A stretch of 64,000 nt of DNA from Nostoc sp. PCC 7107. GTDB lineage: Bacteria; Cyanobacteriota; Cyanobacteriia; Cyanobacteriales; Nostocaceae. Made by a program: the position numbers and the translations under genes. Where the stretch lies: contig NC_019676.1 in the NCBI RefSeq assembly GCF_000316625.1, positions 917,001 through 981,000 on the forward strand. The letters are read 5' to 3'. Below, piece after piece: positions 1 to 64,000 of the stretch. Every line of letters starts with the position of its first letter. Positions within the stretch are counted from its first letter, which is position 1. The notes beneath the pieces are model-generated. The model was given only the letters and a program-made list of their open reading frames with translations. It had not been told where the DNA came from and ran no database searches.

Positions 1-922
1 AAATAGCTACGCCAAATGCGAGGCGATACCAAATAAATACCCAAGTGCTTTGGGTTTTGAGGAAACGCAGTAAACCAGCAATAGATATATAAGAAAAAAT
101 TGCCGCCGAAATTACTCCAGCGATTAAGGGTAATATTCCTGTACCACTAACTTCGCCCAAAACACTTTTTAACTCCACTAACCCCGCTAGGGTAATGGCG
201 GGAATGCCGAGTAAAAAGGAAAATCTCGCGGCTGTTTCCCGTTGTAATGTCATAAATAACCCGGCTGTCAAGGTGGAACCAGAACGGGATACTCCGGGAA
301 TTAAGGCTAAAGATTGTGCTAAACCCATTAATAGCCCATCATTCATGGTCAGTTGTTCAAAGTCTCGTTGTCGCTTGCCAAGTTTTTCGGCTATGCCCAA
401 CAATATAGACATGACAATCGAAGCGATCGCTATCGCGCCGATACTTCTAATGGGCGAATTATCATAGTCTGGAATAAATCTTTTGATTAATAAGCCAAAA
501 AAGACAATTGGCAAGGTTCCCAAGGCAATTCCTATAGATAGGCGTAAGTCATAATCAGCATAATCTTTTTGGGCGATCGCTCTAAATGCTCCTTTGGCAA
601 TTCGCGTTAAATCTTCCCAAAAGTACCACAGCACAGCTGCAATACTCCCCAGCTGAATTACCGCTGTAAACGCTACGCCAGGATCACCCCAGCCCAAAGC
701 TATCGGCACAACTTTTAAATGGGCTGTACTACTAATAGGTAGGAATTCCGTCATTCCTTGCACAAAGCCTAAAACAATTGCTTGCAAAATATTCATTTGT
801 TGTACCCCACTAACCTCTGGGTTAGGTGGAGTACTCATAACTTTTAGGGGGAATGCGGCCACTGCAAAAATTGCCGATGCGGCACTTATAAGCACGAACC
901 ATAGACGTTTTGATAAGGCCAT
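1..922 (-). CDS. uppP: Undecaprenyl-diphosphatase (partial, C-terminus beyond left edge)
   Basis: This integral membrane enzyme dephosphorylates undecaprenyl diphosphate to recycle the lipid carrier for peptidoglycan and other envelope glycans; overexpression gives bacitracin resistance in the family. About 307 residues are visible from the ATG at 922. The two family motifs are present: QGMTEFLPISSTAH at about residues 55-68 and PGVSRSGST near residue 209. Hydrophobic segments run throughout. The N-terminus has an extra hydrophobic stretch before the usual start region near Met43, so a shorter start is possible. The gene leaves the window before its stop codon. It stands alone, divergent from the DUF3120 gene. 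Confidence 0.93.
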   Translation of the reverse strand, partial: MALSKRLWFVLISAASAIFAVAAFPLKVMSTPPNPEVSGVQQMNILQAIVLGFVQGMTEFLPISSTAHLKVVPIALGWGDPGVAFTAVIQLGSIAAVLWYFWEDLTRIAKGAFRAIAQKDYADYDLRLSIGIALGTLPIVFFGLLIKRFIPDYDNSPIRSIGAIAIASIVMSILLGIAEKLGKRQRDFEQLTMNDGLLMGLAQSLALIPGVSRSGSTLTAGLFMTLQRETAARFSFLLGIPAITLAGLVELKSVLGEVSGTGILPLIAGVISAAIFSYISIAGLLRFLKTQSTWVFIWYRLAFGVAI

Positions 923-1319
923 ACTTTACCTGCGATCGCTCCGATTACAACCAATTACACAAACATCTTTTTGAGAAGCTTACAGGATACTTATAGCAGG
1001 GGACAGGTAAGAGATGAGAGGTAATAGACGACAGGTGACAGGTGACAAGTAATAGCTGATAGAGTGAAAAGCTTTGCGGTGTCTAAGTTTTATCATTTTT
1101 ATGATGCTCTCAACTATGTTTTGCTGGCAAAAATTTTGTTTGTTGAGATGGGGTTGCAGGGTTTAGGGAAAATATTAACCTCACGCCCCTTTTTCATGAT
1201 TTATTTCTCTCAGACATTTAAAATTACGCAAAATCTAGGTAAAATAAAAATGCCCTAGGGGGGGATTTTTAGGTATGTTATCTTAAATAAGATAAAGTTT
1301 AGTTACAATTATTAAAACT
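923..1319. other. Intergenic region between divergent uppP and DUF3120 genes
   Basis: I see no convincing gene here; a 64-codon open frame at 1064-1258 has no recognisable features. A short heptamer-type repeat (acaggtg twice) sits at 1031-1044. Near 1246-1270 an imperfect hairpin pairs AAAAAT with ATTTTT around CCC/GGG and carries a run of seven G. The promoters of the two flanking genes must lie here, but none stands out. Confidence 0.5.
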
Positions 1320-2099
1320 TTGATTAATAATACTTTGTTTACTTACAACGCTTCTACAACAGCTATAGATAAGGACTTGCCCGTAAAGAATGCGGGGAAC
1401 CTAGGTATAGAAGAATTAGAATCTACACTTTCTGCGTCCCCATCTTTACCATTGTTAATATCGTCCCGACAAACTTGGTTAGTGTTGGTGGCAGCGGTGT
1501 TTTTAGTATCAGTCCCAGTATTTATTGAAGCACCACTAGTGCGATCGCTCCCCAGTCTTAGTTTAGCAATGACTGGATTTTGGGTTTGGCTCAGTTTTCG
1601 CTTAATGTCACGCCCTGCAACATACCTGTGGGGGGATTTACTCTTAGGCTTTAGCTGGAGTTGGTTAGCAGGGGCAATTTATTGGGGTTGGTTACGTTGG
1701 GAACCTGTATGGCATTTACCATTAGAATCTATCGGCTTACCATTTGCTTGCTGGTGTCTGGTGAGAAACTGGTGCAAGGTTGGTAACTGGTTTTATTTAG
1801 GCTCCTTGTTCGGCACAGTTTTAACCGATGTATATTTCTATATAGTTGACCTCATGCCTTATTGGCGACAAATTATGCAGGTGGAACCTGACAGCGTGTC
1901 ACCGATTTTACAAGCTGCTGTTGCTCAAGTCCAAACACCTTGGGGTCAAGCTTGGGCTGTAGCATTGGCATTAATATTATTAGCAGCCGGAATTTTACCT
2001 TTACGTAATCAGCAACGCCATTGGTTTGCATTTGGGGGAGCAGTTTTAAGTACTATTTTGGTAGACGGCTTATTTTTGTTAGCAGCCAATTGTGCTTGA
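1320..2099 (+). CDS. DUF3120 family membrane protein
   Basis: A protein of about 259 residues, mostly hydrophobic and rich in tryptophan, with roughly six predicted membrane segments. The central block (FWVWLSFRLMSRPATYLWGD, then a W-rich GFSWSWLAGAIYWGW stretch) matches the cyanobacterial family DUF3120 as I know it. No function is established for the family. The start used is TTG at 1320, because no ATG lies near the N-terminus. The first 45 residues are polar and poorly conserved in character, so the true start is uncertain. The gene converges on the alpha/beta hydrolase downstream. Confidence 0.8.
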   Translation: MINNTLFTYNASTTAIDKDLPVKNAGNLGIEELESTLSASPSLPLLISSRQTWLVLVAAVFLVSVPVFIEAPLVRSLPSLSLAMTGFWVWLSFRLMSRPATYLWGDLLLGFSWSWLAGAIYWGWLRWEPVWHLPLESIGLPFACWCLVRNWCKVGNWFYLGSLFGTVLTDVYFYIVDLMPYWRQIMQVEPDSVSPILQAAVAQVQTPWGQAWAVALALILLAAGILPLRNQQRHWFAFGGAVLSTILVDGLFLLAANCA

Positions 2100-2330
2100 A
2101 GATTTAGATTTCAACAATTAATTTACAGGTATAGCGGGAGGCAGGAGAAAAAGTCTTACTATTCCTGACATTCAAGCTTTCAAATTGTCTTAACATATCT
2201 GAACTACCGCTACATAGCAAAAGTCAAATGCTTGCAGTAAATTGCTTATGGCGTTTGAAGATATCCTAACCTATCTGGCTACCGCTGTATATTAAACATC
2301 CAGATATCGAGTGATTTAAAAGATATTTTT

Positions 2331-3308
2331 TTAGAGAGAAGACGAGATTTTAGTCAGCACAGTTTTCACTGCATCGACAATTACATCTGGTTGATCTAAC
2401 CAGACAAAATGACTACTTTTATTTGCCTCAACTTGCAGAAAATCTGTTGATAAATCACCTAACTGGATGTGCATTTTATCCCGCAACTTGTTAGCACCTT
2501 GTAAAGGGATAAAAATACTCCAAAAAGATGGTTTAAAGAAGGAATTAGCCTTAATGCTAACTAGAGGAAGTTGAGCGAAATCCTTAGCAATACTCACCTG
2601 ACGCGCACTTTTATCTAGATTGATCATCTCTCGGCTCATTGTTATCCAGTGTTTAGGACGACAAAAAGAACGTTTAACCCAATTAAGAGAATTTTGAGAA
2701 AAGTTGCCTAACTCAGGCTTGATTAATTCAAATACTTTACATACTTTCAGTAATCTGATAATCCCCAGTATTGAGCCTGGAATAGAAATCAAAAAGCCAG
2801 AAATAAAAAATAGCTTTAAGGCTTGTAATTGGAGGGACATCTGCAACATTCCTGTCTCATGTAATCCATCTGTGAGTACAATTCCTCCAACTTTTTCGGG
2901 AAACAGATGGGCATATAGTCTCACATTGTAGCTACCAAAGGAATTGCCTACTAAAATATACGGTGGTTCGATTTCGGCTTTAGTCAGTAGTAAGTCTAAT
3001 TCCTGGACAATTTGACGACTAGTTCGAGGATATGGGCTGTGATCACTCCATCCATAACCTGCGCGATCGTATATACATACTCGTCCTAATTTGGCTAATT
3101 CCTCAATCAGAAAATAGCCTTCTATTCCCCCTAAGCTATGTTCTAGGACAATTGTTGGTCTAGCTTCTCCTAAAACGTAAAGATGTAAGCAATATCCACC
3201 AATATCAATCAATTTACCCGGCGGTGGTTGTCTATCTTCCCAGCAGATGGCGATCGCTTGATAAATTGTTGTAGCCACTAGCAGAAGAATTTTGATTGAA
3301 ATCGACAC
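2331..3308 (-). CDS. Alpha/beta hydrolase
   Basis: A 325-residue protein with an N-terminal hydrophobic segment (residues 4-21) that probably acts as a signal or anchor. It is followed by an alpha/beta-hydrolase fold. The oxyanion-region motif EHSLGG is at 56-61, the DRAGYGWSD block at 81-89, and the nucleophile elbow GNSFG at 121-125 with Ser123 as nucleophile. The catalytic His is probably in the C-terminal SSHFVWLDQP block. The acid residue of the triad is not obvious by eye. The substrate is unknown; esterase or haloalkane-dehalogenase-like relatives are the closest type. It is a single-gene unit, divergent from psbU. Confidence 0.85.
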   Translation of the reverse strand: MSISIKILLLVATTIYQAIAICWEDRQPPPGKLIDIGGYCLHLYVLGEARPTIVLEHSLGGIEGYFLIEELAKLGRVCIYDRAGYGWSDHSPYPRTSRQIVQELDLLLTKAEIEPPYILVGNSFGSYNVRLYAHLFPEKVGGIVLTDGLHETGMLQMSLQLQALKLFFISGFLISIPGSILGIIRLLKVCKVFELIKPELGNFSQNSLNWVKRSFCRPKHWITMSREMINLDKSARQVSIAKDFAQLPLVSIKANSFFKPSFWSIFIPLQGANKLRDKMHIQLGDLSTDFLQVEANKSSHFVWLDQPDVIVDAVKTVLTKISSSL

Positions 3309-3683
3309 TCTTAAATCCCGAATTCATGCTACGGCTGATACTAAATGCACAGCCAAGTACAAGTAAAAAAATACACCTGTATTGTAACAGTTATAAAATT
3401 GCCAAAGACAAAACTTTGTAACAAAAAGTAAATTGAATCAAACCCAGTAACAGTAAATATTGTGGATATTAATACGCTGTATATTAGTTTCTGATGACTG
3501 CTGTGTGTTGATTGAGTTACCAGTTTTTAGTTAACAGTAGCCAGTGCAGTGGTTGGCTGTGCCGACTTGTCGCAACTGGCTTTCAATAGTCAAGAGTCAT
3601 AACTGTGCCTCAAAGATTATAAACTGTTGACAGCTGTCAGCTTAAAGCCATTATTCAGTTTGATGGAAAGAGGTAAAAAAGTC
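3309..3683. other. Divergent promoter region of the hydrolase and psbU
   Basis: No gene is seen. A perfect 12-base palindrome TGACAGCTGTCA lies at 3628-3639, about 45 bases before psbU, and could be an operator. An imperfect inverted repeat (GCCAGT at about 3539 and ACTGGC at about 3580) lies further up. No clear -10/-35 pair was identified. Confidence 0.4.
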
Positions 3684-4112
3684 GTGAAAAAATTGGTGCG
3701 TTTATTAACAGTATTTAGTTTGTTGCTTGGTTGCTGGGGATGGCTAGGTACAACTGGAGTAGCCCAAGCTGTTGGTATCAACGGTCTAACGCTACCACAG
3801 GTACCTGTTTTAGCCGTGGAGTTACAAAACAAGGCAGATGCTAAACTAGCAACGGAATTTGGTAAAAAAATTGATTTGAACAATACCAACGTCCGGGCTT
3901 TTCAAAATTATCCTGGTTTGTATCCTACCCTGGCCAAGAAAATCATCACAAATGCTCCTTACAAAAGTGTAGAGGATGTGCTGAATATTGAAGGATTGAG
4001 CGATCGCCAAAAACAACTTCTCCAATCTAATTTCGATAACTTCACTGTGACAGACTTAGAGCCTGCTTTCAATGAAGGAGACGATCGCTTTAACAACGGT
4101 ATCTACAGATAA
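3684..4112 (+). CDS. psbU: Photosystem II extrinsic protein U (PsbU) precursor
   Basis: PsbU is the 12 kDa lumenal subunit that stabilises the oxygen-evolving complex of photosystem II. The GTG at 3684 was chosen because AAAGAGG precedes it by about ten bases and it gives 142 residues, in line with the family. An ATG at 3663 and a TTG at 3627 are in frame but less well placed. The N-terminus is a lumenal signal peptide (basic KKLVR, hydrophobic [15 protein letters not shown], cleavage near AQA). The mature part holds the helix-hairpin-helix segment ([20 protein letters not shown], then [19 protein letters not shown]) and the conserved C-terminal DRFNNGIYR. It is a single-gene unit followed by a terminator hairpin. 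Confidence 0.97.
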
Positions 4113-4144
4113 GCCCAATTATCGTTAATGTAGAAAATAGTAGT

Positions 4145-4170
4145 CCACTCCCGATTTTTGGGAGTGGTTC
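4145..4170 (+). terminator. Hairpin terminator after psbU
   Basis: A perfect 8-bp stem, CCACTCCC at 4145-4152 with GGGAGTGG at 4160-4167, encloses a 7-base T-rich loop 33 bases after the psbU stop. The following tract is only weakly T-rich (TTCTCTGATT). Confidence 0.65.
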
Positions 4171-4210
4171 TCTGATTGTAAAGTGCTGAGTCACCCAAGT
4201 TTGCTCAACG

Positions 4211-4244
4211 CAAGTTCTCTCCGCACACAAGTTCTCTCCGCACG
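4211..4244 (+). repeat. 17-bp tandem direct repeat upstream of nadB
   Basis: Two adjacent copies of CAAGTTCTCTCCGCAC(A/G), at 4211-4227 and 4228-4244, end 63 bases before the nadB start. They could be a duplicated regulator site or simple slippage. No known regulator motif is recognised. Confidence 0.6.
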
Positions 4245-4307
4245 CAACTTTTCGCTGAGTTCTGAGTGTTTGAGAAAATATCGTAAAAATTTCCCCTGTC
4301 TCTAACT

Positions 4308-5984
4308 TTGCCTGAAATAGAAATTCCTCGCCAATTTGATGTGATTGTAGTCGGTGCTGGAGCCGCTGGACTATACACAGCACTGTGTTTGCCAGAGTCT
4401 TTGCAAGTCGGCTTGATTACTAAAGAAACTGTTACTTTGTCTGCTAGTGATTGGGCGCAAGGCGGGATTGCTGCGGCGATCGCCCCCGAAGATTCGCCAC
4501 GGTTGCACATTGAAGATACAATTCAAGCTGGTGCTGGTTTGTGCGATCGGCAAGCAGTAGAATTCCTCGCCCAAGAAGCCCCTAGTTGTATTCAATCTTT
4601 GGTAAATTTAGGCGTAGCTTTTGACCGTCACGGTCAAGCTTTAGCTTTGACTTTAGAAGCTGCCCATTCTCGTAACCGTGTTCTCCATGCTGCTGACACC
4701 ACAGGTAGAGAAGTCACAACTACCTTAACAGCGCAAGTATTACATCGCCAAAATATTCAAGTTATTCAGCAAGCTTTGGCTTTGAGTTTGTGGTTAGAAC
4801 CCCAAACAGGGCGCTGTCAGGGAATTAGTTTATTTTATCAAGGTGAGATTACCTGGGTGAAAGCCAAAGCGGTAGTTTTAGCCACTGGCGGCGGTGGCCA
4901 AGTATTTGCCCAAACCACTAACCCAGCAGTGAGTACAGGTGATGGTGTGGCGATCGCTTGGCGGGCTGGGGCGATTCTCCGAGATTTAGAGTTTGTGCAG
5001 TTTCACCCCACAGCCTTGACTAAACCAGGGGCTGATCGCTTTTTAATTAGTGAAGCTGTTAGAGGTGAAGGCGCACATCTGGTTGATGATACTGGACGGC
5101 GATTTGCTTTTGACTATCACCCAGCCGGGGAACTTGCGCCGAGAGATGTAGTTAGTAGAGCCATTTTTAGCCACCTGCAAAGTACTGCGGTTGATCCGGC
5201 GACTGCCCATGTCTGGTTAGATATGCGCCCCATCCCTCCTGAGAAAATTCAGCATCGCTTTCCTAATATTGTTAAGGTTTGTCAGCGTTGGGGAATAGAT
5301 GTGTTCCATGAGCCAATTCCGGTAGCACCTGCGGCTCATTACTGGATGGGTGGAATTGTGGCAGATTTACAAAATCAGACGAACATTCCTGGTTTATATG
5401 CGGTAGGAGAAACCGCTAGTACAGGAGTACACGGGGCAAATCGTCTGGCGAGTAACTCTTTACTGGAATGTATTGTGTTTGGCGCACAGATGGCAAATAT
5501 TCAGTTGGCAGACATTGAACTGAACTCTGATATTTCCGAGTTACGCTTGCGAGAATTTAGTTTAGATGAAAAGGATTGGCAAACCCAGCAAGCACAGTTA
5601 GAAGCATTGCGAGATAAATTACCGCGTTTAGTTTGGCAAAGTGCTGGTATTTGTCGGGAACAATCACGATTGGATGAGGCGATCGCAACTGTTGAATCTT
5701 GGCAACAAGACTTTGCTATTTTACCTTTGACTCAATTCTTACTTGCTTTACATGCCAACGAAACTGTCAATTTCAAAATACCAAATATTGAACGCCAATT
5801 AAGACTTTGGGCAGAAACTCGCAACTTACTTGATGTGGCTGATTTAATTCTTAGAAGTGCTGGTTTTAGAACAGAAAGCCGGGGCGGACACTACCGCATC
5901 GATTATCCTGAGCCCGATCCCCATTGGCAAATTCACACACTTGTACAAGAACGTCACTGGAGTAAATCCGTCCCTTTAACCTAA
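4308..5984 (+). CDS. nadB: L-aspartate oxidase
   Basis: This flavoenzyme oxidises L-aspartate to iminoaspartate, the first step of de novo NAD synthesis, feeding quinolinate synthase NadA. The 558-residue protein begins at TTG 4308 (the conserved DVIVVGAGAAGLYTA FAD-binding block follows within 10 residues, so this start fits). The SDWAQGGIAAA flavin block, EFVQFHPTAL and the GLYAVGETASTGVHGANRLASNSLLE C-terminal FAD region are all present, followed by the helical C-terminal domain with FRTESRGGHYR. Length is normal for the family. It stands alone between psbU and a small secreted protein. Confidence 0.96.
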   Translation: MPEIEIPRQFDVIVVGAGAAGLYTALCLPESLQVGLITKETVTLSASDWAQGGIAAAIAPEDSPRLHIEDTIQAGAGLCDRQAVEFLAQEAPSCIQSLVNLGVAFDRHGQALALTLEAAHSRNRVLHAADTTGREVTTTLTAQVLHRQNIQVIQQALALSLWLEPQTGRCQGISLFYQGEITWVKAKAVVLATGGGGQVFAQTTNPAVSTGDGVAIAWRAGAILRDLEFVQFHPTALTKPGADRFLISEAVRGEGAHLVDDTGRRFAFDYHPAGELAPRDVVSRAIFSHLQSTAVDPATAHVWLDMRPIPPEKIQHRFPNIVKVCQRWGIDVFHEPIPVAPAAHYWMGGIVADLQNQTNIPGLYAVGETASTGVHGANRLASNSLLECIVFGAQMANIQLADIELNSDISELRLREFSLDEKDWQTQQAQLEALRDKLPRLVWQSAGICREQSRLDEAIATVESWQQDFAILPLTQFLLALHANETVNFKIPNIERQLRLWAETRNLLDVADLILRSAGFRTESRGGHYRIDYPEPDPHWQIHTLVQERHWSKSVPLT

Positions 5985-6149
5985 TCGCTGATCTGTAAAA
6001 TTCTTAGCTGTTTGTCTTGCTATTGCAGCATTAATTAAGTTCGGTTGATGGGTCACTAATTACAGAATGGACTCAATAAAGCACCTATGATCAATTAACG
6101 AAAAGCTCACTATACGTGTTGCTTTATTTTAGACTTCGACCTTTTTATC

Positions 6150-6371
6150 TTAGCGTGTACCACTACCGTGCTGACTGTTGGGAACACCGTAATTGGGTGG
6201 AACATATACATCTGTTAATTCCTGAGAATTAACATGATTACCGTCTGAATGAGTCAAACTATTAGCGACTAAATCACTGAGGGTTCCTCTCGCATCAGCA
6301 ATTTTAGGAATCACTAAACAGGCGCTCACACACAAAATTAAAATACTTGTGATTCTTAAGTTCATAACCAT
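6150..6371 (-). CDS. Small secreted protein of unknown function
   Basis: A 73-residue protein with a clear signal peptide (MVMNLRITSILILCVSACLVIP, cleavage probably after ADA) and a polar mature part of about 45 residues. The C-terminus, PPNYGVPNSQHGSGTR, resembles endings I associate with small exported cyanobacterial proteins of unknown role. I recognise no domain. A second ATG, two codons in, would give nearly the same product. It converges on nadB and is preceded by a long AT-rich non-coding stretch. Confidence 0.65.
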   Translation of the reverse strand: MVMNLRITSILILCVSACLVIPKIADARGTLSDLVANSLTHSDGNHVNSQELTDVYVPPNYGVPNSQHGSGTR

Positions 6372-7121
6372 AAAGCTTTTATCCGTTTTTTTATTCTGAT
6401 TTTATTGAGTACTTTTTTTACATACATCTGATTCGGTCTGGGTTTCTGAAAAAATTAAACTCTAATAAAATTTTTTGTTTCTAATCAAAATTGTTTGAGT
6501 AAAACACTTTAGGCAAACAATTGCCTTAACACTTAAGAAATATACCTAAATAGTATTTATAAACATCAGTCTAAAGTTAGAACTCATCACAGCGAAAATC
6601 CTAAAAGTTAAATAATTACCTCTAAAATAATAGTCTACGATATGAAATCTTAATAAAAAATTTATATTTGTATGTCAAAATACTTTGTGATGTGTAAAAA
6701 ATTATACAAAACTACTCAATATTTTAGAGGTAAATTGGCTACATCTCAGTAAATATCAGGAATGTCAACTACAAAAGTTGCTCATAAGGCGATTTCTTTA
6801 TTAAATCTTAATTTCCAAAAGTAAGTATAATTCAAACTTACTTTAAGTGGTGTTACTCATGTATAAATTTACAGCCCAAATAATAACCGTAGTTAAAATT
6901 AAACCTTGTCACTTAATAGTATAATTGTACTATAAAAATACTGGAAAAAAATTTAGCCATTTTGAAGAGTGGCTATAACTGCTGTCTTCCGCTAAAGTGC
7001 TTTATTTCGTAATTTTATTGCTGACAGCGTGTTTTAAGCTATTAGAGTAAACAATTGCAGACAAGCCAGATATGAAGGTGTTTTACTTCTGGATTCTGCT
7101 GTCTGTATATCTATTGACTAA
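6372..7121. other. AT-rich non-coding stretch of about 750 bases
   Basis: No open frame of note occurs on either strand. Two small inverted repeats are visible: AAAGTAAGT at 6818-6826 with ACTTACTTT at 6836-6844 (9 bp), and ATAGTA/TACTAT at 6916-6933. Neither has a clear role. The promoter of the small secreted protein should be near the low-coordinate end. Confidence 0.5.
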
Positions 7122-9332
7122 TTAAGTCAACTCATACCGATTTTTACCTAAGTGTTTAGCACGGTACATAGCCGCATCGGCTTGTTGGATTAAAATTTCC
7201 GCATCTTGGCTGTTAATGGGATAGATACTGATCCCAATACTGGCAGAAATTTTAGTAGCGTATCCTGATAAAACAATTGGTTCCATGATACTGGCGAGAA
7301 TTTTTTCTGCGACTCTAGCGGCTATTTGTACATCAGGAATTGCCCGTAGAATTACTGTAAATTCATCACCGCCCAGGCGGGAAACGGTATCACTTCCTCG
7401 CAAACAGTTGTTGAGTCTCTGGGCGACGATCACCAGCAAGCGATCGCCCATATCATGCCCTAAAGTATCATTGATTTGTTTAAACCCATCTAAGTCGATA
7501 AATAAAAGTCCTAGTAACAAGTCGTTATTTTGCGACCACAGCAACGACTCATAAAATTGTTCTACAAAAAATTTCCGATTAGATAAACCTGTCAGGGGAT
7601 CATGATAAGCCAGATATCTTAAATGATCTTCTTTGAGTTTTAATTCAGTATTAGAGCGAAATAACTCATCCGCAGTGCGCCGCAGTTCTTCTTCCATTAA
7701 CTTGCGCTGAGTAATATCTCGAATCACCCCCACTAAAAAAAAATTTCCAGCCGCATCTTTGTGTAGCGATCGCTTAGTCGCAATTAAATGAGTTTGACCA
7801 GTTGCATCAGTAAATTCCTCTTCATTTTCTCGCGGTTTTTTCAACGAAAAAACTAAATCATCTTGTTGACGAAAAACATCAGCTTCATGGCGAGGAAAAA
7901 ATTCATAATATGATTTTTCCAGGAGTAAACTATCAGGATAACCAATGAATTGACAATAAGCTTCATTTAAGACAATCCACTGATGCTTTTCATTTTTGAC
8001 AAAAATTGGATCAGGAATAGAATTGATGACTTGATGCAGAAACTCTTTAGAACGCTTCAATTCCTCCTGCATATACGCAATATGAAAAATCATCCATATA
8101 GATGCGCTACTAAAGGTGAGTATTCCAGGAATTAAGGGAAACCACCAACCAGCTAAGAAAGCTAGATAACTGCTCAAAGACAGTATTAATAAAGATAGTA
8201 AAACTCTAGGAATACTTTTACTGAAAGATTTAATCTGCCAAATAATTGCTGAACCCAAATAAGACCACCCCAAAATCCATAAGTACTCCCAGAATTTTGG
8301 CCAAACCTTTAATAAAGGTCTTCCTTCAAGGGCAGATGAGATTAACTCACTAATAAAATAAGCTTGCAGTTCAATACCAGCCACAGGTTTGGAGGTACCC
8401 AACATTTGACCAGAATAAGGAATAAATGCAAAATCTTGCAAACTGGGAGCAGTTGAACCAATCAAGACAATGCGATCGCGTATCCAACTTATTGGTACTT
8501 TGCCATCAAGTACATCACTCATCGATATCTGGCGGAAACTACAGAACTCGCCAGATTTTTTATAACATGATGGTTTAGGAAAGTTAGCTAAAATTTGATA
8601 TCCTTTATCATCAGTCCTCACATAACCACCATCATTGCCTCGAAATGGGATAAATACAGCCTTACCCAAGCTTAAATAATCAGGGTTTTCAGTAGCTTTT
8701 TTCGGTGAAATATTTTCTGCTTGTAAATACCGTAATGCTAACTTCAGGGCGAAACTTTCGTAGTGTTGATTATTCATGTGCAAATACAACAAATTTCGCC
8801 GGACTTTGCCATCAATGTCATATAGTAAATTATTAAAACCAACTTGTTGAGGATTCAATTTTAGTGGTGCTAAAACCCGCGTGTTTGTTCTCTCAGTTAA
8901 TAGTTGAATACCTATTAAATTAGGCATTGAACTATAAACATTAAGCAATTCCTGGTGTCCTGGATTTACTGCTAAGTCCCGATAAATATCTAAGCCAATG
9001 GCACGAGGTTGATAAACTTGTAATTTTTTCAATAACTGAGCAATGACACCATCAGGAATTGGCCAAGAACCCACTCGACGCAAAGAATCTTCATCGATAG
9101 CTACAATCGTCATGCGTTCTTCTGGTTGTTCGGTTGGACGTAAGCGAAAGAAATGATCTAACCCTGCTAACTCTAAGGATTGAAACATTCCTACAGAACG
9201 CAACAGTATAATGCAGACCGCAACGCTAAAAGCAACAACTAATTGTCTATATTTTCGATCAAGTAACTGTTTCAGGTTCAAATTCAAATTTGAACTGACA
9301 AAACTCTTACCTAGCTGCTTACTCATTCCCAT
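7122..9332 (-). CDS. CHASE2-PAS-GGDEF diguanylate cyclase
   Basis: This membrane sensor of 736 residues probably makes cyclic di-GMP. Residues about 27-45 form a first membrane segment. A periplasmic CHASE2 domain follows (to about 340), with the typical TIVAIDEDSLRRVGSWP, PRAIGLDIY and DRIVLIGSTAPSLQD blocks. Three further membrane segments (about 345-415) lead to a PAS domain (about 430-545) and a C-terminal GGDEF domain. The active-site GGDEF is intact at 654-658, and an RGSD inhibitory site at 645-648 indicates product feedback. The C-terminal ADAAMYRAKHLGKN is typical. It stands alone; the signal it senses is unknown. Confidence 0.93.
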   Translation of the reverse strand: MGMSKQLGKSFVSSNLNLNLKQLLDRKYRQLVVAFSVAVCIILLRSVGMFQSLELAGLDHFFRLRPTEQPEERMTIVAIDEDSLRRVGSWPIPDGVIAQLLKKLQVYQPRAIGLDIYRDLAVNPGHQELLNVYSSMPNLIGIQLLTERTNTRVLAPLKLNPQQVGFNNLLYDIDGKVRRNLLYLHMNNQHYESFALKLALRYLQAENISPKKATENPDYLSLGKAVFIPFRGNDGGYVRTDDKGYQILANFPKPSCYKKSGEFCSFRQISMSDVLDGKVPISWIRDRIVLIGSTAPSLQDFAFIPYSGQMLGTSKPVAGIELQAYFISELISSALEGRPLLKVWPKFWEYLWILGWSYLGSAIIWQIKSFSKSIPRVLLSLLILSLSSYLAFLAGWWFPLIPGILTFSSASIWMIFHIAYMQEELKRSKEFLHQVINSIPDPIFVKNEKHQWIVLNEAYCQFIGYPDSLLLEKSYYEFFPRHEADVFRQQDDLVFSLKKPRENEEEFTDATGQTHLIATKRSLHKDAAGNFFLVGVIRDITQRKLMEEELRRTADELFRSNTELKLKEDHLRYLAYHDPLTGLSNRKFFVEQFYESLLWSQNNDLLLGLLFIDLDGFKQINDTLGHDMGDRLLVIVAQRLNNCLRGSDTVSRLGGDEFTVILRAIPDVQIAARVAEKILASIMEPIVLSGYATKISASIGISIYPINSQDAEILIQQADAAMYRAKHLGKNRYELT

Positions 9333-9882
9333 TACCTAGTAGGGAGAAATACTTTTAATTGGTACAGTTATAAACTAGTTATAAATAATTCAGTAAATAA
9401 ACTTAAAATTTACTACAAATGTAGCAAAAAAAACTAATCCGTATAATTATGCTCCAGCAAATAATTTGAAATAGTGTTAACAAAGAAGAATTCATGATGA
9501 GTGATGATTAAGCAAAGGTTTAACAGTATTTCCGTATGGATGAGGAACAGGTTCAGTAAAAATATTGACTACTAATAACAAAAGTATATTTTCATTGACC
9601 AAAAAGGGACAAATATTTTATTTGGTCAATGAGAGCTAATACCATTTTGGATTTTAGATTTTGGAGGTGTTGACTAGTAAAGTTTTCAGCAATCTATCTG
9701 TCACAATCATTTTTCAATTTGGTATCAGAAATCAAAAATTTCAACAATTTTGTTGTAACTTATACTAACGCTGGAAAGCAGATTTGCAAAAAAAATAGGT
9801 CAACTGGGAACATTTTGTTACATGAATCCAATTGACCGCCACAGGTGAAATCCAATTTAAAAAACAGTCGTACTGACAGTAA
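9333..9882. other. Non-coding region between the cyclase and VKOR genes
   Basis: Around 550 bases without a credible gene. It contains the inverted repeat at 9591-9633, described separately. The cyclase promoter should lie in the first 150 bases, which are AT-rich with no clear motif. Confidence 0.45.
9591..9633. repeat. 12-bp inverted repeat, hairpin
   Basis: TCATTGACCAAA at 9592-9603 is perfectly complementary to TTTGGTCAATGA at 9621-9632, with a 17-base loop. It lies about 250 bases beyond the VKOR stop and upstream of the cyclase. No U-run follows on either strand, so a terminator is unlikely; it may be a small repeat element or a binding site. Confidence 0.6.
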
Positions 9883-10875
9883 TTACTTAAAATACTTAAA
9901 GTTGGTCGGGCCTGTATAACCAGTAATCTTGGCTAATTCTGTGAGGTTTTGAACACCACTATAAGTTTGACCATTGATAATCCAAGTGGGGAAAGCTTGG
10001 ACTTTAGCAGCTTGGCATAATTCTGGTTTACCTTGAGGACTGTCGCCAGCACATTCTATGGGAATGTTATTATCCTTGAGGATCTGGTAAGCTTCTTTGC
10101 CAAAGATGAGCTTTTGTTCGTGGCAATGAGGACACCAATAGGCAACATATTCTTTAGCCTCTACCTTCAACAGATGTTTGGCTAAGGCGATTTCTGCTTC
10201 ACCAGAGGTTGTAGTAATTTCCCAACCAAATTCTGGGTTAGGGGTTTGTGTGGGTGACGGTATAAAACTAATTTTTTCTTGTCCACCAGTTGAGCCAGAT
10301 ATTGTACCTGATTGATTCACACCAGCATAAACACCTAAAGTGCCGAGCAATGTAACCATACCCACAATTAGGGCAATAAATAAAATCTGTCCAATATCTT
10401 CCCAGGTGCGGCCAAGAATTGTCAGAACTAACAAACTGAGGGAGAACAAAGCAGATGCTAGACAGTAAGGACACAATGCTTTGATTTGGAAAGCCAGCAC
10501 ATACATTAAATAGCCGCTGAAAACAGACATGGCGATCGCTCCCACCAACAACAGCAACCATGTCCAGTTTTCGATTTGTTGGCGCTGGTTGTTGTCTTCA
10601 GATTTCAATACCAAGGGAGCCAAAGCCAAAATCACCATACCGATGTATGCCAAAAATCCAAACAAAGCTAGTGGTTGACCAAAAACTGTACCCCAAGCAC
10701 TAGAAAGTACATCGTTACAGCCTTTAGTCCCAGCTTGTGCTACACAAGCTGCACTACCTCCGGTTAACTTTTCGATTGTGAGATAGCCTGTGACTAAGGC
10801 ACCACATCCGGCGATCGCGGCAATTATTGGGCGCGACCATTTATGAATCCAAGGAGTAGAACGGCGGCGAATCAT
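9883..10875 (-). CDS. Vitamin K epoxide reductase-thioredoxin fusion
   Basis: This membrane enzyme probably reoxidises a disulfide-forming partner using quinone, acting in place of DsbB, with a fused DsbA-like domain. The start at ATG 10875 gives 330 residues; the frame stays open further upstream only because it runs through a tandem repeat. Residues 15-185 hold about five membrane helices with the VKOR cysteines Cys44 and Cys53 in the loop and the active CPYC at 135-138. After a linker, a thioredoxin-fold domain carries CPHC at 248-251. This VKOR-Trx architecture is known in cyanobacteria and supports folding of exported proteins. Confidence 0.93.
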   Translation of the reverse strand: MIRRRSTPWIHKWSRPIIAAIAGCGALVTGYLTIEKLTGGSAACVAQAGTKGCNDVLSSAWGTVFGQPLALFGFLAYIGMVILALAPLVLKSEDNNQRQQIENWTWLLLLVGAIAMSVFSGYLMYVLAFQIKALCPYCLASALFSLSLLVLTILGRTWEDIGQILFIALIVGMVTLLGTLGVYAGVNQSGTISGSTGGQEKISFIPSPTQTPNPEFGWEITTTSGEAEIALAKHLLKVEAKEYVAYWCPHCHEQKLIFGKEAYQILKDNNIPIECAGDSPQGKPELCQAAKVQAFPTWIINGQTYSGVQNLTELAKITGYTGPTNFKYFK

Positions 10876-10900
10876 AACTGCGAAGTATGAAGTACAAAGT

Positions 10901-10949
10901 GTGAAGTCTGAAGTGTGAAGTCTGAAGTGTGAAGTCTGAAGTGTGAAGT
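10901..10949. repeat. Tandem 14-bp repeat (heptamer type)
   Basis: Three and a half copies of GTGAAGTCTGAAGT stand at 10901-10914, 10915-10928, 10929-10942 and on to 10949. Each unit consists of two related heptamers. Short tandemly repeated heptamers are a hallmark of heterocystous cyanobacterial genomes. The array lies between btpA and the VKOR start and falsely extends the VKOR frame. Confidence 0.9.
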
Positions 10950-10983
10950 ACACAAGCCCTTCTGACTCCTTACTTCCTACTGA

Positions 10984-11832
10984 CTATGAATGTAACTTGA
11001 CTTGTTCTGAAGATTTGCTTGTATTTTTGGAGTTCCAACTGCGACGTGCAGCTTCCACAAATTGACTGACGCGAATGGGATCAATTGGTTGCTCAATCCG
11101 ACCATGACGTTTTAAGGAACTGGAAACAATGACTCCATCTGCTGCCTGCAACAGTGTGCCAATATTTTCCCAATTGGCTCCACTACCGACAAATACTGGT
11201 GTACTGTTGGCTGCACCACAAGCGAGTTCTAAATCTTCCTGATTAGGCGGACTACCTGTAGCCCAACCAGATAAAATTACTGCATCAGCTAAACCTCTTT
11301 CGATAGTGTCTTTGACCGCAACAGTGAGATTGGGTGAACTTAAAGGCCGGGCGTGCTTAACTAAAACATCTGCCAAAATTTTGACATCGCAGCCCAATTC
11401 TCGACGATAGCGGAGTAATTGATGGGCTTCGCCTTCAATTAATCCTTGATCCGTCGCCATTACTCCTGTCAATACATTCACACGGATAAATTCTGCCCGC
11501 ACACAACTGGCGATCGCGATCGCACTTTTGGCATCATTCCGCAACACATTTAAGCCCAGCGGCAAGGTTACTAAATTTTGTATCCTTTGCACCACTACAG
11601 TCATAGCACTCACAACTGCTGGATCAACCTGGTTTTTCGTAAATGGTGCGTCGAAAAAATTTTCCACAATAATGCCATCAACTCCGCCACTGGCAAGAGC
11701 CGTTGCTTCTTGTTCGGCGCGGTCAATCACAGCTTTTAGGCTACCTCCCCAGCGGGGTGAGGTGGGTAATGGCAGTAGATGAACTACGCCAATAATTGGT
11801 GTACGAGTTTTAAAGATCTGATATAAGTCCAC
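10984..11832 (-). CDS. btpA: Photosystem I biogenesis protein BtpA
   Basis: BtpA is a thylakoid-associated protein needed for stable accumulation of photosystem I reaction-centre proteins in cyanobacteria. The 282-residue sequence shows the family pattern: IIGVVHLLPLP near the N-terminus, GVDGIIVENFFDAPF, the FIRVNVLTG block, DVKILADVLVKHA, and ADAVILSGWATG. These fit a TIM-barrel-like fold. A start ATG at 11832 is well placed. The gene runs towards the VKOR-Trx gene with a repeat of about 100 bases between them, so co-transcription is possible. Confidence 0.93.
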   Translation of the reverse strand: MDLYQIFKTRTPIIGVVHLLPLPTSPRWGGSLKAVIDRAEQEATALASGGVDGIIVENFFDAPFTKNQVDPAVVSAMTVVVQRIQNLVTLPLGLNVLRNDAKSAIAIASCVRAEFIRVNVLTGVMATDQGLIEGEAHQLLRYRRELGCDVKILADVLVKHARPLSSPNLTVAVKDTIERGLADAVILSGWATGSPPNQEDLELACGAANSTPVFVGSGANWENIGTLLQAADGVIVSSSLKRHGRIEQPIDPIRVSQFVEAARRSWNSKNTSKSSEQVKLHS

Positions 11833-11850
11833 GTCTTCAAATATTATTCA

Positions 11851-11870
11851 GGGATTAGGGATTAGGGATG
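11851..11870. repeat. Short heptamer repeat upstream of btpA
   Basis: GGGATTAGGGATTAGGGAT is a heptamer unit (gggatta) repeated about 2.7 times, another short tandem repeat typical of Nostoc-type genomes. Confidence 0.6.
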
Positions 11871-11988
11871 GGGTTTTCGGATTAAAATTCACCTAGCTCC
11901 CATTTTCTCGTCTCACGTCCCTAGTTCCTTGATTAGCATTGATATGTTCTCTGGTACTAGTTTCACTACCTCCATCTGTGGATGGAAT

Positions 11989-12017
11989 TTGGCGTAAAAC
12001 GTTCCATAAGATATGTT
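11989..12017 (+). promoter_or_regulatory. Possible sigma70-type promoter
   Basis: TTGGCG at 11989-11994 and TATGTT at 12012-12017 are separated by 17 bases; each matches four of six consensus positions. The pair would start a transcript near 12024, just ahead of the structured stretch. This is inference from motif spacing only. Confidence 0.35.
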
Positions 12018-12023
12018 AAGATA

Positions 12024-12240
12024 AAACCTGTCTACAAGAGGAGTTTGCCACTCACAAGACGCAAGGCAGCTTCCCGTAGTTTAGGCATCTTGTCTGAGCA
12101 TTGGGCAGCATTACTGCTTGATTAGGCGTAGTCGCAAGTGCGATTTCCCTAGGGTAGCGACTTCTCACAACCAGCCTTTTGGGCGGCTTCCCGACGGGTA
12201 AATTAGCAACGTATACGCTGCGGTAGTGTAAAATACTAAC
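12024..12240 (+). ncRNA. Candidate structured RNA upstream of rimO
   Basis: This stretch has no coding frame but several compact hairpins in a row. The first pairs CTCA..CAAGA (from 12051) with TCTTG..TGAG (to 12098), with a two-base bulge. A small GCAG/CTGC stem lies at about 12105-12117, and AGTCGC/GCGACT enclose 12130-12162. A GCC/GGC stem follows near 12175-12186. AGTTTGCC at 12042-12049 can pair with GGTAAATT at 12197-12204 (two G-U), closing all of these. Size and shape would suit a small RNA such as 6S RNA, or a rimO leader, but I cannot assign it to a family. Parts of the sequence (CTTCCCG blocks) also resemble dispersed Nostoc repeats, which would be an alternative explanation. Confidence 0.3.
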
Positions 12241-12431
12241 AACAAGCGATTTGTTAAAAAATATTACAAGTGTCTCAAATATTCAAAGACACTCCTATTT
12301 ACCCTGGGAAACAGACTAATAGTAGACATAATCATAGCATGACCGCAAATTATCCAGGTCATAAATCCACTCTCCAGTTGTTGATAGTGGCAAAATCTAC
12401 CTGGGCGTTGTCAGCAACAAAGGTGTGCATA

Positions 12432-12458
12432 ACAAAGAGCGGAGTTACCGTTCTTTGT
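12432..12458 (+). promoter_or_regulatory. Hairpin in the rimO leader
   Basis: ACAAAGAGCGG at 12432-12442 pairs with CCGTTCTTTGT at 12448-12458 over 11 bp (one G-U) around a 5-base loop. It ends 34 bases before the rimO ATG. There is no U-run, so it may stabilise or control the mRNA rather than terminate it. Confidence 0.5.
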
Positions 12459-12492
12459 GTGACCTAGAAGAACAAACCTCAGAAATTAGAGT

Positions 12493-13818
12493 ATGGGTGA
12501 AAAGCCAACAATAGCAATATCTCATTTGGGCTGCGAGAAAAATCGAATTGATACAGAACATATGCTAGGGCTGCTGGTAGAAGCAGGTTATGGCGTAGAT
12601 ACAAATGAAGAGTTAGCAGATTACGTTATCGTTAATACTTGTAGTTTTATTGAAGCAGCAAGAGAAGAATCTGTCAGAACTTTAGTAGAATTAGCAGAGG
12701 CTAATAAAAAAATCGTTATAACAGGCTGCATGGCGCAGCATTTCCAAGAGCAATTATTGGAAGAGTTGCCAGAAGCAGTAGCAGTGGTGGGTACAGGCGA
12801 CTATCACAAAATCGTCAATGTCATTGAGCGGGCCGAACAAGGAGAGCGTGTTAAACAAATTAGCGCCGAACCAACTTATATCGCCGATGAAACCACACCG
12901 CGTTACCGCACGACCACAGAGGGTGTTGCCTACCTGAGAGTAGCTGAAGGATGCGATTATCGGTGTGCGTTTTGTATTATTCCTTATCTGCGAGGAAATC
13001 AGCGATCGCGGACTATTGAATCGATTGTCGCTGAAGCCGAGCAGTTGGCGAACCAAGGTGTAAAAGAAATCATTCTGATTTCCCAGATCACGACCAATTA
13101 CGGATTGGACATTTACGGCAAGCCCAAACTAGCCGAATTACTCCGAGCCTTGGGCAAAGTGAATCTACCTTGGATTAGAATGCACTATGCCTATCCCACA
13201 GGATTGACCCCAGATGTAATTGCGGCAATCCAAGAAACACCGAACGTTTTACCTTACTTGGATTTGCCTTTGCAACATTCTCATCCTGAAATTTTGCGCT
13301 CCATGAACCGTCCTTGGCAAGGGCAGGTAAATAATGAAATTATCGAGCGCATCAAAACTGCACTACCAACAGCAGTGTTGCGAACAACATTTATTGTTGG
13401 TTTTCCGGGAGAAACGCCAGAGCATTTTGAGCATCTACTAAACTTCGTGCAGCAGCATGAATTTGATCATGTTGGTGTCTTTACCTTTTCACCAGAAGAA
13501 GGAACCCCTGCTTATAGTTTGCCCAATCAGTTACCCCAAGAACTGATGGACGAACGGCGGCAAAGACTCATGGAACTTCAGCAACCAATTTCTTGGCGCA
13601 AAAATCAACAGGAAATCGGCAAAGTCGTTGATGTCCTGATTGAGCAAGAAAATCCTGAAAGTGGTGAATTAATTGGTCGTTCAGGCAGAAGTTCGCCAGA
13701 AGTCGATGGTCAGGTGTATGTTACAGGCGCAGCGAAATTAGGAACCATTGTGCCGGTAGCAATTCGCAGTGCTGATACTTATGACCTCTACGGTCAAGTT
13801 GTTGAGAGTTACAAATAG
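12493..13818 (+). CDS. rimO: Ribosomal protein S12 methylthiotransferase RimO
   Basis: RimO is a radical-SAM enzyme that adds a methylthio group to a conserved aspartate of ribosomal protein S12. The 441-residue protein has the three-part family layout. The N-terminal UPF0004 domain has cluster cysteines Cys14 (LGCEKNRID), Cys50 (NTCSF) and Cys79 (TGCMAQ). The radical-SAM domain has the [13 protein letters not shown] motif with Cys154, Cys158 and Cys161. A C-terminal TRAM-like domain starts at about 375. LGCEKNRID near the N-terminus distinguishes RimO from MiaB. A long leader precedes it, and the RNA helicase follows 57 bases after the stop. Confidence 0.95.
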
Positions 13819-13875
13819 ATTTCGATTTCCCAATCTAAAAATCTAAAAATCTAAAAACAAAATCTAGGAGAATTG

Positions 13876-15414
13876 ATGAATCTTTCGTTTCTTGAACTAG
13901 GAATTTCCCAAGACCGCGCAGAACTATTAGAAAAAATGGGCTTTACTGCGCCTACTAACATTCAAATTCAAGCCATTCCTCAACTATTGTCAGGCAGAGA
14001 TGTAGTAGGACAGTCTCAAACAGGAACAGGCAAAACAGCAGCCTTTTCCCTACCAATTTTAGAACGGCTGGATGTCAACCAAAGAGCCGTGCAAGCTATA
14101 GTTTTAACACCAACCCGTGAATTAGCGATTCAAGTTCATGATGCTATCAGCCAATTTATTGGCAACAGTAGCTTACGGGCTTTAGCAATTTACGGTGGTC
14201 AATCAATTGACCGCCAAATTATGCAACTCAAGCGGGGTGTTCACGTCGTTGTCGGGACTCCTGGACGGGTGATTGACTTGTTAGAACGCGGTTGCTTGAA
14301 ATTAGATCAAGTGAAGTGGTTTGTGTTGGATGAAGCCGATGAAATGTTGAGCATGGGCTTTATCGATGATGTTGAGAAAATTCTTTCTCAAGCACCTCAA
14401 GATCGTCAAACAGCCTTGTTCTCAGCGACAATGCCACCCTCAATTAGAATGTTGGTGAACAAGTTTTTACACTCGCCAGTCACAGTCACCGTTGAACAAC
14501 CTAAAGCTGCACCCAACAAAATCAATCAAGTAGCTTATTTAATTCCCCGTCACTGGACAAAAGCCAAAGCTTTACAGCCAATTCTGGAAATGGAAGATCC
14601 AGAAACAGCCTTAATCTTTGTCCGTACCAGAAGAACGGCGGCAGAATTAACCAACCAACTGCAAGCCGCTGGTCACAGTGTGGACGAATATCACGGTGAT
14701 TTGTCCCAACAAGCCAGAGAACGGTTATTAACTCGCTTCCGTAATCGCCAAGTGCGCTGGGTAGTAGCTACTGACATTGCTGCACGCGGTTTAGATGTTG
14801 ACCAACTATCTCACGTAATTAACTACGACTTACCTGATAGCGTAGAAACCTACGTGCATCGGATTGGTCGGACTGGTCGTGCTGGTAAAGAAGGTACAGC
14901 AATTACCTTGGTGCAGCCTTTTGAGCGTCGCAAACAACAAATATTTGAGCGCCATAACCGTCAAAGCTGGCAATTACTTTCCATTCCTACACGGGCGCAA
15001 ATTGAAGCACGACATATCAATAAATTGCAAGAACAAGTAAGAGAAGCTCTGACTGGAGAACGCTTAGCTTCATTCTTGCCCATTGTCAGCGAATTGATTG
15101 AACAGTATGATGCTCATGCGATCGCTGCTGCTGCACTGCAACTTGCTTACGATGAAACCCGTCCCGCTTGGTTAAGCTCAGATGTAGAAATTCCCCAAGA
15201 GGAACTTCCTGTGGCTAAACCCAAAATTGTCAAGCAACGTCGGGAATTTTCTGGCGACAGAAACCGTTCTTGGAACAAATCAGATTCTAACAACGGTGAC
15301 GATGACAGACGCTCTACTCCCAAGCCTAAACTGCGGACAGGCGGCCGTCGTGAAGCTCCCGTTTCTGCCAATCAAAAGCTAGGCTCATCTTCAGCTCGAG
15401 AATCAGCTTCTTAG
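13876..15414 (+). CDS. DEAD-box RNA helicase (CrhB/CrhR type)
   Basis: An ATP-dependent RNA helicase of 512 residues, related to the cyanobacterial Crh proteins that respond to cold or redox state. ATG 13876 was chosen because AGGAG lies five bases before it; a TTG one codon earlier is too close. Motifs in order: F-L-E-L-G plus Q-motif (NIQIQAIP), motif I SQTGTGKT at 47-54, PTRELA, GTPGR, DEAD at 152-155, SAT at 183-185, ATDIAARGLD and HRIGRTGR. A C-terminal extension of about 140 residues ends in a basic, low-complexity tail rich in K, R, S and P, probably for RNA contact. A repeat of aatctaaa (three copies) precedes the RBS. Confidence 0.93.
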   Translation: MNLSFLELGISQDRAELLEKMGFTAPTNIQIQAIPQLLSGRDVVGQSQTGTGKTAAFSLPILERLDVNQRAVQAIVLTPTRELAIQVHDAISQFIGNSSLRALAIYGGQSIDRQIMQLKRGVHVVVGTPGRVIDLLERGCLKLDQVKWFVLDEADEMLSMGFIDDVEKILSQAPQDRQTALFSATMPPSIRMLVNKFLHSPVTVTVEQPKAAPNKINQVAYLIPRHWTKAKALQPILEMEDPETALIFVRTRRTAAELTNQLQAAGHSVDEYHGDLSQQARERLLTRFRNRQVRWVVATDIAARGLDVDQLSHVINYDLPDSVETYVHRIGRTGRAGKEGTAITLVQPFERRKQQIFERHNRQSWQLLSIPTRAQIEARHINKLQEQVREALTGERLASFLPIVSELIEQYDAHAIAAAALQLAYDETRPAWLSSDVEIPQEELPVAKPKIVKQRREFSGDRNRSWNKSDSNNGDDDRRSTPKPKLRTGGRREAPVSANQKLGSSSARESAS

Positions 15415-15537
15415 TCAAGAATTAATAGTCAATGGTCAATAGTGATTAGTTACTGGCTGTTGATTATTTAACTTTGACTGCTAACAGTTTCTATCAGCTT
15501 GTAGGAACATAGATAAAGATGTCTTTTCCATAGTCTT

Positions 15538-15597
15538 ATGTTCACAATTGCAGATTTAGAGCAGCTACAAGCTGAATATTTACAATTTAAGAGTTAA
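15538..15597 (+). pseudogene. Uma2-family gene remnant (N-terminal fragment)
   Basis: A 19-codon frame MFTIADLEQLQAEYLQFKS resembles the N-terminus of Uma2-family (DUF820, PD-(D/E)xK nuclease-fold) proteins, which begin with a similar T-I-x-x-L-E-x-L-Q-A segment. It stops at 15597, overlapping the end of the convergent aldo/keto reductase gene. Nothing of the rest of the family remains. The match is by eye and short. Confidence 0.45.
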
Positions 15598-16544
15598 TTT
15601 AACCAAGGACGAGTAATTTTTTCTAGTTCTTCAATTTCATCCTTATTTAATTGCCAGCCTAAAGCGCCAGTATTTTGTCTCACTTGTTCAGATGTTTTTA
15701 CCCCAGCGATGGGAATTACATTACCTTGAGCAATTAACCAGTTGAGTGCGACTTGAGCCGGAGTCCGATTGCGTTTTTCTCCTATACTACGTAATAGAGA
15801 TATCACTGGTGCGATTTTTTGCAAGCCTTCTTTTCCAAATTTTGGATCTATCTTTCTAGCACCACTTAGTGATTCAAGATTTTCAGCAGTATATTTGCCT
15901 GTGAGTAATCCTTGAGCTAAAGGACTATAAGCTAAAATTGTTACCCCTAGTTCACGGGCTGTGGCGATAATACCACTACTTTCTACTTGGCGCGTGAGTA
16001 GAGAATAACGTACTTGATTGACTGCTAATGGAACTCCTCTAGCTGCTAATATTTGATGTGCTTCTCGCATTTGCGCTGCTGAGTAATTACTGACACCGAC
16101 TGCGCCAATTCTTCCCCGCTTCACTTCATCGGCTAAGGTGTTCATCAGTGTTTCTTGACTCAAAAAGAAAGCAAACGGCCAATGCACTTGATACAGTTCA
16201 ATTCTCTGTAGTTGCAAGCGTTTGAGACTTTCTGTTAAAGCATCACTCACAGATTGTCCGGTAAATCGCCAAGGGACAGGGCCAAATTTAGTAGCAACTT
16301 GTACAGGTTGTTGTGTCTGTTTGATAAATTGCCCTAAAAACTTTTCTGACAGCCCCATTCCGTAAATTTCGGCGGTGTCAAAAAAGGTAACACCCGCTTC
16401 TAAAGCTGCTGTAAAGGCTGCTTGTAGTTGTTCTGGGCCGTAATCGCTGCCATAATTCCAAAAGAGTTTATCACCCCAAGCCCAAGTACCAATACACAGG
16501 GGTGGAACCGTCGGGCCGTTTTTGCCTAATGTGATTGTTTCCAC
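15594..16544 (-). CDS. Aldo/keto reductase
   Basis: An NADPH-dependent oxidoreductase of 316 residues with the (alpha/beta)8 aldo/keto reductase fold. The catalytic tetrad is visible: Asp56 and Tyr61 (FFDTAEIYGMG), Lys86 (VATKFG) and His121 (YQVHWP). The cofactor-binding region shows TILAYSPLAQGLLTGKY and the C-terminal PIAGVKTSEQVRQN. The substrate is not predictable; the length and the YSPLAQGLLTG signature fit the bacterial and plant pyridoxal-reductase-like subgroup. It is a single-gene unit whose end overlaps an Uma2 remnant on the other strand. Confidence 0.93.
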   Translation of the reverse strand: METITLGKNGPTVPPLCIGTWAWGDKLFWNYGSDYGPEQLQAAFTAALEAGVTFFDTAEIYGMGLSEKFLGQFIKQTQQPVQVATKFGPVPWRFTGQSVSDALTESLKRLQLQRIELYQVHWPFAFFLSQETLMNTLADEVKRGRIGAVGVSNYSAAQMREAHQILAARGVPLAVNQVRYSLLTRQVESSGIIATARELGVTILAYSPLAQGLLTGKYTAENLESLSGARKIDPKFGKEGLQKIAPVISLLRSIGEKRNRTPAQVALNWLIAQGNVIPIAGVKTSEQVRQNTGALGWQLNKDEIEELEKITRPWLN

Positions 16545-16682
16545 GATCGCAATATCTATAGATTTACATTTCTTTACTTTTTTAGTGTAGCGTTGGTCAG
16601 TACTATGTGATTTTGGTGTGATCGCGATTTATTATGCCAGTCTTTTCTTTAAATCAGTCTATAACCGTTCATCTGTAGCTAA

Positions 16683-18524
16683 CTACTCTTCAAAATCCAG
16701 CGCATCTGCTAAATCTAGAGGTTCTTCTAAATCTGAATCTCTTCCTTCTAATTCCAATGTCAACTGTTGAGATACGGGTTCTAATTTGACATCCCCTTTC
16801 TTAGACACATAATCAACAAGCTTAATCCAATCAATACGACCCTTGTTAGTAAAATACTGCATAAATTCAAAAGTCATTTCATTAACCTTTGCATCCAGAG
16901 TAGACTTAAAAAGTTCATCCTTTTTCTTTGCCTCTTCTCCGATAGGCACAATCATCTCTTGATAAAGGTTAGGATTTTCTGAGATAAATTCCCAAAACTC
17001 TTGCCCTACATATTTAAAATATGTTTTATCAGCATCTACATCTTTTTTCAAAGGATTACTATCTTTGCCATACATACAGCCATTAACAGCAATGATATTA
17101 TTTGTGACACCTTGTTTAATTAAAAACTGCCTAGCTTTTTTAAAATTATCTTTCATCTTACTAATTTGGTCAGAGTTACCCCAATTAGTACCAGATTTAA
17201 TTCCTACAATATAATAATTTTCATCCCGCTTAAACTCTAGATCAATACTATTGAGCTTTGACTTAAAACCACCGTACAAAGTTTCAGATATATGTATGGC
17301 AAAGCCTTCTAATAAATTACCAAAGATGGTTTCTTCCTGCGAAGAAAGAAATGCAGTAATTATACTATCAACAAAATCTTGGGCGCGTTCAATATTTTTT
17401 GCCTTAAATAAATAAGGGTTTTTTCGTTTCAGAACATCTTTGAGCTTTAATTTGCTCAACTTCTCAAATCTTTTGTCATAAAAAGGTGTAAGAACATATT
17501 TAATCAAATAATCATGATAAATTTCCGAGTTTGCGCCAGCCACATTTAATTCCTCATAATTTTGATTACTGTTATTTAAAATTTGAGTATGAGAAACTGC
17601 GGTTTTAATATTCAGTTCTGCTAATTCACAATATTCTCTTTTAATTTCAATTCCTACATAATTTCTGCCTAGTTCTTTAGCAGCTACACAAGATGTTCCT
17701 GAACCTGCAAATGGGTCGAGGACTACATCATCTACATCAGTGAATAGCTTGATAAACCATGAAGGAATAGTTTTCGGAAAAGCTGCACTATGATTTTTAT
17801 TTCCACATTCAGTTGCTAAATGTAAAACATTTGTTGGATAGGCCATTTTCCGCTCTACCCAATTAGAAATATTTTTACCAAATCCACTCTCTACTTTAGA
17901 ATTATCACGTCTTTTATCTGTTTCGCTCAAATTCTTGAGACGTGACTTTGCCCAATCTCCCATAGGAACCATGACAGATTCCTGATACATCTTGAATTTC
18001 TTTTGCTTGTTAAAGTGTAAACAACGCTCCCAAGAATCTCGAAAACGATTAGACCATTTGCCAGGATAACTATTTTTTTTATGCCATATATATTCTTCAG
18101 TCCATAGCCATCCTTGCTGCTGCATTCCTAAAATTAAATTCAATACGTATGGATGTCTTTGCCCATCAACAACTTTCTCTTTAATATTAAGAATGAAGGA
18201 ACCTTCTGGTTTGAGGACTCTTTTTAGTTCTAAAGCTCTTGCTAGAAACCAATCTGTATATTCATCTGGAGAAATTCCTCCATAGGTTTTTTTCCGACTA
18301 TCAGCATAGGGAGGCGAGGTGATAATTAAATCAATGCTTGCAGAAGGCAACTTTTGGAGTACCTCTAAACAATCACCTAGAATCAGCTTATTCTTCCAAG
18401 TTTGTGGGTGATTCTGCTCTACTAACCCTAAATTCTGAATCAGAATTTCCTCAGTTTCCAAGGTAATATTTAGTGCTGCTTCTGCCATTGCCAAACCTGT
18501 TAAAATTAAATCTTGCTTGACCAC
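16683..18524 (-). CDS. DNA methyltransferase-restriction endonuclease fusion
   Basis: A 613-residue protein that appears to join both halves of a restriction-modification system. Residues 45-310 are a beta-class DNA methyltransferase: the catalytic TSPPY at 69-73 comes before the AdoMet motif DPFAGSGT at 270-277, and the SPPY form suggests N4-cytosine or N6-adenine methylation. Residues about 335-590 form a separate domain with a PD-(D/E)xK-like core: Asp428, Glu430 and Lys443 in the block ending GIKSGTNWGNSDQ. This resembles PmeII-type type II endonucleases as I know them. The C-terminal 25 residues are acidic. The start is GTG 18524; an ATG at 18488 would cut 12 residues. A neighbouring HicAB pair supports an accessory, defence-like setting. 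Confidence 0.85.
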   Translation of the reverse strand: MVKQDLILTGLAMAEAALNITLETEEILIQNLGLVEQNHPQTWKNKLILGDCLEVLQKLPSASIDLIITSPPYADSRKKTYGGISPDEYTDWFLARALELKRVLKPEGSFILNIKEKVVDGQRHPYVLNLILGMQQQGWLWTEEYIWHKKNSYPGKWSNRFRDSWERCLHFNKQKKFKMYQESVMVPMGDWAKSRLKNLSETDKRRDNSKVESGFGKNISNWVERKMAYPTNVLHLATECGNKNHSAAFPKTIPSWFIKLFTDVDDVVLDPFAGSGTSCVAAKELGRNYVGIEIKREYCELAELNIKTAVSHTQILNNSNQNYEELNVAGANSEIYHDYLIKYVLTPFYDKRFEKLSKLKLKDVLKRKNPYLFKAKNIERAQDFVDSIITAFLSSQEETIFGNLLEGFAIHISETLYGGFKSKLNSIDLEFKRDENYYIVGIKSGTNWGNSDQISKMKDNFKKARQFLIKQGVTNNIIAVNGCMYGKDSNPLKKDVDADKTYFKYVGQEFWEFISENPNLYQEMIVPIGEEAKKKDELFKSTLDAKVNEMTFEFMQYFTNKGRIDWIKLVDYVSKKGDVKLEPVSQQLTLELEGRDSDLEEPLDLADALDFEE

Positions 18525-18837
18525 AATATAGTTAAGTATGCAGCACTCTATACTACCTCAAAAAATGTATAAAAAGATGTTAGTCTTTTCATTAACTCAG
18601 CTATTCTTGACGATTAATCGCGTGTTTTATCGAGTTAGCTGTATATGAAGCTCTAAGGCACTGCTACATCGCTATTTTAAGCCGTCAGATTCAGCTACCA
18701 CATCAAGCCCAGGCGATCGCTTGATTGCAACTACCGCAGTTTACCACCAGTTGAATTTAGCTACTGCCGATAACAAAAAATTTACGTTTGATTGTCATAG
18801 CCGGAGTGCGATCGCACTTTTGAATTCTCAACTAAAC
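18525..18837. other. Intergenic region between the RM fusion and hicA
   Basis: About 310 bases with two HIP1-type sites and no convincing gene. The promoter of the methyltransferase-endonuclease gene must lie at the low-coordinate end, but I see no clear motif. Confidence 0.45.
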
Positions 18838-19035
18838 TCAAAAATATTTGTTTAAGCAACCTTGCTTCAAAACTCCGTTTGCAGTATGGCGTGATTTAAT
18901 TTTGCTATCAACTACAAAGTTAATATTTGTAATTGGGCTGTACCAAATTTCATGATCTCCTTTACCCTGTCTTATGAAATAACATCCAGCTTTTAGCAAA
19001 AGTTTTTTAACTTCAGGAGTAAAGGAAATACTCAT
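18838..19035 (-). CDS. hicA: HicA family mRNA interferase toxin
   Basis: A 65-residue protein of the HicA family, which cleaves mRNA and is neutralised by HicB. The family signature is clear: LLLKAGCYFIRQGKGDHEIWYSP with the catalytic His in GDHEIWY, then KIKSRHTANGVLKQ. The fold is a small dsRNA-binding-like domain. It lies 26 bases after the hicB stop, with the antitoxin gene first. The C-terminus is slightly shorter than many homologues (ends CLNKYF), but no residue known to matter is missing. Confidence 0.88.
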   Translation of the reverse strand: MSISFTPEVKKLLLKAGCYFIRQGKGDHEIWYSPITNINFVVDSKIKSRHTANGVLKQGCLNKYF

Positions 19036-19061
19036 TAGCCAGCCACTTTAATTGCTTCACG

Positions 19062-19274
19062 TCAATGTGTCGTTAATTCTAAATCAATGTAATCTTTCTG
19101 GCAAGCTTCTACTTGATTTAACTCACAAAGTTCTGGAATCATCAATTTGAGTTTTTCTGTTAATAATTCAATAGTAGAAGCTTCTGTAATCAATCCAGGC
19201 AAATCATCACTACTAGCTACCCACACCTCAGCTTCAGAATCCCAAAAAGCACTTACTCTAATAACAGTGTTCAT
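19062..19274 (-). CDS. hicB: HicB-like antitoxin (DUF1902 type)
   Basis: A 70-residue partner of the HicA toxin. The N-terminal half has the partial RNase-H-like HicB pattern: RVSAFWDSEAEVWVASSDDLPGLITEAST, then a helix LTEKLKLMIPELCELN. No DNA-binding domain is visible at the C-terminus, so autoregulation, if any, would need another factor. This short DUF1902 form is commonly paired with HicA in cyanobacteria. It precedes hicA in the same operon. Confidence 0.85.
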   Translation of the reverse strand: MNTVIRVSAFWDSEAEVWVASSDDLPGLITEASTIELLTEKLKLMIPELCELNQVEACQKDYIDLELTTH

Positions 19275-19467
19275 GCTTTACTTTTTTAGTTATTGCGTAT
19301 TATGTAAATAATTTTAGTTAAGTTCTTCAGCTTTTCGCAAGTTACTTACAAAGAGAACCTTCAATTCTTTAGAAACATTCGTGTAATCCGGCATTACCAT
19401 CTAACCTCTGTAGCTTTTGCTCTACAATAAAGTGAAGAATCTAACCGCTTAAACAAGGGATTGATTT

Positions 19468-19740
19468 ATGTCCCACCCAACACTTAGTAACCAAGAAGTC
19501 TCTCGACGTGGAAAGGAACTCTACGAAAAAAGTATCCGTGCCACAGTTGAGACACAAGAAAATATTGGCAAAATTATCTCGATTAATGTTGAAACGGGGG
19601 ATTACGAAATCGGTGATGATTTAGTCGAAACGAGTCTGCGATTAAAATCCAAGCAACCCAATGCAGCACTTTGGGGAGAAAGAATTGGTTATGATGCCGT
19701 TTATGCCGTTGGTGGTACATTGCTCAGGATGGCACAGTGA
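19468..19740 (+). CDS. Conserved cyanobacterial small protein
   Basis: A 90-residue soluble protein beginning with MSHPTLSNQEVSRRGKELYE. Proteins like this are common in cyanobacteria and, as I recall, often sit just before a clan AA aspartic protease gene. The segment ISINVETGDYEIGDDLVETS and the C-terminus ERIGYDAVYAVGGTLLRMA are family-like. The function is unknown; a toxin-antitoxin or protease-partner role has not been shown. No intact protease gene follows. The next 60 bases encode SLGIDFCEGGTVLVDEIL before a stop, possibly a remnant of one. Confidence 0.7.
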   Translation: MSHPTLSNQEVSRRGKELYEKSIRATVETQENIGKIISINVETGDYEIGDDLVETSLRLKSKQPNAALWGERIGYDAVYAVGGTLLRMAQ

Positions 19741-19926
19741 TACTCTCTTGGTATAGATTTTTGTGAAGGCGGTACGGTTCTGGTGGATGAAATTCTATAA
19801 CTTGAAAGCATCTCTATCGCCAAAACTCAAAATTCATCACCCGAAATAGCTGGGTTTTTGGAATATCGAACAGTTTATCTTTAATTAAAGAGAGACTATT
19901 TTGATAAACCATCCAAAAAACTAACT

Positions 19927-21360
19927 ATGGCAAGCGGTGAAGTGTTTGATACAGAAACAAAATACCCAGTTGCGCCAAGGGTCAATTTACCGACTATGTT
20001 TCGGCTTGGCTTATTTCAAATGGGGCTGAGTATGATGTCGATTTTGACTCTGGGCGTACTCAACAGGGTCATGATTCAAGAAATAGCGATTCCGGCGACG
20101 TTGGTGGCGCTGGTGCTGGCTTTACCTGCGTTTGTGTCGCCTTCGCGGATATGGTTTGGTCAGATGTCTGATGCTAAACCGTTATGGGGTTATCACCGGA
20201 CAGCTTATGTGTGGGTCGGGGCGGCGATATTTGCGATCGCGGCTTTTTTAGCTGTACAAGTAATGTGGCAACTGAATAATGCTGCGAGTGTTTCTGGTGA
20301 TTGGGTTTGGACAACTCAAACTATCGGCTGGACAGCACTGCTATCTTTAGTTTTTGCTGTGTACGGTTTAGCAATTTGTGCTAGTGGTACGGCTTTCGCG
20401 GCTTTATTAGTAGATGTGTCGGAAGAAGATAACCGTTCTAAAGTTGTCGGTGTAGTTTGGTCGATGCTAATGGTGGGAATTATCGTCGGTGCAATCATTA
20501 GTTCTAGCTTGCTCAAACAATTAACACCAGAAGCAAGTGTAGAGACATTACAGGCATCGATCAACCAATTATTTATCATTGTCCCAGCTATTGTATTTGG
20601 ATTGGCGATCGCTGCAACTTTTGGTGTTGAAAAAAAATACTCCCAATATGCCAACCGTTCCACATTGGTAAACCGCGAAGACAGCATTACCCTAGACGCA
20701 GCTTGGAAAATCTTAACAGCCAGTCCCCAAACAGGTTTATTTTTCACCTTTTTGGTGGTGATGACATTGTGCTTGTTTATGCAAGACCCAATTTTAGAGC
20801 CTTATGCTGGTCAGGTGTTTAAAATGCCTTTGGCGGAAAGCACCAAATTGAATATTTATTATGGTATGGGTTTGCTGGTTGCTTACGCTGTGGCTGGATT
20901 TTTGATTGTCCCGCGTTTAGGTAAGCGCAGAAGCGCCCGCTTAGGCTGTATGTTGGTGGCTTTGTGTGCATTATTGCTGGGTATTTCGGGATTTACCGCC
21001 AATGCAGCGTTCCTGAAGCTGGCTTTGGTGTTATTTGGTTTAGCGACTGGGTTCTTGACAACGGCCGCAATTAGCTTGATGCTTGATTTGACAGCAGCGG
21101 AAGCCGCTGGGACATTTATTGGTGCATGGGGACTAGCACAGTCTATATCTAGGGGTTTAGCAGTTGTTATCGGCGGTACACTCTTGGATATCGGGCGGAG
21201 AGTGTTACCCAGTTTGGAACTAGCTTATGGGTTGGTATTTGCTTTAGAAGCCGTGGGAATGGTGCTGTCAATTGGCTTTCTCAACCGCGTCAACATCACA
21301 GAATTTCAAACTAGTACCAAACAGGCGATCGCATCTGTCTTAGAAAGCGATCTAGACTAA
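19927..21360 (+). CDS. PucC/BCD-family membrane transporter-like protein
   Basis: A 477-residue polytopic membrane protein with about twelve helices, of the PucC/LhaA (bacteriochlorophyll delivery, BCD) branch of the major facilitator superfamily. The N-terminal FRLGLFQMGLSMMSILTLGVLNRVMI and the RIWFGQMSDAKPLWGYHRTAYVW loop are typical. In purple bacteria PucC helps assemble light-harvesting complexes; in cyanobacteria a role in chlorophyll handling is inferred from family membership. It is followed by an AT-only hairpin and the inositol monophosphatase-type gene. Confidence 0.9.
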   Translation: MASGEVFDTETKYPVAPRVNLPTMFRLGLFQMGLSMMSILTLGVLNRVMIQEIAIPATLVALVLALPAFVSPSRIWFGQMSDAKPLWGYHRTAYVWVGAAIFAIAAFLAVQVMWQLNNAASVSGDWVWTTQTIGWTALLSLVFAVYGLAICASGTAFAALLVDVSEEDNRSKVVGVVWSMLMVGIIVGAIISSSLLKQLTPEASVETLQASINQLFIIVPAIVFGLAIAATFGVEKKYSQYANRSTLVNREDSITLDAAWKILTASPQTGLFFTFLVVMTLCLFMQDPILEPYAGQVFKMPLAESTKLNIYYGMGLLVAYAVAGFLIVPRLGKRRSARLGCMLVALCALLLGISGFTANAAFLKLALVLFGLATGFLTTAAISLMLDLTAAEAAGTFIGAWGLAQSISRGLAVVIGGTLLDIGRRVLPSLELAYGLVFALEAVGMVLSIGFLNRVNITEFQTSTKQAIASVLESDLD

Positions 21361-21395
21361 TTAAAATTTGGTGTATGGGTATTAAGGTAAGGCAA

Positions 21396-21455
21396 AAGGA
21401 AAAAGGCAAAAGTAAAAAAACTAATCTTTTACTTTTTACTTTTAACTTTTTCCTT
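21396..21455 (+). terminator. Long A/T hairpin after the PucC-family gene
   Basis: AAGGAAAAAG at 21396-21405 pairs with CTTTTTCCTT at 21446-21455. Inside it AAAAGTAAAAA at 21408-21418 pairs with TTTTTACTTTT at 21433-21443, leaving a 14-base loop. It lies 36 bases past the stop and before the next gene. It is built from heptamer-like repeats and could act as a terminator or be a neutral repeat. Confidence 0.45.
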
Positions 21456-21480
21456 AATTAATTCACTCCTTAATAATCAC

Positions 21481-22287
21481 ATGAATGATTTTTGGTTAAC
21501 GGTTCTCGATTTTGCCCACACTACAACTAGCAGAGTGGGTAAACAACTAATACAAGATTTTGGGCAAGTACAGGCTTTACAAAAAGCTGATGGTACTTTA
21601 GTAACACGCGCAGATAAATGGGCAGATCAGGAAATTCGGGATGCGATCGCCTCTAATTTTTCTGGTTATGGTATTCTCAGCGAAGAAGCCGACAAGACAT
21701 TTCCGGGGACAGAATGGTGTTGGGTCATTGACCCTTTAGATGGGACAACAAATTTTACCCGTGGTATTCCTATCTGGTCGATTTCTCTGGGTTTGCTGTA
21801 TCAAGGTACGCCTGTATTTGGGTATGTTCACGTACCGCTATTGGGTCAGAGTTTTCACGGTTTTTGGCCAGGTACGTCAGGTTTAGCCACACCCACGGGC
21901 GCATTTCTCAACAATCATCCCATCCACACTAGTGTTGATGCTCCCAGCAGTAATCACTTTTTTAACCTTTGTTCTCGCAGTACCTCTGTTATTCAGCCAG
22001 GATTTCCCTGCAAAATTCGGATGTTGGGTGTGGCTAGTTATAACTTTCTGACAGTGGCGACTGGGGCGGTGTTAGGAGGAATTGAAGCGACACCGAAAGT
22101 TTGGGATATAGCTGGTGCTTGGGTAATTGTGCAAGCGGCTGGTGGGAGTTGGAAGTCTCTCAAATCTGAGCCATTTCCTTTGATATCTGGAGAAGATTAT
22201 AGCGATAGCTCTTATCCTACCTTAGTTCTTAGTAGTTCAGACTTGGCTCCTGTGTTTGCGCCATTTCTCCAAGATTTGAAAATTTAA
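21481..22287 (+). CDS. Inositol monophosphatase family protein
   Basis: A Mg-dependent, Li-sensitive type phosphatase of 268 residues. Metal-binding motifs are intact: Glu68/Glu69 in LSEEA, DPLDGT at 84-89 in WVIDPLDGTTNFTRGIP, and the C-terminal WDIAGAWVIVQAAGG near 208-222. The family includes phosphatases acting on inositol-1-phosphate, histidinol phosphate and PAP, so the substrate is open. It follows the PucC-family gene by 120 bases and ends in a strong terminator. Confidence 0.92.
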   Translation: MNDFWLTVLDFAHTTTSRVGKQLIQDFGQVQALQKADGTLVTRADKWADQEIRDAIASNFSGYGILSEEADKTFPGTEWCWVIDPLDGTTNFTRGIPIWSISLGLLYQGTPVFGYVHVPLLGQSFHGFWPGTSGLATPTGAFLNNHPIHTSVDAPSSNHFFNLCSRSTSVIQPGFPCKIRMLGVASYNFLTVATGAVLGGIEATPKVWDIAGAWVIVQAAGGSWKSLKSEPFPLISGEDYSDSSYPTLVLSSSDLAPVFAPFLQDLKI

Positions 22288-22309
22288 TGTCTATCAGATA
22301 GTTGATATA

Positions 22310-22344
22310 AAAAGCCTACACCAATCTTTATGGCGTAGGCTTTT
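22310..22344 (+). terminator. Intrinsic terminator
   Basis: A perfect 10-bp stem, AAAAGCCTAC at 22310-22319 with GTAGGCTTTT at 22335-22344, and a 15-base loop follow the phosphatase stop by 23 bases. The right arm ends in TTTT, and the symmetric A/T ends could serve either direction. Confidence 0.85.
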
Positions 22345-22471
22345 ATACGCAGTTTAACGAAAAGTTGAACCAACAATGTTTTTAGTGTAAATCGATTTCT
22401 ACTTATCCTGATTGGATTATAAGTCTGGCGAAACTACTAAGTTACATAACCTTGTACTTGGTATAAATTTT

Positions 22472-23041
22472 ATGTTATCCAATCTGGAGTTAATTCGTGA
22501 GTTTGTAGACAAAACTATCCACAACACAGATATTTTGTTATCTAACTCTGCTTTGACCGCGCAAACTGTATATAAAACTAACCAACTTACCGCCAAATCT
22601 CAAGGTGTAATTTCTACATCCCAGTTAAATAGCACATTCTCGGAGTTTCTCGTTCAGGCAAATTCCTCTCATTGGGAATCGATCAATCAGGTATTAGTAG
22701 AATACAGTTATCTCTTAAAAGGCGAGATAGACAATCGAGGTTTCTATCGATATAAATATTGCCAAGTGCCAAAAGGCTATCAGATGCACTGTACTAAATC
22801 TGTTTTGCTATGGCGTGCTTGGTGGAGATATCGCAAGAATGTTTTAAAAGGTGGTATTCCTTTGGATCTTTTGATTCAAAATCGTGATGCTTGGTATCCT
22901 ATCAGAGATTTAATTATTAGTGATGGATTGCTATATATCAAAACTTTAGGAAGTGAAATCGCCGTTCATTCCGAAGATTTGATCATTTGGTTAAATAAAA
23001 TAGGCGTTAATTGCCATCAGGATACGGGGGAATTTGCCTAG
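22472..23041 (+). CDS. Hypothetical protein
   Basis: I do not recognise this 189-residue soluble protein. ATG 22472 was chosen; a TTG 20 codons upstream (22412) is in frame but lies close after the terminator. The C-terminal half is the more ordered-looking part: YRYKYCQVPKGYQMHCTKS, then LLWRAWWRYRKN (aromatic and basic), then a segment ending HSEDLIIWLNKIG. No membrane segment, signal or metal motif is visible. It stands alone between a terminator and a repeat. Confidence 0.65.
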   Translation: MLSNLELIREFVDKTIHNTDILLSNSALTAQTVYKTNQLTAKSQGVISTSQLNSTFSEFLVQANSSHWESINQVLVEYSYLLKGEIDNRGFYRYKYCQVPKGYQMHCTKSVLLWRAWWRYRKNVLKGGIPLDLLIQNRDAWYPIRDLIISDGLLYIKTLGSEIAVHSEDLIIWLNKIGVNCHQDTGEFA

Positions 23042-23060
23042 GCTTGGAGTGATTTCACAA

Positions 23061-23100
23061 ACGCAGAGGGGCGCAGAGTTAAGCGCAGAGTCACGCGGAG
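23061..23100. repeat. Short repeat of ACGCAGAG-type octamers
   Basis: Four imperfect copies of (A/G)CGC(A/G)GAG lie at 23061, 23071, 23083 and 23093. This cgcagag repeat is one I associate with dispersed repeats in Nostoc genomes. Confidence 0.6.
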
Positions 23101-23157
23101 TAGAGTAATGTTGTTATACATTCACCTGTTGGTGCAGTATCTACTAGTGGAATAGCG

Positions 23158-24117
23158 ATGAAAGGACTGTGGCTCGAAAACCAACAACTGGAACTACGCA
23201 CAGATATTCCAGTTCCCAAACCTGAACCAGGGGAAGCTTTGGTGCGTGTTTTACGGGCGGGAATTTGTAATACTGACCTGGAGTTGAAGCGGGGTTACTA
23301 TCCATATACTGGTATTTTGGGGCATGAGTTTGTTGGTATTGTGGAACAAGGGCCGGAGAACTTAATCAATAAACGGGTAGTAGGCGAAATTAATGCAGCC
23401 TGTGGTTATTGTCGTTTTTGTCGCCGAGGACAGCCGACTCACTGCGAAAATCGCACAGTATTGGGTATTGTGAACCGTCACGGGGCTTTTGCAGATTATC
23501 TGTGTTTACCCGTAAAAAACTTACATCCTGTACCGGATAATGTGTCTACAGACATTGCAACTTTTACCGAACCACTAGCAGCAGCGTTGGAAATTCAGCA
23601 GCAGGTTGTTTTGTGTGCAGATGACCGGGTGTTAGTGGTGGGAGATGGGAAACTTGGTCAACTTGTAGCCCAAACCCTGGCTTTAACTGGCTGCGACTTA
23701 TTGGCGTTGGGTCGTCATCCCGAAAAACTGGCGAATTTAGCAGCCAGAGGAATTAAAACGGGTTTAATTGATGCAGTTACCGATAAAGCTTTTGATATCT
23801 CCGTAGATTGTACTGGTAATCCTGAAGGATTTGCGATCGCTCGTCGCGCTTTACGACCTCGTGGTACGTTAGTGATGAAAAGTACATACGCAGGCAATTT
23901 AAGTTTAGATGCTTCGTCTTTGGTTGTGGACGAAATCACCCTTATTGGTTCTCGTTGTGGCCCTTTCCCTGCGGCTTTGGAATTATTAGCAGCAGAAAAA
24001 GTAGACGTAAAACCCTTGATTTATGCTCATTATCCCCTCACAGAAGCTATTGCAGCTTTTGAAGAGGCGCAACGTCGGGGCGTTTTAAAAGTATTATTGG
24101 ACGTTGGGGAAGTATGA
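23158..24117 (+). CDS. Zinc-dependent MDR alcohol dehydrogenase-like protein
   Basis: A medium-chain dehydrogenase/reductase of 319 residues. Catalytic-zinc ligands Cys37, His56 and Glu57 are visible (AGICNTDLE and GHEFVG). The structural-zinc set Cys82, Cys85, Cys88 and Cys96 is complete. The Rossmann domain has VLVVGDGKLGQLVAQ near residue 157. The protein is about 20-30 residues shorter than typical alcohol dehydrogenases, mainly in loops. The substrate cannot be told from sequence; polyol or threonine dehydrogenase-like relatives are possible. It stands alone. Confidence 0.88.
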   Translation: MKGLWLENQQLELRTDIPVPKPEPGEALVRVLRAGICNTDLELKRGYYPYTGILGHEFVGIVEQGPENLINKRVVGEINAACGYCRFCRRGQPTHCENRTVLGIVNRHGAFADYLCLPVKNLHPVPDNVSTDIATFTEPLAAALEIQQQVVLCADDRVLVVGDGKLGQLVAQTLALTGCDLLALGRHPEKLANLAARGIKTGLIDAVTDKAFDISVDCTGNPEGFAIARRALRPRGTLVMKSTYAGNLSLDASSLVVDEITLIGSRCGPFPAALELLAAEKVDVKPLIYAHYPLTEAIAAFEEAQRRGVLKVLLDVGEV

Positions 24118-24162
24118 AGTATGAAATTTATACTTGATGGATTTCCCTAAAACCCTAAACCC

Positions 24163-24450
24163 TTAATACAAATAAGGATTTGTCTTAGGTTGGTAGTCCA
24201 TACAGTTAATTGCATCTTCTGTGTTAGCGAGGGACGGGTGTACAGTACATTTCAGACGGTAGTCGTCGGTGAAAAATTGGCACCCAGGACAGGGGACTTG
24301 GTGCATTTGTTTGGCTGTAGCTACGCTATCCCGCGCTGCTGTCCACAGACTCCAGACGACGAGAATAATCAAACTCCATGCACCAATAAAACAAATCGGT
24401 ACTAAAAATTTTTGAATGCCGTGAATAATAAATATAATTGCTTGTAACAC
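24163..24450 (-). CDS. Small membrane protein with Cys motif
   Basis: A 95-residue protein with one or two membrane segments at residues 3-37 and a soluble C-terminal half. That half carries four cysteines (PCPGCQFF, LKCTVHPS and INCMDYQP), which look like a metal- or redox-binding set. I know similar proteins as conserved hypotheticals in cyanobacteria. The function is unknown. It converges on the dehydrogenase gene. Confidence 0.75.
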   Translation of the reverse strand: MLQAIIFIIHGIQKFLVPICFIGAWSLIILVVWSLWTAARDSVATAKQMHQVPCPGCQFFTDDYRLKCTVHPSLANTEDAINCMDYQPKTNPYLY

Positions 24451-24570
24451 TGCCAGTCCTGATCAAAATAACAGTTAGAAGTTATGTTATCGCAGTGTGA
24501 AGGGCTAATTTCTGAGTCTTAGGTAATATTCAAATTGAAAAAAGTGCTGAGTGCTTAACGAAATATAATT

Positions 24571-24698
24571 AGGACTTACGCAACGCTAATAATGTCATTG
24601 CGACCGGAACGAAGTGTAGGGAAGCAATCTCAGCGTCAGGGGAGATTACTTCCCTATCGGTCGTAATGACGGAGTTACGTTATTTTTGCGTAAGTCCT
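24571..24698. mobile_element. MITE-like element of 128 bp
   Basis: Perfect 13-bp terminal inverted repeats, AGGACTTACGCAA at 24571-24583 and its complement at 24686-24698, enclose non-coding DNA. A second inner inverted repeat, GTCATTGCGACCG with CGGTCGTAATGAC, lets the whole element fold on itself. A 12/13 match to the same end occurs at 58856. The size, the structure and the absence of any coding frame fit a miniature inverted-repeat element moved by a transposase elsewhere. No target duplication is evident. Confidence 0.85.
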
Positions 24699-24734
24699 GA
24701 GAATCTTTCTTCTTTCTTAGCACTCAGCAATTTT

Positions 24735-25784
24735 TTAAACTCCTGCATGGCCTAACGCCAAACCAACAACCAACATACCGAGAACAAGAAATGGTTGGGC
24801 GCTGGCTTGGTATTTCACATCGTTCTTTAAGGGGTCACGCAGGAAATACATATCCTGGAAGGTGATTTGGGGAATGATTAACAGTACTAGTATGGCCGCG
24901 TATAAATTTTCATGGATGCTGACAAGATAAGCAGCCATAAAGCCTTGAAATATGTCAATCATCAATACACAAATCCAGGCGGCGGTAGTAACACCAAACA
25001 TGACTGGTAGTGATTTTAACCCTAACTGGCGATCGCCTTCGACACTTTTAAAGTCGTTAACAATGGCAATCCCCAACCCTGCCCAGCTGTAAATTAATGT
25101 GAGAATCAAAACTTGCCAAGTCAGTTCACCAAATAAAGCATGACCAGCCCACCAAGGTAAGGCGATATAACTTGCACCTAAAGCATAATTCCCCAGCCAG
25201 CCGTTTTGCTTCAGTTTCAGGGGAGGGGCAGAGTAAATATAAGAAACCAATGAGCCGAAAATTGCTAGGGCTACAACGGTGGGAAATTCATGACCAGCCC
25301 AGACATCTAGGAGGTATGCTAAACCAATTCCTGATACTAATAATACTAAAATTTGGGTCACAACTTGGGGTACAGAAATTGCGCCAGAGGGAATGGGGCG
25401 ATAGGGTTCATTGATGGCATCAATTTCGCGATCGTAAAAATCATTCATGGTTTGGGTGTAACCAGCCAGCAGCGGCCCAGAAAGTAACATACAAGCTGCG
25501 GCTTTCAAGACATTTTCTAGAGTCCAGGTATAGTTACCCGAAGAAGCCGCACCACAAACTACACCCCAAATCAGGGGAATCCAGGTGATGGGCTTCATCA
25601 ATTGCAGGCGGATTTTCCAAATGGAAGTTTCTCCGGGTGCTGCACCTTTCATCCCTAGTAGCTGGCGAGTTTTGGCGGTGCGTTCGCTCTGGGCGACTAT
25701 TCCTGCTTCACTAGAATTATCTGTTACTGAGTCTAGTGCCTCAGCAGGGTTGGAATTGGGGGGTATAGGAGTTGATTCAGACAT
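24735..25784 (-). CDS. chlG: Chlorophyll synthase
   Basis: ChlG attaches a phytyl or geranylgeranyl chain to chlorophyllide a, the last step of chlorophyll a synthesis, in the thylakoid membrane. The protein is 349 residues from ATG 25784; the frame is open 15 codons further up but through A/T-rich leader DNA. The UbiA-type polyprenyl-diphosphate site NDFYDREIDAINEPYRPIPSGAI is intact, as is the second aspartate-rich block IAIVNDFKSVEGDRQLGLKSLP. About nine membrane helices follow a polar 60-residue N-terminus. It lies 123 bases after the Get3-like gene on the same strand. Confidence 0.96.
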   Translation of the reverse strand: MSESTPIPPNSNPAEALDSVTDNSSEAGIVAQSERTAKTRQLLGMKGAAPGETSIWKIRLQLMKPITWIPLIWGVVCGAASSGNYTWTLENVLKAAACMLLSGPLLAGYTQTMNDFYDREIDAINEPYRPIPSGAISVPQVVTQILVLLVSGIGLAYLLDVWAGHEFPTVVALAIFGSLVSYIYSAPPLKLKQNGWLGNYALGASYIALPWWAGHALFGELTWQVLILTLIYSWAGLGIAIVNDFKSVEGDRQLGLKSLPVMFGVTTAAWICVLMIDIFQGFMAAYLVSIHENLYAAILVLLIIPQITFQDMYFLRDPLKNDVKYQASAQPFLVLGMLVVGLALGHAGV

Positions 25785-25907
25785 AAGATTATGTATTGGG
25801 AATAAAAGATTAGGAATTAATAAAGTCAAAAATCAAAAGGTAAAAGATTAATTTCTTTTTACTTTTGCCTTTTTACTTTTTCGTTACTAGTCCCTAATCT
25901 CTACGGT

Positions 25908-27008
25908 TTAAAAAGAAATAATCAAATAGTTATTTTGGAATTTCGCTCCAGTCACAGGCCTACCAGTTAAAGCTGGCGGGAGGAAGATATTACGGCGTTG
26001 GTCGCCTGCTTCTACTGTTACTTCTGGCCCTACTTGGGTGAGTTTTACCTGTTTTTTGTCAAATCCAGGCAAAAATAAGCGTACCTGACGATTATGGACA
26101 TCAATTTCTATTGGTCTTGGTACTTGGTTTGCTTGCTCGACAAAGTTGGGTAAGGCATCAATTAGCGGTTGCCATTCCCCTGGGGTAACATCAGGGACAA
26201 CACTTACAGCCAAAGGTGTAAATTCTGTGCCTAAGTTTGCTGTTGTTTGGTCAGAAATCTGCACCACACCACCAACTGTCAGACCAACTTGTTGAGCGCT
26301 ACCCCACAAATAACGAGCAACTGCGACTTCAATAGGGTCATTGGTTGTTACCAAAAATGCGGCAACTCGGTTGGGGTCAGCTAAAGCAGCCTTCCCCTTA
26401 TCCAAGAAATCGTTGGCTTGGTTTGTGGGTTGAGCAAAGTTATCTGCTGTCCAGTTGACGTTAAAAAAACTGCTAATCAAAGGTTGAATTAAGGGCGATT
26501 CGGTAATTGTCTTGCCTAAATCGGAGTTGACAAATAACTGTCGAAATCGCCGAACATACCAACTGAGAGATTCTGGCAAACCCAACAGCCGCAATGTAAA
26601 AGAATCACCCGTGCCATCGTAAATAATTACATCATATTTACCACTGGCATCATATTCGCGGATAGCATTTAAAGCGAGGGCGCTGTCCATTCCTGGTAAG
26701 GCTACCAGTTCTTGACCATAAACCTCTTTAAAAATGGGTGTACGCAGGTATTGCGCCTCAAGTTTTTTTAATTCTTCCCAGTTGCGTTCTAGAAGTACAG
26801 ATGCTGGCAACTGTACTGCTTGCAAATTAGGAGCGATTTGTTGAGGGTCGGCAGAGAGTGTTTGCTCTAAGAGGATAGGTAACACTGGTTCTGCCAGTCC
26901 TGCCAATAGTACACGCTTACCTTGGCTTGCAAATAGTTTAGCTGCGGCGATCGCAATTTTGCTACGAGCGATGCCGCTATTGCCTAAAAATGTCAATATT
27001 AGGGACAT
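25908..27008 (-). CDS. Get3/ArsA-like ATPase homologue with HSP20-like C-terminus
   Basis: A 366-residue protein of the ArsA/Get3 family, whose members target tail-anchored membrane proteins or drive metal export. ATG 27008 was chosen because the conserved LILTFLGNSGIA follows at once. The normal deviant P-loop GKGGVGKT is replaced by GNSGIARS, which loses both lysines; a Lys follows one residue later. Residues about 300-366 form an alpha-crystallin-like domain (EIDVHNRQVRLFLPGFDKKQ, ending YLIISF), matching the ArsA-HSP20 tail of the plant and cyanobacterial type. ATP hydrolysis is therefore doubtful. It precedes chlG in the same direction. Confidence 0.82.
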   Translation of the reverse strand: MSLILTFLGNSGIARSKIAIAAAKLFASQGKRVLLAGLAEPVLPILLEQTLSADPQQIAPNLQAVQLPASVLLERNWEELKKLEAQYLRTPIFKEVYGQELVALPGMDSALALNAIREYDASGKYDVIIYDGTGDSFTLRLLGLPESLSWYVRRFRQLFVNSDLGKTITESPLIQPLISSFFNVNWTADNFAQPTNQANDFLDKGKAALADPNRVAAFLVTTNDPIEVAVARYLWGSAQQVGLTVGGVVQISDQTTANLGTEFTPLAVSVVPDVTPGEWQPLIDALPNFVEQANQVPRPIEIDVHNRQVRLFLPGFDKKQVKLTQVGPEVTVEAGDQRRNIFLPPALTGRPVTGAKFQNNYLIISF

Positions 27009-27094
27009 TTTGTGATTTCCAATTACCGCCTGTCTTTTCCACTCCAACTTAGCACTAGGCAAATACTCTTAGCTTCCACCTTGAGTTAGCCTGA

Positions 27095-27286
27095 CTAAAC
27101 TGGTTTGATTTCGTCCTCAAAAAACCAAGTGGCGCTATTATCTTCAAACTTCACCACTATGCCAACGCCGCTACCATCAGTCATTTTGTAGCCTTCAATC
27201 ACGCCGACTTTACCTAGTTTTTGAGCAACTAAACTGGGTACGCGATCGCGTAGACGATACACCTTAACTTTTTGTCCGATTTCCAT
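27095..27286 (-). CDS. DUF2862 family small protein
   Basis: A 63-residue protein beginning MEIGQKVKVYRLRDRVP and ending ATWFFEDEIKPV, matching the cyanobacterial DUF2862 family as I know it. The size and beta-strand pattern suggest a small SH3- or KOW-like barrel. The function is unknown. It precedes the Get3-like gene by 86 bases on the same strand and may be co-transcribed with it. Confidence 0.8.
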   Translation of the reverse strand: MEIGQKVKVYRLRDRVPSLVAQKLGKVGVIEGYKMTDGSGVGIVVKFEDNSATWFFEDEIKPV

Positions 27287-27402
27287 GCTGCCTGATTACA
27301 ATGCAATAAACCAAGTCTCAGTTTAGCGGAATCTGGGACTCATCTATCGCTTCGCCCCACTCCAAATTAAAATTAAATCAACACGCAATCAGGTATAAAA
27401 CC

Positions 27403-27697
27403 ATGTTTGTCACAGCGCAACAGCTAGAACAACAAATGCCCGATGCAACTCGGTTGTTAAGTGATGAGCCGGAAATGGAAACTTCGTTACTTTACACATG
27501 AAGGAGAGTTAGTACCAACACCAGAAGAGGCGGCGTTAAACTTACAACAACAAGCAGTTGAGGCAAAACAACAAGCAGTTGAGGCACAGCAACAGTTATC
27601 TGACACTGAATTAAGATTACAAAACGAACAGGAGCGATCGCAACGGTTGGCAGAATATTTGCGATCGCAAGGAATTGACCCAGATAATTTGAGTTAG
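27403..27697 (+). pseudogene. Uma2-family pseudogene with internal deletion
   Basis: An intact N-terminus of a Uma2-family (DUF820) protein starts at ATG 27403 (FVTAQQLEQQMPDATRLLSDEPEMETS) and runs into a stop at 27499-27501. From about 27475 another frame takes over with WKLRYFTHEGELVPTPEEA, then a Gln-rich coiled coil and the family-typical ending RLAEYLRSQGIDPDNLS, stopping at 27697. The nuclease core of about 150 residues between the two is missing. This reads as one gene collapsed by an internal deletion with frameshift. The second frame alone (GTG 27461, 78 aa) might still be expressed. Confidence 0.75.
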
Positions 27698-27701
27698 ACT
27701 A

Positions 27702-28817
27702 TCAAGCTGATTTCTTATTTAGAATTTCTAGCCACCGTGAGACTAATTCATCCCATGAGTAGATTTTATCAGTGAGAATTTGAGACCGATCATATATCTG
27801 CGCGGCAATTAAAGCTTGATAAATACTACCAGCATCTCCTGGTTGATAGTAAAATACATTTGTTCTTGACGATACAAGATAAGCAGGAGCAACAATTGGT
27901 AGTTGACAATAACTATATTGAATAATTTTGAGACTATCAGTAAAACATTCAGCCCCAGGAGTATATGCTAGTGTCTGAAGTGCAATATCTGCATATTTAA
28001 TATAGGGTATTGTGGACTCAAATGGTAACTCTTGATAAGCAATAATATTATTTCTTTGAGGTAAATTATTCATTGGCCCAATTATATGAAATTGCCAATT
28101 TGGCAATAATTGACTAGCTTGTTCTAAAAAGTCGTAATCAAAATGAGCGTTACCGACAAAAACGACGTTAGGTGTATCTGAAACTGGGTAAGGATTGGCA
28201 TAATCCTGGTTAAATATATCTTTGCGAATGCCATGTAACTCTAATTCTAGATTAAGTAAACCTGCAAATAAACGGTAAATATATTGGCTGGGTACACTGA
28301 CTAAATCAAACTTGGGGGCGACTCGTTCCTCAGTGTCTAATACAACTGAGTGATTGCGTAAAAGGCGCAAGTCATCGGACACTCTATAGATAAACTGAGC
28401 TTGGGGATTAAGTTGTTTACATCGGTCAAATAGTAGTAAAGCTGGTGTACTCTCAAAGATAAATAAGTCAGTCTCTTTTAGTAGAGGTTCTACGGTTCCT
28501 AGAGGAAGTTGGCCGTACAAATTAAACAAACCACGGCTAAGATAATTGAGTAAATTAGAGCGCAGATTAGCCGGATGCCAAGGTGTAAACCAGACATAAC
28601 TCCAGAAATTTTTCCGTATTAGCTGAAGTTGGTTTGCTTCTTGCAATACAGGATAAGCTAGGCGGTAGTCTCTCCGAATTACAGACAACCAACTTAAGGC
28701 AGATGTGACAAAAATAACTTCCCAACCCTGATGCCAAAAAGCCTCAGCCAGCCAGTGAAAACCTGCTTTGCGTTTAGAATTCCAATAGTGTCCAGTCACT
28801 AAAACTACACGCTTCAT
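27702..28817 (-). CDS. Glycosyltransferase, GumK-like (GT70 type)
   Basis: A 371-residue GT-B enzyme. The N-terminus VVLVTGHYWNSKRKAGFHWLAEAFWHQGWEVIFVT and the block YRVSDDLRLLRNH fit GumK-like glycosyltransferases, which in xanthan synthesis transfer glucuronate. The C-terminal domain has VVFVGNAHFDYDFL, HIIGPM and SLKIIQYSYCQLPIVAP. A uronic acid donor would fit the sugar-nucleotide genes next door. It is the only gene of the locus on the minus strand, divergent from the WbpA-like gene, and begins 351 bases from it. Confidence 0.82.
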   Translation of the reverse strand: MKRVVLVTGHYWNSKRKAGFHWLAEAFWHQGWEVIFVTSALSWLSVIRRDYRLAYPVLQEANQLQLIRKNFWSYVWFTPWHPANLRSNLLNYLSRGLFNLYGQLPLGTVEPLLKETDLFIFESTPALLLFDRCKQLNPQAQFIYRVSDDLRLLRNHSVVLDTEERVAPKFDLVSVPSQYIYRLFAGLLNLELELHGIRKDIFNQDYANPYPVSDTPNVVFVGNAHFDYDFLEQASQLLPNWQFHIIGPMNNLPQRNNIIAYQELPFESTIPYIKYADIALQTLAYTPGAECFTDSLKIIQYSYCQLPIVAPAYLVSSRTNVFYYQPGDAGSIYQALIAAQIYDRSQILTDKIYSWDELVSRWLEILNKKSA

Positions 28818-29031
28818 AACTTACTGCATATCATCATAAATATTGTCCTCAAACTGCTAAACTAATACAGCTATGGCAATCAAATGAAAGCCGAAGTCAG
28901 TACTGTGTTCCCCTCTAGTTACCAATATCTTTTTTTACCTATTGAGTGATTAATATGGTAATAATAAATCAACTCAATGATAGGATAACTCTGTCTTCGC
29001 CTGCTGCGCCTAGTGTAGAGTAACTTTGACA

Positions 29032-29076
29032 GATTAAAAATAATTTTAATCCAGTATTGTGAAAACTTTCACAATA
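29032..29076. promoter_or_regulatory. Two adjacent palindromes, candidate operators
   Basis: In the divergent region of the polysaccharide locus, TATTGTGAAA at 29055-29064 and TTTCACAATA at 29067-29076 form a perfect 10-bp dyad with a 2-base spacer. Just before it, GATTAAAA at 29032-29039 and TTTTAATC at 29044-29051 form a second dyad. A half-site TTGTGAAAT recurs at 29109-29117. The dyad ends 92 bases before the WbpA-like start. A dimeric regulator of the whole locus is a reasonable inference; no known site is recognised. The remaining bases 28818-29168 hold no gene. Confidence 0.5.
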
Positions 29077-29168
29077 ATTTTATAAGATTTATTTTGCTAT
29101 TATCCATCTTGTGAAATATTGGAAATAATCTGCATTACAGCAGTAAAATTTCCAATTTTATAGGTGTA

Positions 29169-30515
29169 ATGATTATCCATAGAGCCATGTTGGAAAAGCC
29201 TTCTGTTTTATTAGCTTTACAAGAAAAGATTAGAACACATACAGCGATCGTTGGTGTTGTGGGGTTAGGATATGTAGGACTCCCGTTTGCTGTCGAAAAA
29301 GCCAAAGTTGGTTATCGGGTGTTGGGAATTGAGCAAAATCCCCAAAGGGCTGAAAAAGTCAACATGGCTGACAATTACATCACCGATATTAAAGATGAAG
29401 ATTTGAAACAAGTTGTGACTAGTGGGAATTTACAAGCAGTTTTGAATTTTGATCGTGTTGCCGAGATGGACGTAATTGTAATTTGCGTTCCCACCCCATT
29501 AACAAAAAATTTAACACCAAATTTGAGTTACATAGAAAGTGTGACTCATTCGATTGCCAAACGCTTACGACCAGGACAGTTAGTGACTTTAGAATCTACC
29601 ACCTATCCAGGCACTACGGATGAGGTGATGCGTCCGGTATTGGAACAAACCAGTGGTTTAAAGCAGGGAGAAGATTTCTTTCTCGCCCATTCACCAGAAC
29701 GGGTAGACCCTGGTAATCAGCGCTACACAACCAAAAATACTAATAAGGTAGTTGGTGCTTCGGATACTCATTCCCTGGAAGTAGCGACTTTATTCTATCA
29801 GCAGACTATTGACCATGTAGTACCAGTCAGTAGCGCTAAGGCAGCGGAATTAGTCAAGGTGTTTGAAAATACCTTTCGGGCTGTGAATATTGCCTTGGTG
29901 AATGAGTTGGCGTTATTGTGCGATCGCATCGATTTAAATGTTTGGGAAGTTTTAGACGCTGCCAATACCAAACCTTTCGGCATTATGCCCTTTTATCCTG
30001 GACCTGGTGTCGGTGGTCACTGCATCCCCATCGACCCCCATTATTTAGAATGGAAAGCCAAGGAAGTTAATTTTAATACCCACTTTATCGCCTTGGCAGG
30101 AGAAATCAATCGCTCCATGCCGTTGTTTGTCAGGGAAAAAGCTCGTAGAGTCTTGAATGATTTGGGTTTAGCCCCAGCGAAATCAAAAATTTTGGTAATC
30201 GGTACAGCTTACAAAAAAGACCTCGGTGATTGGCGAGAATCACCATCAATCATGGTAATTAATTATTTACTAGAAGATAAAATGACCGTGGCTTACCATG
30301 ATCCTTTTGTGCCGGAAATTGAAGTCAAAGGTCAAAATTTCACTAGTTTGCCCTTAACTGATGCGAATATTGCGGCGGCTGACTTGGTAATTATTGCCAC
30401 CGACCACAGTCAAGTAGATTATGTCAAGTTAGTCGCCAAAGCCAAAGCAGTTTTAGATACCAGAGGAATCACTCGACATCTGGATTGCCTGCACGATAAA
30501 GTAACTTTGCTGTAG
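29169..30515 (+). CDS. UDP-N-acetylglucosamine 6-dehydrogenase (WbpA-like)
   Basis: A nucleotide-sugar dehydrogenase of 448 residues that oxidises C6 of UDP-GlcNAc (or a close relative) to the uronic acid with two NAD. The NAD site GLGYVGLP is at 32-39. The catalytic cysteine is Cys285 in GPGVGGHCIPIDPHYL, and Lys230 with Asn234 sits in the AELVKVFENTFRAVNIA helix. The sequence type (HSPERVDPGN, KPFGIMPFYPGPG) is of the UDP-GlcNAc/ManNAc class rather than UDP-glucose. It opens the + strand run and is followed after 11 bases by the WbpB-like gene, so substrate assignment rests partly on context. Confidence 0.9.
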   Translation: MIIHRAMLEKPSVLLALQEKIRTHTAIVGVVGLGYVGLPFAVEKAKVGYRVLGIEQNPQRAEKVNMADNYITDIKDEDLKQVVTSGNLQAVLNFDRVAEMDVIVICVPTPLTKNLTPNLSYIESVTHSIAKRLRPGQLVTLESTTYPGTTDEVMRPVLEQTSGLKQGEDFFLAHSPERVDPGNQRYTTKNTNKVVGASDTHSLEVATLFYQQTIDHVVPVSSAKAAELVKVFENTFRAVNIALVNELALLCDRIDLNVWEVLDAANTKPFGIMPFYPGPGVGGHCIPIDPHYLEWKAKEVNFNTHFIALAGEINRSMPLFVREKARRVLNDLGLAPAKSKILVIGTAYKKDLGDWRESPSIMVINYLLEDKMTVAYHDPFVPEIEVKGQNFTSLPLTDANIAAADLVIIATDHSQVDYVKLVAKAKAVLDTRGITRHLDCLHDKVTLL

Positions 30516-30526
30516 GGATAGGTGAA

Positions 30527-31489
30527 GTGGTGACAAATTCAAGGCAAGCACAAGTAATTGTAGTTGGGGCGGGAAACTGGGGTAAAAACTTGGTGCGGAA
30601 TTTCCACACTTTAGGGGCGTTGGCAGGAGTAGCCGAAGCTCATCCTGGTTTACGAGAAGCGATCGCCACAACTTACCCAGATATTACTACATACAGTGAT
30701 TTTGCCGCAGCCTTAGCAACGGATGTCCCAGCATTAGTCTTAGCCACACCAGCACCTGGCCATTATGAATTGGCAATGGCAGCTTTACAAGCAGGCAAAG
30801 ATGTGTTTGTGGAAAAGCCAATGACACTGCGGACAGAGGAAGCTAGACAACTAGCGGAATACGCCGACAAACACGGGCGAATTTTAATGGTAGGACATTT
30901 ATTGTTATACCAGCCGGCGATCGCTTGGATGCGGAATTATCTCACTAGTGGTCAAGCGGGGAAAGTTATCCACGTCGCCGCCAGAAGATTGAAACTCGGC
31001 AAAGTCCGCAGCGAAGAAAATGTCTGGTGGTCATTTGCACCCCATGATGTTTCTGTAGTCTTAGACTTATTGGGCAACCCAAAATTGCAAAGCGTCCAAG
31101 CTCAAGGTCATGCTATCTTACAACCCAGTATTGAAGATTCTGTACAAGTTGACCTGCGTTTTGGCAGTGGTCAATCAGCCCAGATTCATTGTTCTTGGTA
31201 CTGGCCGTTAACAGAACGCAGCACCGTAGTGATTGCCGAAGCGCAGATGTTGGTTTACGATGAAGTCGCTCAAACTGTGACTATCCACCACAAACATATT
31301 GACCAAGATTTAAAACACTACGACCAAGGTAGTGAAATTGTGGAAGTAGCCGCATCAGAACCCCTGAAAATCGAGTGTCAACACTTTCTAGATTGTTTGC
31401 AAACCCGTCAAACCCCCCGTTCTGATGGGTGGAATGGTGTAGCCGTCGTGGAAATTTTAGAGGAGGCGCAGAAATCCCTACATGGCTAA
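30527..31489 (+). CDS. Gfo/Idh/MocA oxidoreductase (WbpB-like)
   Basis: A 320-residue NAD-dependent dehydrogenase, starting at GTG 30527. In the WbpB pathway it oxidises C3 of UDP-GlcNAcA so that an amino group can be added. The Rossmann motif [19 protein letters not shown] is at about 9-27, and the conserved FVEKPMTL is near residue 97. The YxxH-type C-terminal half includes [13 protein letters not shown]. The order between a UDP-sugar 6-dehydrogenase and an acetyltransferase-aminotransferase pair strongly supports this role. It overlaps the next gene by 8 bases. Confidence 0.88.
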
Positions 31490-32063
31490 TTATTTTGTAC
31501 ATGAATCCAGTTATGTGGATGAAGGCGCAGACATTGGCGAAGGTACAAAAATTTGGCATTTTTGCCACATCTTCGCCAAAGCGAAAATTGGACGGAACTG
31601 CATCTTCGGGCAGAATGTTTTAGTTTCTAATAACGTAGTTGTTGGTGATTATTGCAAAATTCAAAATAACGTCTCGCTGTACGAAGGCGTAATTTTAGAA
31701 GACTATGTTTTTTGCGGCCCCAGTATGGTCTTCACCAACGTCAAAACACCGCGTTGTGAATTTCCGCGCAATACCAGTAATGATTACCTAAAAACTTTGG
31801 TCAAGCGCGGTAGCAGTATTGGCGCAAATGCCACAATCGTTTGTGGTGTTACCTTACATGAATGTGCTTTTGTCGCCGCCGGCGCAGTGGTGACAAAAGA
31901 TGTACCAGCTTATGCAATGGTGGCTGGAGTACCCGCAAACATAATTGGGTGGATGAGTGCCTACGGAGATGTGCTACAGTTTGATGCTGATGGCTATGCT
32001 GTAGATTCTACAGGCACCAAATATCAACAAGTATCAGAGAAAGAAGTGATAAGGGTTTCATGA
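31482..32063 (+). CDS. Sugar-nucleotide N-acetyltransferase (WbpD-like)
   Basis: A hexapeptide-repeat acetyltransferase of 193 residues. Repeats of the left-handed beta helix run from about residue 12 ([20 protein letters not shown]) to 165 ([20 protein letters not shown]). The ending [14 protein letters not shown] is family-typical. WbpD-type enzymes acetylate the 3-amino group of UDP-GlcNAc(3NH2)A. The overlaps with both neighbours (8 bases upstream, 4 downstream) indicate translational coupling. Confidence 0.9.
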
Positions 32064-33229
32064 GCCAAGATAAAATTCCTGTTCTCGACCTTAAACCGCA
32101 ATACGAATCTCTCAAAGCTGAAATTCAGGAAGCTATCACACGGGTGTTGGAATCTGGTCAATTTATTATGGGGCCAGATGTCAAATTATTTGAGCAAGAA
32201 GCAGCAGAGTATCTGGGCGTGAAACACGCGATCGCGGTAAACTCTGGAACTGATGCTTTAGTTATTGGGTTGAAAGCGTTAGGCATTAATCAAGGTGATG
32301 AGGTAATTACTACACCCTTTAGCTTTTTTGCTACAGCTGAATCAATTAGTAACGTAGGCGCAACACCAATATTTGCTGATATTAGTGCCGATAGCTTTAA
32401 TATTGACCCAGCCGCCATTGTTGAGAAAATTACACCACGCACCACAGCTATCATGCCAGTTCACCTCTATGGTAATCCCGCAGCGATGGCAGCCATTTTA
32501 GACATTGCCCAAGCCCACAATCTCAAAGTCATTGAAGACTGCGCCCAGTCTTTCGGCGCACGTTATCATGGCACTTGTGCTGGATGCAATGAGGAGTGTC
32601 AAGAAAGTATACGTACCCGCATTACTGGCAAACAAACAGGTACAATCGGCGATGTTGGCGCTTATTCCTTCTTCCCTTCTAAAAACTTAGGTGCTTTCGG
32701 TGATGGCGGATTAATCGCTACTGATAATGACCAATTTGCTGAAACTGCCCGGATGTTGCGCGTACATGGGGCCAAGAAGAAGTATCATAATGAAGTTTTA
32801 GGTTATAACTCCCGCTTAGATACATTGCAGGCAGCAATTTTACGTGTGAAGTTGCCCCATATTGACCAATGGAATGAAGGCAGACGCAGAGTTGCAAAAA
32901 CTTACAACGAATTATTGGCTGATGTTGCAGGTGTAATTACACCAAACCTCGCCGATGGTCATGTGTTTCACCAATACACCATTCGGATTTTAGATGGTAA
33001 GCGCGATCGCGTGCAGCAAAATTTAGCCGCCCAAGGCATCGGTAGTATGATTTACTATCCCATTCCTCAAGATAAATTGCCTGTATATAAAGGTCAGTAT
33101 CCCGCAAATCCCGTGAGTGATCTGCTATCTGATGAAGTTCTGAGTCTACCCATCTGGCCAGAATTAGCCGACACTGAAATTAACCGAGTGGTTAAAACAA
33201 TCAAGGAAGCAATAGTTCTTGATTCATAG
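32060..33229 (+). CDS. DegT/DnrJ/EryC1 sugar aminotransferase (WbpE-like) with Cys-rich insert
   Basis: A PLP-dependent sugar aminotransferase of 389 residues that would place the 3-amino group in the diacetamido uronic acid pathway. The PLP lysine is Lys208 in [15 protein letters not shown], and the PLP-ring Asp is Asp160 in [11 protein letters not shown]. Between these, residues about 171-193 form an insertion with Cys173, Cys176 and Cys180 ([10 protein letters not shown]) that is absent from the usual GxxxGxxGDVG connection. The role of this insert is unknown; metal or redox binding is possible. The gene is coupled by a 4-base overlap to the acetyltransferase. Confidence 0.9.
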
Positions 33230-33295
33230 CATCCTATTTAGGGTAAACTAACTTTTTGTTGATGAATCTGCCTAGGTGCAAACTGGAGAAAAATC

Positions 33296-34309
33296 ATGGA
33301 TTTACAAGGCAAGCGGCTTTTAGTGATTGGTGGCGCTGGATTAATTGGATCTCACACAGTTGATCAACTACTAAAAGAAGATGTCGCAGAAATCCGCATT
33401 TATGATAATTTCACTCGCGGCAGACAAGAAAACTTAACTGAAGCTTTTAAAGACCCACGAGTTAATGTTTTTCCTTTAGGTGGTGAACTCCTCCACAGAG
33501 ATATTTTAGATCAGGCGATGAAAGGCATTGATGGAGTTTTTCATTTTGCCGCCCTGTGGTTATTGCATTGTTACGATTATCCCCGTTCTGCTTTTGAAGT
33601 TAATATTGGGGGTACCTTTAATGTTTTAGAAGCTTGTATTAATAATGGAGTACAAAAGCTAGTTTATTCTTCCTCGGCTTCTGTGTATGGTGATGCAATT
33701 GAAGAGCCAATGAGAGAAGACCATCCATATAACAATACCACTTTCTATGGGGCAACTAAAATAGCAGGCGAACATATATGTCGTTCTCTGTATCATCGCT
33801 ACAAAGGTACAGAAAAACATTTTGATTATGTGGGACTGCGGTATATGAATGTGTATGGGCCACGCCAAGATTATCAGGGTACTTATATTGCCGTAATTAT
33901 GAAAATTTTGGACAGACTAGATAAAGGATTACCCCCAGTAGTTTATGGTGATGGCTCACAAGCCTATGATTTTATCTACGTCGGAGATTGTGCTAGAGCT
34001 AACGTTTGTGCAATGAAATCAACTGCTACAGATGCTTTTTATAATGTTGGTACTGGTGTGAAAACTACTATTCAAGAATTAGCAGAGTTGATTTTAGAAG
34101 TTACCGGTTCTGACTTGAAAATTCAATATGAACCAGGTGGTCAAACCTTTGTAACCAACCGTGTAGGTTGTCCTCAAAAAGCATCTGCGGAAATTGATTT
34201 TGCAGCCAAATTACAACTTAAAGAAGGACTAGCGAAACTTATTGAATGGCGCAATAGTCACAAAGAAGAAGTCGCTAGTCGTCGCCGCGCAGTGGGAATA
34301 GCTGATTAA
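33296..34309 (+). CDS. NAD-dependent sugar epimerase/dehydratase
   Basis: An extended short-chain dehydrogenase of 337 residues acting on a nucleotide sugar. NAD-binding GGAGLIGSHT is at 12-21, the catalytic SSSASVYG block follows near 125-132, and YGATK gives the Tyr-Lys pair near 147-151. RYMNVYGPRQDYQG is typical of the UDP-glucose/UDP-glucuronate 4-epimerase group. The N-terminal FPLGGELLHRDILDQA is compact. The substrate is unknown; a C4 epimerase acting on the uronic acid or UDP-GlcNAc would fit the neighbours. Confidence 0.88.
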   Translation: MDLQGKRLLVIGGAGLIGSHTVDQLLKEDVAEIRIYDNFTRGRQENLTEAFKDPRVNVFPLGGELLHRDILDQAMKGIDGVFHFAALWLLHCYDYPRSAFEVNIGGTFNVLEACINNGVQKLVYSSSASVYGDAIEEPMREDHPYNNTTFYGATKIAGEHICRSLYHRYKGTEKHFDYVGLRYMNVYGPRQDYQGTYIAVIMKILDRLDKGLPPVVYGDGSQAYDFIYVGDCARANVCAMKSTATDAFYNVGTGVKTTIQELAELILEVTGSDLKIQYEPGGQTFVTNRVGCPQKASAEIDFAAKLQLKEGLAKLIEWRNSHKEEVASRRRAVGIAD

Positions 34310-34393
34310 ATCCTGATCAAATCATTCATAAGGTGAATGTGTATTACATCTAATCTAATTAATAATTAGGTGTAATATACATTGGCTGATGTA

Positions 34394-35752
34394 ATGAGTA
34401 TTAAATTAGTTCTTCGTCATCTTAAAAACCTATTCATTTTTTTTATTTTAGGTTTACTAGCAGTGTTTCTCTGGCCTAATTACGTCAACTACCAAAAGAC
34501 AGAAAATTACATTAAAAACTTTCAAATCGCTAAATATGAACGACAAGGTACAGATTTTTATAACCCTAAATATTCACCTTTAAGATTAGGAAAACCATTA
34601 GAAAAAATAGATATAACTTATGATTATGATTTTAATCGTCTGTTGAAGGTTGAACAAAAATTAAAAGGTGTCAATCGGAAAAAAGCCCTAAAATATATAT
34701 TTTTAGAAGTCACCAAAAATGCTCAAACGAATACAGAGAAACACATTACTTTGTTAAAATTTTTGCGTAGAAGTAGTTTGCATAATGCGTATTTACAACC
34801 AACTTACCCAGATAAGACACCAGTATTTGATCCGTTAATATTACTGGAATTAGGAGAAATGAGATGTGGTCATGGAGCTAGATTAGCTGTAGATTTGTTT
34901 AAAGCGGGTGGATACAAAGCTCGCTTAGTTCAAGCAGGAAACCATGTATTGGCTGAAGTATTTTATGAACAACAGTACCATTACTTTGATACAGATATTT
35001 TTACAGATGGAGAAACAGTTATAAAAAATGGCATCATACCTTCATTTGCACAACTCAGCCAAACGCCTTACTCAATAGACTCAGTAGCTGCATATCAAGA
35101 GGTATTTTTTAAAAGTTGGATAGATAAGGAGAAGGTAAAAGATGAAATAGAACAGATGCCATATAGATACATATATCCATCTTACTTTTATTTTTACCAA
35201 AAAGCTTATGAAGGTACATTACCTTATTACTATAAAAAAACTGCCAATGTAAAACAAGAACAAGATAAATTGTATGGGTGGAATTATTATAAAAGTGTTT
35301 TAGATAAAAAAAGAATTCTTCAGGAGAGTCAACCTATTTATTATGCTCCTACGGAAATTATATTTAAAAATATAGAAATTTTCCAGGATGAAAAAATAGA
35401 CAAAGTAATTCTAGAATGGGAGCCGAGTAAAGACTTTGATAACGATTTACTAGGTTATAAAATTTATATTTCTCAGCATCAAAGAGAATGGTCTTATAAC
35501 GAATGGAGAAGCGATAAAAAAGTAGAAAAATATTGGAGTAATAGAGGTGGTTGGAAACCAAAAATGTATAAATATCTTGATCAAGAGCCGCATCATGAAA
35601 TCAATTTACTTAAAACATCAGATACCAAGGTAGAATTATCATTGCCCAAACAAAATACTTATTATGTCTCTGTGATGCCTTATGATGCTCATGGTGAATC
35701 TGTAGGTAAGAAAGTTTATCCAATGTCTAATGAAATTAAACTTAAGTTATAA
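34394..35752 (+). CDS. Membrane-anchored transglutaminase-like protein with FnIII domain
   Basis: A 452-residue protein of no named family that I can assign. A single membrane segment (about residues 10-27, very hydrophobic) precedes a long extracytoplasmic part. A transglutaminase-like core carries the probable triad Cys158 (MRCGHGARLA), His184 (QAGNHVLAEV) and Asp199 (YFDTDIF), in the right order and spacing for the superfamily. The last 110 residues (VILEWEPSKDFDNDLLGYKIYIS, ending EIKLKL) resemble a fibronectin type III domain. ATG 34394 was chosen over TTG 34382. Base composition is AT-rich. It may cleave or crosslink amide bonds at the cell surface, but this is inference. Confidence 0.65.
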   Translation: MSIKLVLRHLKNLFIFFILGLLAVFLWPNYVNYQKTENYIKNFQIAKYERQGTDFYNPKYSPLRLGKPLEKIDITYDYDFNRLLKVEQKLKGVNRKKALKYIFLEVTKNAQTNTEKHITLLKFLRRSSLHNAYLQPTYPDKTPVFDPLILLELGEMRCGHGARLAVDLFKAGGYKARLVQAGNHVLAEVFYEQQYHYFDTDIFTDGETVIKNGIIPSFAQLSQTPYSIDSVAAYQEVFFKSWIDKEKVKDEIEQMPYRYIYPSYFYFYQKAYEGTLPYYYKKTANVKQEQDKLYGWNYYKSVLDKKRILQESQPIYYAPTEIIFKNIEIFQDEKIDKVILEWEPSKDFDNDLLGYKIYISQHQREWSYNEWRSDKKVEKYWSNRGGWKPKMYKYLDQEPHHEINLLKTSDTKVELSLPKQNTYYVSVMPYDAHGESVGKKVYPMSNEIKLKL

Positions 35753-35790
35753 AAATTTTGATTTTCAGTAACAAAATTTACCAAAATTGA

Positions 35791-37662
35791 ATGTGTGGAA
35801 TTACAGGTATACTCAATCTAGATGGCGATCCAGTATCCCCAGTGATACTCAAAAAAATGACAGATGCGATCGCTCACCGAGGCCCAGATGGTGAAGGACA
35901 ATATATAGATAATGGTCTTGGTCTTGGTCATCGTCGTCTAGCTATCATAGATTTATCTCCGGCTGGCCATCAACCAATGTCAACAATCGATGGTCAGTTG
36001 ATTATGACCTACAACGGAGAGATTTATAATTTTAACGAATTACGCATTGAATTAGAATCTTTAGGCTATCAATTTCGTTCCCGCACAGACAGCGAAGTGC
36101 TACTTTATGCTTATGCAGAGTGGAGAGAAAAATGCCTGGAACGATTCAATGGTATGTTTGCCTTTGCAATTTGGGACAAGCGGCGAAGAGAATTATTTTT
36201 AGCACGCGATCGCTACGGAATTAAACCTTTATATTACACAAACACAGGCACTAAATTTATCTTTGGTTCGGAAGTCAAAGCCATCATTGCACATCCCGAT
36301 TATCCTCGATCTATAGATTTTGAGGGATTACTGGAATATTTGACATTTCAAAATTTCTTAACTGAAAAAACTTTATTTAAAGATATAAAACTGTTGCCTG
36401 CGGGAACATATATGTGTCTATCATTAGACACGCAAAAGTCAGTACAACAACAATATTGGGATTATCATTTTGTTGAGCCAGATAATCCTTTAGATGACAG
36501 AGAATATCTAGAAGAATTAGATAGATTATTTCGCCAAGCAATCAATCGCCAACTAATTAGTGATGTCGAATTGGGAGCTTATTTAAGCGGGGGAATAGAT
36601 AGTGGCTCAATTACTGCGATCGCGGCGCAACAACTTCCCTATATTAAATCTTTTACTTGTGGTTTTGACCTTAATTCCGCTTCTGGTGTTGAAGTGAGTT
36701 ATGATGAGCGAGAAGCTGCTGAATATATGTCTTATTTATTCAAGACTGAACACTACGAAATGGTCTTGAAAGCTGGTGATATGGAACGAGTAATGCCGCG
36801 TTTAGCATGGCATTTGGAAGAACCACGTGTAGGACAGAGTTATCCAAATTTTTATGTAGCCCAATTAGCCAGTAAATTTGTGAAAGTTGTCCTTGCTGGT
36901 ACTGGCGGAGATGAACTATTTGCAGGTTATCCTTGGCGCTATTACCGTGCAGTTGTCAATGATGATTTTGAGCATTACGTTGATAAATACTATAGTTTTT
37001 GGCAACGATTACTATCTCCAGAAGAAATTAAAAATGTTTTTCAACCGATTTGGTCAAAAGTAGAGCATATTTCTACTAAAGATATTTTTAGCAGTGTGTT
37101 TAGACAGCATTCGGTTGAGCTAACTCGTCCTGAAGATTATGTTAATCACTCTCTTTACTTTGAAGCTAAAACTTTCTTACATGGGCTTTTAGTTGTGGAA
37201 GATAAATTGAGTATGGCGCATTCCTTAGAAACGAGAGTACCATTTCTGGATAACGATTTGGTGGATTTTGCCATGAAAATCCCCACGCGGTTAAAATTGG
37301 GCAACCTTACAGAAGTAATCAGATTAAACGAAAATGAACCAGGAAATAAAACTGACAAGTATTTTCAAAAAAATAAAGATGGTAAATTATTGCTCCGCGA
37401 AGTCATGAGCAACTATATTCCTAAAGTTTTAACGGAACGAGTCAAACAGGGATTCTCTGCGCCTGATGCTAGTTGGTTTAAGGGAGAAAGTATTGATTAT
37501 GTGCGGCGCACAATTGAAAATAATCATGCTAAGATTTACAATTTTTTAGATCAATCAGCCGTAAGCCAATTAGTCGATGAGCATTTGCAAGGAAAGGCTA
37601 ATCGCCGCTTATTAATCTGGTCACTGTTGAATTTAGAAAAATGGTGTAGTCTTTTTTTATAA
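35791..37662 (+). CDS. Asparagine synthase (glutamine-hydrolysing) type amidotransferase, copy 1
   Basis: A class II glutamine amidotransferase of 623 residues. Cys2 (after Met removal the N-terminal nucleophile) lies in MCGITGIL, with HRGPDGEG and YNGEIYN further on. The synthetase domain has the ATP PP-loop SGGIDS at 267-272 and GTGGDELFAGYPW. In general metabolism it makes asparagine. Inside O-antigen-type loci such proteins (WbpS-like) amidate sugar uronic acids, which fits the WbpA-E genes just upstream. Lone-standing asparagine synthesis remains possible. Confidence 0.92.
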   Translation: MCGITGILNLDGDPVSPVILKKMTDAIAHRGPDGEGQYIDNGLGLGHRRLAIIDLSPAGHQPMSTIDGQLIMTYNGEIYNFNELRIELESLGYQFRSRTDSEVLLYAYAEWREKCLERFNGMFAFAIWDKRRRELFLARDRYGIKPLYYTNTGTKFIFGSEVKAIIAHPDYPRSIDFEGLLEYLTFQNFLTEKTLFKDIKLLPAGTYMCLSLDTQKSVQQQYWDYHFVEPDNPLDDREYLEELDRLFRQAINRQLISDVELGAYLSGGIDSGSITAIAAQQLPYIKSFTCGFDLNSASGVEVSYDEREAAEYMSYLFKTEHYEMVLKAGDMERVMPRLAWHLEEPRVGQSYPNFYVAQLASKFVKVVLAGTGGDELFAGYPWRYYRAVVNDDFEHYVDKYYSFWQRLLSPEEIKNVFQPIWSKVEHISTKDIFSSVFRQHSVELTRPEDYVNHSLYFEAKTFLHGLLVVEDKLSMAHSLETRVPFLDNDLVDFAMKIPTRLKLGNLTEVIRLNENEPGNKTDKYFQKNKDGKLLLREVMSNYIPKVLTERVKQGFSAPDASWFKGESIDYVRRTIENNHAKIYNFLDQSAVSQLVDEHLQGKANRRLLIWSLLNLEKWCSLFL

Positions 37663-37697
37663 CTTCCTTAGCTCATATTTATTACTTTTTCTACAGA

Positions 37698-38525
37698 ATG
37701 TTTACTTTAAAAGATAATTTGCAGCCATTTCGAGAAATAGCCTATCTTTTCCAAAGGCATAGACAGTTAATTTTGGAAATGGCTAAACGTGAAATTACTG
37801 ATAGATATAAAGGTCAAGTTTTAGGTAATGTTTGGGCAATATTGCACCCTTTAACTTTAATGGGTGTTTATATTTTTATATTTGTTTTTGTGTTTAAAAT
37901 TAAAATCGGTGCGAATAGAAATTTACCTTTTGACTATACAACCTACATATTATCAGGTCTAATTCCCTGGTTAAGTTTACAGGAAATTTTAGGTAAAGCG
38001 AGTACAGTAATTATTAGCCATGCCAATTTAGTTAAACAATTAGTATTTCCAATTGCCATCTTACCAATTAAAAGTGTTATCTCTTCATTAATCAATCAAC
38101 TTATATTCTTATTAATTTTAATTGTCTATGTCAGTATCGCATTTCAAAAGATTAATCTTACTTTTCTACTATTGCCAATTCTTCTATTCATTCAATCTTT
38201 AATGATGATCGGCATAGCTTATATACTATCTGCTATAGGCGTTTATTTCAAAGATATTAAAGATTTTGTCCAAATTTTTACACTAATAGGAGTATACTTA
38301 CTTCCGATTTTTTATTTGCCAGAGCAAATACCACAAATATTTCAACCTTTACTATATATTAATCCATTTAGCTATATTATTTGGTGCTATCAAGATGCAC
38401 TTTATTTCGGCAAATTTCAGCATCCTTTTGCATGGATTTTTGCCATAATTATGAGCCATCTTATTTTCTCTCTCGGTTATAAAATATTTTGTAAGTTACA
38501 GGTAATGTTTGGAAACTTACTATGA
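37698..38525 (+). CDS. Polysaccharide ABC transporter permease (Wzm-like)
   Basis: The membrane subunit of a polysaccharide exporter, 275 residues with about six helices. The N-terminal amphipathic stretch EMAKREITDRYKGQVLGNVWAILHPL is the ABC-2 family signature, and SGLIPWLSLQEILGK follows. It moves undecaprenyl-linked glycan across the plasma membrane with the ATPase encoded next, with which it overlaps by 4 bases. This class of export does not need a Wzy polymerase or Wzx flippase, neither of which appears in the locus. Confidence 0.93.
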   Translation: MFTLKDNLQPFREIAYLFQRHRQLILEMAKREITDRYKGQVLGNVWAILHPLTLMGVYIFIFVFVFKIKIGANRNLPFDYTTYILSGLIPWLSLQEILGKASTVIISHANLVKQLVFPIAILPIKSVISSLINQLIFLLILIVYVSIAFQKINLTFLLLPILLFIQSLMMIGIAYILSAIGVYFKDIKDFVQIFTLIGVYLLPIFYLPEQIPQIFQPLLYINPFSYIIWCYQDALYFGKFQHPFAWIFAIIMSHLIFSLGYKIFCKLQVMFGNLL

Positions 38526-40300
38526 TTGAAGATATAATTTCAGTTAAAAATTTATCAATGGCATATCCAGTGTATTCATCTCCTAAAAGTATGTTTCTAG
38601 AGATGGTAACTGGCAAGATACGTCACGATCTTTTTTGGGCGCTTCAAGATGTTAGCTTTAAAATTAAAGCTAAACAAAAAGTCGGAATTATTGGGCCAAA
38701 TGGCTCTGGCAAAAGTACTTTATTAAAAATCATCACAGGTAATTTAAAGCCTACGTCTGGACAAGTAGAAGTTAATGGCAAGATTTCTGCCATGTTAAGT
38801 TTAACTTCATTTTTAAACCCAGAAGAAACAGGTTTAGAAAATATCCGCTTTAATTTAATCATGAATGGTTGCCCAAAAGAAGAAATTGAAATAATTACAG
38901 AAGAAATTATTGAATTTACAGAATTAGGGCATTTCATTTATGCACCAGTGAAAACTTATAGCTCAGGAATGAATGCTAAACTGGCATTTGCTATTACTAC
39001 AGCTATCAAACCAGAAATATTAGTTGTTGATGAAATTCTAAGTGTTGGTGATGCTTATTTTATGGGTAAAGCCACCAAGAGAATGATCGATTTATGCGAT
39101 CAAGGAAAAGGATTAATATTTGTCAGTCATGCTACAAGTGCAGTGCAAATGTTATGTGATACAGTCATTTGGCTAGATAATGGCTCACTGCGAGAGATAG
39201 GTGAAGCAGAATATGTACTGAATAAGTATGAAGAGGATTATCGCAAGCGCGAAGATGAAGCCACAAGAATTGGCAATATGGCGAAAAAGCATCAGAGTAC
39301 ATATCTGGTGAGTACGCTAGAGAATCCTGAATCTAATATTTTGATCCTGAGATTAGTTTCTAATCAAGAAAATTGTATTTTTGCAGATACACATTACATT
39401 AGGCATATTGAATTATCGAGCGAAAATTTAGAAGATTTAACAGTTCCATTAACACTGCAAAATGTAGAAGATCCAAATGTTAATGTTTGGCTAGATTTAC
39501 TAGAATCTGAATGGGGAAGGCTTTATTCTAAAGATGGTTATGATTGTAGAATTTTGAGTGCTAAATCTGGTAAAAAAACTGGTGGGTATATATTTATTAA
39601 AGTACCGCCACCGAATTTAAAACAAAATAGCTATACTTTCAATTTATTACTGGAAAGTCAATCAATTCTCAATAAAGAAAAAATTGATATTGAATTTATT
39701 AATTATAAAATAGGAACTTGGCAGAAGGTAGATACAATTGAACATCAGAATTTAAAAGATGGATGGGAGTCAAGTATGGCTAAATTAGAAATCCCATGCG
39801 TCTCTAATGAAGAGTATCAATTGACATTGAATAAAATACAAGCCGAAAGTAAACCTGATATTGAAATCGAAGAAATTAAACTCACTGTTAATGGAGAAGA
39901 CAAATATACCATCGACGCACACCAAAGTTTTGAAATTACAGTTACCATCTTGGCTAATCGTCTAGTGGCTGTTGCTGATGTGGGAATTAAAATTACTCGT
40001 TCTGATGGTGTACATACTTTTTGGCAATCTAGTGGGTTAAAAAATCATAACTTGCATAATATTAGTGGTAAAGTCAAGGTTTGCTTTAAATTTAACGAAA
40101 ACTATATAGCCGCAGGAGAATACAGTGTTTCTGCTTACTGCGCTAATGGTTGGAATTATGAAAATAATTTTCCTTATAGTGAAGTTTTAGCGCGTAACGT
40201 TTCTGGTTTAAAATTTAAAGTCAATAATGAACTTCCCGGAGTTTGTTTTGGTTTAGTTAATATACAAGTACCTGTAGAATATATCACAGAAGATATTTAA
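38522..40300 (+). CDS. Polysaccharide ABC transporter ATPase (Wzt-like) with extended C-terminus
   Basis: The ATP-binding subunit partnered with the preceding permease. Residues 1-245 are a normal ABC domain: Walker A GPNGSGKST at 58-66, signature YSSGM at 146-150, and Walker B ILVVDEI near 167-172. The remaining 350 residues are unusually long. The last part, about 440-585 (IEIEEIKLTVNGEDKYTID and on to a beta-rich end), resembles the carbohydrate-binding domain of Wzt proteins that recognise a capped glycan end. The middle block, about 255-430, is a further beta-rich domain I cannot name. Total length 592, against roughly 400-450 for common Wzt. Confidence 0.92.
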   Translation: MIEDIISVKNLSMAYPVYSSPKSMFLEMVTGKIRHDLFWALQDVSFKIKAKQKVGIIGPNGSGKSTLLKIITGNLKPTSGQVEVNGKISAMLSLTSFLNPEETGLENIRFNLIMNGCPKEEIEIITEEIIEFTELGHFIYAPVKTYSSGMNAKLAFAITTAIKPEILVVDEILSVGDAYFMGKATKRMIDLCDQGKGLIFVSHATSAVQMLCDTVIWLDNGSLREIGEAEYVLNKYEEDYRKREDEATRIGNMAKKHQSTYLVSTLENPESNILILRLVSNQENCIFADTHYIRHIELSSENLEDLTVPLTLQNVEDPNVNVWLDLLESEWGRLYSKDGYDCRILSAKSGKKTGGYIFIKVPPPNLKQNSYTFNLLLESQSILNKEKIDIEFINYKIGTWQKVDTIEHQNLKDGWESSMAKLEIPCVSNEEYQLTLNKIQAESKPDIEIEEIKLTVNGEDKYTIDAHQSFEITVTILANRLVAVADVGIKITRSDGVHTFWQSSGLKNHNLHNISGKVKVCFKFNENYIAAGEYSVSAYCANGWNYENNFPYSEVLARNVSGLKFKVNNELPGVCFGLVNIQVPVEYITEDI

Positions 40301-40344
40301 ATTAATTTTTAACTTTAACTAAACTGTATTTAATAGCATTTAAT

Positions 40345-41991
40345 ATGCCTAAATCTATTATCAAAGATCTATTTTATAAATTTGTATCGAAGCTAGTAAT
40401 AATTGAAGAAACAATAGCAATAGAGAATCAGCAAGCAGAATTACAGCGTGAGCAATTAGAGTTAGAAATTAGTAATAGTAAGTTTATTCCACTGGAAGAG
40501 AGTTTTCAAAAAAGCAGATATAACAGCATTGATTATTATCCTTGGAATCATCCTTATTTGACAGCAAATAATATTAGCCGATTTCGTAGTTATTCTGAAT
40601 CTGTTTGGCAATTTGCATTAGATTATTTGGGGAAACATCCAGAGCCAATAAAATGTGCATTTTTAGATAATATGGCTCAAAATATGCACAAATGGGCTAT
40701 GTTAGTGCAGAAATATCATTATGAAGTAGCTTTATTTCCCAATATTGCAGATGTGAGTGCGATCGGCGCACCAGAATGGGAAAATTTTGATGGAGAATTC
40801 CCAGATTTACTAGATGGGACAAATTTCTTAAATGCTTATCCTGATATTCCTTTAGAAATACCTTGTTACCGGATACCTTTAGAAGGTTCTCAGTTTTATT
40901 CAGCTTATCTCAAGTTTTGTGAAGGCGATCGCTCACCTTTACTACATTTATTAAAAGACTCACTTTGTTTGCGTCATGAGCCATTTATGGCTTATCAAGG
41001 TGTTTATCCATATTATCAGTTAGCCAAGGCCCTTTCCCAATTTGATGTTGTATACGCCACAAATATTCCTATAGCTGCTTATCTGAGCGGTAAACCATAC
41101 TGTGTTGCTTCTACTGGTGGAGATTTGCAGTTTTCCACTGGTATGGGAAATGATTTTGGACAAATCATGAATTTAGCTTTTAATGCAGCTAGATTTTTGA
41201 TGATTTCTAATCCGCATACTTTAGGGCATTGTCGCCGACTTGGCTTAACTAACGGCGTATATCTACCTTATCCAATGGATGATTCTCGCTATTTTCCTGG
41301 AGAAGGGCAAGCCAGAAAAGAGTGGGAAGCAAAATATGGTAAAGGTATATACGTACTAACTACATCTAGATTAGATAAAGAAGTTAAAGGACAAGATGAA
41401 ACCTTTTTCCAAGCATTAATTAATGTTGCTCAACAAAAACCAGAAATTCGGTTTATATTTCTGGCTTGGGGTAATTCTGCGGCAGAATTTAGACAAAAAT
41501 TGCAATCATCTAGAATGGAGAATCAATTCATCATTCTTAATCCAGTCGGTAAAAAACGTTTAATTGATTACTACCGTTCTTGTGACATTGTATTAGATCA
41601 ATTTGTTTATGGTTACTATGGTGCAACTGCCTTAGAAGCAGCCGCAATTGGTAAGCCAGTAATTATTAAACTCCGCACAGAGCAATATGAACCCTTGTAT
41701 TTGGGTGATGTTGCACCTATGGTTAATGTCAGTACACCTGCGGAAATTGCTCAAGCATTGCTTGTTTTAGTAGATAATCCTGAATTACGAGAACAAAAAG
41801 GTAGAGAGTTGCGACAATGGCTAGTACGGAATCATGGCGAAGATAAAACAGTACCCTTGATGCAGGCTTTATTGCGGTTAACAGCAGATCAAGTTGCACT
41901 CCCACAGGATTTAATTAACCCATTGTGGGATGATGTAAGTGCAGAAGAAAATGCTTATCACATTGCTTGTAAGCAATCAATTAGTAATTAG
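40345..41991 (+). CDS. Glycosyltransferase, GT-B fold, group with altered EX7E motif
   Basis: A 548-residue probable glycosyltransferase. The N-terminal 40 residues are a short charged coiled coil. The C-terminal half is GT4-like: GIYVLTTSRLDKEVKGQ, ALINVAQQKPEIRFIFLAWG, and a donor-site block near residue 418, IVLDQFVYGYYGATALEAAAIGKPV. In that block the first Glu of the usual EGFGxxxLE motif is replaced by Gly, and DQ takes the place of PS. Three other proteins in this locus share the pattern (at 47015, 49801 and 51888). The acceptor and donor are unknown. Confidence 0.78.
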   Translation: MPKSIIKDLFYKFVSKLVIIEETIAIENQQAELQREQLELEISNSKFIPLEESFQKSRYNSIDYYPWNHPYLTANNISRFRSYSESVWQFALDYLGKHPEPIKCAFLDNMAQNMHKWAMLVQKYHYEVALFPNIADVSAIGAPEWENFDGEFPDLLDGTNFLNAYPDIPLEIPCYRIPLEGSQFYSAYLKFCEGDRSPLLHLLKDSLCLRHEPFMAYQGVYPYYQLAKALSQFDVVYATNIPIAAYLSGKPYCVASTGGDLQFSTGMGNDFGQIMNLAFNAARFLMISNPHTLGHCRRLGLTNGVYLPYPMDDSRYFPGEGQARKEWEAKYGKGIYVLTTSRLDKEVKGQDETFFQALINVAQQKPEIRFIFLAWGNSAAEFRQKLQSSRMENQFIILNPVGKKRLIDYYRSCDIVLDQFVYGYYGATALEAAAIGKPVIIKLRTEQYEPLYLGDVAPMVNVSTPAEIAQALLVLVDNPELREQKGRELRQWLVRNHGEDKTVPLMQALLRLTADQVALPQDLINPLWDDVSAEENAYHIACKQSISN

Positions 41992-41995
41992 ATGA

Positions 41996-43048
41996 ATGAT
42001 TACCCACTCTAAGCCTTGGATTACAGAGGCTGATCAACAAGCTGTTGCAACTGTACTAACAAGTGGGATGATTGCTCAAGGCCAGTTAGTTCATCAGTTA
42101 GAAACAAAAGTGGCTGATTACTTGGGTGTAGCAGGTGGAGTTGCAGTTGCTAGTGGTTCATCTGCTTTGGTATTAGCTTTAACAGCATTAGGCATAAACG
42201 GTGATGATGAAGTAATTTTACCTACCTACGTTTGCAAAAGCGTCATGGAGTCGGTAATTAGTGTAGGTGCTAAACCAGTTCTGTGTGATATTGGCAATGA
42301 TGGGAATATGACACAGGAGACTATTGCTGCTCAAGTAACATCTAAAACAGCAGCAATTATTGTTGTGCATATCTTTGGTATTGCGGCTAATACTCAGGCC
42401 TTGAAATGTTTTGATATACCCATTATTGAAGATTGCTGTCAGGCTTTTGGCAGTAGTATTAATGGTGCTAAAGTCGGAAGTATTGGCACTATTGGCATAT
42501 TTTCTTTTCATGCTACCAAGTGCTTAACTACAGGGGAAGGAGGGATGGCAGTATCAAATAGTAGTAACCTGTTAGAAAAGATGCGATCGCTGCGTGATGG
42601 AGATAGCTTTTCTATAAGAAGAAGAATAGCCGCACCTCTCACAGATTTACAAGCAGCTTTAGGTTTAAGCCAACTTTCCCGATATTCACATTTCTTACAA
42701 CGACGACAAGAAATTGCTAATTACTATTTGCACCATCTCCAGAATTGCTCACTACAACTTCCAGCAGCTATCAACCAGATAAGCATTTTTTTTAGATTTA
42801 CTGTCAGAGTTAACGGTAATTTTGAGACTTATCAACAGCAATTTCATCAACATAACATTCAAGTGAGACGTGGTGTAGATAATTTACTACACCGCTTTTT
42901 GGGTTTAGAACCACATCAATTCCTAACGGCCGAAAGATTATTTGCCGAAACAGTTTCGTTGCCTATATATCCTGCCTTATCTAACTCAGAAGTTCAACAA
43001 GTAGTATTAGCTTGTCATATAATATGGTCAACAAACTATGAGTATTGA
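41996..43048 (+). CDS. DegT/DnrJ/EryC1 sugar aminotransferase, copy 2
   Basis: A PLP enzyme of 350 residues that adds an amino group to a keto-sugar nucleotide. The PLP lysine is Lys175 in FSFHATKCLTTGEGG, and Asp146 in PIIEDCCQAFG contacts the PLP ring. It is slightly shorter than usual. It starts 2 bases after the previous gene's stop and overlaps the next by 11 bases. The substrate differs from the WbpE-like copy by sequence, so a second amino sugar is likely in the glycan. A keto-sugar dehydratase for it is not obvious in the window. Confidence 0.9.
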   Translation: MITHSKPWITEADQQAVATVLTSGMIAQGQLVHQLETKVADYLGVAGGVAVASGSSALVLALTALGINGDDEVILPTYVCKSVMESVISVGAKPVLCDIGNDGNMTQETIAAQVTSKTAAIIVVHIFGIAANTQALKCFDIPIIEDCCQAFGSSINGAKVGSIGTIGIFSFHATKCLTTGEGGMAVSNSSNLLEKMRSLRDGDSFSIRRRIAAPLTDLQAALGLSQLSRYSHFLQRRQEIANYYLHHLQNCSLQLPAAINQISIFFRFTVRVNGNFETYQQQFHQHNIQVRRGVDNLLHRFLGLEPHQFLTAERLFAETVSLPIYPALSNSEVQQVVLACHIIWSTNYEY

Positions 43049-44117
43049 AGTTGAACTGTTAACACCAAATAAGGAAGACACTTACGAAGATTTGTTGCAT
43101 TCTTGTCCTTCTTCTCTTCTTTATAGCTCGATAAAATATAGAAATTTTTTGCAGCGAATTTTAGTTAATAGTCAGGATTATTATCTTTTAGCCTACGATT
43201 CTGGATGTTTAGTTGGTGCATTACCGTCATTCATCAAACGCAACTCTACCTATGGAAATGTACTCAACTCTCTACCTTTTTATGGAAGTAATGGGGGCAT
43301 AATTATTTCACCCCAAGCAGCCCATCCAGAAAAAGTTAAACAAGCACTTATTGAGTCTTTTTACAATTTAGCGGTTCAAGAGTCTGTCGTAGTTTCGACA
43401 TTAATTTCTAATCCTTTAGCATCTGATATGGATTTTTATGAATCTCATTCATTATATACATTACGCGATGAACGCATTGGACAATTAGTTAATTTACCTA
43501 CAGATATTAGCAACCAGGAAAAAATTACTGACTCTCTCATGAACTTGTTTCATCAAAAAACACGTAACTGTGTGAGAAAAGCACAGAAAAGTGAAATCAC
43601 CATATATCATTCTGATTCATTGGTAACTTTACAAGCTTTAGTTGATTTACATGAGGAGAATATTTCAGCGATTGGGGGAATGCCTAAGCCTTTTTCTATT
43701 TTTACGGCGATTCGAGATACATTTGTTTATAACAAAGATTACCGCATATATTTAGCAGAAAAAGATGGGCAAATTATTGCAGGCTTATTAGTATTTTTCT
43801 ACAATCGCACAGTTGAGTATTATACACCAGCCACTTTAGCCAGCTATCGTATTTATCAGCCGATGAGTCTGATTATATATGAAGCGATGTTAGAAACAGC
43901 AAAACGTGGTTGTCTTTACTGGAATTGGGGTGGGACATGGTTAACGCAAACGGGAGTATATAATTTTAAATCGCGTTGGGGTACACAAGATAAAAAATAC
44001 TTTTATTACATCAAAGAGTATGATAATTCCAACTATTTGCGGCAACTGACAAGTAAACAAATATTGGCGGAATATCCATATTTCTATGTTTTACCATTTC
44101 ACTTATTAAAAAAATAA
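43038..44117 (+). CDS. FemAB-like GNAT-fold transferase
   Basis: A 359-residue protein of the FemAB/GNAT type. Relatives add aminoacyl or acyl groups to peptidoglycan or other acceptors. Signs are the N-terminal domain with YRNFLQRILVNSQDYYLLAYDSGCLVGALPSFI, HQKTRNCVRKAQKS, AEKDGQIIAGLLVFFYNRTVEYYTPA, and the FemAB-like ending GVYNFKSRWGT. The location after an aminotransferase suggests it acylates or aminoacylates the amino sugar. It begins inside the aminotransferase gene (11-base overlap), so translation is coupled. Confidence 0.8.
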   Translation: MSIEVELLTPNKEDTYEDLLHSCPSSLLYSSIKYRNFLQRILVNSQDYYLLAYDSGCLVGALPSFIKRNSTYGNVLNSLPFYGSNGGIIISPQAAHPEKVKQALIESFYNLAVQESVVVSTLISNPLASDMDFYESHSLYTLRDERIGQLVNLPTDISNQEKITDSLMNLFHQKTRNCVRKAQKSEITIYHSDSLVTLQALVDLHEENISAIGGMPKPFSIFTAIRDTFVYNKDYRIYLAEKDGQIIAGLLVFFYNRTVEYYTPATLASYRIYQPMSLIIYEAMLETAKRGCLYWNWGGTWLTQTGVYNFKSRWGTQDKKYFYYIKEYDNSNYLRQLTSKQILAEYPYFYVLPFHLLKK

Positions 44118-44120
44118 AAT

Positions 44121-45128
44121 ATGAATAATAATTATAAAGAGAAATCTTCTTTTGATACAGAAGAAAGATTAACTGCTTTTAAAAAAAATCAATTTGAAGA
44201 AGAAATTCTGCAAAATTTGAATCAACTGCTGATACCTCTACAAAATAAGTTTGAAAATCAGGCAGTAGTGCAAGTAAATGAGCCAATTGTTTTAATTTTA
44301 GGAACCCAAAGGTCGGGTTCTACTCTACTTAGTCAGATATTAGCGTCGCGCTTAGATATTGGATATCCATCAAATTTAATGGCGCGATTTTATGAAACAC
44401 CTGCTGTGGGTGCGTTTATGCAAAAAATATTAATAGGCGATCGCTTTCAGAAATGCCGACAATATAAAAGTCAGCATGGAGTCACTAAACGTATAGAAGA
44501 ACCCCATGAATTTGGTTATTTTTGGTCGCGCCATCTGGGAGTTTGTGATGATGTTCATGAGCCAGATGAGCAAGATTTACAAAAAGTAAATCTGGAAAAA
44601 TTGACTGAGGAATTAAATGCAATTGCCAATGTATTTGCACAGCCTGTTATATTTAAATGCCTATTATGTGATTTTTTTATTCCCATATTAAATCAAATTC
44701 CCAACGTCTTTTTCATCGATTTACAACGAAATTTAGTTGATGTTGCAGAATCTGTTTGGCGTGTACGTAAAGAAAGATTAGGTTCAGTGGATAAATGGTG
44801 GTCTTTTAGAACCAGAAATTACTCACTTTTGAAAGAATTACCGCCTGAAGAACAAATCGCAGGACAGTTGTTAGCAATTCGTCATGTTATTACCAGAGAT
44901 TTAGCACAAGTCAGCAATGAACGAAAAATGGTGATTAGCTATGAAGAGTTAGTTCAAGCACCAGAAGTCATAATTGACAGTTTCGTCAAAAAAATGGCGC
45001 ACATCGGCTGTGATATCCCAAAAGTTGGTCATCCAGTAGCTAATTTATCGGCTCCACAAAGGATTGGTGAGGAAAATCCAGTTAGATTAAAACTTAGACA
45101 AGCTTTAGAAGATGCAGCCATACAATAA
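44121..45128 (+). CDS. Sulfotransferase family protein
   Basis: A 335-residue PAPS-dependent sulfotransferase. The 5'-phosphosulfate-binding P-loop TQRSGSTLL is at 62-70 (LILGTQRSGSTLLSQILASR). IFKCLLCDFFIPILNQIPNVFFIDLQRNLVDVAES holds the 3'-phosphate region. It would add sulfate to a hydroxyl of the glycan or a lipid. The gene for an APS kinase, which makes the donor PAPS, follows directly. This pairing is the main support for a sulfated polymer. Confidence 0.85.
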   Translation: MNNNYKEKSSFDTEERLTAFKKNQFEEEILQNLNQLLIPLQNKFENQAVVQVNEPIVLILGTQRSGSTLLSQILASRLDIGYPSNLMARFYETPAVGAFMQKILIGDRFQKCRQYKSQHGVTKRIEEPHEFGYFWSRHLGVCDDVHEPDEQDLQKVNLEKLTEELNAIANVFAQPVIFKCLLCDFFIPILNQIPNVFFIDLQRNLVDVAESVWRVRKERLGSVDKWWSFRTRNYSLLKELPPEEQIAGQLLAIRHVITRDLAQVSNERKMVISYEELVQAPEVIIDSFVKKMAHIGCDIPKVGHPVANLSAPQRIGEENPVRLKLRQALEDAAIQ

Positions 45129-45146
45129 TTTTTTTGGTAATTCAGA

Positions 45147-45174
45147 TTGACAAACCAGCACTTGTCACTATAAT
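45147..45174 (+). promoter_or_regulatory. Consensus sigma70-type promoter before cysC
   Basis: A perfect -35 box TTGACA at 45147-45152 and a perfect -10 box TATAAT at 45169-45174 are separated by 16 bases. A transcript would start near 45181, ahead of a GGAGG ribosome site at 45197-45201. It lies between the sulfotransferase stop and cysC in an otherwise tightly packed operon. A full match in both boxes is rare and suggests strong, separate expression of cysC and the genes after it. Confidence 0.75.
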
Positions 45175-45211
45175 TTTATCTCTGACTGCATTGACTGGAG
45201 GTTGTATAAAA

Positions 45212-45772
45212 CTGAAACAGCATGGTGTGACAGTTTGGTTTACAGGTCTGAGTGGAGCAGGTAAAACGACAATTAGCTCCCAAGTCGAACTAGAGTTGCG
45301 ATCGCAAGGCTACAAGGTCGAATTACTAGACGGAGATTTAGTCCGACAGCACCTCAGCAAAGGTCTAGGGTTTAGCAAAGCTGACCGCGATGAAAATATT
45401 CGCCGCATTGGTTTTATTGCTAACCTGTTAACTCGCAATGAAGTAATTGTCTTGGTTTCAGTAATTTCGCCATATCGTCAAGTCCGGGAAGAAGTTAGAC
45501 AGCATATCGGGTCTTTCGTTGAGGTATTTGTCAATGCGCCTCTAGAAGTTTGCGAAATGCGAGATGTTAAGGGTTTGTACAAAAAAGCACGTTCTGGAGA
45601 ACTCAAAAACTTCACTGGTATTGATGACCCTTATGAACAACCACTCAATCCAGAAGTGGAATGTCGCACAGACCAAGAGAATTTAACAGATAGTGTGACT
45701 AAAGTATTGGAATATTTAGTAGTACAAAACTATTGCGATCGCCTAATTTTAGAAAAATTTATTGGTAAATAA
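45212..45772 (+). CDS. cysC: Adenylylsulfate (APS) kinase
   Basis: CysC phosphorylates APS to PAPS, the sulfate donor for sulfotransferases. The kinase has its Walker A GLSGAGKTT, then LLDGDLVRQHL, NIRRIGFIA, SPYRQVRE and the lid KGLYKKARSGELKNFTGIDDPYE. The start is odd. The sequence aligns with usual CysC N-termini from KQHGVTVWFTG, whose expected ATG position is CTG at 45212, ten bases after GGAGG (45197-45201). TTG at 45134 or 45191 and GTG at 45227 are in frame, but 45134 lies upstream of the promoter. From CTG the product is about 186 residues, normal for CysC. It sits between a sulfotransferase and an aminotransferase. Confidence 0.92.
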   Translation: MKQHGVTVWFTGLSGAGKTTISSQVELELRSQGYKVELLDGDLVRQHLSKGLGFSKADRDENIRRIGFIANLLTRNEVIVLVSVISPYRQVREEVRQHIGSFVEVFVNAPLEVCEMRDVKGLYKKARSGELKNFTGIDDPYEQPLNPEVECRTDQENLTDSVTKVLEYLVVQNYCDRLILEKFIGK

Positions 45773-46915
45773 ATGCAGATCACTTCCCCAGCCTTCGACG
45801 AGCAAGAAATCCTTATGGTCAAGCAATGCTTAGACTCAGGATGGGTGACTCAAGGGCCAATTACGCGCCAATTTGAAGAGTTATTTCAGCAGCGCCACCA
45901 AGTAAAATATGCTTTAGCCACAACCTCCTGTACAGCTGCTTTACATCTGGCGGCGATGGCTTTGCAATTACAGCCAGGAGATGAAGTTATTGTACCAGCA
46001 TTTACCTGGGTGACATCTGCTCATTGTGCTGAATACGTAGGTGCTAAGGTAGTCTTTGCTGATGTAGAAATCGATACATTTAACATTGACCCTGTAGCTT
46101 TGGAAGCAGCTATCACTCCAAAAACTAAAGCTGTAGTTGTAGTGCATCTATTTGGACTAGCTGCACGAATGCAAGAAATTTTAGCGATCGCCCAGAAGTA
46201 TAATATTGCCATCATTGAAGATGCTGCGTGTGCAGTTGGTACTACATATAATGGTCAGCCAGTTGGTGGACTTGGTGATATTGGTTGTTTTTCATTTCAT
46301 CCGCGCAAAGTCATTACCACAGGTGAAGGCGGAATGGTCACAACTAATAATGCAGAGTTAGCAGAAAGGCTGAAAGTTTTACGGAATCACGGTGCTTCGC
46401 CCAATCCTGATATTGAGGCGACCAAACCATACTATATGGGGCGATTTGATCACTTGGGCTTTAATCTTCGTTTTAGCGATATCCAAGCTGCGATCGGTCT
46501 AGCACAAATGGCAAAGCTTAATCAACTTTTATTAGATCGCATCAGTTGCGCTAAACAATACAATGTGCTTTTAGAAAGCATAGCCGACATTGCCACACCT
46601 AGCACACCTCCTATGTCTGGACACAGTTACCAATCTTATGTAATACGTATCCTTGAAGGTGGTGCAAATCGGCGGAACATCATTATGGAAGCACTAGCAG
46701 AAGACGGTATTCAAACTAGACCAGGAACCCACGCTGTCCACCGTCTTGGGTATTACCAAAATAAGTACAATCTCAAAGCTGAACAATATCCCAACGCTGC
46801 TAATGCAGAAGATTTATCAATTACTTTGCCAATCTTTCCAGGAATGACCGACAGTGATCAACAGCTAGTAGTGAATTCCTTGAAATCAGGTCTTGGAAGA
46901 CACTCTGCAATGTGA
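45773..46915 (+). CDS. DegT/DnrJ/EryC1 sugar aminotransferase, copy 3
   Basis: A PLP-dependent sugar aminotransferase of 380 residues. The PLP lysine is Lys179 in FSFHPRKVITTGEGG, and Asp150 in AIIEDAACAVG contacts the PLP ring. The sequence is of the perosamine synthetase/ArnB-like kind (VPAFTWVTSAHCAEYVGAKVVFADVE). Its start ATG directly follows the cysC stop. A 4-keto or 3-keto sugar nucleotide is the probable substrate. Confidence 0.92.
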   Translation: MQITSPAFDEQEILMVKQCLDSGWVTQGPITRQFEELFQQRHQVKYALATTSCTAALHLAAMALQLQPGDEVIVPAFTWVTSAHCAEYVGAKVVFADVEIDTFNIDPVALEAAITPKTKAVVVVHLFGLAARMQEILAIAQKYNIAIIEDAACAVGTTYNGQPVGGLGDIGCFSFHPRKVITTGEGGMVTTNNAELAERLKVLRNHGASPNPDIEATKPYYMGRFDHLGFNLRFSDIQAAIGLAQMAKLNQLLLDRISCAKQYNVLLESIADIATPSTPPMSGHSYQSYVIRILEGGANRRNIIMEALAEDGIQTRPGTHAVHRLGYYQNKYNLKAEQYPNAANAEDLSITLPIFPGMTDSDQQLVVNSLKSGLGRHSAM

Positions 46916-47014
46916 TTGTAAGTTTTGCATAAATAGAGGCTAACTTATCAACAAATTGATTTATATCTAAAAAGGTGTGTTTTTTAATAAAATTAATTGA
47001 ATTAAATAAGTATT

Positions 47015-48670
47015 ATGACTGACATAGAATTAAATAATTCTTTTCAATGGATTAAAGAATTTCAACAAAAACATGGACGTAAACCAAGTATTCTACACAT
47101 AGGTAACATTGCCAATAATGCTTATAATAACGCCAAACTTTTAAATAAAATAGGATTTGATTGTGATGTTATATGTTATGACTACTACCACATTATGGGT
47201 TGCCCAGAATGGGAAGACGCAGATTTTGAAGGAGAAATAAAAGACCAGTTTTTTCCTGATTGGAATGCAGTAACTTTACAAGAATTTCAACGCCCTAAAT
47301 GGTTTGCTCAAGGCTATATAATGTATTGCTTGTTTTATTTAACAGCAAAACGTCAAAATAAAGCACTATTAGCATGGTTTTGGTGGCAGATATTAGAAAT
47401 TGGCAGATTTTATCGCTGTTCAATGAATGGGCTTTTATATGCGATTATTTCTCCAATTATAAAATTATTAAAACTTGCAAAGCAGATTATCTTTATTAAA
47501 AATCACATTCTCAGCTTGATTAATCAAAAATTTCATAGCCTCTTATCCAGAAAACCTGTTAAGAAAATACTTGAGTTTTTCAAAAAAAATATTAAGTTAG
47601 CTCAACAAAAAAATAATTTCAATAAAGTTTCTGAAATTAGCAAATTTGATGAAAGAGTTCAGGAAATAATTGAAATATTTAAACATAAGTTTCCTGAGCG
47701 TCAAGACCAATTAGTTTCTGAAGATTTAGCAGGCTATCGTTATATTTTTCCATTTTGGAAAAAGCTTTTTGAGAACTATGATATTATCCAAGGCTATTCT
47801 ACAGATCCTATTTTACCCTTACTAACACAACATCCCTATTTTGCATTTGAACACGGAACACTAAGAGACATTCCTTTTGAAACCACAGCACGAGGAAGAC
47901 TAACATCTATTGCATATAGTCAAGCTGAACATGTTTTTGTCACGAACTCAGACTGCATCAGTAACGCAATTTTATTAGCCGGTAAAAATGTTTCTGGGAT
48001 GAATCATCCCTATGATGAAAATCATGGATTGCAAGTAAAAGGTTGGCAAGAACTCAGACAAAAACTCTGTCAACAATTGGATGCAGATTTTCTGTTTTTC
48101 TTTCCTACACGTCATGATTGGGTAGCTGGAACAGGATATGCAGATAAAGGCAATGAAATATTCTTAAATGCCTTTTGTAATCTTCGTCAAGCTGGTTATA
48201 AAGTTGGATTGGTTTGTTGTATGTGGGGAGCCAATGTCCAAGATAGTATTAAATTACTAACTGAAAAAGATTGCGCTGATTTCGTTTTTTGGAGCCAGCC
48301 AATGGGAAATGTAAAATTTGAAAGAACAGCTAAAGCTTCTCATGTGGTAGTTGATCAGTTTAAACTTGGCTCTTTTGGTGGCATTGTGTTTAAAGCAATG
48401 GCAGTTGCTGCTCCTGTTTGTACTTATATTAAAGAAGATGATATTCTCAAACAATATAGTGAATTACCACCTGTAATCAACTGTAAAAGTGAAGATGAGA
48501 TTTTTCGTAAAATGGAAGATATTATTAAAAATCCAGACAAGTTAATCTATTTATCATCATTATCAAAAAGCTGGATTGATAAACATCATAGCTCATGGGA
48601 TACATTAAAAACGCAAGTACTTGCCTATGAAGCTTTCTTAAATAAAAGAGGTTTTTTACCAAAGTTATAA
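47015..48670 (+). CDS. Glycosyltransferase-like protein, altered EX7E group
   Basis: A 551-residue protein related to the gene at 40345: both share HIGNIANNAYNNAKLLNKIG- or similar N-terminal features and an EWEDADFEGE-like segment. A hydrophobic and basic stretch at about residues 130-200 suggests membrane contact. The C-terminal block VVVDQFKLGSFGGIVFKAMAVAAPV near 447 has DQ and a Gly in place of the first Glu of EX7E; here the second Glu is Lys. Activity may be altered or lost. ADFVFWSQPMGNVKF and FFFPTRHDW mark the nucleotide-binding half. Donor unknown. Confidence 0.7.
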   Translation: MTDIELNNSFQWIKEFQQKHGRKPSILHIGNIANNAYNNAKLLNKIGFDCDVICYDYYHIMGCPEWEDADFEGEIKDQFFPDWNAVTLQEFQRPKWFAQGYIMYCLFYLTAKRQNKALLAWFWWQILEIGRFYRCSMNGLLYAIISPIIKLLKLAKQIIFIKNHILSLINQKFHSLLSRKPVKKILEFFKKNIKLAQQKNNFNKVSEISKFDERVQEIIEIFKHKFPERQDQLVSEDLAGYRYIFPFWKKLFENYDIIQGYSTDPILPLLTQHPYFAFEHGTLRDIPFETTARGRLTSIAYSQAEHVFVTNSDCISNAILLAGKNVSGMNHPYDENHGLQVKGWQELRQKLCQQLDADFLFFFPTRHDWVAGTGYADKGNEIFLNAFCNLRQAGYKVGLVCCMWGANVQDSIKLLTEKDCADFVFWSQPMGNVKFERTAKASHVVVDQFKLGSFGGIVFKAMAVAAPVCTYIKEDDILKQYSELPPVINCKSEDEIFRKMEDIIKNPDKLIYLSSLSKSWIDKHHSSWDTLKTQVLAYEAFLNKRGFLPKL

Positions 48671-48682
48671 AAAATATTTTAT

Positions 48683-49804
48683 ATGAAAAAAGAATTAATT
48701 TCCTACCTAGATAAACTATCTCAAGATGTTGAATTTATTCCCTTCAAATTAGAGAAAGCAGAAGTTATTGAGGGGATTATCAAAAGCAATTATCAGACTT
48801 GGTATCCAGTATTCAGAGGTGTACCTTGTTTTTTACAGGGAACATTAAAACCTGATTTAAAATGGTTTGAAGAAAAGTACAGCCTAAGTGCGATTGCTGA
48901 TGAAGGTGAACAAGAATCAGCTAAAGATCAACGGTTAACTAACGAAACATTCTCTGATAAATGGAGTCGTTTTCGCAATTACGGATTAGAATCTAGCCAT
49001 CAAGAATTTTTATACGAATGGTATTGCAAAAAACTTGGGATTCCTAATTTAGAAAAACTCCAAGCTTTTTATCATCAATTTGATCGGATTTTGGAAGTTG
49101 GCCCTGGTTCTGGCTTTAACACAAAATTTATTTCCGAAAATACCAAAGGACAAGTTTTTGCAGTCGATATCTCTGAAGCAGCCTTCACTACATTTGAAAA
49201 TACAAAACATTTACCAAACTGTCATGTAGTTCAGGCTGACTTAATGGATATGCCATTTAGTGATAACTTTTTTGATTTTATCATTGCAGATGGCGTACTT
49301 CACCATACTCCTAATACTAAAAAAGCTTTATTTGCAATTTATAGCAAACTCAAGCCCGGTGGGCAGTTATTTTTTTATGTTTATAAAAAAATGGGAGCGG
49401 CCCGTCAATTTTGTGACCAATATATTAGAGAATCATTTACAAACCTTGATCCAGAGTCTTGCTACAAAGCTTGTGAAGGACTAACTGAGTTAGGGCGAGA
49501 ATTAAATCATCTCAACGCTAAAATTACCTTAAATCAACCTATTCCCATTCTTGGTATACCTGCTGGTACTCATGATGTCCAAAGACTGATTTATTACAAC
49601 TTTGTAAAATGTTTTTGGAATGACGCATTTGACTTCGAGACCAATAATATGGTCAACTTTGACTGGTATCATCCTCATAATGCTTGGCAACATACAGAAG
49701 AAGAAGTTAAAGAATGGCTGCAAGAATTAGGAGTTCACGATTATCAATTTAATCCTGCAAATCCCAATGGAATTTCTGTTCTTTTAACGAAGCCAGTCTT
49801 GTGA
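48683..49804 (+). CDS. SAM-dependent methyltransferase
   Basis: A class I methyltransferase of 373 residues. The N-terminal 50 residues (ending WYPVFRGVPCFL) resemble a Trm112-like segment common in glycan methyltransferases. The AdoMet motif ILEVGPGSGFN is at 136-146, VFAVDIS gives the acidic motif, and DGVLHHTPNTKKALFAIYSKLKPGGQLF follows. It probably O-methylates the glycan, either internally or as a chain-end cap. It overlaps the next gene by 4 bases. Confidence 0.87.
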   Translation: MKKELISYLDKLSQDVEFIPFKLEKAEVIEGIIKSNYQTWYPVFRGVPCFLQGTLKPDLKWFEEKYSLSAIADEGEQESAKDQRLTNETFSDKWSRFRNYGLESSHQEFLYEWYCKKLGIPNLEKLQAFYHQFDRILEVGPGSGFNTKFISENTKGQVFAVDISEAAFTTFENTKHLPNCHVVQADLMDMPFSDNFFDFIIADGVLHHTPNTKKALFAIYSKLKPGGQLFFYVYKKMGAARQFCDQYIRESFTNLDPESCYKACEGLTELGRELNHLNAKITLNQPIPILGIPAGTHDVQRLIYYNFVKCFWNDAFDFETNNMVNFDWYHPHNAWQHTEEEVKEWLQELGVHDYQFNPANPNGISVLLTKPVL

Positions 49805-50988
49805 AAAAAATCTTTAGGCTCGTTTATGACTTTTTATCTATCGGGGTGATATTTCTAGTCATACTTTTATCACCCTTAAGATTTATTTATAAAAAGTTAA
49901 CTTCATCTCAAATTAAAAGCTTGTGGTTGGGGACACCTATTATTACTTTAGCTTTTAAAGCCAAGGCCGAGCGACTGTTAGGAATAAAAGCTAGGTCATT
50001 AGTTTACGAAACCTATTTTATCACCCAAAGTTTTGACTACAATTTGAGCCAATTGACTCGCATTCCGTTGGTAGGTAAATTAACTTCATTATTTATTTTT
50101 GTGTGGGCTTGTTTTTGGGCTGATCGGCTTCATTTATACTGCGATCGCGGGTTACTTTTATCTTGGAAACCTTTACAAATAAATTTTAGAGAATTATTCG
50201 TTTATAAATTACTAGGTATACACATTTTTTTCTGGACGTATGGTGCTGATGTTCGCAGTCAACAAGCTACACAAATGCTGGGAGAACCGAATTGTTGTGT
50301 AGAATGTGATGCCGTTGGTAAAGCTTGTATTTGTGATGACAATAGACGAATAAACTATGTAAATAAGCTTAAAAAATACGCTACTGCCATTTTTTCTATG
50401 GGAGATATGATTGAATACACTCCCGGTAGTCTCAACAGTTTGTTTTTTTGGCCGGTTGATTTGCATGGCATCAACTCTGAAAAATATCAACCTGCATATC
50501 CTGAACTCAATAAAACTCAACCTTTGCGTGTTGTTCATGCACCAAATCATAGAAAATTTAAAGGAACTCACTTCTTGATTGAAGCGGTAAAAAATCTTCA
50601 GCTTGCAGGTGTTTCTATAGAACTAATTCTTGTAGAAAAGATGCCTAATGAACAAGCATTGGAAATATATAGAACTGCCGATGTTATTTTTGATCAGTGC
50701 TTAATTGGCTTTCATGGCTATTTTGCTCTTGAAGGTATGGCAATGGGTAAGCCGGTGATGTGTTTTATTAGAAAACCACAGGAGTATCTATTGTATCCAG
50801 AAGAATGTCCAATTATTAATACACATATTCAGACTTTAGAAAAAGACTTACGTGAATTAGTTAATCATAGGGAAAAATTACCAGAAATTGGCATAAAAAG
50901 TAGACAATATATAGAGAAATACTTTACTTTAGAAGCTTTTGCCCAGAGGTTACAGAAAGCTTATCAAGATTTAGGAATAGCCAGATGA
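49801..50988 (+). CDS. Glycosyltransferase with cysteine cluster, altered EX7E group
   Basis: A 395-residue protein starting at GTG 49801. A membrane segment lies at about 12-30. GT4-like features are LRVVHAPNHRKFKGTHFLIEA and VIFDQCLIGFHGYFALEGMAMGKP, with DQ at 298-299 and Gly where the first Glu of EX7E belongs. Between them is a tight cysteine cluster, Cys165, Cys166, Cys169, Cys176 and Cys178, after GADVRSQQ and before NRR. The gene at 51888 has a matching arrangement. Metal binding is inferred. It overlaps both neighbours by 4 bases. Confidence 0.78.
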   Translation: MKKIFRLVYDFLSIGVIFLVILLSPLRFIYKKLTSSQIKSLWLGTPIITLAFKAKAERLLGIKARSLVYETYFITQSFDYNLSQLTRIPLVGKLTSLFIFVWACFWADRLHLYCDRGLLLSWKPLQINFRELFVYKLLGIHIFFWTYGADVRSQQATQMLGEPNCCVECDAVGKACICDDNRRINYVNKLKKYATAIFSMGDMIEYTPGSLNSLFFWPVDLHGINSEKYQPAYPELNKTQPLRVVHAPNHRKFKGTHFLIEAVKNLQLAGVSIELILVEKMPNEQALEIYRTADVIFDQCLIGFHGYFALEGMAMGKPVMCFIRKPQEYLLYPEECPIINTHIQTLEKDLRELVNHREKLPEIGIKSRQYIEKYFTLEAFAQRLQKAYQDLGIAR

Positions 50989-51878
50989 AAATACTAATTG
51001 TTGGGTATAAAGGTTTTATTGGTAAATATTTATTTAATCACCTAAAATTACTGGGTGCAGATGTGTATGGAATTAGTTCTTCTGAGAAAAATGGGATTGA
51101 TGGAGAAACTGGTATTTTATCAGAGCAATTTACTATTAGTCCAGGAACTGATGCTGTTATCTACTTAGCGCAATCGCCATACTATCGTCAAATTCCAGAA
51201 AAGGCTACTCATTTATTAAATGTGAATGTAATTAGTGCGGTAAAAATGGTAGAAATAGCACGTAAAGCTAAAGTGCCACGCTTTATTTATACTTCTACTG
51301 GTAATGTTTATACACCAAGCTTTCAACCTCTAATCGAAACGTCTTCTCTTAATATAAATAACTGGTATTCTCTGAGCAAAATTCATGCAGAGGAAGCACT
51401 AGCGCTCTTTCGTAATGATATGGATATTACTATAACTAGGTTATTTGGTGTTTATGGCCCTGGACAAACTGATAAGCTAATTCCTCGATTAATTAACACT
51501 ATATTACAAGGCAATAAAATTTTTCTTGAAAGAAATCAAAATGATATCAATGATTTAGATGGGTTAAAACTATCTATGATTTATATCTATGACCTTGTTG
51601 AAATTCTAACAGAACTTTTAAGAAAATCTTTTAATCATTATTTACTTAATATATCAAGTCAAGAAGTTCTTACTTTAAGAGAAATTGCTAATAAAATTGC
51701 GATTTTCTCTCAAAAACAAGTCAATATTGAACTAGCAGATAAAATTCGCTATTTTGATTTAATTGCTGATACAACATTATTAAACCAAGCATTAAGCCCA
51801 ATTTTTACTCCTTTTAATATTGGTATTGAGAAAACCATTATGCAATCTCTACATCCAACTAATCATTGTGAGAGGTAA
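50985..51878 (+). CDS. NAD-dependent epimerase/dehydratase
   Basis: A 297-residue extended short-chain dehydrogenase. The NAD motif is GYKGFIGKYL at about 7-16, SSTGNV-type active-site region TSTGNVYTP near 105-113, and YSLSK (Tyr-Lys pair) near 126-130; RLFGVYGPGQTDKLIPRLI follows. It is shorter than the first epimerase and of a different subgroup, so it probably acts on another sugar nucleotide. The start overlaps the preceding glycosyltransferase by 4 bases. Confidence 0.86.
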   Translation: MKILIVGYKGFIGKYLFNHLKLLGADVYGISSSEKNGIDGETGILSEQFTISPGTDAVIYLAQSPYYRQIPEKATHLLNVNVISAVKMVEIARKAKVPRFIYTSTGNVYTPSFQPLIETSSLNINNWYSLSKIHAEEALALFRNDMDITITRLFGVYGPGQTDKLIPRLINTILQGNKIFLERNQNDINDLDGLKLSMIYIYDLVEILTELLRKSFNHYLLNISSQEVLTLREIANKIAIFSQKQVNIELADKIRYFDLIADTTLLNQALSPIFTPFNIGIEKTIMQSLHPTNHCER

Positions 51879-51887
51879 AATATTATC

Positions 51888-52961
51888 TTGAAAGTTCTGC
51901 ATTTACCTACATCAGTTGGGGGCAATTCTTGGGGTTTAGCTCAAGGTGAAAAAGCATTAGGATTAGATAGTACAGTTTTAATCTCGCAACAAAATTGGTT
52001 AGAATACCCTGCTGATATTAATCTGAATATTCAAAAAATAAAACCGAAAGCTGGGCGTTTTTTAAAGTTAGCCTTAGCTTTTATGAACATCAGAAATAAA
52101 TATGATGTTTTTCACTTTAATTTTGGCTCATCATTAATTCATTTCCCTAATAGTCATCTCAATCAGTTTGAACTGCCATTTTACCCAGAGAATGCTAAAC
52201 TATTTGTTACTTATAACGGTTGTGATATTAGACAAAAATATCCCACTATGCAGAGAACACAAATAGCTGCTTGTCATAATTCCAACTGTTATCAAGGGCA
52301 ATGTAATTCTGGTCATCTAGACAATTATAGACGTGTAGGCTTACAAAAAATGGAGCCTCATGTTAAACATATTTGGGCATTAAATCCTGATTTACTTTAT
52401 TTCCTCCCACCAAATAAGTCATCGTTTTTACCTTATTCACTCAGTTTTGCAGGAATTGATTTGTTTTCTCCACGATTAAATAATAAAAAACTCAAAATTG
52501 TTCATGCACCAACGAATAGAGAAGCCAAGGGAAGTACTTATATTTTGGCAGCTTTAGAAAAATTACAACAGACTCATGCAGAATATATAGAGGTGTGTCT
52601 AGTAGAAAATGTACCTCATGCACAAGCTATAGAAATTTATCAACAAGCAGATTTAATCATCGATCAAATTCTTATCGGTTGGTATGGGGGATTTGCAGTG
52701 GAAGCAATGCAGATGGGAAAACCTGTAATCGCTAGAATCGCACAGGAAGATTTACATTTTTTACCTGAACAAATGGCATCTGATGTTTTAGAAACTATTA
52801 TTAATGCTGATCCAAATAATATTTATGAAGTTATCCGACAATGTGTCGAAGATAGGAAGATATTGCTACAACATTCGGTAGCTGCTTTGCAATATGTGAA
52901 TAAGTGGCATGAGCCAAAATATGTAGCTAGTTTAACAAAAGAAAAGTATGAATCGAGTTGA
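51888..52961 (+). CDS. Glycosyltransferase with cysteine cluster, altered EX7E group
   Basis: A 357-residue GT-B-like protein from TTG 51888. It shares with the gene at 49801 the motifs NGCDIRQK, a cysteine cluster (Cys112, Cys129, Cys134, Cys139) ahead of NYRR, KIVHAPTNREAKGSTYILAALEKLQ, and LIIDQILIGWYGGFAVEAMQMGKPVI with DQ at 259-260. The first Glu of EX7E is again Gly. The two are clearly paralogues with one short-chain dehydrogenase gene between them. N-terminal HLPTSVGGNSWGLAQGEKALG resembles the acceptor loop of GT4 enzymes. Confidence 0.8.
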   Translation: MKVLHLPTSVGGNSWGLAQGEKALGLDSTVLISQQNWLEYPADINLNIQKIKPKAGRFLKLALAFMNIRNKYDVFHFNFGSSLIHFPNSHLNQFELPFYPENAKLFVTYNGCDIRQKYPTMQRTQIAACHNSNCYQGQCNSGHLDNYRRVGLQKMEPHVKHIWALNPDLLYFLPPNKSSFLPYSLSFAGIDLFSPRLNNKKLKIVHAPTNREAKGSTYILAALEKLQQTHAEYIEVCLVENVPHAQAIEIYQQADLIIDQILIGWYGGFAVEAMQMGKPVIARIAQEDLHFLPEQMASDVLETIINADPNNIYEVIRQCVEDRKILLQHSVAALQYVNKWHEPKYVASLTKEKYESS

Positions 52962-52970
52962 TTTTAAAAT

Positions 52971-54905
52971 ATGTGTGGGATTGCAGGGATACTACTAGGG
53001 AGCAAGTCACAGGTTGATGCCAGTATTTTAAAATCTATCGGTCATTGTTTGAGCGATCGCGGCCCTGATGACTTTGGCTTCTTGGGTTGGTCAGAAACTA
53101 GATCTGTCTCTATTTCCCGCAATTCGCAAACGCTAGAAAATAGCCAACTTTACTTACTACACCGTCGCTTGTCTATTCTTGACTTGAGTGAAGCTGGCTG
53201 GCAACCAATGGGAACAGCCAACGGCAGATATTACATTGTTTTTAACGGGGAGATTTACAACTATCTAGAATTACAAACTCAGTTACAAACTTTAGGGCAT
53301 CAATTTCAATCTCATTCAGATACAGAAGTTTTACTGGCTGCATATACTGAATGGGGTGTCAATGCCTTGAGTAAGTTTGTAGGAATGTTTGCCTTTGCCA
53401 TCCTTGATACTTGGGAACGCACTCTATTTTTAGCCCGTGATTTTTTTGGCATTAAACCGCTTTATTATACTTACTGGCAAGATGGAATAGCTTTTGCTTC
53501 CGAAATTAAAGCCCTGCTGCAACTCCCTGGTATTAGCCGCAGTGTTAATCCGCTGCGAGTATATGACTATCTACAATCTGGATTAACAGACTATGGAAGT
53601 GAAACTCTGTTTGCTGATATTCAGCAACTACAACCGTCCCATTTTCTGAAAGTCTCTTTAGCAAATCCTCAAAAGCCACAAATTTCCCGTTACTGGCAAA
53701 TAGAGTTAAATCAGACTTTAGATATTACATTCCCCGAAGCTACAGAACACCTACGCCACCTATTTTTAGAAAGTGTTGGGCTACATTTACGTAGTGATGT
53801 ACCAGTAGGTGCAGCCCTATCAGGAGGGATAGATTCTTCGGCCATTGTTATGGCGATGCGACATTTACAAGGCAACAACTTACAACTGCATACATTTAGT
53901 TATATTGCTTCAGAACCTTCTTTGAGCGAAGCAAAATGGGTAGAGACAGTAGCACAGGCAGCTGCTGTCATAGAACATCAAGTCAAACCATCTCCTGAAG
54001 AACTAATAACAGACCTCGACAAACTGATTGAACTACAAGATGAGCCTTTTGGTAGCACTAGCATCTATGCTCAATATCGAGTGTTTCAATTGGCAAAAGC
54101 AGCCAATATCAAGGTGATGTTAGATGGACAAGGAGCAGATGAACTCTTGGGAGGCTACCGCGCCTATTTGGCGACACGGTTTGCTTCTTTACTACGTCAA
54201 GGACAATGGGGAAAAGCCAGCGAATTTTTACAAAAAGCCTTAAAGCTACCGGGAACTAGTCAACGAACTATCTTACTTCGTGCTGTCGGACTTCTCTTAC
54301 CACCTAGTTTGCAAGCACCAGCCAGACAGTTAGTTAAAAAAGATGTTTTCCCTAATTGGTTAAATTATCATTGGTTTACCAAACATGGTATTGAGCCTAA
54401 AGTTTATTACAGCAAACAAGCGCAAGAAATATTGCGGGCAGAACTTCATCAAGCTGTAGTCGAAAATAGCTTGCCGATGTTGTTGCGCTATGAAGACCGC
54501 AACTCTATGGCACACTCTATTGAAAGCCGAGTTCCTTTTCTTACACCAGCTATAGTAAATTTTGTTTTTTCTTTACCAGAAGAATTTATTATTGCCAATG
54601 ATGGTACTTCCAAAGCTATTTTTCGTGAAGCAATGCGGGGTATTGTTCCCGACATAATATTAAATCGTAAAGATAAAATCGGCTTTGCTACACCTGAACA
54701 AAGCTGGCTAAAAGTCTTAAGTCCGTGGGTAGAAAATGTGCTAAATAGTGAAATGGCAGCCCAAATTCCCGCTCTGAATGTACAACAGATGCAAACAGAT
54801 TTTCAAGCAGTTCTCGCAGGGAAATCAGCATTTGATTTTCGCATTTGGCGTTGGGTAAATTTAATCCGCTGGGCGGAAAATTTAGCTGTGACTTTTGAGC
54901 AATAA
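52971..54905 (+). CDS. Asparagine synthase (glutamine-hydrolysing) type amidotransferase, copy 2
   Basis: A second class II amidotransferase, 644 residues. Cys2 in MCGIAGILLG is the glutaminase nucleophile, with YNGEIYN-type block FNGEIYNYLELQ further on. The PP-loop is SGGIDS at 284-289, and DGQGADELLGGYRAY and RDKIGFATPEQSWL are present. It differs enough from copy 1 (about 17 kb upstream in the same locus) that each probably amidates a different residue or sugar. A housekeeping asparagine synthetase role cannot be excluded. Confidence 0.92.
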   Translation: MCGIAGILLGSKSQVDASILKSIGHCLSDRGPDDFGFLGWSETRSVSISRNSQTLENSQLYLLHRRLSILDLSEAGWQPMGTANGRYYIVFNGEIYNYLELQTQLQTLGHQFQSHSDTEVLLAAYTEWGVNALSKFVGMFAFAILDTWERTLFLARDFFGIKPLYYTYWQDGIAFASEIKALLQLPGISRSVNPLRVYDYLQSGLTDYGSETLFADIQQLQPSHFLKVSLANPQKPQISRYWQIELNQTLDITFPEATEHLRHLFLESVGLHLRSDVPVGAALSGGIDSSAIVMAMRHLQGNNLQLHTFSYIASEPSLSEAKWVETVAQAAAVIEHQVKPSPEELITDLDKLIELQDEPFGSTSIYAQYRVFQLAKAANIKVMLDGQGADELLGGYRAYLATRFASLLRQGQWGKASEFLQKALKLPGTSQRTILLRAVGLLLPPSLQAPARQLVKKDVFPNWLNYHWFTKHGIEPKVYYSKQAQEILRAELHQAVVENSLPMLLRYEDRNSMAHSIESRVPFLTPAIVNFVFSLPEEFIIANDGTSKAIFREAMRGIVPDIILNRKDKIGFATPEQSWLKVLSPWVENVLNSEMAAQIPALNVQQMQTDFQAVLAGKSAFDFRIWRWVNLIRWAENLAVTFEQ

Positions 54906-54953
54906 ATGACCAAATATACAAATATCGTACCAAACTGATCGCCACTGACTCTG

Positions 54954-56066
54954 GTGGAGTTCAGACGAAACATTTTTTATTTATTAACCAACGTGCATAA
55001 TCGTTTACTTATTAATCTGTCATTTCTGTTAAATCGCCCCACCGGAACTACAACATACGCCCTCAATTTACTGCCTTACTTACAAAAACTGCACCCAATA
55101 CTGTTAGTTGCAGAAAATATTACTGGTTATGAATGCCATGCAGTTCCCCGTGGACAAACCGCAGAACAAGGTGCAAAAGGCCATCTCCACCGCCTATTAT
55201 GGACACAATTTCAATTGCCAAGAATTTATCAGCAGTTGAAATCCCAAGTTCTGTTTTGTCCTTTACCGGAAGCGCCTTTATCTGTCGAATGCAGTTCTGT
55301 TGTGATGTTTCATGACTTGATACCCTTGCGCTTTCCTAAACGCTTTTCACCGGTAACGCTCTATCAGCGCTACTACGTTCCTCAAGTGCTTAGGCAAGCA
55401 AAACACATTGTTTGTAATTCTCAGGCTACGGCTGACGATATTGTTGATTTTTACAGAATTCCAGCTAGTAAAATTACCCCTATTCCCCTAGCGCACGATC
55501 GCACTCATTTTCGCTATCTCAATTTACCAACCCGCAACTACTTTCTCTACATCGGTAGACAAGACCCTTATAAAAATTTACAACGCCTCATCAGTGCCTT
55601 TGCTGCACTCCCCAACAATAGTGATTATGAACTATGGTTAGCTGGCCCCACCGATGCACGTTACACGCCAGTTTTACAGGTGCAAGTTGAAGAATTGGGG
55701 ATAACTCATCAAGTAAAGTTTCTCAACTATATTGATTATCAAGAATTACCAATAACTATTAATCAAGCGATCGCACTTGTGTTTCCCAGTCTTTGGGAAG
55801 GCTTTGGTTTCCCTGTTTTAGAAGCAATGGCCTGTGGTACACCAGTCATCACCTCTAACCTTTCTTCTCTACCGGAAGTCGCAGGAGATGCAGCAATTCT
55901 CGTTAATCCCTACAACACGGCAGAAATTACCGAGGCGATGCAGTTGATTGCTACAGATGCTCAATTGCGATCGCATCTGTCTACTCAAGGTATGGCCAGA
56001 GCTAATTTATTTAGTTGGGAAAAAACTGGTAAAGCAACAGTTGAAGTTTTATCACGCTATCTCTAA
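54954..56066 (+). CDS. Glycosyltransferase family 4 protein
   Basis: A 370-residue retaining GT-B enzyme with the standard motif: [27 protein letters not shown], with both Glu residues of EX7E. N-terminal [14 protein letters not shown] forms the acceptor loop, and [15 protein letters not shown] starts the donor domain. The GTG at 54954 gives this length; homologues suggest a start nearer the GTG at 54993 ([13 protein letters not shown]). It is the last gene of the locus and differs from the altered EX7E group. A mannosyl- or similar transferase is likely. Confidence 0.9.
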
Positions 56067-56102
56067 AAATTATGCCGTGGGGAATAGGTAATAGTACTAT
56101 AA

Positions 56103-56315
56103 TTATTCTTGGACAATTTCTACCAATTCCTCAATCATCACATCAAAAGTCCTGGCTAACTTCTGAATCGCGGTAAAATCTACAGTTGCTAATCCAGGCG
56201 ATCGCGCGTAAGTCCTGAGAGTGCTGTAAACTACACCAGAACGGTCAGATACTTCTTTCAATGTCCAGCCTTTCTCCGCAGCAAACTCTCTAATCTTCAG
56301 CCGAATCATTCCCAT
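56103..56315 (-). CDS. XRE-type helix-turn-helix regulator, small
   Basis: A 70-residue protein that is essentially one lambda-repressor-like HTH domain: LKIREFAAEKGWTLKEVSDRSGVVYSTLRTYAR, then LARTFDVMIEELVEI. It binds DNA, probably as a dimer; the target is unknown. It lies at the end of the polysaccharide locus, convergent with it. An inverted repeat on its upstream side could be its own operator. Confidence 0.85.
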   Translation of the reverse strand: MGMIRLKIREFAAEKGWTLKEVSDRSGVVYSTLRTYARSPGLATVDFTAIQKLARTFDVMIEELVEIVQE

Positions 56316-56369
56316 AATTTACTTGACAACTGACTGATATAAGTCTTTTAATAATTATACTACATAAAA

Positions 56370-56406
56370 AGATCGCCCTCCGGCCTACAAAACTGAAAGG
56401 CGATCT
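56370..56406. promoter_or_regulatory. 8-bp inverted repeat in divergent region
   Basis: AGATCGCC at 56370-56377 and GGCGATCT at 56399-56406 form a perfect dyad with a 21-base spacer, between the HTH regulator and a divergent gene of unknown function. It could be the regulator's binding site or a leader hairpin of the + strand gene. Confidence 0.4.
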
Positions 56407-56473
56407 CATTGTTTACAAAAAGCATCCCGTAAACACCGATAGGGTAAATTCTACCGAAGTTACAGGTATTTTC

Positions 56474-56959
56474 ATGGTATCATCACTCAAGCCACGAGAG
56501 CTTGTCATCCGTGCATCGAAAATTGTTCATAAATCATCATTTCTTAACTCACTTACGCGATTTGTGACTGAAGAAGCAATTTGTTTGATGTTTCGTATTG
56601 GCTTTAGTGATATATATACAATCGAATGCTGGCGCTACATGGTTTATGTCCACGCCAAAGGTATTAGCAGATTTGTCAGTTATGCAGATTTTCCGCCAAT
56701 TTTGGGAGTAGAGCCACCTACACCTGCTGAGTTTGTCAAATGGCGCAGACGGTGGCGCAAACAACATGAATATGCTCACAGAAAGCAAGCACCGGAGTGG
56801 TGGGCAGAATTTTTTATGAATGAATTTTGGCAAGCTCTTTCTGAAGCTATGCTGCGAAGTTGGGGTGAATTAATTGCTTTAATTAAATTTGCTTTCCCCG
56901 AAGAAACTTTGCAGGAACTGAGAAAGAGCTATCGCTTAGAAAAATCGTTGCTACATTAG
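56474..56959 (+). CDS. Hypothetical protein
   Basis: I do not recognise this 161-residue protein. It is aromatic and basic: FSDIYTIECWRYMVYVHAKG, then VKWRRRWRKQHEYAHR, and a helical C-terminal part EFFMNEFWQALSEAMLRSWGELIALIKFAF. No membrane segment or catalytic motif is obvious. The start ATG at 56474 is preceded by an inverted repeat 70 bases upstream. Similar proteins may be cyanobacteria-specific, but that is an impression only. Confidence 0.65.
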   Translation: MVSSLKPRELVIRASKIVHKSSFLNSLTRFVTEEAICLMFRIGFSDIYTIECWRYMVYVHAKGISRFVSYADFPPILGVEPPTPAEFVKWRRRWRKQHEYAHRKQAPEWWAEFFMNEFWQALSEAMLRSWGELIALIKFAFPEETLQELRKSYRLEKSLLH

Positions 56960-57004
56960 TTATCTGTTGCAACTTGCTTAAGAATCAGCACTTTAACGTA
57001 GCAG

Positions 57005-57907
57005 CTATTCAGCTGACTTATTAGCTGCACGATGAGCGCGTGCTTCAGCAGAAGCCATCACTTCATCCATATTTTCTAGCACTTCGCCAGGGAAGTTTTC
57101 TAAAATTCTGGTAGAAATTGCGACTCTACCTTTACCTTCATCCAAGTCAATAATTACAGCTTTAATGGTTTGGCCGACTTGGAAGACTTTTTCGAGAGAT
57201 TCGATAAATTTTTGGCTGACTTGCTTAATATGCAGCAAGGCACTCATCCCATTTAAATCGACAAATACCCCAAATGGTTTAATGCCAGTTATTTTACCTT
57301 CAACTAGCTGACCAATTTCTAACAAACTGAAGTTACTAGAACGAGTTGCTAAACGTTGAGAAAGTACGAGTTTTTTGCTGTTGCGGTCTACTTCCAAAAA
57401 ACCAGCGGTTAAAGTGTGACCTTTAAGTGCTTCTAAGTTATCACGTTCAGCTAAATGCGATCGCGGAATAAACCCCCGCAAAGATTGAAAATCTACAGTG
57501 ACACCACCTTTATTCACACCTGTTACCCGGACTTGGATTGTCTGGGAATTCTCCTGCATTTGTACCAATTTTTCCCAGATATGCTGAATTTCTAACTGCC
57601 GTCGAGAAAGAGTTACTTGACCTTCTGCATCCTGTTCTCGGATAATCAAAAACTCTAATTCTTCTTGCAACGGCAGCACCTCCGATAAATCGGTTACTGC
57701 TCTCAAAGAAGCCTCATCGCGGGGAATATACGCAGATGCCTTGCCACCAATATCGACGTACGCGCCATCGGGGTCAAGTTGGAACACTTTACCGTGAACC
57801 ACCTGGCCTTTTTGAAACTGGTAGTCGTGTTTTTCGAGTGCTTGGGCAAAATCGTCCATTGTAAAAGACGAATTGGCTTTTTGAGATAGATTCGATTCGG
57901 AATTCAT
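57005..57907 (-). CDS. 30S ribosomal protein S1 homologue
   Basis: A 300-residue protein with three S1 RNA-binding domains, roughly residues 36-105, 122-185 and 205-275. They begin GQVVHGKVFQLDPDGAYVDIGGKASAYIPRDE, then TIQVRVTGVNKGGVTVDFQSLRGFIPRSHL, and then GQLVEGKITGIKPFGVFVDLNGMSALLHI. The short three-domain form is usual in cyanobacteria, which often have two S1 paralogues; I cannot say which one this is. It binds mRNA at the 30S subunit during initiation. The C-terminal tail is charged and helical. Confidence 0.92.
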   Translation of the reverse strand: MNSESNLSQKANSSFTMDDFAQALEKHDYQFQKGQVVHGKVFQLDPDGAYVDIGGKASAYIPRDEASLRAVTDLSEVLPLQEELEFLIIREQDAEGQVTLSRRQLEIQHIWEKLVQMQENSQTIQVRVTGVNKGGVTVDFQSLRGFIPRSHLAERDNLEALKGHTLTAGFLEVDRNSKKLVLSQRLATRSSNFSLLEIGQLVEGKITGIKPFGVFVDLNGMSALLHIKQVSQKFIESLEKVFQVGQTIKAVIIDLDEGKGRVAISTRILENFPGEVLENMDEVMASAEARAHRAANKSAE

Positions 57908-57957
57908 GACTAATGAAAATAAATTGTTATTTAACTAACACCACTGGATTTTTTAGA

Positions 57958-58011
57958 TAGTCCTGGGTCATTGGTCATCGGGTATTACTAATGACCAATG
58001 ACCCAGGACTA
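57958..58011. repeat. Perfect 21-bp inverted repeat
   Basis: The arms, TAGTCCTGGGTCATTGGTCA plus T at 57958-57978 and their exact complement at 57991-58011, enclose a 12-base loop. The hairpin starts 9 bases after the dienelactone hydrolase stop (minus strand) and lies upstream of the S1 gene. There is no U-run on the minus strand, but the stem is strong enough to affect transcript ends. The ttggtca heptamer inside recalls other Nostoc repeats. Confidence 0.85.
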
Positions 58012-58019
58012 ATCAGGTT

Positions 58020-58763
58020 TCAGTTCAATTGACTAAACAATTGTTTTACCTGAATCCAAGCATCCGCAGCAGCCTTTGGATTATAGCTGGCACGACGATC
58101 GCAAAAAAATCCGTGGTCAGCTCCATCGTAGCGGAAGACACGATGAGGAATTTTGTATTTTTCTAACTCTGCTGCAATTTCCTCTGTTTGTGCTGCGGGA
58201 ATACTTGCATCTTCCATCCCAAAAAAGGCGTAAATTGTGCCGGGAATTTGGGGAGTAAGCGTTAAAGTAGCAGCACCTCCGCCGGGTGTGTTGCTCGTAA
58301 TTCTAGCACCGTAGAAAGATGCGGTAACTTTGATATCTGGTAAAGTGGCAGCAAGATAAGCGACATGACCGCCAAAACAGAAGCCAATACAACCAATGGC
58401 ATTGGGTTTGACTTGGGGTAGAGCTTTGAGATAATCAATGGCTGATTGAATATCGTTGAGTAATTCTGGTGCTGTAGTTTGCTCCCAAGCGTATTTTCTG
58501 CCAACCTCAATATCTGCTGGAGTGTAACCAGTTGCAAAACCAGGAGAAAAGCGATCAAATAGTGCCGGTGCGATCGCTACATACCCTAGCTTGGCAATTC
58601 GCTCTGTTACATCTCGAATATGGCTATTAACACCAAAAATTTCCTGTAAGACTACAATTCCTGGATAAGTACCGGGTTCTTCTGGTTGTGCTAAATAAGC
58701 CGATATTTGCAGATTATTTTGTAAAAGCTTAACCCATGAGGTGCCTATTGCTAGTTCTGTCAT
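58020..58763 (-). CDS. Dienelactone hydrolase family protein
   Basis: An alpha/beta hydrolase of 247 residues with a cysteine nucleophile. The nucleophile elbow is GFCFGGH with Cys129; Glu41 in VVLQEIFGVNSHIRD is the conserved acid near the active site. The catalytic Asp and His lie in the C-terminal DGADHGFFCDRRASYN. In the family the reaction is opening of dienelactones or related esters; its cyanobacterial substrate is unknown. It is upstream of the S1 homologue on the same strand, separated by the perfect inverted repeat. Confidence 0.94.
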   Translation of the reverse strand: MTELAIGTSWVKLLQNNLQISAYLAQPEEPGTYPGIVVLQEIFGVNSHIRDVTERIAKLGYVAIAPALFDRFSPGFATGYTPADIEVGRKYAWEQTTAPELLNDIQSAIDYLKALPQVKPNAIGCIGFCFGGHVAYLAATLPDIKVTASFYGARITSNTPGGGAATLTLTPQIPGTIYAFFGMEDASIPAAQTEEIAAELEKYKIPHRVFRYDGADHGFFCDRRASYNPKAAADAWIQVKQLFSQLN

Positions 58764-58855
58764 AGTTATTTCTACTAATGCTCCTCAGTGATTTGATCTA
58801 ACTATGCCAGTATGTTTAGGCTATTCCTCGCAATTAATCAACTACTAAAGTAAAT

Positions 58856-58868
58856 AGGACTTCCGCAA
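58856..58868 (+). repeat. Solo copy of the MITE terminal repeat
   Basis: AGGACTTCCGCAA differs at one position from the 13-bp terminal repeat of the element at 24571-24698. No matching second end was found within a few hundred bases. It stands 65 bases before the Uma2 remnant at 58933 and may be a decayed or truncated element. Confidence 0.5.
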
Positions 58869-58932
58869 AAAAACAGAAAATTAAGGTTTTAGAGCAGGGT
58901 GTAGGTATTCAAAACCCATACACCCAACTGAA

Positions 58933-59004
58933 CAAACACAACAACGTAGCGATCGCCTAGCGGCAAAACTGCGAGAATTAAATATTGATCCAGATGCTAT
59001 TTAG
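58933..59004 (+). pseudogene. Uma2-family gene remnant (C-terminal fragment)
   Basis: The last 23 codons before a stop at 59002-59004 read QTQQRSDRLAAKLRELNIDP-DAI, the characteristic C-terminal ending (RLAxxLRExxIDPD) of Uma2-family proteins. The same ending type is seen in the pseudogene at 27403. No start or nuclease core is present. The fragment may have been cut off by the insertion whose end survives at 58856. Confidence 0.55.
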
Positions 59005-59007
59005 CAA

Positions 59008-59226
59008 CTACTCATCTTCCGGTAGTACCCATTTTGGCGGTTCCATCATTTTTTTCCGCCTACGTTCTTCAGCCATTGCCAGCATTTCGTCCAAAGAAGT
59101 CTCTTGGATGAATTGTGATGCGGCTTCTCTAAACTCGATATTGGGACATTTATCCCCTAAAATGCAACCTCTAACGCAGGCTTCCGCACAGTTAATTTTC
59201 GGCTCCACAGTCAATTCCTCTCTCAT
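59008..59226 (-). CDS. Small conserved cyanobacterial protein
   Basis: A 72-residue protein with four cysteines in the N-terminal half (INCAEACVRGCILGDKCPN), spaced as for metal or disulfide binding, followed by a helical charged segment (ETSLDEMLAMAEERRRKKM) and an acidic end. I know similar small proteins as cyanobacterial hypotheticals. No function is established. It starts about 1.1 kb from the next gene on its upstream side, with a MITE-like element between. Confidence 0.75.
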   Translation of the reverse strand: MREELTVEPKINCAEACVRGCILGDKCPNIEFREAASQFIQETSLDEMLAMAEERRRKKMMEPPKWVLPEDE

Positions 59227-59312
59227 TAGGGTGTTTTCCTACCCACAAGATAAATTTTACCTGCTTAGTTGAAAAGTTTTGAGTGCTGAGTTACCGAAGT
59301 TGAGAACATGAG

Positions 59313-59464
59313 ACTATAGCAATCCTAAATGAGTCGTGAAAAACATAGATATGGAAACGAACCACCAATAACGCCTTCGCGTAGCGTCTCGTAGAGAAGG
59401 ACGCAAAGGTAAGAAAGAAGGAAAAGATATAAAAAATTTACAAATGATTTAGGACTGCTATAGT
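59313..59464. mobile_element. MITE-like element of 152 bp
   Basis: Terminal inverted repeats of 18 bp with one mismatch, ACTATAGCAATCCTAAAT at 59313-59330 and ATTTAGGACTGCTATAGT at 59447-59464. The interior is non-coding and contains a second, nested inverted repeat near 59372-59400 (CCTTC..GAAGG around cgtagcgtctcgtagaga), a motif I associate with dispersed Nostoc repeats. No transposase frame is present. No clear target duplication is visible. Confidence 0.8.
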
Positions 59465-59577
59465 ACAACAAGGCAAAAGTCAAAAGAAAGAATAGTGATA
59501 CCACAAGGTTTTTAGCAATTCCAGATGGTCTGTTGATTTAGTCCGACTTGTACTAGGGAGTTGCAATCTCGAAAAAT

Positions 59578-59624
59578 AAAAGGTAAAAGGGTGAACTTTG
59601 GTTTTTGTCATCCTTTTACCTTTT
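59578..59624 (-). terminator. Terminator of the def operon
   Basis: A perfect 13-bp stem, AAAAGGTAAAAGG at 59578-59590 with CCTTTTACCTTTT at 59612-59624, and a 21-base loop. Read on the minus strand it follows the small membrane protein stop by 14 bases and is followed by TTTTATTTTTC, as an intrinsic terminator requires. Confidence 0.8.
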
Positions 59625-59638
59625 TATATACCTGATGC

Positions 59639-59842
59639 TTATTTAATGTTAGCCCTTGCGTCCCTCACTGCGGCAATAAAAAATAATCCTGTCAGAGGAA
59701 TACTTAATCCTAAGATAATTGCAGTGGTTTGGAAGCCTAAATCTGGTTGTCCATAACTGAGTTCAAACACCGAACCAACAGCAGCGATCGCTGTTATGCA
59801 AGACGCACCGAGAAACAAACCGCTTTTTGGAGTTAAATACAC
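59639..59842 (-). CDS. Small membrane protein
   Basis: A 67-residue protein with two membrane segments (about residues 8-27 and 37-57), ending VRDARANIK. Similar small proteins are found in cyanobacteria without a known role. The start ATG lies 10 bases after the stop of def on the same strand, so the two are probably co-transcribed and end at the terminator at 59578-59624. Confidence 0.72.
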   Translation of the reverse strand: MYLTPKSGLFLGASCITAIAAVGSVFELSYGQPDLGFQTTAIILGLSIPLTGLFFIAAVRDARANIK

Positions 59843-59852
59843 TACTAGCCCC

Positions 59853-60416
59853 CTATGCTAATGGTTTCACCGCTTGATACGAGAAGCCATTTTTAGATAA
59901 CTCCTGTGCCAAAGTCAAGGAATTCTCTACACGGTCAACAAATACTACACCGTTCAGATGATCCATCTCGTGTTGAATGCAGCGTCCGAGTAAATCTGTC
60001 CCTTTTAATGTCTGGGGACGACCATATTCATCTTTGTAAGCAACTTCTACAACTTCAGGACGCTTCACATCCAGATAAACATTAGGAATGCTCAAACATC
60101 CTTCTTGAGCAACACAGATTTCTTGGCTTACCTGTTTAATTGTGGGATTAATTAATACTAGTGGTGGATTGTCTGGGTTATCTGGTTCGCAATCAATGAC
60201 AATAAGTTGTTTATGAATTCCTACCTGGGGCGCAGCCAAACCAATGCCATCACTGCTGTACATAGTTTGCAACATTTCGCGTACCAGTTGCCGCAGTTCA
60301 TCATCAATTTTTGTAATGCGTTTGGCTGGTTGACGCAATGCGCGATCGCCCAAATAGTGCAGCTTCAAAGGCGGATTTTTTAACTTTTTTTTCTCAACAG
60401 CAATTTCAGAGGGCAT
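59853..60416 (-). CDS. def: Peptide deformylase
   Basis: A metal-dependent hydrolase that removes the formyl group from nascent proteins. The 187-residue sequence shows all three motifs: GIGLAAPQ at 57-64, EGCLSIP at 105-111 and QHEMDH at 148-153. Cys107 and the two His residues of HEMDH ligate the metal, and Glu150 is catalytic. An N-terminal extension of about 15 basic residues precedes the usual start region. It is the first gene of a two-gene unit with the small membrane protein. Confidence 0.97.
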   Translation of the reverse strand: MPSEIAVEKKKLKNPPLKLHYLGDRALRQPAKRITKIDDELRQLVREMLQTMYSSDGIGLAAPQVGIHKQLIVIDCEPDNPDNPPLVLINPTIKQVSQEICVAQEGCLSIPNVYLDVKRPEVVEVAYKDEYGRPQTLKGTDLLGRCIQHEMDHLNGVVFVDRVENSLTLAQELSKNGFSYQAVKPLA

Positions 60417-60652
60417 GATTATTTCAATGGCTCAATTGTGCAAATTCCTACTATCTCAATTCTACCAATCTCAGTTAGACCTCATAATTTTTACTCTAAA
60501 ACACACTCCTGAATTACTTAGCGTACCGCTGCGCCTACCTCAGCGTAACCTCGCGTTAAAAAAACTCCATAACGGCTGGGCGAACTTATAGCTCATTGCT
60601 TAAAGAAAGTTGTACATTGCCATCAAGAGCAACTCACAACTAAAAACTAGAT

Positions 60653-62167
60653 ATGAACTTCCGTGAAGAGTTTAAATTGCTGCTCCGCGCCCGTTACCCT
60701 TTGATTTACATTCCCACCTACGAAGAGGAACGGGTAGAAGCAGCCATCCGCGAAGAAGCCACCAATCAAGGTAATCGCCCAGTTTATACTTGGGATTTTG
60801 TTGATGGCTATCAAGGAAACCCCAACGATGCGGGATTTGGGCGACGCAATCCCCTACAAGCGTTGGAATTTCTGGAAAAATTACCCGCTTCAGCCCCAGC
60901 CGTAGTAATTTTACGAGATTACCATCGTTTTTTAGATGATGTGGCGATCGCCCGTAAACTCCGCAACTTCGCCCGACTTTTGAAGTCACAACCGAAAAAT
61001 ATTGTTTTGTTGTCGCCGCGCATCGCCATTCCCGACGATTTAACCGAAATTTTAACGGTTGTGGAGTTTCCTTTACCTGCTGCGCCGGAAATTAAAACAG
61101 AGATAGAACGGTTGCTTCAAGCTACTGGTAACTTGCTTTCTGGAAAGGTTTTAGATGATTTGGTGCGTTCTTGTCAAGGACTTTCGATGGAACGAATTCG
61201 CCGAGTTTTGTCCAGAGCGATCGCTACTCACGGCGAATTACAACCAGAAGATGTTGATTTAATCCTCGAAGAAAAGCGTCAAACTATTCGCCAAACCCAA
61301 ATCCTCGATTTTTACCCCGCCACGGAGCAAATTTCTGATATCGGTGGATTGGATAATCTCAAAGATTGGTTATTAAGGCGTGGTGGTTCATTTACTGACA
61401 GGGCGCGTCAGTATGGCTTACCTCATCCTCGCGGCTTATTGTTGGTAGGGATTCAAGGAACTGGAAAATCTTTAACCGCCAAAGCGATCGCTCATCATTG
61501 GCATTTACCTTTGTTACGTTTAGATGTTGGGCGGTTATTTGGCGGCTTGGTAGGCGAATCAGAATCACGCACACGCCAAATGATTCAAGTAGCCGAAGCC
61601 CTCGCCCCCTGCGTATTGTGGATTGATGAAATAGACAAAGCCTTTTCGGGGCTGGGTAGCAAAGGTGACGCAGGAACAACTAGCCGGGTGTTTGGGACTT
61701 TTATTACTTGGTTAGCAGAGAAAACCTCACCTGTATTTGTGGTGGCTACAGCTAACGATATTCAAGCCTTACCGCCAGAAATGTTGCGTAAAGGGCGATT
61801 TGATGAAATTTTCTTTGTTGGTTTACCGACTCAAGAAGAAAGAAAAGCCATTTTTAACGTTCATTTATCCCGATTGCGCCCCCATAATTTGAAAAGCTAT
61901 GACATTGACAGGTTAGCTTATGAAACACCCGATTTTTCTGGGGCGGAAATAGAGCAAACTCTGATTGAAGCTATGCACATTGGATTTAGCCAAAACCGTG
62001 ATTTTAATACCGATGATATTTTAGAAGCCGCCAGCCAAATCATCCCCTTGGCGCGAACTGCTGTAGAACAAATTCAAAAACTGCAAGAATGGGCTGCGGC
62101 CGGGAGAGCGCGTCTAGCCTCAAAACACAGTCCATTAAGCGACCGCATTCACCGACAATTGCAGTAA
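60653..62167 (+). CDS. AAA family ATPase, Ycf46-like
   Basis: A 504-residue protein with one AAA domain in the C-terminal half. Walker A is GIQGTGKS at about 266-273, Walker B is [12 protein letters not shown] near 320-331, and the arginine-finger region ends [14 protein letters not shown]. The N-terminal 250 residues ([18 protein letters not shown] and on) are typical of the cyanobacterial and plastid Ycf46 family. Ycf46 proteins are linked to carbon uptake or photosynthetic regulation in some cyanobacteria, but the mechanism is unclear. It is divergent from def. Confidence 0.9.
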
Positions 62168-62254
62168 TTAGTTTAGGGTCAATAGTCCATTGTCCAAAAG
62201 GATGAAGCCTAAACAATACAATTTCATACTTCATCCTTTATACTTCGTACTTCA

Positions 62255-62310
62255 CTATTGACTATTGACCATTGACCGTTGACCATTGACTATTGACTAT
62301 TGACTATTAA
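62255..62310. repeat. Heptamer tandem repeat
   Basis: Eight consecutive heptamers of the form C(T/C)(A/G)TTGA, ending in CTATTAA, run from 62255 to 62310. This short tandemly repeated heptamer array is typical of heterocystous cyanobacteria. It lies just before the SH3 gene and supplies a false TTG start at 62300. Confidence 0.9.
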
Positions 62311-62317
62311 ACTAACT

Positions 62318-62791
62318 ATGCTTTCTGGTTTACTAAAGTTAATCCTAGGTTTCGTCTTAGCGATCGCTGTTTTATTAGGTACAGGTCTGACAGTGGCGCT
62401 TTATTTTGTTAACCAAACTGCGATACCGCCGAATAAACCTATTTTTGCCAACGACAATCCCTCTTTAAAAAACCAAGCAACTAAAGAAGCCAAAGACGAA
62501 TCTACGCTGACACCTGAATCTGAGTCAACGCCAACACCCACACCAACGCCAACACCCACACCCACTAAACAGTTACCACCTGGAGCTTATCAAGGACGTG
62601 TTACTTGGTCTGAAGGATTAAGTTTACGTGCAGAACCAAATCAGGAGGCGGAAAAATTAGGGGGAGTGACTTTCAATCAAAAAATCACAGTTTTAGAAGA
62701 AAACCCAGATAAAACTTGGGTAAAGATTCGTCCAGAAGGTGGCGAACAAGAAGGTTGGGTAAAAATTGGCAATATTGAACGTGTCAACTGA
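62318..62791 (+). CDS. Membrane-anchored SH3-domain protein
   Basis: A 157-residue protein from ATG 62318 (MLSGLLKLILGFVLAIAVLL, one membrane segment at about 3-28). A Pro/Thr-rich linker with a TP-repeat of six units follows at about residues 71-83. The C-terminal 65 residues form a bacterial SH3 domain: VTWSEGLSLRAEPNQEAEKLGGV, ITVLEEN, TWVKIRPEGGEQEGWVKIGNIERV. Such proteins bind peptidoglycan or the cell wall. The TTG at 62300 falls in the repeat and is rejected. Confidence 0.8.
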   Translation: MLSGLLKLILGFVLAIAVLLGTGLTVALYFVNQTAIPPNKPIFANDNPSLKNQATKEAKDESTLTPESESTPTPTPTPTPTPTKQLPPGAYQGRVTWSEGLSLRAEPNQEAEKLGGVTFNQKITVLEENPDKTWVKIRPEGGEQEGWVKIGNIERVN

Positions 62792-63093
62792 AGTCTACAA
62801 CCTATTCCTTTCTCCCTAAACTTCATATTTTTTTAGCAAAAGCCACAATTACTGCCAGCCAAAAGTGGTATATTTTTATATACACTAATTAGTGTAATTA
62901 GCAGTAAAAAAATTATAATCTCTACTTACTTTTAACCCAAATTCATTAAGATAAAAATTTTAGTCTCTTACCGAAAAATCTTTTGCCCGTTGTGATGTAA
63001 ACAAATAGCACAACCCATAAAAGTCGATAACAAGTCAGTTAAAAAACTCTTTTACTCAGGGAATTGTCATCAGCCAACAACTTGGTAAAAATC
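62792..63093. other. Intergenic region before the peptidoglycan-binding gene
   Basis: About 300 bases, AT-rich, with no convincing gene. An inverted repeat GTTGTG/CACAAC occurs near 62990-63016. It probably holds the promoter of the next gene; no clear -10/-35 pair was seen. Confidence 0.4.
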
Positions 63094-64000
63094 ATGGAAG
63101 CCATTGGTTATCTTTATGTCGCCTCAGCCTACGAAGCATCAGAAAACATTGAGATTGTACCGATAAAATGGGAATTTAAATTTTTGCATTGGCCTAAACT
63201 GTCTAGCCCAGTTGCCATGCGTCTTTTATCTTTAGCACTGACTATAAGTATTTTAAATTTAGCTGACCAAACTTTAGCACTCCAGCAAGCAGGTAGTCGC
63301 GGCACAGCCGTCACCAATATTCAGAAGTGTTTAAAAAATTTAGGTTATTTTAATGGCCCGCTAACTGGTAGGTTTGCAAGTTTAACTCAGCAAGCAGTTA
63401 TTGGTTTTCAAAAAGCTAAAGGACTAGCTGTTGATGGAATGGTTGGTGCTAAAACTCAACAAGCTTTACAACAATCATGCCAAAGTCAAATCAAGCCTGA
63501 AAGTAGCAATGGCCAATTGCGATTTGGTAATAAAGGTCAAGCTGTTTCCCAATTACAACAAAATTTGCGCCAGTTGGGCTATTTTAATGGCCCCAAAACT
63601 GGCTATTTTGGTTCACAAACTCGCCAAGCACTCATCCGATTTCAGCAAGCTGCTCAAATTCCCACTAACGGAGTTGTTGATAGTCGCACAGCCCAAGCGC
63701 TACAAAGTAATTTAAGTGTAGGTGGTGAATATCCCCTCCTCTCGGAAGGTAGCAATGGCCCAGGGGTGACAAAATTACAACAACGTTTGCGGGATTTAGG
63801 TTACTTCAAGATGAATCCCACTGGAAATTTTAGAAGCGTCACGAAAAATGCCGTAATTGCATTTCAACGCCAAGCAGGCTTACCAGCAACTGGGGTTGCT
63901 AATGCCCAAACTTGGGATGCACTCTATAATTCTGGTCAGGTACCAGGTAGCAATAATTCTGCGAGTCAGCAAGTCAGAGATGTACAACAATTACTACAAG
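63094..64000 (+). CDS. Peptidoglycan-binding domain protein (partial, C-terminus beyond right edge)
   Basis: The frame is open from ATG 63094 to the window end, about 302 residues. A hydrophobic segment at about residues 43-62 (MRLLSLALTISILNLADQTLAL) looks like a signal peptide or anchor; the 40 residues before it are the usual cyanobacterial extension. Three complete peptidoglycan-binding type 1 repeats follow, each with L-G-Y-F (NLGYFNGPLTG, QLGYFNGPKTG, DLGYFKMNPTG) and a GF/RFQ helix, plus the start of a fourth. The C-terminal part, possibly a hydrolase domain, is outside the window. Confidence 0.9.
   Translation, partial: MEAIGYLYVASAYEASENIEIVPIKWEFKFLHWPKLSSPVAMRLLSLALTISILNLADQTLALQQAGSRGTAVTNIQKCLKNLGYFNGPLTGRFASLTQQAVIGFQKAKGLAVDGMVGAKTQQALQQSCQSQIKPESSNGQLRFGNKGQAVSQLQQNLRQLGYFNGPKTGYFGSQTRQALIRFQQAAQIPTNGVVDSRTAQALQSNLSVGGEYPLLSEGSNGPGVTKLQQRLRDLGYFKMNPTGNFRSVTKNAVIAFQRQAGLPATGVANAQTWDALYNSGQVPGSNNSASQQVRDVQQLLQ

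What the first reader, a model, noticed from the sequence alone, without database searches (positions are those of the whole stretch)
27702..56066. A 28 kb ABC-exported glycan locus predicted to make an amino-uronic, amidated and sulfated polymer
Seen: a continuous + strand run with a WbpA-WbpB-WbpD-WbpE-like series, two more DegT aminotransferases, two class II amidotransferases, a FemAB-like transferase, a methyltransferase, sulfotransferase plus CysC, six glycosyltransferases and a Wzm/Wzt pair. Known: WbpA-E make UDP-2,3-diacetamido uronic acids, and AsnB-type proteins in O-antigen loci amidate uronic acids. Inference: the product is an acidic glycan with diacetamido uronic acid, uronamides and sulfate, a mix I do not know from a described cyanobacterial polymer.
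Basis: partly seen in the sequence, partly recalled or inferred. Interest (0 to 1): 0.72.

Follow-up and report, generated by a model that had tools for sequence, protein, structure and literature searches.

The report
Swappable capped sugar-coat export locus
A cyanobacterium related to Nostoc carries a 22-gene cassette, at a chromosomal site where most of its close relatives carry different ones, that is predicted to build and export a surface sugar chain of amidated diamino-uronic acids, likely tipped with an amino acid and sulfate; if so, the exporter and the enzymes that finish the chain tip would be swapped between strains as one unit.

Summary
The listed enzyme families are present with intact motifs. 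Between arsA and an S1-domain gene, all 11 genomes of the genus held carry a Wzm/Wzt-type locus with differing interiors: a serotype-like exchange site. Three relatives carry this locus, one of them altered. Another (G157) keeps both outer gene blocks at 80-98% identity but has a swapped middle: Wzm, the Wzt C-terminus and decorating enzymes differ together (here DegT2/FemAB/sulfotransferase/CysC/DegT3, there formyltransferase plus WbmS-like deacetylase). Best reading: an ABC-exported, O-antigen-type chain of amidated 2,3-diacetamido uronic acid, whose tip likely carries a 4-amino, aminoacylated, sulfated group recognised by Wzt. Closest in logic are the Bordetella wbm locus and the Porphyromonas Wbp/Vim pathway; the combination with sulfation was not seen in the paper listings searched. 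Wbp chemistry is well supported; amidation and sulfation are likely; cap placement and aminoacylation are inferences. New variant of a known kind.

The parts
27702..28817 (-). GumK-like glycosyltransferase, divergently transcribed; present at the site exactly where wbpABDE is present
   Evidence: Pfam GumK_N 217.5 bits; 6 of 6 wbp+ loci have it, 0 of 6 wbp- loci
29169..30515 (+). WbpA-like UDP-sugar 6-dehydrogenase
   Evidence: GPGVGGHC motif
30527..31489 (+). WbpB-like Gfo/Idh/MocA 3-dehydrogenase (best NCBIfam UDP-GlcNAc 3-dehydrogenase, 149 bits, below cutoff 450)
31482..32063 (+). WbpD/WlbB-like N-acetyltransferase
   Evidence: PDB 3mqg 195 bits
32060..33229 (+). WbpE-like C3-type aminotransferase
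   Evidence: PDB 7b0d, 2oga, 3frk, WbpE 3nu7
33296..34309 (+). SDR1, C4-epimerase-type nucleotide-sugar SDR
   Evidence: PDB 6dnt, WbgU, WbpP; YGATK
34382..35752 (+). transglutaminase-like protein with C-terminal FN3 domain and N-terminal hydrophobic helix; function unknown, likely membrane-anchored
35791..37662 (+). AsnB1, AsnB/WbpS-type amidotransferase, predicted uronamide synthase
37698..38525 (+). Wzm-type ABC-2 permease
38522..40300 (+). Wzt-type ATPase with a long C-terminal part (two strand-rich regions by eye in the model; Wzt_C at 446-544), predicted to recognise the glycan end
40345..41991 (+). GTa, GT4-type glycosyltransferase with an N-terminal stretch of variable length; candidate terminator
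41996..43048 (+). DegT2 aminotransferase; reduced to a remnant in Anabaena sp. 4-3
43038..44117 (+). FemAB/GNAT-type transferase, related to the group that VimA matches; predicted N-aminoacyl transferase
44121..45128 (+). Sulfotransferase_3, PAPS-type motif GTQRSGST
45134..45772 (+). CysC, APS kinase; only close APS kinase of the genome
45773..46915 (+). DegT3, C4-type aminotransferase (perosamine synthetase/ArnB group)
47015..48670 (+). GTb, glycosyltransferase related to GTa
   Evidence: BLAST E 6e-16 to GTa
48683..49804 (+). class I methyltransferase
49801..50988 (+). GTc, glycosyltransferase
50985..51878 (+). SDR2, nucleotide-sugar epimerase/dehydratase-type SDR
51888..52961 (+). GTd, glycosyltransferase
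52971..54905 (+). AsnB2, second AsnB-type amidotransferase
54954..56066 (+). GTe, GT4 glycosyltransferase conserved at this site in all 11 genus genomes
25908..27062 (-). arsA-like flank, one conserved border of the exchange site
57005..57907 (-). S1-domain gene, other conserved border

Best explanation
This is a locus whose interior differs between relatives at a fixed chromosomal site, predicted to make an ABC-exported, O-antigen-type glycan of amidated 2,3-diacetamido uronic acid whose growing end likely receives a 4-amino, aminoacylated and sulfated cap that the Wzt C-terminal domain would recognise as the signal for export. Inferred steps: (1) WbpA/WbpB/WbpE/WbpD convert UDP-GlcNAc to UDP-2,3-diacetamido-glucuronic acid; SDR1 would change C4; AsnB1 (and AsnB2) would convert the carboxylate to a uronamide. 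(2) GumK-like and GTa-GTe enzymes would polymerise this on a lipid carrier. (3) Tip sugar: DegT3 (and DegT2) would place an amine, the FemAB/VimA-type protein an amino acid on it, the methyltransferase a methyl group, and the sulfotransferase a sulfate from PAPS supplied by CysC. (4) Wzt's C-terminal part would bind that finished tip and let Wzm export the chain. Shown directly: gene content, motifs, differing interiors between fixed borders, and joint difference of exporter plus decorating enzymes in G157 while the outer blocks stay alike.
Against: Nothing here separates a tip group from a group on every repeat. The methyltransferase stays with the outer block in G157, not with the exporter. 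AsnB1 and SDR1 persist in G157 without DegT3, so the triad is not obligatory. G499 has FemAB- and DegT3-like genes (39%, 47%) but two Wzts without this C-terminus, and no relative of this sulfotransferase in the 38 kb seen, so the Wzt end does not follow FemAB and DegT3 alone. DegT2 is decayed in Anabaena sp. 4-3 while FemAB is kept. No enzyme making a 4-keto substrate for DegT2/DegT3 is identified in the locus. FemAB scores far below the TIGR03019 cutoff (92.5 vs 260) and may move another acyl group. No entry named WlbA is among the 8 PDB hits of WbpB at E<=1e-10. The WecB/WbpI-like epimerase of sister loci is missing here. Only one clear swap (G157) and few independent lineages underlie the covariation. 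LPS attachment is untested.
Confidence: 0.5

Rival explanations
1. Same locus and same sugars, but the sulfate, amino acid and extra amine decorate every repeat (or side branches); the Wzt C-terminal domain changes with the decorations only because whole blocks recombine together.
For: Six glycosyltransferases suit a complex repeat; linked blocks can recombine at the G157 junctions regardless of function. Several O antigens with aminoacyl groups on repeat sugars are listed in PMC10609480 (passages).
Against: The Wzt ATPase domain is alignable across the site while its C-terminus follows the decorating genes; in CBM-bearing Wzts described so far the C-terminus reads the chain end (PMC11231755).
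Confidence: 0.3
2. The AsnB/FemAB/Wbp genes make a linking sugar that anchors proteins (Wbp/Vim or exosortase type), not a polymer cap; the transglutaminase-like protein would take part in attachment.
For: FemAB and AsnB1 match the XrtA/PEP-CTERM families TIGR03019 and TIGR03108; Wbp/Vim linking sugar precedent (PMC7468200); two exosortases in the genome.
Against: Scores below curated cutoffs (92.5 vs 260; 477 vs 817); exosortases lie over 1.6 Mb away; five glycosyltransferases and a Wzm/Wzt pair in the operon; TGase absent from the Anabaena sp. 4-3 locus.
Confidence: 0.08
3. The glycan is diacetamido-uronic and amidated but not sulfated: the sulfotransferase acts on another molecule and CysC is merely the housekeeping APS kinase that happens to sit here.
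For: CysC is the only close APS kinase of this genome, so it likely serves general metabolism; the Anabaena sp. 4-3 locus keeps the sulfotransferase without CysC.
Against: The sulfotransferase lies inside the operon with 3 and 5 bp gaps, is conserved in all four loci of this type and found in only 4 of 192 family genomes at E<=1e-20.
Confidence: 0.12

Closest known systems
Bordetella wbm O-antigen locus
   Same: Diacetamido uronic acid polymer (PMC2279256 abstract); mid-locus genes predicted to modify the terminal sugar, exchanged by recombination between serotypes, with lower GC (PMC3849452 section 3); one novel wbm locus has predicted formyltransferase, aminotransferase, methyltransferase and asparagine synthase genes (PMC12243275 section 17). 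Sister loci here carry PF22537 'WbmS-like' deacetylases.
   Different: No sulfotransferase or CysC mentioned in the passages read; this genome has no WbmS-like match and the locus no formyltransferase; different phylum. Bordetella proteins were not compared directly. The triamino-uronamide nature of the Bordetella cap is recalled, not read.
Porphyromonas/Tannerella Wbp/Vim linking-sugar pathway
   Same: WbpA/B/D/E plus VimA, which matches TIGR03019, plus (in P. gingivalis) a WbpS-type amidotransferase (PMC7468200 abstract, passages, section 20)
   Different: There the amine is proposed to come from deacetylase VimE and the sugar links proteins; here all 22 ORFs are assigned to other families, DegT2/DegT3 are present, plus sulfotransferase and ABC exporter
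Synechan (xss) cluster of Synechocystis 6803
   Same: Cyanobacterial sulfated polysaccharide with in-cluster sulfotransferases
   Different: Wzx/Wzy route, neutral sugars plus sulfate (PMC8205485 passages)
ABC-dependent O antigens with chain terminator and Wzt carbohydrate-binding module (Klebsiella/E. coli, Aquifex Wzm-Wzt)
   Same: Wzm/Wzt with C-terminal beta domain; fold match to 8dku
   Different: C-terminal part is about 345 residues with two strand-rich regions in the model and no convincing PDB relative by sequence (best E 0.38); sugars and decorating enzymes differ

Membership tests
Wbp (diacetamido uronic acid) pathway | WbpA-, WbpB-, WbpE- and WbpD-type enzymes together | tested here: met
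   order A-B-D-E
Wbp (diacetamido uronic acid) pathway | WbpB of the WlbA subgroup | tested here: inconclusive
   Gfo/Idh/MocA family met; no entry named WlbA among 8 PDB hits at E<=1e-10; best NCBIfam 149 bits under cutoff 450
Wbp (diacetamido uronic acid) pathway | WbpI-type 2-epimerase (needed for the manno form only) | tested here: inconclusive
   no tblastn hit in the window; present in the G157, G026, G039 loci; elsewhere in this genome not searched
ABC-dependent O-antigen export with CBM | Wzm plus Wzt with C-terminal beta domain | tested here: met
   Wzt_C 46.8 bits; model and 8dku match
ABC-dependent O-antigen export with CBM | domain binds the chain end; export needs it | not testable with these tools
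   only covariation shown
Wbp/Vim aminoacyl-sugar pathway | FemAB-type protein of the group VimA matches, with WbpS-type amidotransferase and Wbp enzymes | tested here: inconclusive
   TIGR03019 92.5 bits and TIGR03108 477 bits, both below curated cutoffs; VimA and WbpS themselves not aligned
Wbp/Vim aminoacyl-sugar pathway | VimE-type deacetylase in the locus | tested here: not met
   all 22 ORFs fall in other families; WbmS-like family has no match in this genome. VimE itself not searched genome-wide
XrtA/PEP-CTERM amidotransferase and FemAB equivalogs | score above curated cutoff | tested here: not met
   477.1 vs 816.9; 92.5 vs 260.35
Bordetella wbm-type capped O antigen | mid-locus genes differ between fixed outer genes | tested here: met
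   (G157 against the window)
Bordetella wbm-type capped O antigen | those genes act on the terminal sugar | not testable with these tools
   needs chemistry
Sulfated polysaccharide cluster | PAPS-type sulfotransferase in the glycan operon | tested here: met
   Sulfotransfer_3 39 bits, cutoff 27; GTQRSGST
Sulfated polysaccharide cluster | sulfate in the polymer | not testable with these tools
   needs chemistry
Transglutaminase-like superfamily (34382) | Pfam cutoff and Cys-His-Asp triad | tested here: inconclusive
   16.1 bits vs cutoff 23; C 60/60, H 59/60, D203 46/60 with E 13/60

The most novel reading that the evidence does not exclude
Exporter and cap are one exchangeable 'cap-and-gate' cassette: Wzm, the Wzt recognition domain, a ruler-bearing terminator glycosyltransferase and the tip-modifying enzymes move together between otherwise constant glycan backbones. 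In this lineage the tip is a sulfated, N-aminoacylated, 4-amino diacetamido-uronamide, and the amine that the FemAB/VimA-type enzyme needs is supplied either by an aminotransferase (DegT2, here) or by a WbmS-like deacetylase (Anabaena sp. 4-3, where degT2 is decayed and a deacetylase-like gene stands in the locus), two alternative routes to the same acceptor.
Probability: 0.25. Interest if true: 0.75.

Novelty: new variant of a known kind. Interest (0 to 1): 0.55.

Why it matters
It predicts a structure for a class of cyanobacterial surface polymers whose genetics and chemistry are rarely connected, and it turns a general question - how ABC exporters know that a chain is finished and how new serotypes stay exportable - into a testable natural experiment: G157 and this strain share the outer gene blocks but differ in exporter and decorations. 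Such surface chains are likely phage receptors and set charge and metal binding of cyanobacterial mats (recalled background).

Tried and rejected
Megablast of 35791-56066 against plasmids: no match. PDB sequence searches for the Wzt C-terminus, FemAB and the TGase profile gave no useful relative (best for FemAB 6snr, lipid II:glycine glycyltransferase, E 0.005). For the TGase model, the 50 Foldseek rows shown (of 1052 at E<=10) are mostly FN3-bearing or similar beta-sandwich chains, plus one transglutaminase 2 entry (3s3j, E 1.7e-3, rmsd 28, uninformative); VIA-align rows cover residues 321-456, the FN3 part, so the N-terminal domain was not tested by fold. Housekeeping reading of CysC: not excluded, since it is the only close APS kinase in this genome. 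Exosortase link: two exosortases exist but are unlinked. A paper search for triamino uronamide pathways found no paper with 4 of its 5 terms. Database breadth: 1258 FemAB relatives at E<=1e-15 exist (best 120 listed), so the FemAB type is common in wider databases although rare in the cyanobacterial genomes sampled. Alignments used part of the homologs: A1 has the window plus 59 of the 92 listed proteins (one of the 92 is the window's own), A2 the window plus 42 of 46. Proteins of the Desulfobacterales contig L014 were compared by tblastn and family models only.
Full report
WHAT IS THERE. The window is G000:C1:917001-981000 of a 6.33 Mb single-contig genome. Its relatives in the same genus include the genome that holds the contig of Nostoc sp. 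LEGE 06077 (same 133,274-base contig length). From 29169 to 56066 there are 22 + strand ORFs with gaps of -11 to 99 bp, compatible with one operon. The GumK-like gene 27702-28817 is divergent. The listed families were confirmed by Pfam, NCBIfam and PDB searches, with catalytic motifs intact. GC is 0.441 in wbpABDE, 0.393 in SDR1, 0.33-0.36 across TGase-GTd and 0.41-0.42 in asnB2 and GTe.

ENZYME ASSIGNMENTS. WbpD is the clearest (PDB 3mqg, 195 bits; that this is WlbB is recalled). WbpE groups with C3-type aminotransferases (2oga, QdtB 3frk, WbpE 3nu7; the C3 label is recalled), whereas DegT3 is closest to perosamine synthetase and ArnB, which aminate C4 (recalled), and DegT2 is less clear (7b0d, 3bn1). 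SDR1 resembles C4 epimerases (6dnt, WbgU, WbpP; C4 recalled). WbpB is a Gfo/Idh/MocA protein whose best NCBIfam model is UDP-GlcNAc 3-dehydrogenase but below cutoff; no entry named WlbA is among its 8 PDB hits at E<=1e-10. Three glycosyltransferases lack Pfam matches above cutoff but are joined to the others by BLAST.

AN EXCHANGE SITE. arsA (25908-27062) and the S1-domain gene (57005-57907) lie on the same contig in 11 of 11 genus genomes held, about 14.3 to 31.5 kb apart. All 11 interiors hold a Wzm/Wzt-type pair and GTe; wbpABDE with gumK occur in 5 of 11 (G000, G072, G136, G157, G026) and in Anabaena sp. 4-3; gumK is absent from the 6 of 6 loci without wbpABDE. The sulfotransferase was found in 4 of 192 family genomes at E<=1e-20 and the FemAB protein in 3 of 386 sampled phylum genomes at E<=1e-10, so the module is rare among sampled cyanobacteria, although FemAB relatives are numerous in wider databases (1258 at E<=1e-15). 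The whole locus is collinear in G072 and G136 and, with changes, in Anabaena sp. 4-3.

THE INFORMATIVE SWAP. G157 shares both outer blocks with the window (wbpABDE-SDR1-TGase-asnB1 at 87-98%, MT-GTc-SDR2-GTd-asnB2-GTe at 80-89%), but the middle differs: Wzm 61%, Wzt alignable in the ATPase half only apart from 57 residues, then a methyltransferase, a GTb-like protein (40%), a formyltransferase (91 bits) and a WbmS-like deacetylase (56.6 bits) in place of GTa-DegT2-FemAB-sulfotransferase-CysC-DegT3-GTb. Across 13 other Wzts (10 genus, Anabaena 4-3, two in G499), the ATPase domain aligns in 13 of 13; residues 250-592 align along their length in 3 (G136 93%, G072 86%, G039 62%), over 57 residues in G157 (E 8e-4), and not in 9, three of which are only 244-248 aa long and have no C-terminal domain. 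The 3 are those whose loci have FemAB, sulfotransferase and DegT3 together. G499 is the awkward case: FemAB-like and DegT3-like genes but other Wzt C-termini, and no relative of this sulfotransferase in its 38 kb. G000, G072 and G136 are close relatives, so this is few independent events, and linkage alone could produce it; but together with the described role of Wzt C-termini in reading the finished chain end (PMC11231755, passages) it makes a cap-recognition model the best single explanation.

ANABAENA SP. 4-3. Here the TGase and CysC genes are absent from the locus, degT2 is reduced to stretches matching nt 1-183 and 1001-1051 back to back, and a methyltransferase plus a 470-aa protein with a weak WbmS-like match (30.5 bits, cutoff 27) sit between wzt and GTa. 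FemAB, sulfotransferase and DegT3 are kept. I read this as an exchange of amine sources for the FemAB enzyme; it remains a hypothesis, since loss of one gene and presence of the other may be unrelated. It also counts against DegT2 being essential.

A RECURRING TRIAD. AsnB1 relatives (E<=1e-200) occur in 9 of 386 sampled phylum genomes. In the 7 outside the family, SDR1-, DegT3- and AsnB1-like genes stand in that order: directly adjacent in G499, G209, G391, G513, G385; with two ORFs between DegT3 and AsnB1 in G441 and a methyltransferase between in G235. WbpD is found in 8 of 8 AsnB1+ genomes tested (these 7 plus Anabaena 4-3), including G441 and G209 where it lies on another contig; for comparison, 5 of 11 genus genomes have it. 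G499 adds FemAB, formyltransferase, WbmS-like deacetylase and two Wzts. A Desulfobacterales contig has DegT, formyltransferase, AsnB (67% to AsnB1), FemAB (35%) and methyltransferase (34%) in a row. Against a strict triad: G157 has SDR1 and AsnB1 but no DegT3.

COMPARISON WITH THE KNOWN. Porphyromonas and Tannerella make 2-N-seryl or -glycyl, 3-N-acetyl uronic sugars with WbpA/B/E/D, VimE, VimA and (in P. gingivalis) WbpS; [quoted passage not shown]). The window's FemAB and AsnB1 match the same two models below cutoff. Bordetella wbm makes a diacetamido-galacturonic polymer (PMC2279256: abstract, section 3), with mid-locus genes predicted to modify the terminal sugar and repeated exchange in the locus (PMC3849452: section 3 and passages); a novel wbm locus has predicted formyl-, amino- and methyltransferase and asparagine synthase genes (PMC12243275: section 17). 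Synechan is sulfated but Wzx/Wzy-made from neutral sugars; its authors noted sulfotransferases in cyanobacterial ABC-type clusters (PMC8205485: passages). By titles and abstract starts, none of the listed papers describes this locus or a polymer with this combination (11 of 11 listed; 18: 2 of 2; 66: 3 of 3; 82: 12 of 16; 83: 12 of 97; 108: 8 of 23); subscription papers are mostly not covered.

VERDICT. Observation right apart from one strand; interpretation right in kind, incomplete in mechanism. Confidence (my estimates): Wbp precursor pathway about 0.85, uronamide about 0.7, sulfated product about 0.75, aminoacylation about 0.5, terminal placement with Wzt recognition about 0.5.

Noticed in passing
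45134-45772: The CysC inside the glycan operon is the only close APS kinase of the genome (one of two PF01583 hits, the other 29 bits in a 524-aa ORF); G072 and G136 likewise have one close copy, this one; other genus members have theirs on other contigs or beside GTe.
   Followed up: partly
27403-27694: Remnants of two ORFs that are longer between arsA and gumK in G072 (305 and 244 aa); here only fragments match.
   Followed up: no
54905-54954: Sister loci G157, G026 and Anabaena 4-3 carry a WecB/WbpI-like 2-epimerase (TIGR00236, 333-336 bits) between asnB2 and GTe; it is missing here, which could mean a gluco/galacto rather than manno backbone sugar.
   Followed up: partly
40345-40530: GTa orthologs (548, 565, 559, 546 aa) differ visibly in a Gln/Glu/Leu-rich N-terminal stretch, reminiscent of a short coiled-coil chain-length ruler (by eye).
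   Followed up: no
34382-35752: Transglutaminase-like/FN3 protein in a glycan operon; G157 carries two tandem copies, the Anabaena 4-3 locus none; a homolog in Tumidithrix helvetica is on a contig of the same length (259185) as a Wzt with this C-terminal type.
   Followed up: partly
L013:9771-10004: degT2 of Anabaena sp. 4-3 is an internally deleted remnant while a deacetylase-like gene stands upstream.
   Followed up: yes
56474-56959: Conserved 161-aa ORF without Pfam match next to GTe at 10 of 11 genus sites.
   Followed up: no
G125, G098, G144, G161 sites (L039-L040, L043-L047): A CysC-like gene (59-61% to the window's) lies on the strand opposite to the locus beside GTe in four relatives that have no sulfotransferase of this type at the site.
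   Followed up: no
L061, L062 (G000:C1:2670924 and 4881934): Two exosortase-family proteins in the genome, unlinked to the locus.
   Followed up: no
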